Assembly: GCF_000003815.2 (NCBI RefSeq)
Contig: NC_049993.1
Location: 16,386,897-16,450,896, forward strand
Length of the DNA stretch: 64,000 nucleotides
Origin: Branchiostoma floridae
Lineage: Eukaryota > Chordata > Leptocardii > Amphioxiformes > Branchiostomatidae
Reading direction: 5' to 3'
Below, piece by piece: positions 1-64,000 of this stretch. The stretch's first letter is position 1. Every line of letters starts with the position of its first letter. A program made the position numbers and the translations under genes. The notes under the pieces were generated by a model, which was not told the DNA's origin, did no database searches, and saw only the letters and a program-made list of their open reading frames with translations.

Positions 1-132
1 ATGATTTAACGTTCTGTTTTGACAGGGACTAGTCCGTAGTTATTTTAACGAGATTTATAATGTTTGGATGACATGATAACAACTATTGTTCAACTTATAT
101 CTAATTGAAAATTTTCCTCCTTTTTCCCTCAG

Positions 133-3100
133 CGGCTGGCCAATACCAAAGCTCACACCTCCAGGTTCGTCAGTGCCAACCTTCCCTGCAACAAGTTCAA
201 GAACAGATTAGTCAACATCATGCCATGTAAGTAATAAACAACTCAACTGCAGGCATAATTTGAAGTAGCACTGTCTTTTTGTACAAAGGAACACTGAATA
301 AAGGCATTGATTGTTAACTTGAACATAATCAAACTTTTCGTGTTACTTTTCAGATGAATCAACACGTGTGTGCCTGCAGCCAATCAGAGGCTGCGACGGA
401 TCGGATTACATCAACGCCAGCTTCATCGATGTAAGTTTCTCCATTTTGCTTTCAATTCATTACGAATGCCATTATGAATCTACATTACTTAGTTTCCTAG
501 TTTGTATATCATCCCTTTCCTTCTGAAATAGACTTAGTCTTAAGCAGTACAGTTAGGAAGTTTCAATCTTCACAATGCAAATTTATGATAATCATAAAAT
601 TATATAAATACATTATCCTTTCTGGTTAGCATTCAAATGTATAAGATTCAAATGTGCATTTTAAGTTCTTTAAGGAAGGTGCTTTTACCCCAATAATTCA
701 CTGAGACAACAGCTTTTTAGTAGGTGTGTCAAAGCATTCGTTAAGTCGTTCATAAACATCATTTGTAGTAACTTGAAAAGAGTAGGGGTCCTTCCCTGTG
801 TGAGTTAATCAAATAAATCTGTCCGGATATGCAGCTTGTATTGTTCAGTACAAACCTCGTGTGTTACACCATAAGGTGTGCATACAAACAAACAAACAAA
901 CTAACTGCTTTGTGGAAGGTAACACTCTTTCGTTCCTCTTTCCCCCACAGGGCTACCGACAGAGGAACGCCTACATCGCCACGCAGGGTCCTCTGGCGGA
1001 GACGACGGAAGACTTCTGGAGAATGTTGTGGGAGCACAACTCCACCATCATCGTCATGCTGACCAAGCTGCGGGAGATGGGCAGGGAAAAGTGCCACCAG
1101 TACTGGCCGTCCGAGCGCTCCGCACGCTACCAGTACTTCGTGGTGGATCCCATGGCTGAGTACAACATGCCGCAGTACATCCTGAGGGAGTTCAAGGTCA
1201 CCGACGCTAGGGTGAGTGTCCTCTGCTCTCTCTTGTAAAGCCGTATATAGTAGAGTAGATTCATTCCTCAACCTACGGACATCTTGCACACTGCAGTCGT
1301 CTCTCAGAAAGACAGCTGGAGCCGCGTGGTTCAAGTTTTGAACTTTTTGTCAGCCTGTCGGCCAAACTAGTTTCACTATGTACAGCTTCCTTCCATGTCT
1401 TCTGAGGGACGTCTGCAGTGTGCAAGATGTTGGTAGCTTGAGGAATGAATCTACTCTACTCTATGCTTTCTTGGAAAGCCAGTTGCTTGGAATGTGGAAA
1501 CATCCAGATTTCAGAGACCCATGTTTTCGTTTTTTTCTTAAATGTGAAGAAGTCTGTCCTTCGTTTTAGTGATTGTTTGTCTTGAACACATGGCAATTAG
1601 TTCTTCGAATTCTTAAGCAGAGTTTGATTTTCTCAATCTTATTCCAAAGAAAGAGGTTTGGTACGACTGAGACAAACATTCTCCAAGATTGCATGACTTT
1701 TTTTTCCTAGTGCCATAGTTTTCTCCTGTTTTTCGGGTCCACTGTACAAAGACTTCTTTTCAAGTAAAGTTTTTTTTTGCAATCTGCTGGAATCTAAAAT
1801 GATTAGAATCAAACTCTGCAAAATCATCATCATCATTCCTTCTGTGGAGCATACAGCATGCTTATCATCCATTGAATCCATGTTTCTTTTCTTTAATAAC
1901 ATACATGTGTGTTGTACATTTCGTACATATCAAGTATTTCCTGTGGAAATATACTTTAGAGAGATGAAGTGCCTCAGCAATTGTTTTCATTGGAATTAAA
2001 TCATAGGACTAAGTCAAGAGAGTGGCTGTTGTAAATTTTTCTGGGCTTTCAAATTGAATGATACAGTGCTTTGTGATTGGCCAGCTTCTGTCCAATAGAG
2101 AGGCACTTCATCTTTTCAGGAAGACTCAAAATCTTGAACTAGCTTCTTGAGGATGCTAAGATTCTTGCTTGTGCTCCTTTGAGGGAGTGATGCTTACTGA
2201 AGACATCTTTAAGACATTTCTAAGAACTCTTTGCCATGCGAAACCATCTATCATGGTCCCTCTTGTTTCTTTCCTCCCTCCCCGGCTCGTGCCAAGCAGA
2301 GCGTGGTGAGTGGGCCCTCCGTTTGTTTGCAGGTGTCGTCATGGTGAAGTTCTGTATCTGTGTTGTTGTCGCTGCTGCTCTGGTGCTTGTCTTGTCATGT
2401 GTTGTGCTCTACATAAGAGTAACAATGTCACCTACACCTTCTGTAAGTCACCACACCAATTCTTCTTGACTATACAGGTCAAGTCAAACGATGGGAAGTC
2501 ACAAGATTTCTTAATCTGACCATGCAACTGTTGTTTCATTTTAATCTTTTTTTGTGGACATCTGAGCCCCTAGTTTTGGTGTTTTTCATTTTTTCTTACA
2601 CAGCACTTCCTTTCTAAATACCACTCTTTCAGTCTCAAATATATATATATATATATACAGTCACACACTGTGTCAGCTTTTGGTGTCAATATTATTATCA
2701 ATGTAGAAAAAGTGTTTGTATCATGTATAATCAGAAAGTAACCTATAGGCAGAGGTCACCCTGTGTTCCAGTGAATTTGGTACCTGCCAGTTATTTTGTA
2801 CACATGTTTTTATTTTCAGAGTGCCAACATTGTTTACCCAGGCAGTCCAGGCAGAAATTATACTGACTGTTAGTAGAAAAAAAAGATATTGTTAACAAGA
2901 AACTTACTTGATTTTAACTTGAAAGTTCTTGATTTCTTATGTTCTATTGTAGGACGGACAATCTAGGACAATCCGCCAGTTCCAGTTCACCGATTGGCCA
3001 GAGCAGGGCGTGCCAAAGTCTGGCGAGGGATTCATCGATTTCATTGGTCAGGTCCACAAAACAAAGGAACAGTTTGGACAGGAGGGGCCAATCACAGCCC

Positions 3101-4360
3101 ACTGCAGGTCAGGGGTCATTTGGAATATAGTGTTAAAGACCTGTATATACTAGTAGTATTTGCCTTCCCTATGGTGAAATTGCATTGTTTTTCTTTTTGT
3201 GGTGAATCTGAAGTAATGATAAAAGAAAAATTAGTACTAATACTCTACCCGTTGTACCTAGCTGCATTTTCTGAACTCTCCTCTTGAAATGCAACCAAAC
3301 AAATGCTATATTATGGCTGTATGTACATGATGAACTCCCTCCTTGTCTCCTTGTATTTTCTGAACTTTCTGCTTGTAATGCTACCAAGCAAACACGGAAT
3401 ATTTCCTGTATGTATATGTACATTTGGATGGGAGACCTGGTGCATCCCCATCTTGTAATCAGCCAGCAAAAGGGTATGCAACCCTGTAAGGGGTGGTATA
3501 ACCCTGTCATGTGTAAACACGTCGACTGATGGTGATGATGATGTTGTACATGTATACTAACGATGAACTATCTCCCTGTAGTGCGGGTGTCGGTCGGACG
3601 GGTGTGTTCATCACCTTGGCGATCGTGCTGGACCGGATGAGGTACGAGGGCGTGGTGGACATGTTCCAGACCGTCAAGATGCTGCGCACACAGAGACCCG
3701 CCATGGTACAGACAGAGGTAGGCACACGTTTGTCTGTTTGTTTGTTTGTTTATTCAGACCAGTCTGTAGTATACCTACTGGATGTATAACGGTATTATTG
3801 TGGACTGAGACTGAGCCATGGTACAGACAGGTAGGCACACGTTCGTTTGTTTATCAAAGACCTGTCTGTAGTACCTTCTACACGTTTTTAGATGTATAGC
3901 AGTACTACTAGAACTGTAATGACTCTCCATGATACAGAAAGAGGTATGCTTATGTATGATGTATCTGTATCTATATAGACTGTCGAACCACCCTTCAGTG
4001 TAACACACCAGCCTTGGAAGCAGCTGGACAGCTGAACTAATTATTTAAGCTATGTAGTGATGTCTCTACTGTACTTGGTGATGAGGTCTACTTTACATTA
4101 ATTCTAACAAATTTTTGTTACATGTACTTGTAGTCACGTTTCTGAAATTAATTGCACAGTAGTTGTATACTTAGAGGTCAGATTGCTAAAGAATATACAT
4201 TATTACATTAGTGGTGTGCCGGGGGGATATAACAACTTCTTAACATCGATCAATACTGTACTTAATTTGAACAATTTTGCCCTTGCAGGACCAGTACCAG
4301 TTCTGCTATCGTGCCGCGCTGGAGTATCTCGGCTCGTTCGACCACTACGCCAACTGCTAA
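133..4360 (+). CDS. LAR-type receptor protein tyrosine phosphatase, 3' end (D2 domain), partial
   Basis: Last six coding exons of a type IIa (LAR/PTPRF-PTPRD-PTPRS-like) receptor tyrosine phosphatase. Exons I assign: 133-226, 354-430, 951-1211, 2953-3107, 3582-3717 and 4289-4360. All have GT/AG borders and joining phases, and the stop is TAA at 4358-4360. They encode most of the membrane-distal D2 domain. It opens with [12 protein letters not shown] and [12 protein letters not shown], has YINASFID, then [26 protein letters not shown] carries E where active D1 domains have D, and [10 protein letters not shown] spans the exon 4/5 junction. It ends [12 protein letters not shown]. In LAR-family receptors D2 is mostly non-catalytic and scaffolding; the WPE loop agrees with that. 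Ectodomain, membrane segment and D1 lie upstream of the window. In bilaterians these receptors act in axon guidance and synapse formation. I cannot choose among vertebrate paralogues; an invertebrate chordate probably has one pre-duplication gene, so I give no symbol. Confidence 0.95.
1237..1475. repeat. Foldback (MITE-like) hairpin in phosphatase intron
   Basis: Two inverted arms lie in the intron after the 951-1211 exon. The left arm (about 1246-1315) and right arm (about 1389-1468) share GAGTAGATTCATTCCTCA and CATCTTGCACACTGCAG in inverted orientation, around a loop centred near 1355. This is typical of a short non-autonomous DNA transposon. I could not find a convincing target duplication. 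Confidence 0.65.
2640..2658. repeat. (AT)n microsatellite
   Basis: Perfect AT dinucleotide run in the phosphatase intron between exons 951-1211 and 2953-3107. Confidence 0.8.
3701..3960 (+). repeat. Three decaying ~115-bp tandem copies of an exon end plus its splice donor
   Basis: The last bases of exon 3582-3717 and its donor (GCCATGGTACAGACAG..GTAGGCACACG) recur at about 3816. A weaker copy is at about 3929 (CCATGATACAGAAAGAGGTATGC), each about 114 bp apart. The second copy keeps a donor-like GTAGGC, so two decoy 5' splice sites may follow the true donor. Confidence 0.7.
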
Positions 4361-7190
4361 CATGTCCGGCCTTCGCAGCCAAACGCCACGGACTCGTTCG
4401 CTCCAAGCAGCCAAAATCTTTTGTACGATTCAATCAATCCAACACCGATACCTCATGGACCAAGTTGCAACGAAGAGACATCCTCGCTTGGCTACCACGC
4501 CGGACATGCGTTAGTTATAACCATTGTTGTGTTTGTTTACTCCAAGAGTCTGCTTTAGTTTGTGGTTAAGTTGGCACCAAATTTGTGCTCAACTTCTTCA
4601 AAATTCAGACTCGGTGGTCAAAAAGCATTAGGCACCTTGCAGATAAAGTCAGAAGTGCAAGTGTTGAAATTGAGGGTTGGTTAATTTCTTGATAGCGATG
4701 GACATTGTTTTGAACCACTTTCTCTATAGCAGGCCTATACAAGGAAGTCTGAAATTTGGTTATGGTTGTTGGTTGACACAGACTCATAAAGCAACATGTA
4801 TTACACTGCACACAACCTCTACTCAAGTCACTTACTGCCAGAGATACTCGAACAATCAAGAAGGACAGATAGCCTCAGCATCTTAGAGGGAAAATTGAGT
4901 TCGTCTGAAAAAACAAGAAGTGCCGAATTTGTATCATAATGTTGTGATGGACAAACAACAAAATTCTGTACATAAATTTTTGTACCTGTATTTTTAGTAG
5001 CTGTACTTTTAGTTGTGAATATATTTTGCATAAGGGATGGAGATCCGAAGGTTGCACAGTGCTACAGGACTGGGTAAAAATCCAGACTTGTCAGAGCATG
5101 GCTTATGTTTTGAACATGTACCTATGCACGTTTATGTGCATTGTTGAAGAATCCAACCATTGTATGATAATACGCCAATGAATTTTTCGTATGATATCTC
5201 ATTAGTTGTATTTACGTTGTTCGAGTGATGAGCCAAGAGTCTCATATCAAATATTTTTGTATGACGTTGAAATTGTATTATCCTCGCTTTCAGCAAATCC
5301 TAGGTTGTATTTCGTAGGTTTGATCTTCGTTTGTAAGCTAGACAGCTTGTCTGTGTTTAAGATATCACTTAACATAGCAAAGAAAAGATATGCGAATGTG
5401 TGTGTATGTATGTATGTATATATATGTGGGGAGTTTCGACATATGATGCCATCATCGACTTGGCAACTCCAAAAATGGTGTAAGGGACCTGACCTGTACT
5501 CCTATCATAGATTAACTAATTTCTGGTGAGTTTTTGTTTCCTAAGACATGCTCCTAAGTCTTCAACAATTCATTGTGATTATTTGTACACCTTTTGAGAT
5601 ACAAACTTCCTAATATCTATGAATCTTTTTGACATTTCTCTCATCAGAAAAGATTTCTTTAGGCACTACGGAACGTAATGTACCCGGCTGCAAGTTTGTA
5701 ATCCCGTTTTGTTGAAGATGTTTGTAGGAGTCAGATGAAATGGTGGTTGGCCCTTGCCTCTTACTAAGTTATGTTCATTTCCTTATTGACTCAACTCCCC
5801 AGATACACATGCAACATTTTGTTAAGTATCTTAAACAAGTTTAACAACAGTATAAAATGCAGAAAATCAAGATTTTCGTTGAACTTTTCCTGTTTGGAAT
5901 AGCTGTCTCAAAGATTGTCAAACTTCCTACTGCCAATTTTGATTACTTTGTTGATGGGCTTGTCTGTCAGAAAGTGAATACGTCTGTTACACTGTAATGT
6001 CCGACGGTGCTAAAACCTATGATACCGCAAGAAGGATGTAAGATATTTGCTTGTATGTAAAATGTAATGAAACTTCACCTGTGTGCTTGTACATTTTGAG
6101 TATTGTGAAAGGTTGTAAAATGACGGGGGATGCCTTGTGTTCTGTAGATTGTTTAGAAGTTCTCCAAAGCATCAGTTCTTGTTTCGCCTCTTGTATGAAA
6201 GTGATGTCACCAATTGTAACACTGCAACTTGGCCAAACTTCTCTGAAAACTTTTTGTAATGTGTTTTCGAAGAACGAAATCATGGATGTATCTTACAACC
6301 AAGCAGAAGTTCCTGTTGATAAGTGTTATTTAGTAGATGATCATTGTCTCAAGATTAACAAAGTAGAAATTGTCACAGCATAGCTCTGCAGATTTTGACA
6401 TCTGAAACCAAGCCTGTACTGTACGTACCCCAGAGCTCATTAACCAAATTTATTCCAAACTCAAGATTCAGAGTTTCAGAAAAAGAATGCTTGAACCAAG
6501 TGGAGCATGTCAGCTTTGGCCAACTGACGTGCCAGAAATGTTACTGAGAAATAGAGAGGGCTTCTGCAGACTATGTGCAGGTTTTGTTCGTTGGTTGTGT
6601 GGTTAATTTACAGTTCAAACAAGTTAATGGTGCCATGAAATACTTACCTGACAGTATAGTGACCAGTTTTATGGTTATGGGTGGTAACTTAGCGTTCCAG
6701 CTGTGTTTCGAACAAGTCAGTGAATCGATTGTATTCAATACTGCGAAACCACGAAGCAACACGAACATGTCAAGTTTAGAGCGTAAGACCAGCCCAAGTT
6801 TATGTCTTGGTTCGAAATTGTAAAAAAAGATTGTTTAGCGGTAAGGAACATGCATGACTAAAGTATCACATACTTTGTCATGCACACATGTAAAAAATTA
6901 TACATATATATCATTTCATTTCATAGTAGTACCTAACATGCTGCATTCAGTCTTAGATTTCAAAATCTGGAAGAAATGTATTGGGAAAAACTGAGAACCA
7001 AGTTATAAGGTTGGTGTGGTCTGGAGCAGTTTACAGTAAGATGTGTATAGAGAGTTGGCACTGTAACGTCTGTAGTTACTAGATCACCATGTTCGAAGGT
7101 AATCAGCCCCATCATTTGTATTTACGCATGTACAAATTTTGCCAAAGATTGCTGATAAGCAACGCTTGTTTGGAATAAATTGTCTGAAAG
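4361..7190 (+). other. Probable 3' UTR of the LAR-type phosphatase gene
   Basis: AT-rich unique-looking sequence follows the stop codon for about 2.8 kb, with no credible exon on either strand. The first poly-A signal I noticed is AATAAA at 7174-7179. Short ORFs here (for example near 6051-6383) show no domain or splice context. The UTR end is inferred; poly-A or RNA-seq data would fix it. Confidence 0.45.
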
Positions 7191-7439
7191 TTAACTAGCT
7201 CTCGATGTATTTTCCTTCTGTGTGCTTGCATGAGTGTGAGTGAATGTGTGTGTATGTGTGTTTGTAGAGCAAGATGCGATACATGAAAGTTTTAAAGGAT
7301 AATTGAACAACAACAAAATTGTAGCAATCAACAGCACGGCTAAAAGATAGCTTATTCGTCTAACAAACATAACTTGTATCATCTTTCCACATTGATACTA
7401 TTGAATGCGAACTATTGCGTTTCAAAAGGAGAAATATGT

Positions 7440-7730
7440 GCCAGTGGGGCTCTCGGATGTTTAAACGTTTCAAGTAGTTAAACATTTTCCCGATTTCATT
7501 ACGCCGATTTGCATGCAATGATATTTTTGGCCACTAGGGGACGTTTTTGATCCATGTTGAAGAATAAGCTGTTACAAACGTACTAGGTCAAGCAATGCAT
7601 TTCAAACGTATGAATGTCAGTGAGGCCCCAGAGTAGCTATATACATTTTCCTGCCCGTGGACACCGATTTGCCTGCAATGATATTTTTGACCACTAGGGG
7701 GCGGTTTTGACCCATGGTCATTTCTCCTAA
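7440..7730. repeat. Two ~163-bp tandem copies with CTCF-like cores
   Basis: Segments starting near 7502 and 7665 share CCGATTTGCNTGCAATGATA followed by CCACTAGGGG and a TTTTGAYCCATG end. The units are otherwise diverged. Each carries one CTCF-like core, listed separately. Confidence 0.65.
7691..7704 (+). promoter_or_regulatory. CTCF-like motif (full consensus match)
   Basis: CCACTAGGGGGCGG fits the bilaterian CTCF core consensus CCASYAGRKGGCRS at all 14 positions. The sister site at 7531-7544 (CCACTAGGGGACGT) deviates at two positions. They lie about 3.3 kb downstream of the phosphatase stop, between it and a repeat-rich interval. Binding is inferred from the motif only. Confidence 0.45.
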
Positions 7731-8129
7731 AAATTGACAAGGTCTAAAATTTATGTTATTATATCCTTAAATGCAAGTTATGTTTGGCACAGGAGTACAA
7801 TTAACGCTACTTTATGTTATATTGTAGCCTGGGTACCATCCGGATAGTAGTTCGCTCCCAACAACAGAGAAGCAACTGTATATAATGACAATGAAGTTTA
7901 TTGCATATTCATTCATGCCCTGTGTTCATGCCCCATTGGGGCTAAATGCAGTCAGTTTGGCAAAAAAGGTAGTAAACGTAAAGTTATACATATACTATAG
8001 TTTACATGCATCTTCTCTCTTCCTAAAACATTTGTAGATGAACTTACAGAGATTTTCCAGTATATCGTGGTCAGATGATGACATGAGATATTTGACCATA
8101 TCTTCCTTCGTTATTACCTCCATGAAATT

Positions 8130-8830
8130 TCATGGAGGTTATATTTTACCCCGCGTTTGTCTGTGTGTCTGTGTGTCTGTGTGTAAACAAGATAACTCTT
8201 GTGCTCAGGAAGAAGTGACATAAGTTTGGGCCCCCTAGCGTCTAGTTTTGGGATAGCAGGGGCATTTTTGTCAAAAACTTCTGACGAGGATAACTCAAGA
8301 AGGGAACAACGGATTTTCATGATTTTTGGTATGTAGGTACCTTGGGCAATGTTGTACAAGATGAAATACTAATTATGCAAAATAGGAGCAAATTTGCATA
8401 ATTAATGACAACATTCAATCATAGCAGTTTTTTCTATGTATCTCTTGTCTTGGACGTTATATGGTCTTGACATTTGGGTGGTAGATAGCTTACAGTGTCA
8501 TGACAAAGTGGAGCAAGTTTCAGCCCCCTAACATTCAATTTAGGAACTGCAGGGGCATTTTTGTCAAGACATTCCAAAGAGGATAACTGCAGAAAGGATT
8601 AACGGATTGTCATCATATTAGGCATGCGGGTACCTTAGGCAAAGATGTTCATAATGATATACATGTTATGCAAATGAGGACTTAATTTGCATAAGTAATG
8701 AGGAAATTGTATAATTCCATTGTTTTGAATAACTGGGATTCAATATATTTAACACATGTAGATTATTAATAGGTGTAACATAAGTGGATACCAAATATGC
8801 AAATTTTGAACTGATTTGCATAATATATGC
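8130..8830. repeat. Dispersed AT-rich repeat family with TTTGCATAATTAATGA blocks
   Basis: Starts with a palindrome, CCTCCATGAAATTTCATGGA, then a short TCTGTGTG run. Two diverged units follow, each with GATAACT..GGATTNTCAT..TANGTACCTT and ending in AATTTGCATAATTAATGA-like sequence. Related blocks appear near 52240-52400 and 62800-62960, so this is interspersed repeat DNA. No coding capacity is seen. Confidence 0.6.
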
Positions 8831-10600
8831 AAAAATGGCAAAATCGCTTTAACAATTAATGATAAGAATTTTTTTTAATTTCAAATAAATGATGCCAATA
8901 AGGGTCTTCTCTGTATATCATTCGCAATGCAATGAGGCAAAATTACTTGACAAAGGTATGATCTCAGGGAAATAATGTGACATGAACAATCAGAGAGATT
9001 GATTTCTGCTTTAAAGCCGGCATTCCAGGGTCACTTAGGTGAAATCCGACACGAGCACAAAGTCGTGCAGGTGGCATGCCTCACCACGAATGACAGGAAG
9101 TTAACTTCTGGCTTCTGGCAAAGGAGGTCGTGCAGCATCTGGCGATGCCTTCCAGGGGTCACTTACGTGGCCTTTTTAATAGCCCAGATATACTGTTGTT
9201 GTGCTGGCTTGAGACTTCTCTCTTGCTTTAAAAACAGGCTTTTTGTCTGTTCTTGTTGGGATTTGTTGCTCTCTTTGAATGTCAAGGAAGGTTTTTCTTC
9301 GCACGGGAGTTTGTTTGGACTGAAGATAAGACCAACCGGTAAGTACAATGTCTTTAAAACTATCTACATTTAAACCCTTGAAGTCGAGCCTGAACTGTCA
9401 CCCTGAATATTTGTGCATTCCACTAGTTACGTGTGTAAGTTGGGTTTCTAAGTAACAAATCGATGATACTGCTGATGATATTGCATAGATATTACCCTGG
9501 GCATAAAGTTGTGATAGATGATGTTTTGATGTCTTGGGGGCCAAGTGTGATATTAGATATTATACAACAATTTGTATTTAACTGAACGCTCAGTGTATTG
9601 AAATTGAGGAAAAGATCCATACCCTTCCAATCATAAGAAGTAAACGCATAATATTAAGTATTTGTCAGTAGAGTTTATATTCTAAGGGCTGATCGCTCGC
9701 ATTCAACCACAGTGATGCTAAATTCATACCGTCAGTTTGATAATTTAGAATTTTTCCTGTGACGACTCGACATTGAACATTTATCTGTGGCTCTTAATTG
9801 AAGGCTATTGGACATATGCTTTTACTGACTTCAATCTAATCTCTGTTTTACTGTGTAGGCTTGAATATAAAGAACCCCTGCATTTGTAGACATCTGTGCA
9901 TCAAGAGTTACCTGAACACAATTTCCTTGAGAACAACTATTGATGGCACGACGGAAACCATCTGCATTGTCCAACGCAAATCTGATTTATTGCAGTTGTG
10001 AGTCGGACCTGTGACCTTTAACATCAACACCTGAAACATTAGACTACAACAGTGCTAAGTCCCAGTAGTGAGCAGAAGTACTGCAACCAGTTATTTACCC
10101 CGTATAGAAAGGAAATATACCATCATGCCTCGATGCAAATCCAAAAGTGTGGAGCAAAGAAGAAAGTTAATTGCACAGTACAATAGCAGGCAAAGAGACT
10201 ATCTAAACTTCTTTGCACAGAGAATCTTTAAATTTTACTTTTCAGCACTATTGACGATGCATATTTGATAGTCATGTGTGCAAAAGTTTAGGTATGGATT
10301 ATATAAATATGACATATGAATTATATGTTTATATGTAAGTATGTCATATCTACATATATGTATATAGAAAGAGAGAGAGAGATACTTGTATATATTTGCT
10401 ATAGAAATAGATGTATATATTTGCTTGTAGCTTCAAAGATATAAATACATGCCGACATAGATAATGAGCACTGTTATATATATTTTGCAAAATCAGTAAA
10501 CTTCTTACATCAATGTGTCTCAGGTGTTTGTATATTTTCATTTATAATTTCGAGATATACTAAAAAATTAAGTATTACAATTAACGCATAAAATTTACAA
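8831..10600. other. Intergenic stretch with no supported gene
   Basis: AT-rich sequence with no clear repeat boundaries. A short frame at 10127-10232 (MPRCKSKSVEQRRKL...) is basic and could be an exon or a transposon relic. It has no recognisable domain and no convincing splice partners, so I leave it uncalled. GA-, TA- and ATATA-rich tracts lie at about 10290-10400. Confidence 0.4.
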
Positions 10601-10605
10601 AAGCT

Positions 10606-10908
10606 CTAAATATTCATGGAGGTATGAGGTCGCAGAACTCTAGTTTGTGCATATTTCTGATCTACATGTGTATCATTAATGGATGTATTGCGCAGATCAT
10701 TGTACAGTGAACACTTTAGGACAAAATGTATTTCATTTTCTACATGTACGTAGTTCTTATCGCAAAATATACATAGTCTATCATTAGGAAGAGTTCGGTT
10801 GTATCTACCAGCTTCAATTTCCAAAGGGTGATCGCTGATCCTTAGTTTAGTCATGGCTTGGCGATAGCTAAAGTTTGTTATATCCAGGTATTTTTCTTTT
10901 TCGTACAA
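10606..10908 (-). pseudogene. Non-LTR retrotransposon ORF2 C-terminal fragment
   Basis: About 100 codons on the minus strand resemble the C-terminal zinc-knuckle region of LINE reverse transcriptases. They show LRISDHPLEIEAGRY, RLCIFCDKN, ENEIHFVLKC and LYNDLR, the usual order basic/His-rich, CxxC, E..HF..C. No RT palm motifs accompany it, so it is a 5'-truncated relic. The LINE clade cannot be set from this piece. Confidence 0.75.
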
Positions 10909-10945
10909 ATGCTTAAATTTTCTGTAGGTTACTAGGTTCTTAGCT

Positions 10946-12627
10946 CATTACCTGCATGTATGCAGGTATGGTTTTGATGCTGGTGGGAACTTTTCGGTAA
11001 CCGGGGATGTAGGGCGCTGTATCTCGTGAACGGATGGTGCGAGCACGACGATTTTTGGTACGTGGGTTGGGGGTGGTAGCCTAACACTCAGGTTTGATTT
11101 TGGGCCTCCTGGCGTTTGAACTTGACATTGCAGGTGGCATTTTTTGTGTTTTTGGGGCACTTTTGGCGCTGTGTGTCCGGAACGATACGCGCGATTGCGA
11201 CGATTTTTGGTGCATGGGTGGGGGGTTGTTGCCTGTTGCCTAGGATTGACTTTGGGCCTTGTCGCGTTTGAACTTGACCCGGCAGGTCGAATTTTGTGTC
11301 CGAGAGGGGTGTTTCCGGAGTTATATCTTCTGAACGGCTGGTGCTGGCGCGATGATATTTGGCACATGTGTCGGCGGTGGCTGAATCATGCTCAATTTTG
11401 ATTTTGGCGCCCTTGGTGCTTGAACTTGACATTTTAGGTTACCTTTTGTGCGGGCACGGGGCGTGCGCTGTATCTCCGGAACGCAAGGTACCATTGTGTT
11501 GCTATTTGGTACGTGAGTTGTTTGTGGTGTCCTGGTGGTCAGGTTTGATTTTGGGCCTCCTAGTGCTTGAACTTGATACTGTATAGGTTGATCCTGTTTT
11601 TGTGTGGTTGGGGCATCCTCCCAATATCTGCTTGGTTTTAAAAACAGATTATGGTTGGGTGTAGAACCATCATCTGGCCTGGGCCACCTTCAATGTATCA
11701 GGTTACTTAGTGGCACTGACAGTTTGCCAGATGACGGGAGTGTACAAGATTATATATCTGTTGGTCAGGTATAATTGGAGTTTGCTTATTACCTGCATGT
11801 ATGCAGGTATGGTTTTGATGCTGGTGGAAACTTTTCGGTAGCCGGGGATGTAGGGCGCTGTATCTCGTGAACGGATGGTGCGAGCACGACGATTTTTGGT
11901 ACGTGGGTTGGGGGTGGTAACCTGACACTCAGGTGTGATTTTGGGCCTCCTGGCGCTTGACCTTGACATTGAAGGTGGCATTTTTTGTGTTTTTGGGGCA
12001 CGTTTGGCGCTGTGTGTCCGGAACGATACGCGCCATTGCGACGATTTTTGGTGCATGGGTGGGGGGTTGTTGCCTGTTGCCTAGGATTGACTTTGGGCCT
12101 TGTCGCGTTTGAACTTGACCCGGCAGGTCGAATTTTGTGTCCGGGAGGGGTGTTTCCGGAGTTATATCTTCTGAACGGCTGGTGCTGGCGCGATGATATT
12201 TGGCACATGCGTCGGCGGTGGCTGAATAATGCTCAATTTTGATTTTGGCACCCTTGGTGCTTGAACTTGACATTTTAGGTTACCTTTTGTGCGGGCACGG
12301 GGCGTGCGCTGTATCTCCGGAACGCAAGGTACCATTATGTTGCTATTTGGTACGTGAGTTGTTTGTGGTGTCCTGGTGGTCAGGTTTGATTTTGGGCCTC
12401 CTAGTGCTTGAACTTGATACTGTATAGGTTGACCCTGTTTTTGTGTGGTTGGGGCATCCTCCCAATATCTGCTTGGTTTTAAAAACAGATTATGGTTGGG
12501 TGTAGAACCATCATCTGGCCTGGGCCACCTTCAATGTATCAGGTTACTTAGTGGCACTGACAGTTTGGCAGATGACGGGAGTGTACAAGATTATATATCT
12601 GTTGGTCAGGTATAATTGGAGTTTGCT
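10946..12627. repeat. 841-bp direct duplication of a multi-subunit repeat
   Basis: Copies 10946-11786 and 11787-12627 are nearly identical. Each starts with the palindrome TACCTGCATGTATGCAGGTA. Each contains several ~140-bp subunits carrying a GCGCTGT..TC..GAACG core, a CGACGATTTTTGGT core and TTGAACTTGACAT. Open frames run through on both strands because the subunits lack stops, but they look like repeat artefacts and not genes. A related TTACCTGCACCCGAGTGCAGG end appears near 21951. Confidence 0.8.
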
Positions 12628-13345
12628 TATTACTCTTTGTGGTGTTTCTAGAGCTGTATAGTACTGAGTTTTAAGTTCCGGTACAAGTTCCTTTACCCTG
12701 TTGGCAATCATACTATATACAGGTAATTTGTTGTTTTGGGCTAGTCATATTCGCTTGGTTTTTGGGCCTGCTTAATCTATGGTACAGGCAGGGTTAAGTG
12801 GTGGAGGCTTAGCTTTGTTCTGTTTTGAATTCAGTATCGTTTGTTGCATTTTGTCGCGGCAAATATATGATGAAATTCCCCTTCTAAGCAACTGCTCATT
12901 GGTTTGCGGGGATGTTTGCTGGGTGTTTGCTCTGACTACAACAGCTTCTGAACTTTTCAAAGCTTCCATTGCCAGCAGCTTGCCATCTATAAATGGGATT
13001 GACAAGGACATTTTTCATAGTAAATTGTGCTGTTAAATTTGGCTTAGATACTACAGGAGATTTAGGTTTGGGTTGGATGGATTGAATGAAAATATCATAC
13101 CACCCTGGGGACTAACTGTTGCTGCTGCATGGGGGCTACCACTATTCATATTGTCTAATGTCTATGGAACTACAGATAAAAGTATCATTGGTCAAATTAT
13201 GCAAGTAACATTCCGATGTCAAGTGAATAACACCCCAGAAATAAATCTTTAATGAATATCATTGGAAGAACACAAACCAAGGAGACTTAGCAGCTGCATT
13301 GGGTCAGTACATTGAAATAGGAAGATATTAGTATATCATGTGACA
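12628..13345. other. Left flank of the giant transposon, no gene seen
   Basis: About 700 bp between the 841-bp duplication and the target duplication at 13346. No splice-supported exon, RNA gene or clear repeat was recognised. Confidence 0.4.
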
Positions 13346-13352
13346 GAGTAAC

Positions 13353-13514
13353 CACCCGTTTCTGGTATACTTAGCCGATAGTATCGTTAAGTGGGAGTCA
13401 TTCTAAGCCGATAGTATCGCATAAGATCGAGCCTTTCGACCGTCAACGGGAAGTTCTTTACGATAATATCGAAGTCAACGTAAGTCTGAAGAAGTCTCGC
13501 GCGGTGCGTGCCGG
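13353..13514 (+). repeat. Left TIR of the KDZ transposon (138 bp + 24 bp)
   Basis: 13353-13490 pairs with 46348-46485 (one mismatch seen, near 13426). The next 24 bp, to 13514, pair with 44931-44954, because a nested element splits the right TIR. Three near-palindromes CGATA-N-TATCG sit at 13376-13386, 13409-13419 and 13461-13471. They are good candidates for transposase-binding sites. Confidence 0.93.
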
Positions 13515-16108
13515 TATGGGACGGGGTCATCCCAGCTGCGGCAGTACCTCCTAGCTGGTGCGTCGGCCATTTTCACGTAGTGTTTACTCGCTGACAAAGG
13601 TTCGTCTTTAATATCTAACATTTGTTATGATTTACCCGTAATCTACACGGGGAGATGGCATATTTGTCTATCGTGTGTTTTCTGCCACCAACAAACCGCC
13701 AAGTGCGGCGCATGATATACCGTTAATGTTAACGTTTAACGTAAGTTACAGTATCACCTTGGCCAAGGACGTTATACAATTCACACGGTGTGTGTATGAG
13801 ACAGTTAAAATGACATTGAAATAAGCCCAGGTGTGGCTGGACAGACTAGAATTGGGTGATAACTTAATTGGCCTCAGGTTTCATATTCTCCTTCTTTATT
13901 AGATTACATTCCAAAGTAAACGTAACTGTGGGGTGTAAAGTTAACCTTGACCTCACAAAGCGTTTCGAAAACAGAGTTGCAAAATGATCATTATGCAAAT
14001 AACATCTCCACTTCCCTGATTTTTTTTTAAAGTTGGATACGGTATGGAAAATTTATTTTCAAGGACTCACAGTCCTATGTCAACAGGCCAGGTGTATCTT
14101 GACTATAGTAGAAACAACTTGTTTAAACACATACCAACGTGATGGTGATTATGTAGCTTTTAATTTTTGTTTGTTGTTGTCCTTGTATTATTTTGCTAGA
14201 CACCAGCTTCATGGTGCTTGATTTATATACTCATATGCAAACTCTAGCCCCAGACTATTATATATAGAGAGGTTCATTTTATAACCTGCATGCTATGGTC
14301 CAAGTAACAATGTATTACTGACATACAACTGTTTGTTTGTTATTCTGAACAAGGTCTGAGGTTTTATGTATTACCAGGCATTGTTCTGAAGATTGAAAGA
14401 AAGATTAAGAAGAATATTAAGTTTGTTTCTTTCTTAAGTTTGGTGAATGTGTATTGTACGAGAATAAATGACTGTACCATTCTATAATTAAGGATTAATG
14501 ACCCGGCCCAAGGTGTATATGGTGTCATAGTAACGCCTTGGCCTTTGCTATAACCACCGAATAAAACCACAGAGTGAGCGAAGCAAACAAGGTGGTTTGA
14601 TGAGGTGTAGCTATTATCATATACCCGAAAATTGCAAACTCCTGTATGACGCATAGATCCGTTGGTACGTGTGAATTGCTTTGTCAAATTTCTGAGAATT
14701 TACATCTGTTGGTACACATATTTGTAAGGAGACTCGGAGCCGCCGTTTGAATCAGAATCACTAGCTCCTGAGTTTGATACTCGCCATGCACGGCCCCGGG
14801 CATGACGGTGGAGTGACACCCACCGAGCCTCTCGGCTAATCTGTCAAAAAGGGTGCACAAAACACCAGATTTGGTGCTCCACTGCGTCAACATCTGCAAA
14901 CTTGCCACTAAGACCCACAAATTTTGTTTTTTTACACCTTTATTCAATACTTCCAACCAATGTGGATTGCCTACTTCAAATATCTTGTGTAGAATTGATT
15001 TTTAAGCATGCTTTAAGCTTGGTATGGCCTGATTTTTGTGCCTGCCTTATATATATTAGCTTACACAACAGCCTAATCTTTCTGATTTGTCACTCCTTGA
15101 CTCAAAATAACAAATTAAAGAAATCCAATTGTAGTGGCTAATAGAGAAGACCTAAAAACTACCAAAATCTTAAGAGCATCTGATGTGTGGATGTATAATG
15201 TATTGGAATAGTAGTCATGTTCACTACTACTGTGTTCATCAGCCAGTGATATTATCCCTGCAATAACGTTAACAGTTACTGACTGTATCCTCACCTAAGT
15301 ATATGTTAGGTGGGACATTTTGCCCTGTTCCTTTCCCTGGAAGAAAATTGGATTATTTCCATGTTACCATGTACAAAGTAGCCACAAACAACCATTTTTG
15401 TGATGAAAATCCCCAAAAAATTTTGGAAGGCTTCATAGGTCTACAAGTTTAAAAATAAAAGATGACATGTTCCTGAGCATATATTTATTATATTTCTAAG
15501 CTATTCCATGATCAGATACTTAGGAGAAATATAGCATCTTAACTATCATGACAATTAAATTAAGAGCAAGTGATAGTGCACATATTCAAGGCAAAAATTA
15601 GCTAATGGCAGTAAAGCGTTCAACATTTAAGCCTGCATGGAAATGAGTGCCAGATGATTAAATGAAATAAAAGCTCCTTGATGAACCCCATAACAGGTTT
15701 TAGGTAACCCAGTTGTATATTTTTGGAGCTGACAAAAGCCAGATGGATACATGTGCCAAAAAAAGTGTATGAAAAGCAAAATACTAATGTCTGAGTTTAC
15801 AAGTTGTAAAGTGTGATGATTGTGGGAAATCTATAATGGCCAAGTAGAAATCATAGAAGCTTTGAACAGGAACACCTGATAAAATGTTTTGCATCACAGT
15901 GCCCCATACACTGCTTGTTCATATTGCAAATAGGAAATATGAATTAAGCACTACAAGATCATCTACAGTATAATTCTATTGCATGTGGCCTGTTTACATC
16001 CTTGCACAACTTTACATTTAATGTTTTATAGGATGTTGTTGGGTGTTATAATGGATGGTAGACAGTATTCAAATGTAAAGTGACCTCTTTCACCTTCTGA
16101 ACCTTCAG
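13515..16108. other. 5' region of the transposase gene
   Basis: No supported coding exon. The ATG at 16111 directly follows a plausible acceptor (CCTTCAG ending at 16108), so at least one non-coding exon probably lies upstream. It may be near 13515-13620, where GC content is locally high next to the TIR. The rest is AT-rich with no repeat I could delimit. Confidence 0.4.
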
Positions 16109-16110
16109 GT

Positions 16111-19100
16111 ATGGGAAAGAGAAAGTTTGAGGGCATCAGTTGCTCCAGGCCAAGGACGCCTAGATTCCCGATAACTTCATGCCGCCTGGATGGCTCTAAG
16201 GAGCATGGCTTCGTCTACCTGCCTGGTTCAAGTTCTGTTGAGGTACCTGGAACTGGGCCATCTCAGCAGCCAGAAGCATACTTGCCACCACCTGCTGATC
16301 CGGTTGAGCTGGACCAACCTACAACTGCATCAGTCTCATCAAATAGATATAGAGCAGAGAAAGAGAAAGAGCTGGCCAAGTGGGAGGAGCTGAGAGATCG
16401 TCTCCTGGAAACAGCCACACAGATGGCGGCACCAGCCAGCTACTTGTGTTCCATCTGCAGCAAAGAGGAAAGTTCCCCCATAAGCTGCGAGGAGTGTGGC
16501 CCAACTGTAACCTATTGCCCGGAGTGCTGTGTGAAATGTCACAGCACTCCATCACATCACCCAAAGCAATGGCTGGTATGTACATGCCTTTTGAAACTGG
16601 ATAAATCAAGATGGATTGAAACAGATATCCATTTGATACATATGTTTGACAAAAAATCAATTTGTGCTCATTTCAACTTAATTTGCATAGTCACTGATAC
16701 TTACATGTATTTTCAAAATAAGAAAAGCATTATTATGTACATTAAGAGTACTGATAAGGATGTTGATATTTTGCTTAGATAATGTTATGAGTTAATCCTA
16801 AAAAATCTGCTGGAATTTTGTGATAGAGGTACATGTACAGGGTCATGAAACACTAGTTGTGCATATGTTTTGTTTTTCTTTAGATTTAATTGTTACATCT
16901 TGCAGGTATGTTGCCATCAGTATTGATATGTATGTACTGTCATATAATGTTTTTGCTAACTGCTAGTCATTACCAGCTATCCTAAGGGCTTGGAGTATGG
17001 ATCTTTTGTTGTTAACTGTGCATTTGGAAACTGTCAAAGCTGGAAGACTGAGGAAAGACATCTCTACTAGTAACTTCTAAGCCTCATATTGAGAGTTATT
17101 GACTGAGAGTTTGCAAGAGTGATGTTTTTAAAATTTCCATAGGATGTTACCACATTTAGTGGGTGAGAATGGGTGCATAGAAATTTAAGCTTTACACAGC
17201 ATACCATTTTATTTCTTATTCCAGGAGGACTATTACCAGTATGAACCTTTTGAACCTACCACCTCTGAGAACATCATCCTAGAGAGACCAGACCACAAGG
17301 ACTGTGCTAACAGAATACTGAAGCCCTTCAATGTTTTCGACAGCACAGGTGCAGCAAACAGTTTCATTTGCCTTAGAAGTTCAGTTTTGGTACACTTCAA
17401 TTTCACCATATGAGTAACTTTCAATTGATGCAGTCTGACTGAAAGGACATTCAATTTTTGGCCATGCCTCGGGGGCGTGCCAAATTGTCTATTATTGTAT
17501 TCTGTCTGCAAAAATAATCTAGGAACTGTGAAATACATTTTACTTTTTTGGTTACACGCAAAATTGCAAGCGCAAGGACATGTATGGATGTTGGGCAAGC
17601 CGGGCACCCAACACCATCCTGCCAGCAGATAATCTTGTACAATACTGAGAAGTATTTCAATATGTTTGCTTTCTTGGTACACATTCTTACACTACTCTAA
17701 TGGGAATTCCAGTGGCACTGCCCAACACTACCTCTCTCAGGCTATCAAATCCAACATTACCTCCTTCATTGGAATTCCAACAATGCCTCTCTGGCCGGAA
17801 TTCCAACATTGCCACTGGAATGCCAACACTGCCACCATTTTATTTTTGGAAAATGAAAAAAAAAATGGACATTTGAATCTGTCAGAAGCAACTAATGAAA
17901 CTGGTGTGGCCTTATACTGCTATTTCTAATCTGATCTCTAAGAAGCAGGTGTGTAACTATCATGATTAAAACAAACCTCCAGACTAACGTTTTGACAAAA
18001 GTGTACTCGTGTGCCCTTAACCTAAAAGACTTACTAGTAGGTGCAGCAACCAGCTAAGGCAATAACTTGATGTTATTATTGCAATATGAAAGCAATAGCA
18101 AAATCCAAGCTTTGGACATAATGTGACAATACAGTTTTGACACAGATGAGGGGATTTGGAGCATTTTCATCTAATAGATTTTTTACCTACAAACAGGTGA
18201 TAGGCACATTGGGTGTGCTTTATGGACATTATCATCAACAAAAAGTATAAATTTGTATGTGATATTAAGTTAGGCCAGGACTTCAGTCTAACCATATCAC
18301 TGCTATGTTTAACCCGTTTTCAGGTCGACACTCCTTCTGGAGAGTTTATGTATGCTCCCACGAGGAAGAGGCCTGCACCCTTCTTCGCTTTGGGCTGTGG
18401 GCAGCCAGCGCTGATAGACCCCAAACGGCATTTTCGACATCTTTGCTAGAGTGGCTAACTGCACTGACGTTGGAGTGTCAAGTGTCTGTGCTAGGGTTTT
18501 GTAACGCCTTGCGGTGGAGGCATAATCTTTCAGTACCTGAGGTAAAAGATCATTTTGAATGTGTTTGGGCAGGTCAGGTTACATATTACACATATGAAGG
18601 TAACTGATTATCTGTGTTTCATATTGAAATTCACTTTCATCACTGCCTTTGGCTCTGTTTCTTATTTTTTACCGTACAGAGAATTCATGATGTGTTTTCA
18701 CCATATTGTACAGAAGAGGTTCGTCGTACATGTTCTTATACCTGAATTAGACCATACCATTGGATTGAGTGTTAAAATGCGCGCCTCTTATGTCCGCAAA
18801 TCCAATTAACATCAAAATCAAACGGGTACAATGATAATCATTGAATTTCAAATTGCAATGACCCAATATCTGTTACAAGCCCCTTTGAGCGACAAAATAA
18901 TGACCACAGCAATCAGGACACAGAAATGTAATAGAATGGCTCATTGGAAACTAATGACCGTAATACGCAACTTTACATCTCAGATCCTTTTTGTATCAGG
19001 TGGGGGTGATGAAAGGGAATTTATCATGCACCTGAACAAACATCTTGATACCCAATTATTTTTTGGGCCCAGACTCTTTTAGAGTACATTATCGGATTAG

Positions 19101-22100
19101 TACAGGACCTTATCCAAAACAAGATTTTAAAGAACCTAAACATCCATAAGATGATGTTACAGTAACATAATGTAATTCTCTGTAAGATAAAGTTATATAA
19201 TCATCTGCTTGGTATATCCACATATAATGATGGTGACATTTAAATACACCATGAAAATGTGGTGACACATATATAGCAAACATTGCTATCCATGATATAA
19301 CTAATGCACAACTTAAATTAAAGCACTCGCACACCTTAGTTCTGCATTATAGTTTGTCAGTCATTCATGGGCATTACTTGCAAATGGTATATGGGGTTCT
19401 TCATCCAAACAGTCATATATATGGGATGTTAGCACTGATGTGTGAAGCATTGCAGTGACAGCTTTCTATTCTCTGTAAGGTAAACCTTTTGTACAAGGCG
19501 TTGATTGGGGAACCAATGGCAGAGTTCCACCACTACATACATAGGAAGAGGACTCTGCAGCATCTTTGCTCACAAGCAGGCAGTGGGACTGAATGCCCTG
19601 CCTGTCCAAAGGTTAGGACTTTTTTCCATGCATTTCAAATGTCTATAACAGTGTAAAGAACTGTATGATTGTCTTTTCCACAGCAAACCGATGTATTTTT
19701 CTGTGCTTATTCTATACCTAACCCTCATCTATTAATAAATATTTATACTTTTTCTAAATTGTTACTTTTTTACAAAACTTTTTCTAAACAATAGGATGAT
19801 GGGAATCTGATGGTGTCGCTTGATGCGAACTTCGGCCTTGTGCGAAAAAGGACCGCAGGTAGCAGTTCAAGAGCACCGCTGCACAAGGACCTTTACTTCC
19901 TTGACGATGCCGCTGTACAGGACTTCATGTCCACCTACTCAGAGGAAGTTAAACCAGATGAGGTGATTGTGATGTCTACCTGTTTCATGTGACATTGATG
20001 ATGATGATGAATGGTTTATTACTATTATAATATTAGGGTAAAAAATAAACAAATATTAGAAGTGGCTGTTATTATCCTTTCATGCTTGCATCTTCATGTT
20101 CAAGATTAATGGTATGAAAATTAATTAATATATGTTTTACATATGATGTAGTCAGTAATGCACCTTACACTTACTCTCCAAGCAGAGGTTAGGCTAAGGC
20201 TGTGCAGATTATAATTGCTGACATGCCACTTACATTACTAAACCTGCAGTGGTCCACATAATTTTTCAAATGGATGAAAATATGTTTTTTTTCACCTGTC
20301 AAATGAAGGCTTCAAAGTTAAGTTTTCTGTGTTTAACAAAACTCAGATTGAAATGAAGAAAATGAGGAGTGCTCCTCCATGGTATCCTGTGTAGGTATGC
20401 ATAAAAGGTCTTTCCATCATTGCTGTGATAGATACAGTCATAGATTCACCCTTCAGTTTCCTGATGTACAGAAGTTAAGATATATTTTGATGTGTAGCCA
20501 ATGTGTCAGGAACTGTATTAAATGTTGCTTTATGCAGGATTGCAACAACTTTAAGGCTGGCAGCTCAGTCCGGTCTAAAGGGAGACAGGAAAAACTGCAT
20601 GTAACAGGGGTTTTCGGGGCGGTATGTCGCCACAGCATGCCATTGAAATTCCTCAATATGCATCACGGTGAAAGGTTTGGCTTAAGCTTTCCTTTATTTC
20701 AAAATCTGTTTTCTGTTCTGCTTAATGTTTGTTTGGATGATAATGTTTTGGTAAGAGATATGGTAATGGCCATTACATGTCAAGCACTGATGGGCATACG
20801 AGGTCCAGAGTCTAGCAATTTAATGGCAATGATACAGTCAGAATTTCGTCTGTTGAAGAGGTTTGATTCATATCTATGGTTCAATATATATGTCATGTTT
20901 TGTTATAGATAATCAGTGTAGTCAGTTATTCTTCACCAGACTTCTACACTGGCTGACATATTACATCATTACTTGGCCAGACTAGGAGAATACCATACGA
21001 TTGTAACTCAGTAAATCGAGACTTAACATGGCTTTTATTGACCATATAGATATAGCAACTCCTGTATTCTGATTCAACTGTTTTTCAGTCAATGGTAAGT
21101 CTGGTAGAGACTAGTAAGTTCTTTTTAACCCTGCAATTTTGTAAACCCTTTTGATTTTTTTGGTCTTGATGTAGGCTGGGATATCCTGTATACATGATAC
21201 AGCAGCTTCTGTCGTCAGTCCAACCAGGGACTAATGTAAAACTGCTTGTCATGTATGACATCGCATGCATCATGACATCTCATCTACGTGTGAGTGACCT
21301 CATTCTTAAACATAGCTTTCATCGTGTCTTTTTCTTGTGCATACTAATGTGATTGAGATTTCCAATCTAGCCGGGCAAAATTGTGGATTTTTTCATCTGT
21401 CACTGCATGGGTATATTGTCTGGCATTGCAGACACAGCATCAGCAGGAATAGTTGTTTGATTATGAGAAAGAATTGTATTTTTTTTGAATGGTGTATATT
21501 TTGCTGAATTAAGTCCAAAACTGTTGTATATCATTGTTACATTTTGAGCATCATATGCAACTGTTCTTATAATTTTTCTTTTTTTTTTCTATTAGAATGC
21601 AGGTATGGATGAAATGTTGGACAGCGTCAAATTTGCCATTCCGATATTTCACTGCTATGGACATAAGGCTTCTTGTCAGGTACAACTTAACATTATCAGC
21701 AATATTTCCATGTGAGATCGCATAGCGGAGTGGCAGCATCTTTGTGCATTCATTTAATTTTTCATTTCAATGATTTGCATCTTGTAAATGACATTTGGCA
21801 ATGCAGTAATCTACTAAATCAACACAAAATGCAAAATAAAGAATTCTTAATTTTCTTGAGCATTTTCTTGAGACTTTTCAACCAAACTTCTACTAAGTAT
21901 AAGAAAATGAGTGCTCTAATGTGCAATTAATTCAATCTTTTATTACATTACCTGCACCCGAGTGCAGGCATGGTGTCAGCAAAAGTGTAGTGAGTTACTG
22001 TGATGTTAACTTTCCAATTATGACAATTTGGATAATAGGTCCTCTACAGCCCTAGACGCTTGGAGGGATTTGGCCTGACTGATGGGGAATGTGTTGAGAG

Positions 22101-25100
22101 GCTGTGGTCATTCCTGCGGAGATTTAGCTCGATTACCAAAGAAATGACCCCCAGTCACCGCACAGACCTCCTGACAGATGCTTTGCTACATTATGCCAGG
22201 AGGAAAGTTTCAGATATGCGTAAGTTTTAGCCATCTATATACAAAAATGTTGATGATATTACAATAAGATTCGTCTTCAGACCACAATTAGTTTTACATA
22301 ATACGATGATGGCTACTGGTATGGCGAAAAATGTCTACCGGTACATGTCTTTTGTACATACTATAATGGCTATTGGTATTGAGAAAAACATTTACATACA
22401 TCACGCAGTCAGATGCTCACTTGAAGTCACTGTGACTTAAGTTGCAAATATGACAAAATTGAGATACCCATACTTGTCATAAACCATGAAGCCGTAGAAT
22501 TGTTAGAGGCGGGGAATACTGGTTATCCACAGATCAGCAACCACCTTACACGGTTGTCATTTGTTTTTATCACCTTTGTTACACTTAATATCTACTCTCT
22601 GAACCAAAGTTGAGAATCTACAGTAATTTAAGTTGCTTGTTAAATTCCCTGATTGTGTACCGGTGCATCAGGGATGAAGCAAGGGGAGATTGGGAATATT
22701 ATCAGTGGAACTCACAGTTTTACTAATTTGTTTGTGTTACGTGAATCCCTGTAATTCTACAGCCATGAGCATCATGCAGTCGTTTGACAAGGCTGTGGCA
22801 ACACACAACATGGCAGAAAATGAAATTGCAACTCTTCTGAACCAGTCTCAAGGTACAGTGTATTCTTTTTACAACAATTGAGTTTTGGCAAGAGGGATGT
22901 CAAGCTTGTTTGCTCCAATCAGGTATCTGCTATGGACTAGACTCCATATTGCAGTCTTCGGAACGGGGCCTTTTTTTTTGGGGGGGGGTGTTGGTCCGCG
23001 ATTTTCAACGTTGGCTATGTTCTCTTGTGCTGGGAAAGGGAGTTTGACGAGGAAGGGAGTTTGCTGTGGAAGGGAGTTTGCCGTGATAGCCAGTTTCCGC
23101 CGTCTCTGCAGGGAAAATCGCGGACCCCCCCCCCCCCCCCCAAAAAAAACAGCCACGTTCCTACATTATACTGGTTTGTGAATGTTACACTCCCATACAT
23201 ATACTAGCATAGAGTAAATGAACAATACTAAATAGCTTGAGCCAACTACTTTTGTTAGAAATAGGGTTCCTGGCATTCCTGTCAGAGCTGACATAATGAA
23301 AAATAATTGAAAGTAAAAACATAATATTTTGTCTAATATAAAAAGAAATAAGACTAGCTGACAGTGATAAGGAAATGGAGTAATAATCAGCTCAACATTG
23401 CTTCCAAAGCTGTTTGCTGCTAACATATACCAAATGTCATATTGACAGTGGCAGTGACTGAAGAGGATGTGGAGATGTGGAGACAAGCTGAGATCGACAC
23501 CATCACTGCAAGAAATAAAGAAAAGCCAAGCTGTAAGGACTCTGCTTTGCCTGCCATTTGAAATTTGTTAAGTAGTTAACTGAAACGGTTACAGTGATGT
23601 TGAATTCTGAGTGGAGATTGTTGACAACAGCTGGTTGAGATGTTATAACGTTGCTTCTGGAATATGGGTTTCAGTTTATTAACTACTGTAACTGTAACAG
23701 TATAACATATGGTCAGAGTATTAGATTTCATTGATAGTTAACATTACATTGTAGCAGAGGAACACTGATTTCCTACATAATATTAACTTGGTTGATCTCA
23801 TCTATTCCAGCCACAGTGAGACAATGGAAGAAGGCATATGTCTTAAACTTGTCTGCCTTTGTATCATTAAGGTAAGTAGATCAGAAATGGCATAGCTAAT
23901 GTATAATAATGACTACGCTGTTATAAAGACAAAATCAATATTTTCAGTGGAACATGCTTGTAAATCATACAAACTATAACTGTCATTGATCATTCAGTCA
24001 AAGTAGTGAGAACATCTGATGACAATTATGTACCCTTTGGAAATGGTCAGTGGTTAATGTGCCCGGATGTCTATTCAACAGAGAGGAGATTCAGTCTTGC
24101 AGAGATGGAAGTCTTCGTACAGCACTGTTGGCTCGCTACAGGGAGTAAGTGCAACATTTTCTTTCCTATCATGATGACCTAAGTGGTAGCTCTTTTTTGG
24201 CATTCTGATTCAATGTCATAAGGTATTGTCAACCTTATCATATACTTTATGTTATAGCAAAATGGTTATAGTGATCATTGATTTGTGAAAGGGTCCAATG
24301 AATGAGGAGTCATGATGGTTCACTTACCTTACCCTTAGACCTTAGGTCTTCCCGTGCCGTAACTAGACACATGTAATTGGGATAAGAATGTGCACATGTG
24401 CTCCTTTGGGCCTGAGAATAAAATTTTCCAACGGCAGTGGGGACTTTCTGGATTACCATTTATAGCCTGATGTTTGTGTGAGCTTTGACTGAAATATTGG
24501 AATGCAGAAGGTAAAAATGGCATAGATGAACATAATTAGATAGTAAATCTATAGATTTAATGACTAAATTTGCATTATTGAATTAAGTTTACATTACCTT
24601 AGTATCAAATTTTACTACTTACATCGTGAAGTAGTGGATTAGGGTGAGAGAGTTGAGGACAACTAGACAGATGTAAAGACACAAATGTCAACTCCAAAAA
24701 AGTGGAAAAGAATAGTTGTTAAATGTGCAATTACATAGGATTTTTAGGTGCATAATAATAGTGCTTTCTTTTCATGTTACACGAAAACACAGTATTCACT
24801 AAACATTGTCCTGTTCTTATACTTAAAGGTGTCTAACTTATTTTTCAGATTGGAGAAAAAGCTCACTGACACAGAGGGCATTAGGGGCATCAGTCGCTGG
24901 AAAGAGGATAGTGAAGAGTACAGGGCAACGATCCTCCATGTTGACACGGAGGAGAGAAAGCTGGTCTTGGAAAAGCTGTGGAGGGAAGCGTCGGAGAGAA
25001 CCTTCTTGTTGTCTTTGAAGAGGAAATATCCAGGTTTGTTAAAATAATGCTGAATGGGCATAAGCCCCAGTATGACAGTGTATACAATCTGTGTCCATTT

Positions 25101-26901
25101 CCTTGAACAAAGCTCTGATCTCTTTCCAATGGTTTTGATCATCACATTTGCTTAAGACTTTTTTTTATTGAACATCTTTAATCACTTTTTGTTTAGATGG
25201 GCAGGCTATAGCTACCAAGTTGTCCCGGCAAATCAAAACCATCAACAATAAGATTCAGAAGTCCATCAAGAAATACCAGAACATTGCAAGAACTCCCCAG
25301 GACCCCATCAGATTCCCTCAGACGATTGACTTTGTGGATGCCTGCAACCCAACATGGCAGTATTACTCACAATTAGATGTGTTGGTAAGTTGTCTGAATC
25401 AGAGTCTATACTTTAAAATAGTGTAGACAATATAAGTCATAGAATATCACTTGTGCAGCTTAGGACCATTAAGCTCTCTATATTTGAGCTGTGTCATTGA
25501 TACTTTTCTGTCCTATTTTTTCTGCAGGCAGAAGGAGACATTCCACGGTCACTGAGAAGGCAAGCAATTGATGCCCTTTGCCTTAAGAAGAGGGCTGAGG
25601 AGGAGAAAGGCTTAGCGCTGAAGGAGATGCAGCAGTTCGTTGTGACTAAGATAAAGGAACATGCTATATTGTTAGAGTCCATACAGTCATTCAAAACTGT
25701 TGCCAATCTTGGTGCCATATCGCTGCTCATGTCCAAGCTTGACAACGTACAAACAGAGCTTCTGTTTGCGCACACTCTGTTTAGCAGTAGAAACATCAGT
25801 GGCCTCATGCTCCCTGATCTTCCTCCAAGAGATTCTGCACATGTCTCCTCAGCTGTCAGTGTCAGTGTGGAAGATATTAATGGAATGAAAGATTTGAACA
25901 TGACAGAAGATGGTGTAGAATCAGATGATGAAGATGAGGAGGAGGATGCAGAAGCTATCTTACGCAGGTTTATCATTGTTGAAGAATCAGAAAGCTCATA
26001 TAGCACATGGTGAGTGTATGGTGAGTTTATGGTTTATGTGCCTGGTAACATATGAATGCAGACATTTGTAGAAAAAGCTGAATCCTGTATAATGTTAATA
26101 TTGATTTTGTTCCATTTATCTTTGATCTTATCAATTTAGATTTGTCATGTCAATTGTACAAGTTTAAGAGAACTTACGACGTAGGACATAGCTACGTTGA
26201 CTTTAAATGCTTTTCTAAAAATGGAGTGGGTGGCAGTAATAGGTATGCTATTAATAACTGCAAGTGTTCTTCGAAGCATGAAAGATTGAACAAGTTAGCA
26301 GAGCACTTTCTAATGTTCTGTGTTCTATCAAATATTATATTTAACTTAGCTTTAGATTCTAAGTTGGCTACAAGGAACAGTGTTACTTAGTGTAATTGTA
26401 GATGTGTGTTTCAGATGCGATACTTTTAGGTACATGTATATGAGCAATTCCTGATGAATTGATTTTCAAAAAAATAATCTCATGTTCCTGTTGTAGTCCT
26501 TTTCAGCTTAAACTGTACTGACATGTGTGAGAGATGTCCGTGTCAGAGACCTATGTTTGAGACCTAGTGTGAGTCTTTGGAATTGCAAAGCTGACTCAAT
26601 TACATGATGATGGTGATAATAAGGACAGAAAATTGATAGTTTAAGCTTTTATTTGGACTTGCTTCATTTTTTCCGTATCAGTTCATTACATAACTGTAAT
26701 TAATGAATTTTCATGTTTTTACATATGTACACAAAAATAGTTGCAAACATAAAGGTGAAATTGTATACAAAAAGACTTAAACTTGTGTTTTTTTCCAAAT
26801 ATTTGATCGCTTTTGCCATCAGCGCACATGAGATGACAGCAGATGAGAAGCTGATTATGCAATGGATTACCTGCTTCTACCTGCAGATGGCAGAGTTATA
26901 A
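16111..26901 (+). CDS. KDZ-superfamily transposase, 17 coding exons, 951 aa
   Basis: Exons: 16111-16575, 17225-17348, 18324-18541, 19480-19611, 19795-19962, 20538-20674, 21175-21289, 21596-21679, 22039-22219, 22763-22852, 23449-23532, 23811-23871, 24082-24144, 24849-25033, 25197-25384, 25528-26009 and 26823-26901. All phases join, giving 951 codons plus TAA. Residues ~110-150 form a Cys/His cluster (CSICSKEESSPISCEECG). Exon 3 (GRHSFWRVYVCSH, LLRFGLWAASADRPQTAFS) matches the CxC module next to KDZ domains, and exon 4 ends with CPACPK. The RNase H-fold core has VSLDANFGL (D323), DCNNFKAG, GAVCRHSMPLKF, VMYDIAC (D443), FHCYGHKASCQ and GFGLTDGECVERLWS (E498/E501), the KDZ order, so a DDE triad is present. 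The C-terminus is coiled-coil-rich with an acidic tract (~896-909). It would cut and join element ends in the nucleus. No inactivating lesion was seen. If the last intron is retained, translation stops at 26013. Confidence 0.9.
22950..23160. repeat. MITE with homopolymer-flanked inverted ends
   Basis: Lies in the transposase intron between exons 22763-22852 and 23449-23532. Inverted ends GGTCCGCGATTTTC (22993-23006) and GAAAATCGCGGACC (23113-23126) are bordered by T9G9 on the left and C15A8 on the right. The interior repeats GGAAGGGAGTTTG three times. A related copy in the opposite orientation is at about 55405-55520. Confidence 0.65.
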
Positions 26902-27904
26902 TGAACACTAACCAAGTCCCAATTTCTTCAACATGCATAAACAATGAGTCTGTAAAAAGATAAACAGCTAGTAGAACTCGAAGCGTGCCTTTCTGTGATG
27001 CACTGTGGTACTATGGCATTTATTATGACTCAGATGTAACGTTAGATGCTTTGAAATCATAGCTCTTTGGACTGTAGATGTAATTGTCATGTTGAAGCTA
27101 ATATGTAGCATGCAGTATCCTAGATGCAATGTTGTGAGCAACCATTTTGGATATCCATATCTACAAATAGCTTGCAATCATATATTTCATGACTATATGT
27201 ATGCTGTCAGTAACTGTAAGTCCCTGAGGCATGACTGATTGAACAAGGAAGCAGAGCACTTTCTGATGTTCGGATTCTGTGTTTTATCAAAATTCCATTG
27301 AATAAGTAGCTATGGAGAGGGATGAATTAATTGTGTGTTAAAGATGCTCTCCAGGAAATGTTTAGGTATATAATGTGATGGGACCTGGTGTGTATCCTGC
27401 TATGCAATGCTGACTTAAAGTGTTAATGACACCAATGACAGCAATGTATAACATTTTGGTGATTGTAATCCATTGAGATAGAATTAGTGCCAACACAGGA
27501 CAACATCCAGTTGTGCATTGTATATAAAGGTATGAACAAGTTGGCCTCTATTTTGCAGGTAGACAGTTATTGATTTAGATCCATTTTGTCAAGCTTTATT
27601 TTGCTGCAGTCAAATCATCAAGAAATAAACAGTGGTCTTTGGGAAAAAATCTGCTTCTGAGGTCCATGATTTTTAGGGCAGTTCAGCAGCCATCATCATT
27701 CATATTTTTGAGTGAAGGGTAAATCAGTTGCTTCTTTAAGTTACCATGGTGACGTAAGGTTATTTACAGTACTGAAAAGAAAGCCTACCATATGCATGGT
27801 GTTGAAGTTGTCATGTTTTTGGATGGTGACACAGAATCTTCTGAAATTGCAAATAACTTTATATTCTTAGTGGTATTTTGCCTATGTTTGTACCTTTTTT
27901 TTAT

Positions 27905-30900
27905 AGAAAAGGCTAAATTTGCTATTCAGATGCAAGAACAGCAATTTTTCCATAAAGCATAGATATCGCGAAAGGAAGTCTGATTTCCTTCAAACCAAAT
28001 TGAATGGAGGCGAAATGATTTCCTGACATCACGTATGCCCTCTTTTTGTCAAAAAAGCTAAATTTGGCCCTTTGTAATCTCCAAGCAGATCCTACAATGG
28101 CATAAGATAGTACCAAACTGGCCAAGGAGTATAGTTAGCCAAGAGGTGCCCATTTGCCTCCAAGCAGATCCTACAATGGCATAAGATAGTACCAAACTGG
28201 CCAAGGAGTATAGTTAGCCAAGAGGTGCCCATTTGCCATGTAGATAGCAAAACACACTCCTAAGCCGGCTTCACTCCTCTGCCAGCTTTTGATACTATAT
28301 TATGCTACCATAGGATCTGCTTGGAGATTAGCCCTTTGAACCAAAAATAGCAGATTTCATCCCAAAAATGAGAGGTCGACAAACAGTGTCTGATTTCCTT
28401 CAAACCAACTTAATTAGGTGCGGAATAACTTCCTGACATCTCGTTCACCCTCTTTTTGTCGAAAAAGCTAAATTTGGCCCTTTGAACCAAAAATAGCAGA
28501 TTTCAACCCAAAAATGAGATGTCGACAAACGATGTCCGATTTCCTTCAAACCAACTTTATTAGGTGCGGAATAACTTCCTGACATCTCGTTCACCCTCTT
28601 TTTGTCGAAAAAGCTAAATTTGGCCCTTTGAACCAAAAATAGCAGATTTCAACCCAAAAATGAGATGTCGACAAACGATGTCCGATTTCCTTCAAACCAA
28701 CTTTATTAGGTGCGGAATAACTTCCTGACATCTCGTTCACCCTCTTTTTTTCAAAAAAGCTAAATTTGGCCCTTTGAACCAAAAATAGCAGATTTCAACC
28801 CAAAAATGAGATGTCGACAAACGATGTCCGATTTCCTTCAAACCAACTTTATTAGGTGCGGAATAACTTCCTGACATCTCGTTCACCCTCTTTTTGTCGA
28901 AAAAGCTAAATTTGGCCCTTTGAACCAAAAATAGCAGATTTCAACCCAAAAATGAGATGTCGACAAACGATGTCCGATTTCCTTCAAACCAACTTTATTA
29001 GGTGCGGAATAACTTCCTGACATCTCGTTCACCCTCTTTTTGTCAAAAAAGCTAAATTTGGCCCTTTGAACCAAAAATAGCAGATTTCAACCCATCCTAG
29101 TTCAAATTATGATGTTCCTGTGTTGATTGAAACGTGGTCTATGTGAATCTAAAGGGTACTGAAAACGAACAATGCCATGAACTTTTGCGCCTTTTGAAGA
29201 CAGGTACTAGAGGAATCGATTGTTACGTACGGAGGAATTGAGAAATATCGGAGCTGTTAACAGCACGGGTAGGTCAATATATAAAGCTAGTTTTGATATC
29301 ATTTCGTCTACAGTTGCAATAGCGTACTTAAGGCTTTGAACTAATGCTATTTTCACCCCGCTCAAAAGACACCAAACACCAAATGATGTAGGGTTAGAGG
29401 TATATATCGTAAAATAGACGCAGGTTTCCATAGAAGTCTTTCAAAGACACTTTCATTATGCCAACACTTTCATTATGAGTGCCTGCACTCAAACGTTTTG
29501 GATGGAGATATTTGGACGCAAGGTCAAAAATGCGTGCTTTCCTATCAGAAGTTCAACTGCACGTATCTCAATACCAAATTACACACAACCATCATATGAC
29601 ATTTCAGATCCTAGCTAAGTACACTTTTATGCATCTTTCAGCCAAATTTGAAGTAAATCTGTTGTAGTTTAGAGGAGATACGAAAGTAAGAGACGTTTTA
29701 GCCTCGCGTAAAGCGAGGTCGTTTGTCAACTGCACTTGTTCGCATGGACAATTTCGGGCGAAATTGTACCGCATCAAAGGTAATTGTGTTTTTCTCTGTA
29801 AGACGAGAAAGGAGTGAAATATCTCCGTAAAATTTTCAGGAAAGCCGGTTAATACGCTTATCTAGCTGTGCTTTTAATAGCTTTTCTCTTGCTGTATTCT
29901 GTTATGAGATATAAGGCTTTGAACTATTGTCATTTTCACCCCGCTCAAAAGCCCACCTTCGGAAGTAGGTTTTACCCCAAACTCCCTGTAGGGTTAGATA
30001 TATAAAGTAAAAAGGACGCAGTTTTTCATAGAAGTCTGTCAAATACATTTTCATGATGCCACCACTTTCTTTCTGAGTACTTTCAATCAAAAATTTTGGA
30101 AATATTTGAACTTTTATTTGGACGCAAGGTCAAAAATGCGTGATTTCCTATCAGAAGTTCAACTGCACGTATCTCAATACCAAAGTACAACCATCATCTG
30201 ACGTTTCAGATCCTAGCTAAGTACACTTTCATGCATCTTTCAGCCAAATTTGAAGTAAATCTGTTGTAGTTTAGAGGAGATACGAAAGTAAGAGACGTTT
30301 TAGCCTCGCGTAAATCGAGGCCGCGTGTCAACTGCACTTGTCCGCATGCGCAGTTTTGGGCGGAATTTTACCGCATCATACGTAAATGCGTTTTTCTCCC
30401 TAAGACAAGATAGGAGTGAAATATTTTAATGAAATTTTCAGGAAAGTAGGTCGATATGCTTATCTAGCTGTGCTTTTAATAGCTTATCTCTCGCTATATT
30501 CTGTTAGGAGATATAAGGCTTTGAACTATTGTCATTTTCCCCCCGCTCAAGAGCCCACCTTCGGAAAGTAGGTTTTACCCCAAACTCCCGGTAGGGTTAG
30601 ATATATAAAGTAAAAAGGACGCAGTTTTTCATTGAAGTCTGTCAAATACATTTTCATGATGCCACCACTTTCTTTCTGAGTACTTTCAATCAAAAAGTTT
30701 GGAGATATTTGAACTTTTATTTGGACGCAAGGTCAAAAATGCGTGATTTCCTATCAGAAGTTCCACTGCACGTATCTCAATACCAAAGTACAACCATCAT
30801 CTGACGTTTCGGATCCTAGCTAAGTACACTTTCATGCATCTTTCAGCTAAATTTGAAGTAAATCTGTTTTAGTTTGAATTCGAAGGAGATACGAAAGTAA

Positions 30901-31650
30901 GAGACGTTTTAGCCTCGCGCAAAGCGAGGCCGCGTGTCAACTGCACTTGTTTGCATGTACAATTTTGAGCGAAATTTTTCCGCACCCAATTAATAAAGTT
31001 GGTTGGAAGGAAATCGGACAACTTTTCGCGACATCTTATTTTTTGCTAAAAGTTTCGATTTCTTGCCTGAAATGACCAAATTTAGCTTTTTTGACCCAAA
31101 AATTGCATACGCCATGTCAAGAAGTTATTCCGCACCCAATAAAGTTGGTTGGAAGGAAATCGGACGACTTTTCGCGACATCTTTTTTTTTGCTAAAAGTT
31201 TCGATTTTTTGCCTGAAATGACCAAATTTAGCTTTTTAGACCCAAAAAGTGCATACGCCATGTCAGGAAGTTATTCCGCACCCAATAAAGTTGGTTGGAA
31301 GGAAATCGGACAACTTTTCGCGACATCTTATTTTTTGCTAAAAGTTTCGATTTTTTGCCTGAAATGACCAAATTTAGCTTTTTTGACCCAAAAAGTGCAT
31401 ACGCCATGTCATGAAGTTATTCCGCACCCAATAAAGTTGGTTGGAAGGAAATCGGACGACTTTTCGCGACATCTTATTTTTTGCTAAAAGTTTCGACTTT
31501 TTGCCCAAAATGACCAATTTTAGCTTTTGTGACCCAAAAAGTGCATATGCGTTGTGCGGAAATTATTCCAAAACCAAAAGAGTTGTTTTGAAGGAAATTA
31601 ACTTTTCGCGACATCCTTTTTTTTTTGCTAAAATTGTCAATTTTCTTTTC
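27905..31650. mobile_element. Foldback-like composite: inverted 146-bp satellite arrays around a 3x ~595-bp core
   Basis: The left array (about 27905-29095) has units of 146 bp, about six copies apart from an inserted MITE. The right array (about 30985-31650) carries related 146-bp units in inverted orientation. Shared blocks are AATAAAGTTGG..GGAAATCGGAC, CAAATTTAGCTTTTT and GGAAGTTATTCCGC. The middle (29320-30970) holds three direct repeats about 595 bp apart, each with AAGGCTTTGAACTA, CACCCCGCTCA and a GCCTCGCG..CGAGG hairpin. Inverted arrays of tandem repeats around a centre is the architecture of Drosophila Foldback/Galileo elements. No transposase is seen. Outer edges are degenerate, so limits are approximate. 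Confidence 0.6.
28075..28330. mobile_element. hAT-like MITE with 8-bp target duplication
   Basis: Inverted ends TAATCTCCAAGCAGATCC (28075) and GGATCTGCTTGGAGATTA (ending 28330) are flanked by a perfect 8-bp repeat, GCCCTTTG (28067-28074 and 28331-28338). The 8-bp duplication points to hAT or another 8-bp superfamily. Two tandem 79-bp copies (28079-28157, 28158-28236) repeat the left end, including the terminal motif. It sits inside a 146-bp satellite unit, whose neighbours show the empty site. Confidence 0.88.
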
Positions 31651-31692
31651 GTCCTGAAGACAAGCGAAGTCACTAAACAATAGAGTGAATGG

Positions 31693-31907
31693 AAGCCGGT
31701 TAGGGTTTTTGGAATTCCGTGCAATTGACCGAATTGAAATTAACTGGCTTCTTGTAGTTCTACAGTATAAAAATGAATTTGAAAACGTCAGTGTGGCGCC
31801 TCATTTCCCACGGTGGCGTAAAATATAGTATCACACCCACCGGTAACCATTTGACTTCCTTGGCCAGGTTTGATACTATCTTATCACACCTTATGATCTG
31901 CTTGGAG
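31693..31907. repeat. Degenerate fragments: pogo-like end pair and hAT-MITE right end
   Basis: A short inverted pair, GAAGCCGGTTA..TAACTGGCTTC (about 31693-31753), contains GTGCAATT as in the pogo-like MITE at 33816. Next, 31858-31907 resembles the right end of the 28075-28330 MITE (TTTGATACTATCTTAT..GATCTGCTTGGAGA) with no matching left end. Both look like relics. Confidence 0.4.
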
Positions 31908-32575
31908 AGGAAATGCTCATGGGTCTTAGTGTCTGAAATCCATGCCGCTATGCGTGTTTCTGACTTAATTTACATAATTTGACGTCACAGAAGCAGTGGC
32001 TTTTTCATTCCTTTGAGTTGAACAGGCGAAATATTAGGTAAGTCCAATTTTTGTGTTGGATACAACAGTTTGACTTTATTCAGAATGACTTCTACCAACA
32101 AAGAAGAACTCTCAAGTAAACAGAAAAAGAGTGGACTCCAGGCCAGGCTATGATCACCCATGAGACACATGTCAACCTGAAGGGGCAGGGGTCTGAAGGA
32201 GGGAACGATCATTATGTGTCTTGGTAGAATCCAAGTCATATTTTTAGTGGAAGTTAATGGACCAAGTATATTACAACATACAAGAAAAGTTAGAAGGTAT
32301 AAGAGTTAGAAGTTGTGTAAATTCATTCCCCTCTTTCAACCTCCTTGAAACTACTTAGGGGCTACCGTCCTCACCATGGCAACTTGAAACTAGAAGTTAA
32401 TGGTATTTCCACACACGTGTATGTGAGACCTCGCCCCGTGGATCTTCGACTTTCGTCCTGGATTCTGCAAGTTGTCTCTTTATTCCTTAAAAACTGACCG
32501 TCTGAGTCCACTTGATTTCCCTTCGTCAACCTTTCCCTGTAAAGCTACGTGTCTGCTAATAGATTAGTAGACAAA

Positions 32576-35500
32576 ATGAGTGACGTCGGCGAGGGAAGAA
32601 GCGAGGCAACAACAGGAGTTAACGGTACACGTGTGGCGGCTGTTCCGGCACAAGTTGAAGAAACGACGTTAGATGCGCAGTCAACAGGCAAACGCCGGTA
32701 AGTAGAGCAGGGTTCTGAACACATATTATGTTTGCGGGTCGGCCGTAAAATGCTAATTTTTACTATGGATCATTACAATTTTGGTCAGATATAATAGCTA
32801 TAGAAATTGATGGGCAATGGGTGCGAAACACTCTCTGCCCTTAGGCCATGTTGATGACATCCGCGTTCGGCCTTTTTTTTGGCTATTTCCAAAAATTTTA
32901 AAACATACTCTAAATCATCACTTAGGCCAAATATACATTTGTTCCTTGAATCTGTTACGTAGTACAACACATCGTAGTCTACAACTGTAACGTTAGTAGA
33001 CTACAGATTCGCGTCCGGTGTGACAGCCAGTGATCTCGCCCCCACCGTTATCTCGCCCTCCCCGGGGCGAGATCACTAAAATTGATTGAGAAGTGATATC
33101 TGCTAATGACCTGTAATTATTAGAAAATGATTTTTTATTAGATAAAAACAATTATTTTGTAATAACTACAGATCATTAGCAGATATCAATTGGCGCAAAC
33201 GTGAGTTTGTAGCCATCATGCCATTATATACACTTGAAAAACAGTTTCATTGCAGTGGTAACGTTATGTACCAAATTGCTGTATTTTCTCATAGAAAAAA
33301 ATCATATCAGGGGCAAAAAAATCTGATGACGTTATCCATATGGATAAACAAGTCCACTAGCCCTATAGTCCCGGGCAAGTGAAAATGCCAATGGGGCAAG
33401 TGCATGTCCATTTCTAGAGGGGGCGAAAACACTAGCAATTTGGCCACCTGGAGCGGGCGAGATCACTGTGAAGCCTTAACAGGACACCTGCTGTTCCCTG
33501 ATTGCCCAGAAACTGTAATGACCAAATGTGACCTGTTGCGTTACCTTTGAGTGGGAATTTCACCACGCTTTGTATTCGTGAGAAAGTATGATTCTTTTAT
33601 GATGCACAGAGAAAGACAGACAGAGAGAGAATCAATGAACCAAAATGTAAGTTCTTGATGGTAGTAGTGAGATATGTAAGAGAATATTCATGATACCTGG
33701 TTGCCATCTTGTTCATTACAACTTCAATTTTGGTCACACATGGGAAATGTTCGTACAAGACCTAAGGTTGACAGTAAGAAGCGGAATAATAGGGACGTAA
33801 CATATATCATTACTACAGTAAAAGCCAGTTAATTGCACAACAGATTAACGCACACTTCTGTTAACTGCACGGAATCCTCAAATCCCCAAATCCCCAACCG
33901 GTGCGGTCAAGCTAGAAAACTGCGCTTTATTACACCAGCCGGATAATTGCACAAAATTCACTGGCAAATAGGCCGTGCAATTAAGCGGCTTCAGTTGTCA
34001 AGATGATTATTTTCAACTGTGTCAATTATGTTTCTCCCCATAGCAGGGAGAGGACTGACATGACAGAATATGTCCCAACCCTCCTAGAATTCTGGCAGAA
34101 GGGGATGAGGGAGAAGACGACCCCCGGAAGCATCCAGCTCCTTAAAGAGGCTGCCGAAAAGACAGGATTGAAGCACAAAACAGTGGAGGTAACCTTCTTT
34201 CTTTATGCATTAAAAATTTTATTTCTTAAGGTACAGCCCAGGTAGCCAAACTAGCATCTAGGCCATAATATTAAAGGCAAGTCTTTGAGTACACACTCAA
34301 GCACGGCATAGGTAAGTGCATTGGCACTCAATGTAGTTTATCTGCGCAATAATGCACAGATTCAATAGAATATGATGACCAGTGTCTATGATCTGTCTTT
34401 TGTGCAGCCTCACAGACCATCAAGATATCAGCATGTGTTACAGCTTAATAGAGTGCAGAGCATACTTGTCTAGCAGTATGTCTTGTGACGGCTTCAATGT
34501 AAAGATGTAATGTCAGTTTGTTGGTTATTGTATGTCAATATTCCAGCTGGTGCTTGTGAATGTGGACAATCAGCACAGTATTTCAGAATTTTTCTGGACA
34601 ATGTAAAATGTTTTACCTTGGTTGATTTCTCTCCTACATTCGAAAAAAAAATCCACTAGAAAATGGCTCTGCATCGCTTTCTTGTATTCTCTACTTTGCA
34701 CATGTACACTTATCATGTGTGATGGTCTTTAAATGTATTAACGGGCTTGTCCTGACATACCTGGATACCACCTTTGTACACAACCACCTGTTACACAGCC
34801 ATAACACCAGACAAGCCTCTTTGCTTCATAAACCAAATTACACAAACACAGCTGGCCACCGCACATTTGCATACAGAGGAGCAACATATTACAATACCCT
34901 TTCGGCGGACATTAGATATGCACCAACTCTACGGCAGTTTAAAGATGCCCTAAGACACACTCCTCCGCACATTGACCTCTGACCTCCACCGTTGACGTTT
35001 TTGGTTGACATCGAAAATTGTTCTTGGTAAAGACGCTTCGGTTTACTTGTATATATTGTTTGTTGTCCTCTGGTTGTCTTACTGAATGTAACACGTTTCG
35101 TTTTTGTTATTTATGTAGTGGGCCCCCTTGGAAATCAACTTCAAACAAGTTGAAGGGGCTACCCACGTTTTGAGATGAATAAATAAATAAATATCGTAAC
35201 AGACTCAATGTGTCTTCTGTGTAGAAATGGATGTACAACCACAACAAAAAGCAGAGTACGCAGGGAGGACCACCACCAAAGAAGAAGAAGGTCCCAAGCT
35301 TCCTGTCTGACCGGAAGACGAGTGGTTACAACCTCTTTCAAGCTGATTTCTTTCGAAACAATCAAGGTTTGTTAATATCTTAATGTTAACATTTGTCAAA
35401 ATGTAGACTGTTGCTTTGGTCTGAATTACGCCTTACATACTCCGAGATGACATAGGGAGGGATCGACGCGGTTTGGGGCATATTCTCTTTATTCTGCTCT

Positions 35501-35879
35501 TGTGTGGAGGCTTACAGGTTGTGCACAGACATCAACGGCCTAAGACCAGGACTTGATGATTACAACAAACGATGTAGGGTCCTTAAAGACTAGAATCTTG
35601 GCTATTACAACAAACGATGCAGTGAATGTACATATACGGTTTAACGTTCTTTGAAATGATAAATTCAATGCGACAAGGGCGGGGTTGTGGGTAAGTGAAA
35701 GGCGGGCCAGGCCGACCCAGGCAGCAGATGTCACGCAGTGAGGTCAAGGGTCACTTCATTCGGCAAAATTCCATACAATTGCTCTACCAGCAATCCCACC
35801 ATGAGTGTTTTTGTCCATGTTTGTGTGTCCGTGTGTGCGTGTGAGAGTATGTGTATGTGTGAGTCTCTGTGTGTGACAG

Positions 35880-35922
<43 letters not shown>

Positions 35923-38900
35923 TTTCTCAAGTACTTTGGTGGTGTAACATAACCTGGAGTTACCATGTGCCTAAAAACTAAATCATACCAGCTTAACCAA
36001 TACAGATGCAGATTCTAACTGTATCATAGTCTTTGATGGGCATCAAGGGGTATTAAAATGTCATCTTTGTGACTAGTCTGACATTACCTTTTCAGGCAAG
36101 ACAGTAACAGCAGATGCTGGACGGGCATGGGCGAAAATGAAAGAAAACAAGACAGCTGAGTATAGAGACTATATCAGCAGAGCTGCTGAACTGGAGGCCC
36201 ACACATCAAAGCCCACTGACTGCTCTGAGGAGGAGAGGAGGAGAGCAGTGAGCAAACTCCAAACACAGATGATGAATATAGTTGAGTATTTGGAACATAC
36301 CTATTTTTGTATGTTTGCAAATTACTAGAATTACTCTGCATGGAATTCATTCATCCTGCACATGGTTTAATATTAAAACATTCCTCTTTTCCTGTCAGTA
36401 GATTCCAACTTATTGCAAAACCTTCGCTATCAAAAAATCTGGTAAATTTCAAATGGTCATGGAATCCAAAAATATTTGCAATTACAGTTTGTAGCTGGAC
36501 TCCTCTGTAAAAGCAACAAAGCAGTACATTTTTCTTGATAGCTAACATATGACATTGCAATTAATTTACAGTCACAGTGTGATTATAACAGGACATGATG
36601 AGTATGATGTTTGTGAATGGAAAGTAAATGTATCAAATTTGTGTTTAGATGTCCAAGATGAGAATGTGCGGTGTTGACATAATGGCCATGACACTGGACC
36701 ACCATACAAACAAGACAAAGAGGCTGGGGACAGATGCTGGGATCAGATTTCTGCAGGAAAATGCCACCATTGAGTTGAAGTTTGTGACAGCACTCACAAA
36801 AGAGAGTAAGTATGGAAAATGATAGGAATATACAGTGCTCATATCAAAAGTGTTGTTATGCGTAAGGAACTTTGAAAAAAATTTAGAATAGTGAACAAAG
36901 TGGTTTAGCAGACTTATGATGCAACAATGAAAACAAACAAAAAATGAATCAAACACCCAACGTCCCAAATAGTATTGGCATGCAACTGATCTACATGTAC
37001 ATAAGATTTAATACTAGCAAATGTGAGGTTTAATAGTAACAAAGTCAGAAGGTTGAAAGTTGGTTGATGCAACAAATTTACATTTCAATTTCAGGCAAAG
37101 ATGAGAGTAACCTGCAGGAAGAGGCAAGGGAATTTCTCAACAACACATGGTGTAAGTAACATGTTTCATGCCTGTCAGTAATTGCATTGCAGAAATGTTT
37201 GTGGTGGTTTTAATCTTTGCAGTTTTCCCCCACATACCTGGATAAGGTTTTGTATTTATTTCTTGATATGATAAAGTAATAGCATGTAATGGGAAGACAA
37301 GATAAAGGATAAGTGGCTGATTTGAAGAAAGTAATGACTTGAAAGTGGGGCAACCTGAACTGTTGATGGCACAACCTGGCTTTTGCCTGGGCAAACACTG
37401 CTTCTTGTTACAATGTAAGTTTTCTCTAAATAAACCATCTTGCCTGTGGATGATACAAATTGTCATGTTCTTTGACTGAATTTGACTTACACAAATACTG
37501 AGAAGCATTGAAAGCATTCAAATTCTTTGTCCTTGTTGGATATTTGAACGTCATTGTATGTGGAATAGCTGACTCACAGATCGTATAATTTCAGACATTG
37601 CATCAGGAAAGAAGAGTGGCTTTCCTTATGCTCAAGTGAGGAGGGGAGAAGTTGTTGTGGAGGGCCTGCCGGAGGGATTTGACCTCAAACAACCGAGAGA
37701 CATGAAGGAGTCGGATGTAAAGCTGCTACTGTCATGCAGGGACAGGTTCAAAGTCCGAGGTGAGTCAAAGTGGACTCCAATAAAAGAGTGTTATGTTCTG
37801 TGAATAAAATGCCACAACATTCTGATTTTTTTCAGAGTGCTAGTAATATTCTTTAGGTTAAAAGTGTGTCTTGCATCAAAGTAGAACCTTCAAATGTCAG
37901 TCACAGAAATTGTGATATTACATTAGAATGGAACATAGCAAGAAACTACATGCCAAGGCAGTTATAAACATGTGACAGAAATGATAGGTTGATGAAATTT
38001 TATCTTTATACAGTTTTAACAACAAATGGACCATTAGCCATCACCTCAAGTGAACCATCAGCCATCACCTCGGGTGTACCATCAGCCATCATCTCAGGTG
38101 TACCATCAGCCATCACCTCAGGTGGACCATCGGCCATCACCTCAGGTGGACCATCGGCCATCACCTCAGGTGGACCATCGGCCATCACCTCAGGTGTAAC
38201 ATCAGCCATCACCTCAGGTGGACCATCGGCCATCACCTCAGGTGGACCATCGGCCATCACCTCAGGTGTACCATCAGCAACCACCTCAGGTGTACCATCA
38301 GCCACCACCTCAGGTGTACCAGCAGCCACCACCTCAAGTGGACCATCAGCCACTATCACCTCAGCAGGTAGAATCACATCAGGTGGAATGGATCATTCAG
38401 GGCTCAAATTACTACCTGCATGCACCACTTTGTGCATTTCAGTTTGGAGCTGTGCACATACTTTTCTTTGCTGTACTTGAATAGGTGGAAGGAAAGATTT
38501 GTACAGGAAATAAAGACCATCATATTTTGAGTTTTAATCAATGTGGATACATTTGTCATGCATTATTCTAGGTCTTTGACCTTAATTTCCAATCCCTTTA
38601 ACCAGTGCAAAGTGCCAACAGGCTTACTTTGACTGATAAAAGATAGAGTCAATGGTTGGGCCAGGCGAAATATTACATGAAACTTTATTAATTTTATGGT
38701 ATGTGCAAGCAAGCTAAAATGTGTATTTTGAGCCCTGATACAATTTCTTCATAATCATAGTCTTGCATATTATCACGGTATCTTTCTTCTATTCTTCTAT
38801 TAGACGTGCCAAACTGGCAACATATGTACCATGTGTTCATTTGTCATACACATGTTCCTTTAAGGTCTTTTTTTTTTTTAATGTAAAATTATTAGTGTTT

Positions 38901-39276
38901 TCTCATATCAGCAATTGGACAACAAGGTAACTGTAAGCATTGCACTTAAATGCCAGAAGAATATAGATGCAAGTACCATTGACCATTTTTGCATTCTAAC
39001 ACTGGCCTAACACTTTGTCTATTTTGTGTCAATTTTTGTATTACAGATTACCATGTGATGACCAATGTCAACATGGCAGCTTTAACTCAGACTGGGGGTG
39101 GACTGTATGAAGTGGAGGCCCTGCTGGGGAAAAGGAGGAGAAAGAACAAAACAGAGTACCTTGTAAAGTGGAAGGGGTATGGGCACCATGACAATTCATG
39201 GGAAACTGCAGAAAGTCTAAAAGACACCATGGGCTCTGCTGGTCTGAAACGTTTAGCAAGGAATATACGAAAGTAA
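32576..39276 (+). CDS. Transposon-borne HTH/HMG-like/chromodomain protein, 9 exons, 517 aa
   Basis: Exons: 32576-32697, 34047-34188, 35225-35366, 36096-36280, 36649-36805, 37095-37151, 37595-37759, 38014-38367 and 39047-39276. All joins are in phase; stop TAA at 39274-39276. In order: ~47-97 resembles a homeodomain-like helix-turn-helix (MREKTTPGSIQLLKEAAEKT, HKTVEKWMYNHNKK). ~104-111 is a basic NLS (PPPKKKKV). ~118-185 is HMG-box-like (KTSGYNLFQADFF, AGRAWAKMKENKTAEYRDY). ~329-440 is 14 copies of an 8-aa repeat, x-PSAITSG. ~461-512 is a chromodomain (LYEVEALLGKRR, EYLVKWKGYG, SWETAESL) that keeps Y, W and Y at the methyl-lysine cage positions. It shares strand and TIRs with the transposase. 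It probably binds DNA and methylated histone in the nucleus; a role in target choice or as cofactor is inferred. The chromodomain call is firm and the HMG and HTH calls moderate. The donor after 36280 (GTTGAG) is weak. Confidence 0.82.
33028..33468. mobile_element. MITE with CAGTGATCTCGCCC inverted ends
   Basis: In intron 1 of the chromodomain gene. Ends CAGTGATCTCGCCC (33028) and GGGCGAGATCACTG (ending 33468) are a 14-bp perfect inverted pair. An internal palindrome (33094-33121 against 33161-33188, about 26 of 28 bp paired) lies within it. No clear target duplication, so the superfamily is open. Confidence 0.6.
33816..33997. mobile_element. pogo/Tigger-like MITE
   Basis: Intron 1 of the chromodomain gene. 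The left end CAGTAAAAGCCAGTTAATTG pairs with the right end CAATTAAGCGGCTTCAGTTG as imperfect ~23-bp inverted repeats. Internal GTGCAATTA/TAATTGCAC motifs are characteristic of pogo-group ends. No coding capacity. Confidence 0.55.
34640..35195 (+). pseudogene. 5'-truncated CR1/L2-like LINE, RT C-terminus and 3' tail
   Basis: In intron 2 of the chromodomain gene. The frame 34719-34982 has MMVFKCINGLVLTYL and FAYRGATYYNTLSADIR, then a Phe-Lys C-terminal helix, the usual tail of CR1/L2/Rex-type ORF2 proteins. A ~180-bp 3' UTR ends in a GAATAAATAAATAAATA microsatellite (35174-35192), as these LINEs often do. The 5' edge is approximate. Confidence 0.75.
35820..35922. repeat. (TG)n microsatellite
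   Basis: Interrupted TGTG-rich tract, with a long pure TG run at about 35883-35922, in an intron of the chromodomain gene. Confidence 0.85.
38028..38363 (+). repeat. In-frame 24-bp coding minisatellite (14 units)
   Basis: Fourteen 24-bp units such as GGACCATCGGCCATCACCTC plus AGGT lie within exon 38014-38367 and encode x-PSAITSG octads. Because 24 is a multiple of 3, copy-number change keeps the frame. Low-complexity Pro/Ser/Thr/Ala sequence separates the HMG-like and chromodomain halves, probably as a flexible linker. Confidence 0.9.
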
Positions 39277-41234
39277 CTCAGGACCACACATTGTCAGATG
39301 CCTTCACTAAACACAGCAAATTTTTTAGTGTTAGCTTCCAAACTGTTTTTGTGGATCGTTGTTTTCTATTAACATGATTAGGACAAAAAATGGAATAATT
39401 ATGTCTGGCTGTCATATATGGTAAAGGCTAATGATTTCCATAATCTATGATGATAAAACTTGACTTTGGGACAACTTTGGGAAGACAAGACGTGTCATGG
39501 TCACTGAATCAGTTTTGTATTTTGGTGCTAGCTCCTCTGCACAAAGAAAATGATGTAATGATCTAATGCCATATGACCATGGTGACATGAATGGTTTGTC
39601 TCTATATAAACAAAGTGATTAAAATGATGAGATTAAGAAGAAGACAAAATCAACTTTGAAATAAAGGTAAAACAACATCATAAAACTAAATAATGGTCGG
39701 TAAGGTAGGCTGACAGTTGCAATGTACAAGAAATGTGGCCATTCATACATGTTTTTTGATAGACTTGAGCAAAAAGTTATAGTTCCATTTCCACTGAAAG
39801 TAGGTTTGATATTAGAATATTGTTTTTCCCACATTTTGCACTGCAGGCTTAATGATGGGATAGTTGACAATTATCGGATAAGGATTGGACAGGGTACCTA
39901 TGTTGAAATATGTCACAATGCCTGGAAAATGTCAACCTTCCTGTCAGGATTGTACCAAGGGCCTGTAGCACCAACTAGCTTATAATAGTTGGGAACTAGA
40001 TGAGGCTGTTCATCACAGGAGCTAATTAATGGGACATCATGCTTTATTGTTTCACTTATGTTCAAAGATCATGTTATATATAGATATATTTCTCTATCAA
40101 CATTCCCATAGACTAGATAAGGCTCTAGTGTGATACAGTTAAATCAGTTGTTACAGGAATGTATGACTTTGATCAAGGAGCTTTTAAGCTTCTTGCTTTG
40201 ATGAAGCATTTTTAAAGATGCAATCACAGTTTACACTAGGAGAAAGTGTAATTTCTTTGTAATTACCATTATCATCACTCAAGTTTCCTACAGTCAGTAT
40301 CTTTAAATAATGTATAGTATAAATAGATTACAGTCATTTTCCAAAAGCATCTGCATGCAAATATGCATAATTTGCATGATTATGAACCTGAATTCTTCAC
40401 TTACAACAACCAATGTCTCCACAAAATAGCAATCTGGAGCTAAAATACATTCTGTAGGTCTGGGTACTAGGGTAGGTTTCTTGAAGGTGAACTTTGGACA
40501 TGTGCACTTCTCTGTGGTTTACCATTCCTTCATACTGTGAAACTTAAGTACTGGTAACATTGGTCTCTGAGACAGGTAATACCCTGGAGAACATCACTGT
40601 TATGAACTGATTCCTTTTGATGAACAATTTGCCAATGGCCACCTGTTCTAGAGAAAAAATAATATGGAAACACATGGTGTACATGAACTGTTATAAATAT
40701 TATTATGAACTTAATGTCATAGTACATCTCCTAAACTGGAAGATCTTTTGCATGTTTTACAGTGTAGGCAAAACACATTCTGCAATGGTACTTATCCTAG
40801 ATCTGCTTGTTGAAGAAATACCAGTCTGACTTTGCTCACAATCAGCATCACTACATGTACAATGAAAATGTATACTTCCTTAGTTTCTTGCTTACTTCTA
40901 GTATGCCCCCTTTATTCTACAGTATGCAATAAAGGGATTATCACAGGAGTTTCATCTTTGAGTTTGTGATCCTATATATATATCCTGCTCATGTTTGATT
41001 TGTTGACTGACAAGTACAAGTACTGAGTAATCTTGGGCGAGCTATGGGTCAAAGGTGTACTCAATCATTTTACACATTTGACATAAACAGAACTTTATTA
41101 TTACACCTGGCACAAATCAAGGATTTTCCAGCAAAAATACTATAAATCTATGAAATTTGACAGGTGTTTTATTTTTGCAGTTGCTCCGGCTGTTTTTGTA
41201 CCTTTGTTTGGATAGTAACAAAATGCTCCAAGGT
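39277..41234. other. 3' flank of the chromodomain gene
   Basis: AT-rich, no further exon supported. A candidate poly-A signal AATAAA is at 40928-40933, which would give a long 3' UTR. Nothing else recognised. Confidence 0.4.
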
Positions 41235-41530
41235 ATTATAAAAAAAAAAAAGTTAAAGTTTGCCCATGCATCTACAGACGCGTAGGGTGGCGCCCATCTC
41301 CACTTCGAAGCCCTTGGGCCACACATGTGCAAGCCACTGCAGCAGGGGGCTGGTCCGCTGGTAGTGATGTGTGTTTAACTTCCATACTCTTTCTCATTAG
41401 TGCTGAGTGCTAAGCAGAGAAAGCAGCATGTACCATTTTTAGAGTCTTTGGTATGACTCGGCCGGGGATCGAACTCACGACCTGCCGAGTGCAAGGCGAA
41501 CACTCTACCCACTAGGCCATTGCACCGGTA
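41235..41530 (-). mobile_element. tRNA-derived SINE
   Basis: Read on the minus strand, the head shows an A-box-like TGGCCTAGTGGGTAGAG (41503-41519) and a B-box-like AGTTCGATCCCC (41464-41475) at tRNA-like spacing. A ~200-bp non-tRNA body runs to a homopolymer near 41240. The promoter boxes mark a SINE head. It does not fold as an intact tRNA gene because the 3' acceptor half is absent. Confidence 0.75.
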
Positions 41531-42145
41531 TTATATTAAACCTTTTATAGCTTGGTAAAATGCCCTGTGATGTTCAAATTTTAAATTCTTAGGGTCTGTT
41601 AATTTCCCATAACCAGAACACTGCCTCAATGCAAAACACACCAGAGCTGTACTGAAGAGTATATAAGCTGCATATCCTGTCTGATTTATCTAATGCACTC
41701 ACATCAGTATTGACCCCTACAACCATGGATAAGTGTGGTGGGTCCTGCAGTGGGTGCTCAAGATGTGTTCAGATGTGTCTCAGAGTCCCTCTCCTAACTC
41801 CTATGTGAGGGACGTCCCAAATCAAAGTTACATACAGATTTGCACTGATCATTAAGGTGAGGAATAAACTCTAAGAAGCACAAAATGGTTGCTATAAGGA
41901 TGCAACAGTGGTGTGTGACTCTAATAAACCAATGACCATTGGCCCGCGGCATCAGATGTTGCAGTAAATTTACCATAAACTCAGGTGATGATGATGATAT
42001 TCAAAATAGAATGAAATTTGTCAGGAATACCAGAAACAGTTGGTTCACGATGTCAGCTGTTGTTGTTACACCATACATAAAACAACGAACAACGAACACC
42101 TGTTCAATCACATCTGTAACATCCGCCGCATCAGTTATAACTATA

Positions 42146-43479
42146 GGGTTTACGGAAAAGGCTGGGCTGTCTACCAGGGCTGTCTACCTGGGCTGGCTAT
42201 CACGTCAGGCTACATGGACCTACGAAAGCCCATTGGGACAAAAGCTGTTTTAGCAGTAGGGGTTGTTTGTGCTCAGCGAAGAAGCTGTGTCTGAAGGATC
42301 TGTGTGTTATTATGTGAATGAGTTGTGTGAAGTAGCAGTGTGTGAAGCAGCTGTGTTTGAAGGAGCTGAGTATGTTACATAACCAGAGGTTCTGGGTTCG
42401 AATCAGTTGATATGCCACCGATTTTGTACACTTGGGAAGGGCTCTTAAAAATAAAAGAGTACCTATCTTCGGTAATTATAAGGGTCCCTCAGATAGGGCA
42501 AATGACTTACGGAAAAGGCTAGGGGTCCTTCCTTCCCAGTGTAAGTGGTTCAAAACCTTAAGTCCTATGGCTACACCTGGGGTAATTGCTGTCGTATTGA
42601 GGTCACCTGAGTTAGCACCGAATGGCAGCCGTTTTAGACCCTTGCATTTTACTTTACTTTATTTCAGGCTATAACTGGCCCATAAGACACATGGACAAAC
42701 ATGAAAAACATAAAATATGTACAACATTTTAGACCATCATGAAAATATTATGACTAAGTATAGAGGCGCCACCAGAGATTGGGGAAGAAAGAATTGTGGT
42801 AAAAAAGAGTCGGACCTGAGCACAGACTGCACAATGGTATTGGATGTATTGAAAAGCCTACTTACAAATGAATGGCACTGTTTGCGCCATCTGGCGTCGA
42901 AGGTATCCGTATTGTTAAATACAAACATTTCACTTGCGCTACAAGATCGAGGAAAATTCATTATTATACGGAAACAATTGTTGTAAGCAATGCGACATTT
43001 CGACAGAACATTCAAACGAAAAGAATTCAATTCTAGCAACGATTCAATTGTCGATCTTAATGTATGGCGTAGAAGGACCCTGACAGCCACTAAAGAATGG
43101 CTCCTGAACGCCTTTGACAAACTAGCCACCAGTCTTAAGACTAATCCAATCAGCCCAATAAATCGTGTTAATAGCCCTTCCCAATGTCACAAGATCGGTG
43201 GCATATCAACTGATTTGAACCCAGAACATCTGGGTTATATAACACACACAATTGCTTCACACAAAGCCCCTTCACACACCGCTCCTTCAAACACAGCTCC
43301 TTCACATACAGCCCATTCACATACAGTTCCTTCACACATAGCGTATTCATTGAGCACAAACAACCCTACTGCTAAAACAGTTTTTGTCCCAATGGGCTTT
43401 CGTAGGTCCAAGTAGCCTGACGTGATAGCCAGCCCAGGTAGACAGCCCAGGTAGACAGCCCAGCCTTTTCCGTAAACCC
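42146..43479. mobile_element. Mutator-like foldback element with 9-bp target duplication
   Basis: Ends GGGTTTACGGAAAAGGCT (42146) and AGCCTTTTCCGTAAACCC (ending 43479) continue as ~300-bp imperfect inverted arms. A perfect 9-bp repeat, ATAACTATA, flanks it (42137-42145, 43480-43488). A 9-bp duplication with long TIRs is the Mutator/MULE signature. Both arms contain 14-15-bp tandem motifs (CTCCTTCACACA-like). Frames inside (42990-43415) come from the arm repeats, so it is non-autonomous. The segment near 42580-42640 is also found inverted at about 57050-57090. Confidence 0.85.
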
Positions 43480-43871
43480 ATAACTATATTACAATACCAA
43501 CGATATTGACAGCCCCAAACATTGAATACGATGAACACAAAGAAGGAAAAAAAAACCCAAACAATCCAACCCCTGCTTCGCCTATTGGGTCAGTTAGTCC
43601 TCACCCATAGTGAGCAATTGGGCTGGTCTCAATCATGATGTTTCTGACCTAGGGCAAAGAGTTGCTGTTACAGTTCCAATCATGTAACCCGTAACCTTGA
43701 GTGGCCTTCATGGCCTTGTTACGTGGTGACCATTGAGTAAAAAAAAACATAAAAAAAAAAATTAAAAAAAAAATATAGTGGTGATTTGGGAACATGCAAA
43801 AGAAACGTTAAAAACTTTACTTGACTGTCACACGACAAGTCACATAAATATCCGATCCAACTCAATCTAAA

Positions 43872-44010
43872 TAGAATACAACACGGTGTATTCCGTATCA
43901 CCCTAGGTAACCAGCCCGACCACGGGAAGGATCGCCCGGAGGGTGATTCGACCCGCGGGAGGGCTGGGACCGAGGGTGATGCGGAATACACCGTGTTGTA
44001 TTTTATTCGT
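43872..44010. mobile_element. Palindromic MITE, CACGGTGTATTCC ends
   Basis: Inverted ~40-bp arms: AATACAACACGGTGTATTCC at about 43875 and GGAATACACCGTGTTGTATT ending about 44003. They continue through CATCACCCT-like sequence, with a GC-rich loop of about 50 bp. Short non-autonomous DNA element; no target duplication fixed. Confidence 0.65.
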
Positions 44011-44930
44011 GTCATACCCACCTAAGAAAACACATATTTCAATGCGAAATGCACCAGAAGCTGAGAAAATGTTGTGTCCTTGAACAAAAGATTGTAACAA
44101 CAGGAATTTTAATGTCCGAATCCCGTATTCGAATTGTCAACTGTGCCGTATTCGGCCCGTTCCAAATAGTTCGATTTACTCGAAGGAAGCCTGTGTGATA
44201 CAAACTTAGAACCTGTGTGATACAGAAGTCATCACATGGTCCGGAACACCCATATCGAACGTTTTCGCATCGCAGGTATGACATAAATCCCAATATATAC
44301 TATGCGGTGATATCTATTGACAAATAACGACGGACAGGAGCCATGAACAATTTACATGACTGTGACATGACAATAGTAACAAATCAATGATATTGAATGT
44401 TCCAAACATACAAACATACAGTTTTCGTTTGATGCAAGCCTAAAAAAATCATCGCAGCCTAAACCTGGACGGTTGCAAAATAATATTTGGTTGGGTGGGG
44501 TGGGGGGTGTAAGGGTTGCTGGACACTTTACGTCCTCTAAATGGAGTCTAATATTCCTTTCCACATAACCATTAACGTTATATGTATTAAACCATTAGTT
44601 ACCCTTTTCAATCGTTAATGTTCTGTTGCTCTCCTATGAAACCAAGGCAGGGTGCTGAAACAACCAGAGGGGCACTCAATTTCCAATGTAACCACAAAAC
44701 AACATTCGCTTACGGACACGTCTGTCCTCTAAATTACAGACCATTTCCATCAAAATCAAATCTTACAAACATAGCACTTTATTGATATAGCCTCTTGTAA
44801 AGGTTACCTGGCGGTTAGCCGGTAAAAGAGCAAACATGAAGGTGGATACATATCGTCTGCCATCACAGCGCCGCCATCTTGGGTCAACAGGACAGGTCTA
44901 CTCCTCCAAGGGTCAACAGCATGTGTGACC

Positions 44931-44954
44931 CCGGCACGCACCGCGCGAGGCTTC
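44931..44954 (-). repeat. Displaced inner part of the right KDZ TIR
   Basis: CCGGCACGCACCGCGCGAGG and the next four bases are the inverted match of 13491-13514, with one mismatch. Together with 46348-46485 this restores a 162-bp TIR. Confidence 0.8.
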
Positions 44955-44958
44955 TTCA

Positions 44959-46347
44959 CAGTCGAACCGCAGGTCACCGTAGAACGCGTTATTCTCTGAA
45001 ATACGTCGTACGCCGGGTCACTGACTGACCCCGCTGCATGGGTGTAAACTACAGCTTATTTGGCAACAAAGACACCTTAGGTATACATAATGTTTATACT
45101 TTTTCGTATCTACAGGATTTGCCCAGCACAGCCAAGTGGATATTTATTGCATTGCAAAAGATCAGCCAACGTTGTGGCCCCTCAAAAAAAAAGCAATTTT
45201 CGGTCTGTGTATTTGTGATTATCTTTTCTCCAGTTGGCCGGGACACAATCAGTTTTGTCCACAGTCGGACAGTCCAGTTCCTCACCTTTACATTGATACC
45301 AAACTTGAAGGGCAAATTTGAGGAGAAACGGTTTTGCCCCCAAATTAACTGCGAACATGCACAAATCACAGCGGTGAAGTTTCAGTCTGGTTGTAGCTAC
45401 CCAAGCACACTACCCTGCGGACGGACCCAATTTTTATACATTTCGCATTGTGTCACAGACCTCATTAATTGGTACAAGAATCTGAATGGGTGTGGCTGTC
45501 ATATGCATTATAATAAGTGACATGATGATAATCAAACACACATAGACACAGAGTTTTAGTATAAAGTAAGAGTTTTTAAGATTCATCATATTTTGAGTCA
45601 ATCTGTTTCGAACTCCTGATCCGAACCTGGGTTCGAACGATGGAACCCAGCCGGTACGTTCCATGTTCGTGCCGCGGGGGTCAGGCCTAATGTTGCAAGT
45701 TCAACCAGCATTTGGAAAAGTTTATATAACTAACGGCTCAAGTCTTGCCGTCGCAAATAGATTTCGGGAAATCCACCAAAATAAAACTAACATTATCCAG
45801 ACGCCAGAATAAGTAGGATTCATGTGCAAGCGCAATGACGTCAAAACATCATGTCTGAGTTTTGTAAAGCATAGTGAAAGATCAGTGTGTGCGGTTTCTC
45901 TTTCGAAAAAAGACGCCAGGGAATTTGACATGGCTGTAGTTTTTTTGGGGGCAAAACCGTTTCTCCTAAAATTTACCCTTCAAGTTTGGTATCAATGTGA
46001 AGGTGAGGAACTGGACTGTCCGACTGTGGACAAAACTGATTGTGCCCCGGACAACTGGAGAAAAGATAATCACAAATACACAGACCGAAAATTGCTTTTT
46101 TTTCGGGGGCCACAACGTTGGCTGAACTTTTGCAATGCAATAAATATCCACATGGCTGTGCTGGGCAAATCCTGTAGATGTGAAAAAGTATAAACATTAT
46201 GTAGGTCTGAGGTCTTTTTGTTGCACAACAGGCAGTTGTTTATACGCATGCAGCGGGGTCAAACCAGGACAAACTGCGTTCTGGCTTATGACCTGTCCAG
46301 AGAACCTGCGCAGAACATGATGCGCATAGAGCTCTGCGGTTCGACTG
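44959..46347. mobile_element. 1,389-bp element nested in the right TIR (4-bp duplication TTCA)
   Basis: Ends CAGTCGAACCGCAG (44959) and CTGCGGTTCGACTG (ending 46347, one base between the 14-mers differing) are flanked by TTCA on both sides (44955-44958, 46348-46351). The intact left TIR reads straight across the equivalent site, so it serves as the empty allele. Inner parts (about 45085-45350 and 45945-46200) are a second, well-conserved inverted pair, containing GGATTTGCCCAGCACAGCCA on the left. No transposase is seen. Open frames here (45038-45520, 45822-46193) are the two arms read in either sense. Confidence 0.85.
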
Positions 46348-46485
46348 TTCAGACTTACGTTGACTTCGATATTATCGTAAAGAACTTCCCGTTGACGGTC
46401 GAAAGGCTCGTTCTTATGCGATACTATCGGCTTAGAATGACTCCCACTTAACGATACTATCGGCTAAGTATACCAGAAACGGGTG
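46348..46485 (-). repeat. Right TIR of the KDZ transposon, outer part
   Basis: Inverted copy of 13353-13490. The three CGATA-N-TATCG boxes lie at 46452-46462, 46419-46429 and 46367-46377. Its inner continuation is displaced to 44931-44954 by the nested element 44959-46347. Confidence 0.93.
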
Positions 46486-46492
46486 GAGTAAC

Positions 46493-48140
46493 TACATGTG
46501 CATGGGCCATCTGAGACAAAAAAAGGTAGCGTCTCAACAACTTCAAAGTACTGTGGTTGGTTACATACTTAAGAAATCCAAAATAAGTAATGTTCATCCA
46601 TGTCCAAACTTACAAATTCAGAAAATGGAATTTCAGAGTCAGACTTTTGCATGGTGCACAACCAACACGGTAAAAAGCTCATTTTTCCAACCACGTACCA
46701 TAGACAAAAAGGCAAAAATACACAATAGGTCTACAGAAACCCAATACATTTCATGCAGGCCTGAGGTCTACGAACTCTTGTTTCCTTGGTTTTCCTTCGT
46801 GCCAGGAGAGTTACGATCCGAGTAAAATTTTTGAAAAAGAGGTGTCTTTCAGTCTGTATAATGAACGTCAAGACTAGAAGCGACTGTATATAGTATATAA
46901 TGAACGCCGGATCCGGAGCGAACTGCTTTCCGGATTGTACCCAGGCTAGTGGTATTGCATATCAAGCGGACACCTACTACACGTATCAGTGAGACCCTCT
47001 AGCCTTCACCATGTTTTGACGTTTTTATCAAATAGATATATATATATATATATATATGCCTGCGTGGCATACATGCATATGTATTCAAAACAGTGAAAAC
47101 GTCAAATCTGCCTAGACGTAACAACCACCAGCAAGCTGATCCAAAAACACATGCTTTACGCATTACTCTAGAATGAGTCAATTTGGGCGAAGGCAAGTGG
47201 GAATATTATGGAGACAACAAGGAATGCACCAAAAATGTCTTCAATGTCATTTTTCTAAAATTGAAAAAGCGGAAATTCATCATCCTCTATCACGCCCCGG
47301 TTTAGGGTGCCCGTCACGAAAAGGTCCGCATCTTGCAGATGACGTGTTTTCATCTTTACTGATCCTCAAAACATGGGGATAGACACCAGAATTAATTTGA
47401 TACCATGAATAGTTACTGAGATATTGATAAAAACAAGATTGCGCGGATTGCCCAAGGATGACAGAGTGGCATCATCCGGATTCTTGAAGTTATAGAGCAC
47501 ACCTCAGACGTATAGAAACAGCAGAAAAAACTTTGTATGAAGCACATTGCAAGGCTTTAAAAATGGGACTGTAAGATTCGGCCACTTCATCGTGACTTAG
47601 GAAACGAGATGGGCTCTTTGTTTTATTTTTTTTATTTTTTTTTTACTTCAGGTCTTTTCTGCTCTTGTTTTTGGCAATGCAGGTCACCCAGGCCTGTGTA
47701 TTATGAATCTGTCAGGAATGATTCGCCGATCCATGTATTTGCTTATTTTGAGACAGACTGGCATCTCCTGAGGGGGATTTTTTTCTATTCATCAATATAA
47801 TTTACTTGCTATGACCTTACTGTATTTCAAAATATGTAGCTTGTGATCATGAAGCATGCACATACACAGACATATTTGATCCCTTTCAAACAAGTAGAAC
47901 TGAAGAGACGTGAAATGCACACGATCATTTTCAGTTGAATCAAAACGATGTCTTCAAATACAAAAAAACAACATATATGTATGTGCCATGTACGGACTAT
48001 ATACACCATTCATAAGTACATTCAAGATGTTCGACAGTCTTCATGGTAGCTTCGTGTGAGAGGTTGGTTACAAAACAGATGCCCTGGTACTAGTATATTA
48101 CATCAACGGAATGTGATAAAAAATACAATCTAGGAACGCC
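46493..48140. other. Right flank of the giant transposon, no supported gene
   Basis: Contains an (AT)n run at about 47035-47058 and a T-rich tract at about 47620-47645. A short end, CCGGATTGTACCCAGGCT (46932-46949), resembles in inverted orientation AGCCTGGGTACCATCCGG at about 7828, so a dispersed repeat has ends here. No splice-supported exon. Confidence 0.4.
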
Positions 48141-48710
48141 ATTTTTCTACCTGTTTTCAGATTGATTTTTAGATTGGTTTCCAGTAATATTGTCTGGTAC
48201 AGCCCTGCGATTTATCTTTTTATGTATCCAGGTCAGTCATTGAGATGTTTGTACAGATTGAGCCACGGTGCGTTTTGTGGGCGGTGTTGCTTTGCCTCGT
48301 GCTTCGGGCTACTGAAAATCTCAGTTGTATTATTTGTTTTTCTCAATGATTGGCTTGGTTATACCTTAGAGCTCTCTTCTTCCGACAATGTCAGCTATAT
48401 CTGTGTCAAAATTCTAATCGATGGTTTCAATTTTACATGACAAGACCCAATTTGCGCATCATTTTGTACCGTAAAATACCTTTCTCCTGCAAATTTCACT
48501 AAAATTGCTTGAAGAAACCAAGCCCATTCCCTACAGCTAGAGGGCTATACTTCATTGCCATTCACATTTTTGTTTGAATCAGAAATATTTCAGTAAGATA
48601 CGGTCGCTAAACTTGAGGGTGTGCAGCCTCGAATCGTGACACAGCATAACCTGGGGCAACTTTTGCTTGCAGACCAGTGGTGACAACCAGACTTCCCTCC
48701 TGAGACAAAC

Positions 48711-50342
48711 ATGACTGTAAGTGGCTTGTTGTTGCTTTTCACCTTTGGATCTTGTCTGTCGGGATGTAGCAGTCTGCCAACTCAATGTGATGTCAAAAAG
48801 AGCAATCCGGTCTTTTCTGAGCGTGTACATACAGCAGTTAACTGTAACAGACTGGGCCTGGTGACGTTGCCGGGTGATATACCGTCCAGCACTTATCGAC
48901 TCGAACTCGCTAACAATAACATCAAAAACGTCTCGCACTTTCCACCACTGCCGTATCTGTACTCCTTAGACCTGAGCTATAATTCCATCGAAAGCATGTC
49001 CTGGATATCTCTGCGGACTTTGCCGGCTTTAAAAAGTCTCTCTCTACAAGGAAACCGACTGAAGTACGTCCAACTCGACACTGTCATTGCGTATCTGCCG
49101 AAGCTGAGTCACGTAATTTTGAGTCTGAACAAACTTAGGTCGTTCTCAAAACACGCTCTAGGACTGCCGCAGGTGAATAAAGTAATAGCCAACGACAACC
49201 CGTTTCACTGTGACTGTGAGCTTTCCTGGCTGATCGACAAAATGGCGTGTTTAGAGGGCTGTAAATGGACACTTAGTCGACAGGCCTGTTGCTCTTCGTG
49301 TTCTGCGTGTTTTCTTGTGCTGAGCGGAACTTTCGTCTGCTTCAGTCCGAGTCAACTGTATCAGCGACATTTGTCCACTGTGTCGGCCCAGCTGACGGAC
49401 TGTGAACCGACCCAACCAGCCAAGACCGAACTACCGAACATAGAAAACCACTCAACAAATGTCACCACACAAACCCAACTGTGGAAGAACGTGAACACGC
49501 AACAGAGCTACCAGACAAATCGTTCGATAAGGACCGTGACAAGTGCTACCCAGACCAGCGCGTATATCGTTACATCTCCCACTGTATCAACGGACACAAA
49601 GAACGGAAAAGGGGAAAGACATTATATTCTTTATATCACTTTTTTCGTGGTTGAAATTTGCCTACTTTTATTTTGCATTACCTGCCTCGTACGCCTTGTG
49701 AGAAAGAAAAACCTATGCTGCAATCGCCGAGAACTTGTCAACGGCGTGGTATTAGATCAGAATTCCATTCAATTGAGAGAAATTGTTTCATCAGACTCGA
49801 TGATTGAAAACAATTTATACCACGGACCCGTCGCAGGAGCTTTGAACCACGGACCTCCAGTTGCACACACGACCACGTGTACGTTACCTACAGTAGACCC
49901 CCTGCACCAGCGCACCGGTACCACTTCGCAAGGCTTGAATCTCGAAAGTCTGATTGTGCCCGCTGAAAACGAGAACATACCTCCACAAGATCAAGAACGG
50001 TCTGCAGGGATCTTGTACCATGAACATGTTGCCGTCTCGAATAACACGGAGCGTTGCGTGGATTCTAACCTGGACAGTACCGCCACAACTACCCTGTATA
50101 CATGCTTAAGTCAGGGACGTCTGGTTGTCTCCGGTGAAAACCTCAGACCTCCACAAGAACAGTCTACAAACCACTGTGTGGGAATCTTGTACCATGAACC
50201 TGTTGCCGTCTCGAACGACACGGATCCGGAGCGCTGCGTGGATCCTAACCTCAGCAGTGCCGCCACAACCACCCTGTATACATCTGCGGAACCAACGGCA
50301 GACTCTACAAACTGCATGTACAACACTCCAGATGAAGGTTAG
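48711..50342 (+). CDS. Single-exon LRR transmembrane receptor, 543 aa (intact)
   Basis: Open frame of 543 codons with a signal peptide (MTVSGLLLLFTFGSCLSG). A Cys-containing N-cap (PTQCDVKK, TAVNCNRLG) precedes about five leucine-rich repeats (YRLELANNNI, YSLDLSYNSI, KSLSLQGNRL, SHVILSLNKL, NKVIANDNPF). A C-terminal LRR cap follows (NPFHCDCELSWL). A Ser/Thr-rich stalk has N-glycosylation sequons (NVTT, NHST). The TM helix is at ~304-330 (YILYITFFVVEICLLLFC), then RLVRKK and a ~210-aa tail. The tail repeats LYHGPV, ILYHEHV, ILYHEPV, TLYTC and TLYTS, giving several YxxP/YxxL tyrosines that could be phosphorylated. Amphioxus has many LRR-only receptors with immune or adhesion roles; ligand and role here are unknown. 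A poly-A signal is near 50509. An inverted paralogue starts 4 kb downstream. Confidence 0.88.
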   Translation: MTVSGLLLLFTFGSCLSGCSSLPTQCDVKKSNPVFSERVHTAVNCNRLGLVTLPGDIPSSTYRLELANNNIKNVSHFPPLPYLYSLDLSYNSIESMSWISLRTLPALKSLSLQGNRLKYVQLDTVIAYLPKLSHVILSLNKLRSFSKHALGLPQVNKVIANDNPFHCDCELSWLIDKMACLEGCKWTLSRQACCSSCSACFLVLSGTFVCFSPSQLYQRHLSTVSAQLTDCEPTQPAKTELPNIENHSTNVTTQTQLWKNVNTQQSYQTNRSIRTVTSATQTSAYIVTSPTVSTDTKNGKGERHYILYITFFVVEICLLLFCITCLVRLVRKKNLCCNRRELVNGVVLDQNSIQLREIVSSDSMIENNLYHGPVAGALNHGPPVAHTTTCTLPTVDPLHQRTGTTSQGLNLESLIVPAENENIPPQDQERSAGILYHEHVAVSNNTERCVDSNLDSTATTTLYTCLSQGRLVVSGENLRPPQEQSTNHCVGILYHEPVAVSNDTDPERCVDPNLSSAATTTLYTSAEPTADSTNCMYNTPDEG

Positions 50343-52240
50343 AATCACAAACAATAACCTACAGGAAAAAATGTGGTGTTTCAAGTTGCCTTACCCCCCA
50401 AGAATAGGTTCGGCACCGGCAACTTTTGGCGTCTTTGCTGGGGTCGGCCTTTCTTAATTTATTTCGTTATGTTTTTCTATTGATTTCTGTTATTATAAAT
50501 ACAACGGAAATAAATAGAAATATGTAAACATGGCCCCTAAAACACAAAAAAAAAACAGCCGGAGCGGAGCCAATGCTAGAGAGTAGGGTTACAAAAACTT
50601 GCTGACCCTAGCGTTTTATTTGGGCCGACCGCTCTCATCAAGGGATTGTCCACCTAACACCTGAGTGATGATCAGATTCAAAATTCCGAGCAGTCTTGCA
50701 AAATTTCTGACAGACTTTCTGTACTTCATCTCATTTCATTTATTTGGAATGCAACAATGCATGACACTCAAGGTTTGGAACAGTTGATGTAAGAATGTGC
50801 TTTATGTTTCTTTGTTCAGTTTATTGATATACGACTGCTTATACTATGTTTATCTGTACAATTATACCATAGCTTTAGCCAAAACTCTTAAAATCTTATT
50901 CCTAGAGTCAGTTTAATTCCAATTAAAAGTACGCAAATGGACAAATTTGTTTAAATAGGTTTGAGTTGATGGTAGTTCTATGTGGATCACAATAATGTGT
51001 GTAACTTTCGAGGCTTTGACTGTGATGTGATACCCTTTTTCTTTTTTCTTTACGTTGTAATATCAGTATGATTGGTATTATTTATATGTGGACAGCAAAT
51101 CATCTATAATGATGCAAACATACAAGATCATTTTGTACTTGATTATAAGAAACGGATGTGTTTGAAAATGTAAATATTTGTATACGTGGTAAATGTTTGT
51201 GCTTGTTAATGTTAGGTTGGTTGATGTTATAAGGGCCAGATATATAAACATGTTCATGTTATTATATGGATGGGAACCCCAAAACTGAAGTGAGCGTGTG
51301 GATAAAAAACTTAAGCACCAGGATTGATGTATTGTCCCAGAATTATCGTAGAGTGGACTTTGTTATCACCAAGCACAGTAGGGTGGATACTTTTAAAGAA
51401 AACTTCCAGATAGATGTGCGAAAGGTAGGTGTGACGGGTCGTACAGTGTAATGTAACCACCTGTAGCCACAAGTGCCGCTTTGTGACCTCTTGAATATAG
51501 AATTTAAAATAAATATGTTGGCTGTGATGTCATGTTTTATCGTTTCCTTTCTTGTTAAAACGTTAATGGTGTTTATTTTTTAGATACATTTTTGTTTTAC
51601 CCTTCGTTTTGTTTTATAGACCTTTCATTGAATTTGGAACTTGCGTGTGTCAATGGAGAACTCATTCAACCTACCTACAAGCATTTCTCACCAATTATAG
51701 CAAATAGTACGAATTGGACAAATATAGATACATAACATGCCAGATGAGTTAGCCGACCGAGAAGTATGGTTAGCGACCCAGCTAACACGTCTGACATGTT
51801 ACCTGTTTACGTTTGTCCATATCTATTATTTTTCCAACGACCTGTGGGGCCTGGTGGAGGTAAATACTCCCATGCGCGCCTCATACGGACTTGAATATAT
51901 ACGCAGGACTTGTGACCCCACCTTAACACAAGCAGGGAAATTTGGGCACTTTTTTTGGTGACCCACTCATGTAAGCAGGTCCTGTGCTCGTTCCATGAGT
52001 TTACAATCATGATGAGTTTGATACCATAGAAAAGGAAATCACACATGCTTGCAATTGATTTATGATACATTGAAATCGATGTAGAAACCGCCTGTAAGCG
52101 GTTTAATCCGCCCATCCTCCCTTCATTTTTGCATAGTAGAACAGACTGGAAGACCAAGACTCTGTCAGTGCACAAACGTCCCACTTACACCCAATGTCAT
52201 TCCCCATAACAAACATGTGAGATGCCTTCTGCACTGTAGC
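50343..52240 (+). other. LRR receptor 3' UTR and family-specific downstream DNA
   Basis: 50343-51470 has diverged copies near 52500-53100 (inverted), 56203-56610 (direct, first ~400 bp) and 63170-64000 (inverted). Common landmarks are CACCTGAGTGATGAT and ATTCCGAGCAGTCTTGCAAA. It therefore marks duplicated LRR loci. A second AATAAA is at about 51508. 52080-52180 matches 55545-55650 in inverted orientation. No independent gene. Confidence 0.6.
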
Positions 52241-53588
52241 GGAGGACTACATGATTGGGACATAGTCACATTTGCATAATTAATGAGGTAATTCTGTAAA
52301 CCCACTACGTTCAATGATGGGACTATTTAAACACTGTGACATATGACATTATGCAAATAAGGACCAAATTTATTTGCATTAATAAATGGAAGAAATGACG
52401 GGAATTTCATACTTATGGTAATTAAACTCCTTAAATCAATCGTTTTTAAAAGAATTGAAGCGATGAAACCCATGTATCACAGTCAACATTTCTTTAATCC
52501 TGTATTCAAGAAAGCACAAAATGAACCTAGTTGTTACAGCTGGTTATAGCGTTATTATACTGTACAACCTGTCACACCTAACTTTCGCGCATTCATCTGG
52601 AAGTGCTCTTTAAATCTATCCAGCGAAGATGCCCCTACTATAAATGGTGATAAAAAAACATCCACCCTACGATAGTTTTGGGAAAAACGAATGTTCGAAC
52701 ACATCTATCTTGGTGCTAAACTTTTGATCCGCACGCAGTTTTGGGACTACCAAAGGATGCCATCCAGATAATAATATGAACATGGCGCAATATCTGTCCC
52801 CTAACATCAAACAACCGAACATTAAAAAGCGCAAAACACATATTTATATTAAGAAATACTTCCGTTTCTGCTAAAGCTAAGGTGTAATTATACAGCTAAA
52901 CATTGTTTATATTCACAAGTATATCAAGGGATAGGTGAGGTGAGGTGAGGATATCAATAAACTGAACAAAGAAGTATAATGTTTTCTACACTTCTTCCAT
53001 CAACTTCAAAGCCTTGAGTGTGAAATGCAGGAAGTCTAATAAGAAATTTTGCAAGATTACTCGGAATTTTTAATCTAATCAACACTCAGGTGTCAGATGG
53101 ACAATTCTCTGCATCTTGAAAACAGTGGCTCAAAGAAAAGGCTATGGTCGGCAGGTTTTTGTTAAGGTTGGTTTGGTTTTACGGTACTTTTACGGTACGG
53201 TTTTAGGCTCCGCTCCGCCTGGTTTTGGCGCGTTTTAGTTAGCTTTCTATTTACTTTCGTTTTCTGTATGTCAACGTGTCGACGGGCAAAAATAAAAACT
53301 GACGAAATAGAAAGCCCGACATCAACGGAAAAAAACTTAAAACAATAACCCGATGCCGAACCTCTTGCTTGGAGGCTACGTTAAACCTAAAACACCGCAT
53401 TTTCAGTCTGGGGCTCATTGTTCGTAAATCTGAAGTTCAGCGGAAGTGCTGTACAAGTAGTTTGTAGGGTCTCCTAGGCCTCTTGGTGCCGTACATGTAT
53501 GCAGGGTAGTTGTGGCAGTACTGGTGGGGGGAGAATCCAAGTTTGATTCCCGCACAGTGGCTTCCGAAGTAGACTGTTATAGTGGTTT

Positions 53589-54763
53589 TCACCGGAGACA
53601 ATCAGACGTCCGAGATTCAAGCCTTGCGAGGAGTTTCAAATCTCCTGTGACAGGTCCGTTGTATAAATTGTTTTCTATAGGTGGAACAATCCGCCCCAAG
53701 GTGATGGAATTCTGATCTAATGCCACGCCGTTGACAAGTTCGCGGCGATTGCAGCACTGATCTTCTTCCTCACGAGGCGTACGAAGCATGCAATACAAAA
53801 TAAAACTAGACAACTTTCAACCACGAAAATAGTGATGTAAAGAATATTATGCCTTCCACTTGTTTCGTTCTTCGTGTCCGTTGATACAGTGGGAGATGTA
53901 TTAACGATATACGCGCTGGACTGGGCAGCACTTGTCCGGATCCTTGCCGAACTATATGTCTGGTAGTACTGTCCCGTGTTCACGTTCTTCCACAGTTGGG
54001 TTTTTGTGGTGACATTTGTTGAGCCGTTTTCTACGCTCGGTAGTTTGGTCTTGGCTGGTTGGGTCGGTTCACAATCCGTCAGCTTGGCAGACACAGTGGA
54101 CAAATGTCGCTGATACAGGTGACTCGGACTGTAGCAGACGAAACGGCCGCTCAGCATAAGGAAACAGGCAAAACATGAAGAACTACAGGCCTGTCGACTA
54201 AGTGTCCATTTACAGCCCTCTAAACACGCCATTTTGTCGATCAGCCAGGAAAGCTCACAGTCACAGTGAAACGGGTTGTCGTTAAGTACTACTTTCTTCA
54301 CCTGCGGCCATCCTAGAGCGTGTTTTGAGAACGACTTAAGTTTGTTTAGACTCAAAATTACGTGACTCAGCTTCGGCAGATACGCAATGACGGTGTCGAG
54401 TTGGACGTGCTTCAGTCGGTTTCCTTGTAGAGAGAGACTTTCTAAAGCCGGCAAAGTCCGCAGAGACATCCAGGACACACTTTCGATGGAATTATAGCTC
54501 AGGTCTAAGGAGTACAGATGCGGCAGTGACGGAAAGTGCGAGACGTTTTTAATGTTATTGTTAGCGAGCTCGAGTCGCTCAGCGCTGGGCGGTATATCAC
54601 CGGGCAACGTCACCAGGCCTAGTCTGTTACAGTTAACTGCCGTGCGTACGCGCGTAGAAAATACAGGATTGTTCTTTTTGACATCACATTGGGCTGGCAG
54701 ACTGTTACATCCTAACAGACAAGATCCAAAGGCAACAAGCAACAACAAGCCACTTACAGTCAT
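53589..54763 (-). pseudogene. Inverted LRR receptor paralogue with 1-nt frameshift after the TM segment
   Basis: Start at 54763 on minus. The first 338 or so residues align colinearly with the intact gene: signal peptide MTVSGLLLLVAFGSC, N-cap, LRRs, NPFHCDCELSWL cap, stalk, and TM YITIFVVESCLVLFC. Just after RLVRKK, near 53755, one base is missing relative to the intact copy. This frame stops at 53717, giving a 348-aa product. The original frame continues (CCNRRELVNG, NNLYNGPVTG) to 53589. Its tail is also shortened: sequence matching 49930 joins sequence matching 50110, consistent with deletion between similar tail repeats. It could still make a membrane receptor with almost no cytoplasmic tail (decoy-like) or be decaying. 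Confidence 0.85.
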
Positions 54764-55400
54764 GTTCGTCTCAGGATTGAAGTCTGGTTGTCACCACCTA
54801 TACTGGTCTGCAATGTCTCCACGCAAAAGTTGCCCCAGCTTGTGTTTTGTGGTTTTGTCTCGATTCGTGGCTGCACACCCTCAAGTTTAGCGACCGTATC
54901 TTACCTAAATATTTCTGATTCAAACAAAAATGTGAATGGCAATGAAGTATAGTCTTCTAGCTATAGGAACTGGGCTTGGTTTCTTCAAACAATTTAAGTG
55001 AAATTTGCAGGAGAAAAGTATTTTACGGAACAAAATGATGCGCAAATTGGACCCTTTCACATAGAAATAAAACCACCAGTTAAAAGTTTGACAGAGATAT
55101 AGCTGATATTGTCGGAAGAAGAGAGCTCTTGAGTGAGATTTTCAATATCGCGACGCACGAGACAAAGCAACACCTCCCATAAAACGCACCTGGCTCAATC
55201 TGAGCTGGGCAGATCACTTTCCACGCGTAAGCATACAAAAGTTGTCTGAGCGCATCCTGGAGAATCATTTGTCTGAGCTCATCTTTTTTTTCCGTACGTC
55301 CATTTCAAGGACTGACCTGGATACATAAAAAGATAAATCGCTCGGCTGTACCAGACAATTTTATTGGAAACCAATCTGAAAACAGGTATAGAAAATGGCG
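54764..55400 (-). other. 5' region of the inverted LRR paralogue
   Basis: Inverted match of about 48140-48710 upstream of the intact copy (for example TTTCTATACCTGTTTTCAGA and TAGCGACCGTATCTTAC-like blocks). So the duplication includes promoter/5' UTR DNA, and each duplicated unit is about 3 kb. Confidence 0.6.
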
Positions 55401-55404
55401 CAGA

Positions 55405-55520
55405 AACTCGCTATCACGGCAAACTCCCTTCCTCAACAAACCCGGCACAATAGAACCTAGCCAACGTTGAAAATCGCGGACCAACGAAAAAAAAAACATC
55501 CCCTTCCCGAAGACTGCAAG
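55405..55520. repeat. Second copy of the CCGCGATTTTC MITE family
   Basis: Contains GAAAATCGCGGACC at about 55469-55482, then an A-run and TTCCCGAAGACTGCAA. This is the inverted equivalent of the left end at 22950-23010. Only one end is recognisable. Confidence 0.55.
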
Positions 55521-56194
55521 GGAGTCTAATTGGGTGTATTGAAGTGGGGCGTTTCTGCACTGACAGAGTCTTGGTCTTCCAGTATATTCTACTAACTATG
55601 CAAGAAAGGGCGGGCGGATGGGCGGGTTAAATCGCTTACAGGCGGTTTAGCATCCCCCTTACCACCACCCACCCCCGATCCCCACCCCTTACCCCTTCTA
55701 CCCCTTTCACCTTACCCCTTCTGGCTTCTTTGCTGCTGTCCTTCCCTGCCTCGTGTACGCGTGTTCTTCTCGCTTACGTGGCATCCCTAATGATCACCTG
55801 TTAGGTTTCACCTGTTGTTAATTAGATTGCCTACGTTCTCTTTACTTCCGCGAGGACTACATGACTAGATTAAAATTTACATAAATTACCACTCAATTAT
55901 GTCATGCATCACTTAAGCTATCCACAAATCAAGAAAACATGAGGATCCGTCAACCCCTTCGTGAGTTATTCCCTTTCAAAATATGATATTAAACCAACCT
56001 CTGCAGTTCCCAAAACAGCCACTACGCCACACAGTCTCATCCCCAAGAGCCATCACAAAAACCACGCCCATGGCACTTCTGGAACTTGAGGTATCAAAAC
56101 AGGAAATTCTGCTGCAGTACCGTAACGAGGCGCTAGGGGGCCCAAAATGGAATCATTTTCAAGACCTACCCACATAAAAGGTTAACTACATGTA
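55521..56194. other. Intergenic, inverted match to 52080-52180 plus unique DNA
   Basis: Holds the inverted copy of 52080-52180 (GACAGAGTCTTGGTCTTCCA), then a CCACCCCTTACCCCTT-rich tract at about 55655-55730. No gene seen. Confidence 0.45.
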
Positions 56195-56610
56195 CAGCAG
56201 TTCCGCTGAAGGTTAGAATCACGAACGATAAGGCCTAGGAAAATGTTATATTTCAAGTTATCTTTCGCACAAGGAGAGATTCGGCACAGGCTTATATTTG
56301 CACGTCTTTTAGGCGTTGGGGTCAGGCTTTTTATTTCACCAGGTTTTCGTTTAGTCCTTCGGACAAGTTGAGATATGGAAAACGAAACCAAATAGAATTA
56401 TGCAGTAAAAATGGTCCCTAAGACACGTAAAACCCGGATCTGCTTGGAGAGTACGTTTACCAAACCAACCTTAGCAAAAAACTGCCGACCCTACCCTTTT
56501 ATTTGGTCTGATCACTCTCATTAAGTAACATAGAATTGTCCATCTGACACCTGAGTGATGATGAGATTAAAAATTCCGAGCAGTCTTGCAAAATCTGTTC
56601 TGCACTACCT
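56195..56610 (+). pseudogene. LRR receptor 3'-end remnant
   Basis: GAAGGTTAGAATCAC at about 56210 matches the last codons and stop region of the intact LRR gene (50333-50347). Its 3' UTR homology continues to CTCGGAA-type landmarks (ATTCCGAGCAGTCTTGCAAA at about 56571). No LRR or TM coding sequence precedes it, so only the 3' end of a third copy survives. Confidence 0.6.
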
Positions 56611-57402
56611 GGAGCTTTCGAGTATTTGACTCGCACATGTTTGCTAGAACTGATAGACAGTACTGTGCTACTGATAATACAAGTGCGCATAAAACAACCT
56701 TGCAGACTTCATAAGACATGGCCCATGCGTGCCAATATCAAGTCGATGGACGGTAGTTTCGGACTAGTTTGATATAGCAATGAATATATATTGTAACTTG
56801 ATACAACAGCAGATATAGATTACAACCGTGATAAAGGAGAACTAGCATTGCATATGAACCTTCCGAGAAAGTGTGCCGTCCATCAGACCAGAAGTAGCGG
56901 TACAACATAAATTCTACAATGTTGGCTTACAGTAACTTGTTATTGTTATTGTTTATTGGGTGGGCTGACTACTCACTCTTTGCAGCCAGGGGCTGAATTG
57001 CGAGGATCTTACAAAAGGCGGGGCTAAATCGCAAGGGTCTGGAGAGAGCTGCCATTCGGCGCCACTCAGGTGACCTCAATACGACTGGGTGACGTGGGGA
57101 ACAGCTTGATATGATCTGAAGGGAGTTTCCACAAAACATTTAATCTGTCAAGAGCATTTGCGTACGTCAATACATGGCCTTCTCTTGAACGTCACGTTTG
57201 AAAGGTTGAAGTCAAGTATGACAAAGTTTGCCATACAACTTGCTTTCTAGGTTTGTGTGAAGTGATGTGGACTTACTTCTGCGACTAGTTACTTAGCGTC
57301 CACTGCTGATCATTTTTATCCAAGGCTTCTAGCTGTTCATATTTCTTCCTCTGGTCAGCCATCAAAATCAGAATAGACACATTGTTTTTAGGACATAACA
57401 CT
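56611..57402. other. Intergenic, dispersed repeat at 56940-57100
   Basis: The segment near 57050-57090 (GCCATTCGGCGCCACTCAGG) is the inverted match of about 42590-42640 inside the Mutator-like element. It is thus a dispersed repeat, possibly a retroposon 3' end. The rest shows no gene. Confidence 0.4.
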
Positions 57403-57408
57403 TTTATT
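57403..57408 (-). terminator. Poly-A signal of the LRAT-like gene
   Basis: TTTATT on the + strand is AATAAA on minus, about 110 bp past the stop codon at 57519-57521. Position and single occurrence fit a short 3' UTR. Confidence 0.6.
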
Positions 57409-57518
57409 CTGTTTTCTTTTGTGCCAGCAATATCGAGTCCCCGTAGCCACTGTTAAAAGCCTTGTAGCCTGGTAACACGTACTAGTTTCTCAAAGGCGAA
57501 CAGTGGGAGCTTGACGGT

Positions 57519-60500
57519 TTACGGCGGGAATGTGGAGCAATCGGACCAAAGGTACGCCATCATGCGGTTGACGTAGTGGTGACAGTTGTTGGTCCGCACA
57601 CTGTATTCACCGTATCGGTCCTTATAGCCTCGGCTGTCAAACGAGTAAAGTAAACAAAAGTAAGAACAAAACTCGGATATTTACATTGATGTAAGCGAAT
57701 TTACCAGGTCGTGAGTCACCTCATACGTGTTAGTGTTCGATATAAAACAGCGGAACAAACACAGTGCGTCAGTAGTGCAATGTAGAATATTGCCTACCAC
57801 CCATGGCAATTAAGGGTCCACTTTCTACCGTATGTAGAGGTTACAGGGTTTGACAGATGTAAATGCCTAGCGCGTTGTTAGGGGCACATTTTCTGCAGCT
57901 ACACCAAAGAGGTAAAATCGGATAGGACAAGTGATCCAAGGTACGTGTGGTGCCTTTGTCAGTCTTTCAAGGATAAGCGATTGATAGGAATAGCACCATA
58001 ATACTATAACATACAACAGATGGCGTCACCATGGCATATGCAGATGTTTTCGAGGAGTACTAGTGGAAATACGCCAAGCAACTGGATATGATTTTGGAAA
58101 CTAGTTAGGATAGTTAGGAGAAACATGTTATCCAACTAGATCTCTTTCGCATATCAATTCATAAACAGGGTATAAAACTGCTGTCGAACAAGTTCTCTCG
58201 AGTGTCATTGACGAAGGCCAGATGTTGTCTAAAGCATCTGACCGTTTCCAAAACCAAATATAGTTGCTTGAGTAGAGTAACTGTTTTTGGCGTATCTTAT
58301 TACCTGGATGTCTAATCTTCATCGACGTACTCAGGGGTGCCTAAGTATTCATACGATCCTTACGAAAAACAGACGATCCTTACGGAATTCATACGATCCA
58401 CTACTAAGAAACATACGATCCTTACGGAAATCATACGATCCTTACGGAAATCATACGATCCTTACGGAAATCATACGATCCCTACCAATTCAATATGGCG
58501 GCCTCGGAACTTGCATTTCTACTGACGATATCAAGATTATCCCACCATGCTGAGCCTTAAAACATCCACCTGCACGAGTGACAACTTATTTGGTGACACA
58601 TCGGTGTGTTTTATACCGTCTGGTTAGCCGGAGAAAAGAAATTAATCCGCAGCAGAGCATGGCCCGGTATGGCGGCGACAAATTAGTAAGGATCGTATGA
58701 ATTCCGTAAGGATCGTATGTTTCTTAGTAATGAATCGTATGAATTCCGTAAGGATCGTATGTTTTCGTATGAATACTTAGGCACCCCTGGTACTAGTGGA
58801 GATGTCTGAAGAAAAACATCATCGCCTACCTGAACTGATAGACTTCGTCGTGACTGCAAAAACTGTACCCTGATGATGATTTCCATTGCACCGAACAGTC
58901 CCCGACCGGACGAACACCTTCCCAGGTTCCCTAAAGCATGACAAGAAACCAAAACACACAGCGAGACATGGCAGCCAACATTAGTTAGATGGTCTCAGCG
59001 AATAACATGTATGAAGAATCGTAATCACCAATGAGTATTGGTCATTAGGTGTCCGGCTACAGAATTCATCAGACCGCTGTTTGACTATGATACTAAAGAA
59101 AGGTCTTCACTCATGACTCAGAAACTCTTTTAGGCGTTTATTTAATAGATAGGCTTTCACCTAGAAATAGAAAATGTTATTGGCATTTTCCCCACCTGTT
59201 CCAAAAAAACTAAGAAATCCATGTTGATTTTCCTCCATATTAGATTTATAACAAAGCAAGTTGTATAACCTTATCTGCAGCGTTGTTGTCTCTCATGCCC
59301 CATTCGTAGATAACGCCCCTATAAAAGAGGACACTGTGATTGGGCTCGTATATAGATTCGTCTTCGTCCACCTCTCGTTTCCCCGATGGCAAGGATGAAG
59401 GAAGCCAGCAGAGTGAGCCTGAAGAGGCCCAGGATTGCAGGGAGACTTCCCCGACGTAATAGAAGCCTTTAAGATGAAATATCAGGAACGTTGTCAATTG
59501 ATGATGGGGATCGCAGAGTGACTACAAGCAAGGAGGTTAAAAAAGACTTTTTTTAACCTCCTTGCTACAAGTATTCCCTCAGTGCCAGTGTATTGTTTAC
59601 TTACGATTGCCACAGTTTACAAAACGCTGGAATTCTTTTCAAATCTTCAAGAATTAGCAGTGACGCTATAGTTGTACAGACGAAAACGTACTAGTATTCA
59701 GCGATGGCGGTTTTATACAGTTCTTACAGTCTCGAGCAATTATTGGCAACTTCATTTGCAGGCGCAGCGCTTTGAGTCGCCATTGAATACTACGAGGGGC
59801 GTTCAATAAGTAATAACTCTGACTTATTTCCCATAGCAAGAGATTAATGAAACTTGGCACAGTTATTAGTCTTTCTCTTCATAAGAACCACCCAGAGTTA
59901 TGCATTTCTCCCATCGTTTGATGCAGTTCTGGACACCGTTTTTGTAGGACACCCCAGGTTGGTCCTCCAACAGATGCCTCATCAATGGCAGAAGAGGAAC
60001 GACCAGGTCTGGGAGCTGTTTCCACAGACTTCCGGCTATGTTTGAATTCAGGATGCCAGCGTTTTACAAGGTCATATGATGGGGCATCATCACCATAAGT
60101 TTCTTTCATTTCATCAAAAGTCTCCTTTGGTGTGCGTCCTTTCAAACACAAAAACCGGATCACTGCGCGACACTCAACTGGCTCCATTTCACACCTGGTC
60201 CATTTCACACCTAACTCAGTTCAAACACCAGTAAATCAGAAACCACAATTAGTTCAGAGCCCTTTTTTGCAACATAAACTATAGAGATATGAATCATTAC
60301 ACATGCAAAACGTCATCTAGATCAAACAACTGGAAGTGGGTCAGAGTTATTACTTATTGAACGCCCCTCGTATGCGAAGTACGCTGTGGTAATGAATATA
60401 ATACTATTTCTCACTTCAGATTTGAATGATTCGTTCTTATGCAAGAAGATAGAACACAACGCTAACCGGTGCCGGAATCTGGGTGGTTGCAAACGGACCC

Positions 60501-60890
60501 GTCATCCGGTCTGCACATATCGAGTAGGTAATTGATGCTCAGACTGGCTAAGTCAACTATCTGACCACCTATCTGAACCAGCGAATCCACAAGGCCCCTC
60601 TCCTCTGCAGGCAGTCCCTTTGGTACAAACGATACAAATTATATCATACGACATGTAATGAGTACAATGATTGACATGTATCGTAAGATCTTTTAAAATT
60701 TATGCAGGTGCCAAGCAAAATACAGGAATGGGAATGTTGTGACGTTACTTTCCTGTCAACTACAAGTTTTGTTGTTTCGAGTATATTGATTTTCAGGAAA
60801 AAACAACAACTTTGTAGTAATTACTATGTATAGGTAGAAGTAATTTACCTGCACTGTTGAAAGCAGGCCGATGAGGAGGAGTAGATACAT
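57519..60890 (-). CDS. Small secreted protein, LRAT/NlpC-P60-like candidate, 5 exons, 185 aa
   Basis: Minus-strand exons in order: 60849-60890, 60467-60617, 59270-59418, 58830-58930 and 57519-57633. All have GT/AG borders; phases join and give 185 codons plus TAA. Exon 1 is a compact signal peptide (MYLLLLIGLLSTVQ). Exon 2 looks helical and has paired Cys (LLDMCRPDDGSVCNHP). Exon 3 carries EPNHSVLFYRGVIYEWG. Exon 4 has two Cys (VGDCSVQW, YSFCSHDEV), and exon 5 has RTNNCHHYVNRMMAYLW. The His-then-Asn-Cys-His-His-Tyr-Val order recalls the permuted papain-like LRAT/PPPDE/NlpC-P60 fold (LRAT: NCEHFV), so a thiol acyltransferase or peptidase-like role is possible but unproven. The gene is complete, with a TATA box at 60989-60997 and a poly-A signal (rc) at 57403-57408. 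Three of its introns' insertions are listed separately. Confidence 0.8.
58332..58789. mobile_element. hAT5-like element with 5-bp target duplication and repeat-rich ends
   Basis: Ends CAGGGGTGCCTAAGTATTCA (58332) and TGAATACTTAGGCACCCCTG (ending 58789) are flanked by GTACT on both sides (58327-58331, 58790-58794). Next to each end are ~21-bp repeats with CATACGATCCTTACGGAA: about six on the left, three to four inverted on the right. CAGGG ends with a 5-bp duplication fit the hAT5 type. It lies in the intron between exons 58830-58930 and 57519-57633. No transposase. Confidence 0.85.
59529..59564. repeat. 36-bp hairpin insertion with 7-bp flanking repeat
   Basis: CAAGGAGGTTAAAAAAG, then a short loop and CTTTTTTTAACCTCCTTG, forms a near-perfect hairpin. 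CTACAAG flanks it on both sides (59522-59528, 59565-59571). It looks like two transposon ends with almost nothing between, in an intron of the LRAT-like gene. Confidence 0.6.
59793..60370 (-). mobile_element. Internally deleted mariner element
   Basis: Inverted ends CGAGGGGCGTTCAATAAGTA (59793) and TACTTATTGAACGCCCCTCG (ending 60370) are flanked by TA on both sides. The minus frame 59879-60208 encodes the mariner N-terminal helix-turn-helix (VECRAVIRFLCLKGRTPKET, SYDLVKRW). It then jumps from the PRPGRSSSAIDEA linker to a C-terminal-like QKRCPELHQTMGEMH. The catalytic DD34D core is missing: 578 bp against ~1.3 kb for full mariners. It lies in the intron between exons 60467-60617 and 59270-59418. 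Confidence 0.88.
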
Positions 60891-60988
60891 GGCAAAGTGA
60901 GTCGCCAGTGCTGTACAAACGTTTGAACGTACAGAAACAGTGGATGTAAACCCTTGCAAAAAGGATAGTTACACAAAGCCCTTTGGCT

Positions 60989-60997
60989 CCTTTTATA
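60989..60997 (-). promoter_or_regulatory. TATA box of the LRAT-like gene
   Basis: Minus strand reads TGTATAAAAGG about 100 bp upstream of the ATG at 60890. Transcription would start near 60960, giving a ~70-nt 5' leader. Confidence 0.6.
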
Positions 60998-61020
60998 CAA
61001 CTTTGCAGCAAGTATGTTTA

Positions 61021-61840
61021 ATTTAAAACGTAAAAATAGCTGTGGCAATCGGTTGTTCTATCATATGTACACATTGCATGTGGTTGCCCCATTCATGTAC
61101 CTCGGAAAGGCCATGTAGTCACCGCCAGCTGTCTGGTCACCTGCCCGGTCATCAATGTGTTTATTTACGCTCGGACACCGAAAGTACACAAAAACAGGGC
61201 AAGAAAGGAAAAAAATAAGATATGGAGGGTTATGGAAAGTTCAAGCCTGTGGATCATTAACTCTTTGATGTTCTATGTTCTCATAAGATATTAAAAATGT
61301 CAAATATATATTTTCTTTAACGTAAGGGAAGCATTCCACCATTGTAGGAGTATTTTGGCAGGTGGCATAACATAGATGAACGTTAAAAATGTCGTATATG
61401 TCGTTTAAAAACGGCATATTTTATCAATAAATCAACTGTGCAGGTCTCGAGATTCCAGCAGGTCACACTGCATGTCGTAGGTTCGAGAAAAGTGGATTCA
61501 AAAGTTTCAAACTAGAGTTTATGTTATCATCGCATGCCCAAGTTTGCAGGTATCTGGAAGGCGCTACGTAGGCCAATGAATTGTTGTTGAGTCGCCCATG
61601 CTGAACTGACCGGGTTGGTGTTCTGAGTGTCGGATCCAAAATTCTAGTACTCGGAATCAGCCGAGTGGGTGCCTAACGTTCCGACGGCGTGTTCCGACGC
61701 CGAAGGTACCCGAAGCTGCGAATGTCGAAGGTACCTGCCAGAAGGCTCGCGAAGCCCGGGAGCGAGCGGATTTTCCTCGTAGGCAACTCATCAAAGGGTG
61801 ACAGTCCAGCGCTGATGAGAGCATTTTATGGGCCCAGAGG
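61021..61840. other. Intergenic up to the assembly gap
   Basis: No gene supported. Sequence turns GC-rich after 61560. Confidence 0.4.
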
Positions 61841-61940
61841 NNNNNNNNNNNNNNNNNNNNNNNNNNNNNNNNNNNNNNNNNNNNNNNNNNNNNNNNNNNN
61901 NNNNNNNNNNNNNNNNNNNNNNNNNNNNNNNNNNNNNNNN
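61841..61940. other. Assembly gap (100 N)
   Basis: Exactly 100 Ns, the usual placeholder for a gap of unknown length. Frames reading across it are meaningless. Confidence 0.99.
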
Positions 61941-62279
61941 CTATATCGATATTGTATATAATTTCATTCAAGGTCGTATCGGTTTTACTGAATGGTTTGG
62001 GAACGCATCTCAGTGTATCCCTGCTACCACAGTCGTGATAAATTGTACAAGGTCGAGTAAATGTCGCACAAGTTGGTGAGGAAAACAAAAGGTCGGATTC
62101 ACTTTGTACCACTTTGTACGGTTCCGCGTACGTAATTTTAGCGCACTTCGAACTTGACCTTGTTGCTAGGGTTATAGACAAGAAGAATATAGCGATCCTT
62201 CCCGGTGTAAGTAAATTAAGCCCATTAGTCTCATCTTATTAAGCAGAAACACTCGAAACTGGTATGTCACGTCTTAAGA

Positions 62280-62780
62280 TGATTTAACGGTCATATGCCG
62301 ACTAATGAATGCACGTACGTTGACACTTGCACATGTAAACACACACAGCTGCTCCTTGTTTTCATCATGGTGAACGTGCGGGTCATGACTGGGCCAATAA
62401 AGCCAAGGGCACAACCCACCGTACGTACAATTTGTCCGTGCGTTTTTTTGGGAGGTCACGTCCGCCACGTATTTCTGAAAACGTTCAGGCTGTACAGGGC
62501 AGGCTCGTCGCCCGCACTGGCACGTACGGGGGCGAATCCGCAGCCCGATGGCACACAAAGTTTTGCCTGCACGTAAAGTTCTACGGCGTGTCTGCGTGCT
62601 CCCAAATCCGTCGAATTCCCTACGAGTTCGTACGGAGGCGGTACTTACCACTTACGGATCCCCAAAGATTGCCCACGTTTTGGAACGTAGACAGCACGTA
62701 TTTGCACGTACGGCGGGTTGTGCCCTTAGCTTAATTAAGATATCTATGGGGCCCGCAGACCCCCGCACCTACAAAGGATC
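62280..62780. repeat. CpG- and ACGTA-rich segment
   Basis: Many CACGTA/ACGTAC words (for example near 62313, 62420, 62520, 62570, 62695 and 62707) in irregular array, with dense CpG. Frames on both strands stay open through composition. No domain or splice structure supports a gene; probably an unclassified repeat. Confidence 0.4.
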
Positions 62781-62799
62781 AGGTATTTTGGAAGTTACG

Positions 62800-64000
62800 T
62801 GAAGGTGAACATCATTAAATACAAATTATGCAATAAGTATCTCATTTGCATGAATAATAAAAAATTATGCTATAGCCTTTTTTCTTAAGATATAACGGTC
62901 AACTTCTGTCATTTGGCAGGAGGATGACCAACTATTACAATTTAAGTAAATAAGGACCATATTTGCATAAGAATGCTTGTAGATTGAATGGGTTCCCTAT
63001 TGACACACGCAGGCTCCAAATTTAATGAGAGAGGGCGATAAAACAATAAGATGGGTGAAAATATATACTAGTATTAGGATTTTCAAACTTAACACCATAA
63101 ACGTTTTAACAAGAAAATAAGCGATAAAACATGGTATCACAGCCAACATATGTATTTCAAATTCTGTATTCAAGAAGTCACAGAGTGCCGCTAGTGGTTA
63201 CAGTTAGTTATATTACATTGTACGACACGTTACACCTAACTTTTGCACATCTATCTGCAAGTGTTCTTTAAATCTATCCAGCGAAGACGATAACACTTAC
63301 TTGATGATACTGTACTTGGTGATAACAAATTCCACTCTATGATAATTCTGGGACAATACATCAATGCCTGGTGCTTAAGTTTTTATCCACACGCTCGCTT
63401 TAGTTTTGGGGTTCCAAGAGGATGCCATCCATATAATAACATGAACATGTTATATCTGTCCCTTATAAATCAACCAACCTGACATTAACAAGCACAAACA
63501 TTTACCACGTATACACATGTTTACATTTTCAAACACGTCTGTTTTTTTATAATCAAGTACATAATGAGCTTGTATGTTAGCATCATTGTAGATGATATGC
63601 TACAATGATGCTAACATACAAGCTCATTATGTACTTGTTATGATACCAATCATACTGATATTACAACGTAAAGAAAAAAGAAAAAGGGTATCACATCACA
63701 GTCAAAGCCTTGAAAGTTACACACATTATCATAATCCACATAGCACTACCATCAACTCAAACCTATTCAAACATATTTATCCATGTGCGTACTTATAGTT
63801 GCAATAAGAGTTTCGGCTAAAGCTATAGTATAATTATACAGTTAAACATTGTACAAACACACGTATATCAATAAACTGAACAACGAAGCCTCATGTTTAC
63901 TACACATTCTTGCATCAACTGTGAAAAGCATTGAGTTTGAGATACAGAAAGTCTGCCAGAAATTTTGCAAGACTGCTCGGAGTTCTGATTTGAACCTGAT
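62800..64000 (-). repeat. Fourth LRR-locus duplicate, 3' flank, runs off the window
   Basis: 62800-63160 matches 52240-52500 in direct orientation, starting with TTTGCAT-rich repeat DNA. 63170-64000 is the inverted match of 50650-51470 (for example TCCATATAATAACATGAACA and TATAGTATAATTATACAGTT). Orientation equals the broken minus-strand copy, so an LRR receptor coding region may begin just beyond 64000. A short palindrome (63548-63630, AATGAGCTTGTATGTTAGCA) lies inside it. Confidence 0.6.

Follow-up and report, generated by a model that had tools for sequence, protein, structure and literature searches.

Our analysis indicates that a 33,133-bp block of the Branchiostoma floridae genome is, with high probability, a giant KDZ-superfamily DNA transposon of full length. 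The block (13353-46485) lies within the window, by which we mean the whole 64-kb stretch of DNA that was analyzed, and is bounded by two outer inverted repeats (TIRs; Table 1). Its TIR alignment, the open transposase chain and the Pfam matches together support the preliminary description of this region as a KDZ transposon with matched ends, an open transposase and a second gene.

The two TIRs align over 138 gap-free columns with a single mismatch at 13427 (137/138 identical), which bears out the matched repeats proposed earlier, and self-BLAST of the window and a direct alignment each recovered the pair. A TIR length of 162 bp, given in the title of the preliminary description, was rejected because the alignment does not extend past 138. 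The proposed GAGTAAC duplication is perfect and directly abuts the TIRs on both sides; the eighth bases differ, so there is no 8-bp duplication. This 7-mer occurs six times on the plus strand of the window. The 7-bp parse gives the element CA..TG termini. The G at the start of GAGTAAC and the C at its end make a second parse equally exact, in which the TIR is 139 bp long and the duplication is the 5-bp AGTAA. Among the 25 inverted-repeat pairs listed of 34, the outer TIRs are the only pair that spans the element. In addition, each TIR carries three copies of the palindrome CGATARTATCG, and these six copies are the only ones in the 64 kb. When the window was shuffled 50 times by mononucleotide, any copy at all appeared in just 2 of the shuffles, and the palindromes are possible transposase-binding sites. 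Near-identity of the TIRs had also been taken to point to recent movement, which is a weak inference, and we do not use TIR identity as evidence of age. Unlike LTRs, the TIRs of cut-and-paste elements are not generated as identical copies upon insertion, and their likeness may be maintained by selection for transposase binding.

Table 1. Features of the KDZ element and its flanks, in window coordinates.
Feature	Position	Strand	Evidence
Left target-site duplication GAGTAAC	13346..13352		sequence
Left TIR, 138 bp, starts CACCCGTTTC	13353..13490	+	alignment, inverted-repeat search
Palindrome CGATARTATCG x3, left TIR (starts 13376, 13409, 13461)	13376..13471	+	motif search
KDZ transposase gene, 17 exons, 946 aa	16111..26013	+	gene model, Pfam
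Transposase exons 1-6	16111-16575, 17225-17348, 18324-18541, 18680-18718, 19480-19611, 19795-19962	+	gene model
Transposase exons 7-12	20538-20674, 21175-21289, 21596-21711, 22050-22219, 22763-22852, 23449-23532	+	gene model
Transposase exons 13-17	23811-23871, 24082-24144, 24849-25033, 25197-25384, 25528-26013	+	gene model
146-bp tandem arrays, inverted orientation, around ~600-bp direct repeats	27892..31908 (approximate limits)		repeat searches
Second gene, 9-exon model, 516 aa	32576..39276	+	gene model
Second-gene exons 1-5	32576-32697, 34047-34188, 35225-35366, 36096-36247, 36649-36805	+	gene model
Second-gene exons 6-9	37095-37151, 37580-37759, 38014-38382, 39047-39276	+	gene model
Two exons for GTF2I-repeat-like domain (37095-37151, 37580-37759)	37095..37759	+	Pfam, PDB, hhalign
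In-frame exon of 8-residue units (24-bp tandem repeat)	38014..38382	+	model, tandem-repeat search
Exon for chromodomain and stop codon	39047..39276	+	Pfam, PDB search
Nested element, inverted ends GGGTTTACGG..CCGTAAACCC, 9-bp duplication ATAACTATA	42146..43479		inverted-repeat search
Nested inverted-repeat element, arms ~325 bp, 92% alike	45026..46261		self-BLAST, inverted-repeat search
Right TIR, 138 bp, terminates GAAACGGGTG	46348..46485	-	alignment, inverted-repeat search
Palindrome CGATARTATCG x3, right TIR	starts 46367, 46419, 46452		motif search
Right target-site duplication GAGTAAC	46486..46492		sequence
LRR gene, 552-codon open frame	48684-50339	+	self-BLAST, Pfam
LRR gene, shorter 357-codon open frame	53720-54790	-	self-BLAST, Pfam

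The modeled transposase matches the Pfam KDZ domain (PF18758) with 148 bits (E 4.3e-43; curated cut-off 26.6), as well as CxC2 (38.3 bits, E 1.6e-9; cut-off 27) and CxC1 (34.1 bits, E 3.1e-8; cut-off 26.9). A rougher 773-residue join that preceded the final model already scored 161.6 bits against KDZ. The complete-looking 17-exon gene of the preliminary description holds up as a chain of 946 stop-free codons whose 16 introns are all GT-AG, in a hand-chosen model: recognized peptide cores were forced by script and exons were then picked one by one. Because the cores were forced in, their openness is not an independent test, and the Pfam matches are stronger evidence for the transposase than the openness of the chain. 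Automatic runs did not reproduce the chain exactly; those without forced cores were rejected for skipping KDZ exons, and those with forced cores for adding doubtful mini-exons. The exon count equals that of the preliminary description, which was known beforehand. The motifs SLDANFG, VMYDIACI and DGECVERLWS lie at residues 334, 453 and 516 and are candidates for the D-D-E triad. When the transposase and exons 1-7 of the second gene were searched against the window by tblastn (E 1), only their own exons were recovered. The first 561 transposase residues found no relative in a scan of prokaryotic genome contigs, nor did one exon in a viral scan.

It is rather unlikely, though far from negligible, that this KDZ transposon is a copy that is unable to make transposase or has moved only in trans through other copies. 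Several of its splice sites score low (acceptor 23449, -1.1; donors 20674, -0.3, and 22219, -0.1), and the transposase genes of the giant families of Ectocarpus are frequently predicted to be pseudogenes (PMC12477816). Such a copy is argued against by the absence of any stop or frame break across the 946 codons and 17 exons, and by KDZ and CxC domains that exceed their cut-offs.

The large size of the element had been attributed in part to nested insertions, and those recognized explain about one-fifth of it. The block of arrays and direct repeats between the two genes is probably a nested repeat element. A clear target duplication flanks the insertion at 42146-43479, and the 9-bp length of this duplication suits Mutator-like elements. 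Around the inverted-repeat element at 45026-46261, no clear target duplication was seen by eye. A fragment at 34626-34979 reads like a LINE tail and has no Pfam match. Within a transposase intron, a G-rich/C-rich inverted repeat (22971-23148) may be a short nested element, and its reading frames look by eye like one at 55308-55595. All nested elements identified lie in introns or outside both gene models. Since the hand-set footprints of the array block, the elements at 42146-43479 and 45026-46261 and the fragment at 34626-34979 cover 6,959 of the 33,133 bp, recognized nesting accounts for roughly that one-fifth of the size.

The second gene proposed for the interior of the element is present and encodes a chromodomain, with one uncertain junction in its model, from 36247 to 36649. 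Donor 36247 is the sole positive-scoring one among the phase-matched donors listed, and its use omits codons that read like coding sequence. The exon of 8-residue repeats may also be mis-modeled. The C-terminal chromodomain (Chromo, PF00385) scores 52.7 bits (E 4.1e-14; cut-off 25.1), and its best PDB match is the LHP1 chromodomain (E 1.6e-8). For the N-terminal part, Pfam returned only unrelated noise and the PDB two weak homeodomain matches (E 0.24 and 0.78); an HTH- or HMG-like reading was dropped, as the hits were weak. We give a minority chance to the second gene having been carried in, as an independent gene or as a nested element, and standing outside the transposon's own gene set. It is located past the block of nested repeats, and other insertions are present within the element. 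Against this, it shares the strand of the transposase and lies between the element's TIRs, and none of the 25 inverted-repeat pairs listed of 34 encloses 32576-39276 as a separate unit.

Profile comparison supports a resemblance of two exons of the second gene to the repeat that characterizes vertebrate TFII-I (GTF2I) proteins. Because the score for the GTF2I repeat (PF02946) stays below the curated cut-off of 27, we name the stretch GTF2I-like only. The whole second protein scores 16.6 bits (E 0.01), which is the unflattered figure, and the 83-residue domain alone scores 20.6 bits (E 0.00059); figures for the trimmed domain are flattered because region and family were picked after the fact. 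PF02946 matched none of five control sequences (one reversed, four shuffled). In hhalign, the domain aligned with six GTF2I-family domains at a probability of 94.5, and the reversed control at 1.5. A profile of the same six domains scored the stretch at 21.7 bits, and the highest score among 20,000 shuffled sequences was 11.2, which places the similarity beyond chance. The second protein thus matches the GTF2I repeat weakly across nearly the whole domain. Its identity is 24%, which counts against the GTF2I reading, and it also differs from the family in scoring below the cut-off, in the single copy found and in being transposon-borne.

PDB searches (E <=10) were less specific. The 83-residue domain gave 12 matches, of which seven were GTF2I-family chains (E 0.0069-1.1; best 2dzr, over 75 residues) and five were cytochrome f (E 0.12-0.19). 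The 59-residue exon likewise gave 12, again seven GTF2I-family (E 0.029-0.91) and five cytochrome f (E 0.056-0.11). That cytochrome f chains share the E range of most GTF2I chains also counts against that reading. As a benchmark, a GTF2I query itself recovers 10 distinct chains. An AlphaFold2 model of the 59-residue exon, built from the single sequence without an alignment, had a mean pLDDT of 56.3, and Foldseek found seven PDB matches to it (E <=10; best 6.1), none of them GTF2I; because the model is so poor, this speaks neither for nor against a GTF2I fold.

Outside the element, the left flank carries exons for the second domain of a receptor tyrosine phosphatase of LAR type, whose best PDB matches are PTPRS and LAR (82 of 87 residues equal to PTPRS by manual count of the alignment). 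On the right side lie two diverged LRR genes, one inverted relative to the other, within a large inverted duplication (48166-55382) whose longest stretch is 88% alike. Elsewhere we observed an ~850-bp unit tandemly duplicated at 98% likeness (10940-12633), 20-bp tandem arrays (TCATACGATCCTTACGGAAA) running in opposite directions (58349-58764) and, on the minus strand, a mariner-type transposase fragment with a Mos1-type HTH (59882-60220; Pfam HTH_48, 35 bits). Scans of the window for tRNAs and for Rfam families at gathering score were negative, and the only gap in the window is a run of 100 N at 61841-61940.

Multi-exonic KDZ genes can superficially resemble ordinary genes (PMC9297572), but a KDZ gene domesticated by the host and lying inside a chance or segmental inverted repeat is very improbable here given the 137/138 inverted identity, the perfect 7-bp duplication flush with the ends and the CA..TG termini. 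Just as improbable is an assembly artefact fusing two unrelated insertions, which the long repeats and arrays inside the element might favor, but which is opposed by the identical duplication at both outer ends and by the position of the sole N run outside the element.

The founding papers on this superfamily are reportedly Iyer 2014 and Boehne 2012. The 7-bp duplication falls within the 7-8 bp standard for KDZ elements (PMC12730594, PMC12810828), with the 5-bp parse also possible. In Ectocarpus, giant KDZ elements (KDZ-1_Ec32 and others) reach 30.3 kb, with nested insertions in most families and extra genes in many, and an active 31.7-kb KDZ element is cited for Chlamydomonas (PMC12477816). 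The B. floridae element shares with these giants a KDZ transposase, a size of about 30 kb, nested foreign insertions and extra genes. It differs in its apparently animal genome, judged by the flanking gene, and in its second gene, as a chromodomain together with a GTF2I-like stretch is unmentioned for KDZ elements in the portion of PMC12477816 available. With the fungal Kyakuja elements (Kyakuja-1_LB and -2_LB of Laccaria), described as having 7-bp duplications, CA..TG ends, no TIRs and a TET/JBP gene (PMC12730594), it shares the duplication length and the termini, but it has 138-bp TIRs and therefore is not filed as Kyakuja. No TET/JBP domain was found among the Pfam matches of the two modeled proteins. 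Zisupton has 8-bp duplications (PMC12730594), and KDZ1 of Cryptococcus is ~11 kb with 241-bp TIRs, 8-bp duplications and CxC1 (PMC12810828). The element has a KDZ transposase in common with both, and long TIRs and a CxC domain with KDZ1; its duplication is 7 bp, not 8, so it is not filed as Zisupton, and KDZ1 is far smaller. The element has the domains and the duplication length of the KDZ superfamily, and mixes Kyakuja and Zisupton traits.

Among animals, the Zisupton/KDZ elements of Pristionchus have TIRs and multi-exon genes (31 exons in one family), as does the present element; the text of PMC9297572 available reports no detected target duplication and mentions no cargo gene, whereas the B. 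floridae element has both. That text also places relatives of the Pristionchus proteins in lancelets, sea stars and mussels, and notes KDZ-like proteins in B. floridae itself. We found no report devoted to a lancelet KDZ element in the main texts of the open-licence literature, and the main text of a giant-transposon review (PMC6431247) mentions neither Zisupton nor KDZ. The preliminary description called the element rare material. This needs qualification, since algae are already reported to harbor giant KDZ elements that carry nested insertions and extra genes, and lancelets to have KDZ proteins; the unusual part here is the second gene.

These features suggest how the element may work. A DDE-type transposase would bind the three palindromes of each TIR, perhaps via its cysteine clusters, and, as expected from DDE transposons, would excise the whole 33 kb and reinsert it at a 7-bp staggered cut. 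With its GTF2I-like stretch and its chromodomain, the second protein would bind DNA or chromatin, and it might steer insertion to particular chromatin or shield the element from silencing. This role is proposed by analogy with chromodomain-bearing retrotransposons, which PMC12477816 links with targeted insertion. Other elements would have landed inside the KDZ element.

A structurally complete giant KDZ transposon in an apparent animal genome provides material on whether KDZ elements move loads of 30 kb in metazoans, and on the role of an accessory protein with a chromodomain in a cut-and-paste transposon. It also bears on whether a transcription-factor domain of vertebrates has kin among transposons. 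No literature joining TFII-I, amphioxus and the repeat domain was found in open-licence papers. It is conceivable, though improbable, that animal KDZ transposons encode an accessory chromatin binder with an ancestor-like or sister GTF2I repeat, and that the TFII-I repeats share descent with it or derive from it. If so, the DNA-binding repeats of TFII-I, which are disease-linked in people (Williams-Beuren region), would have transposon-borne kin.
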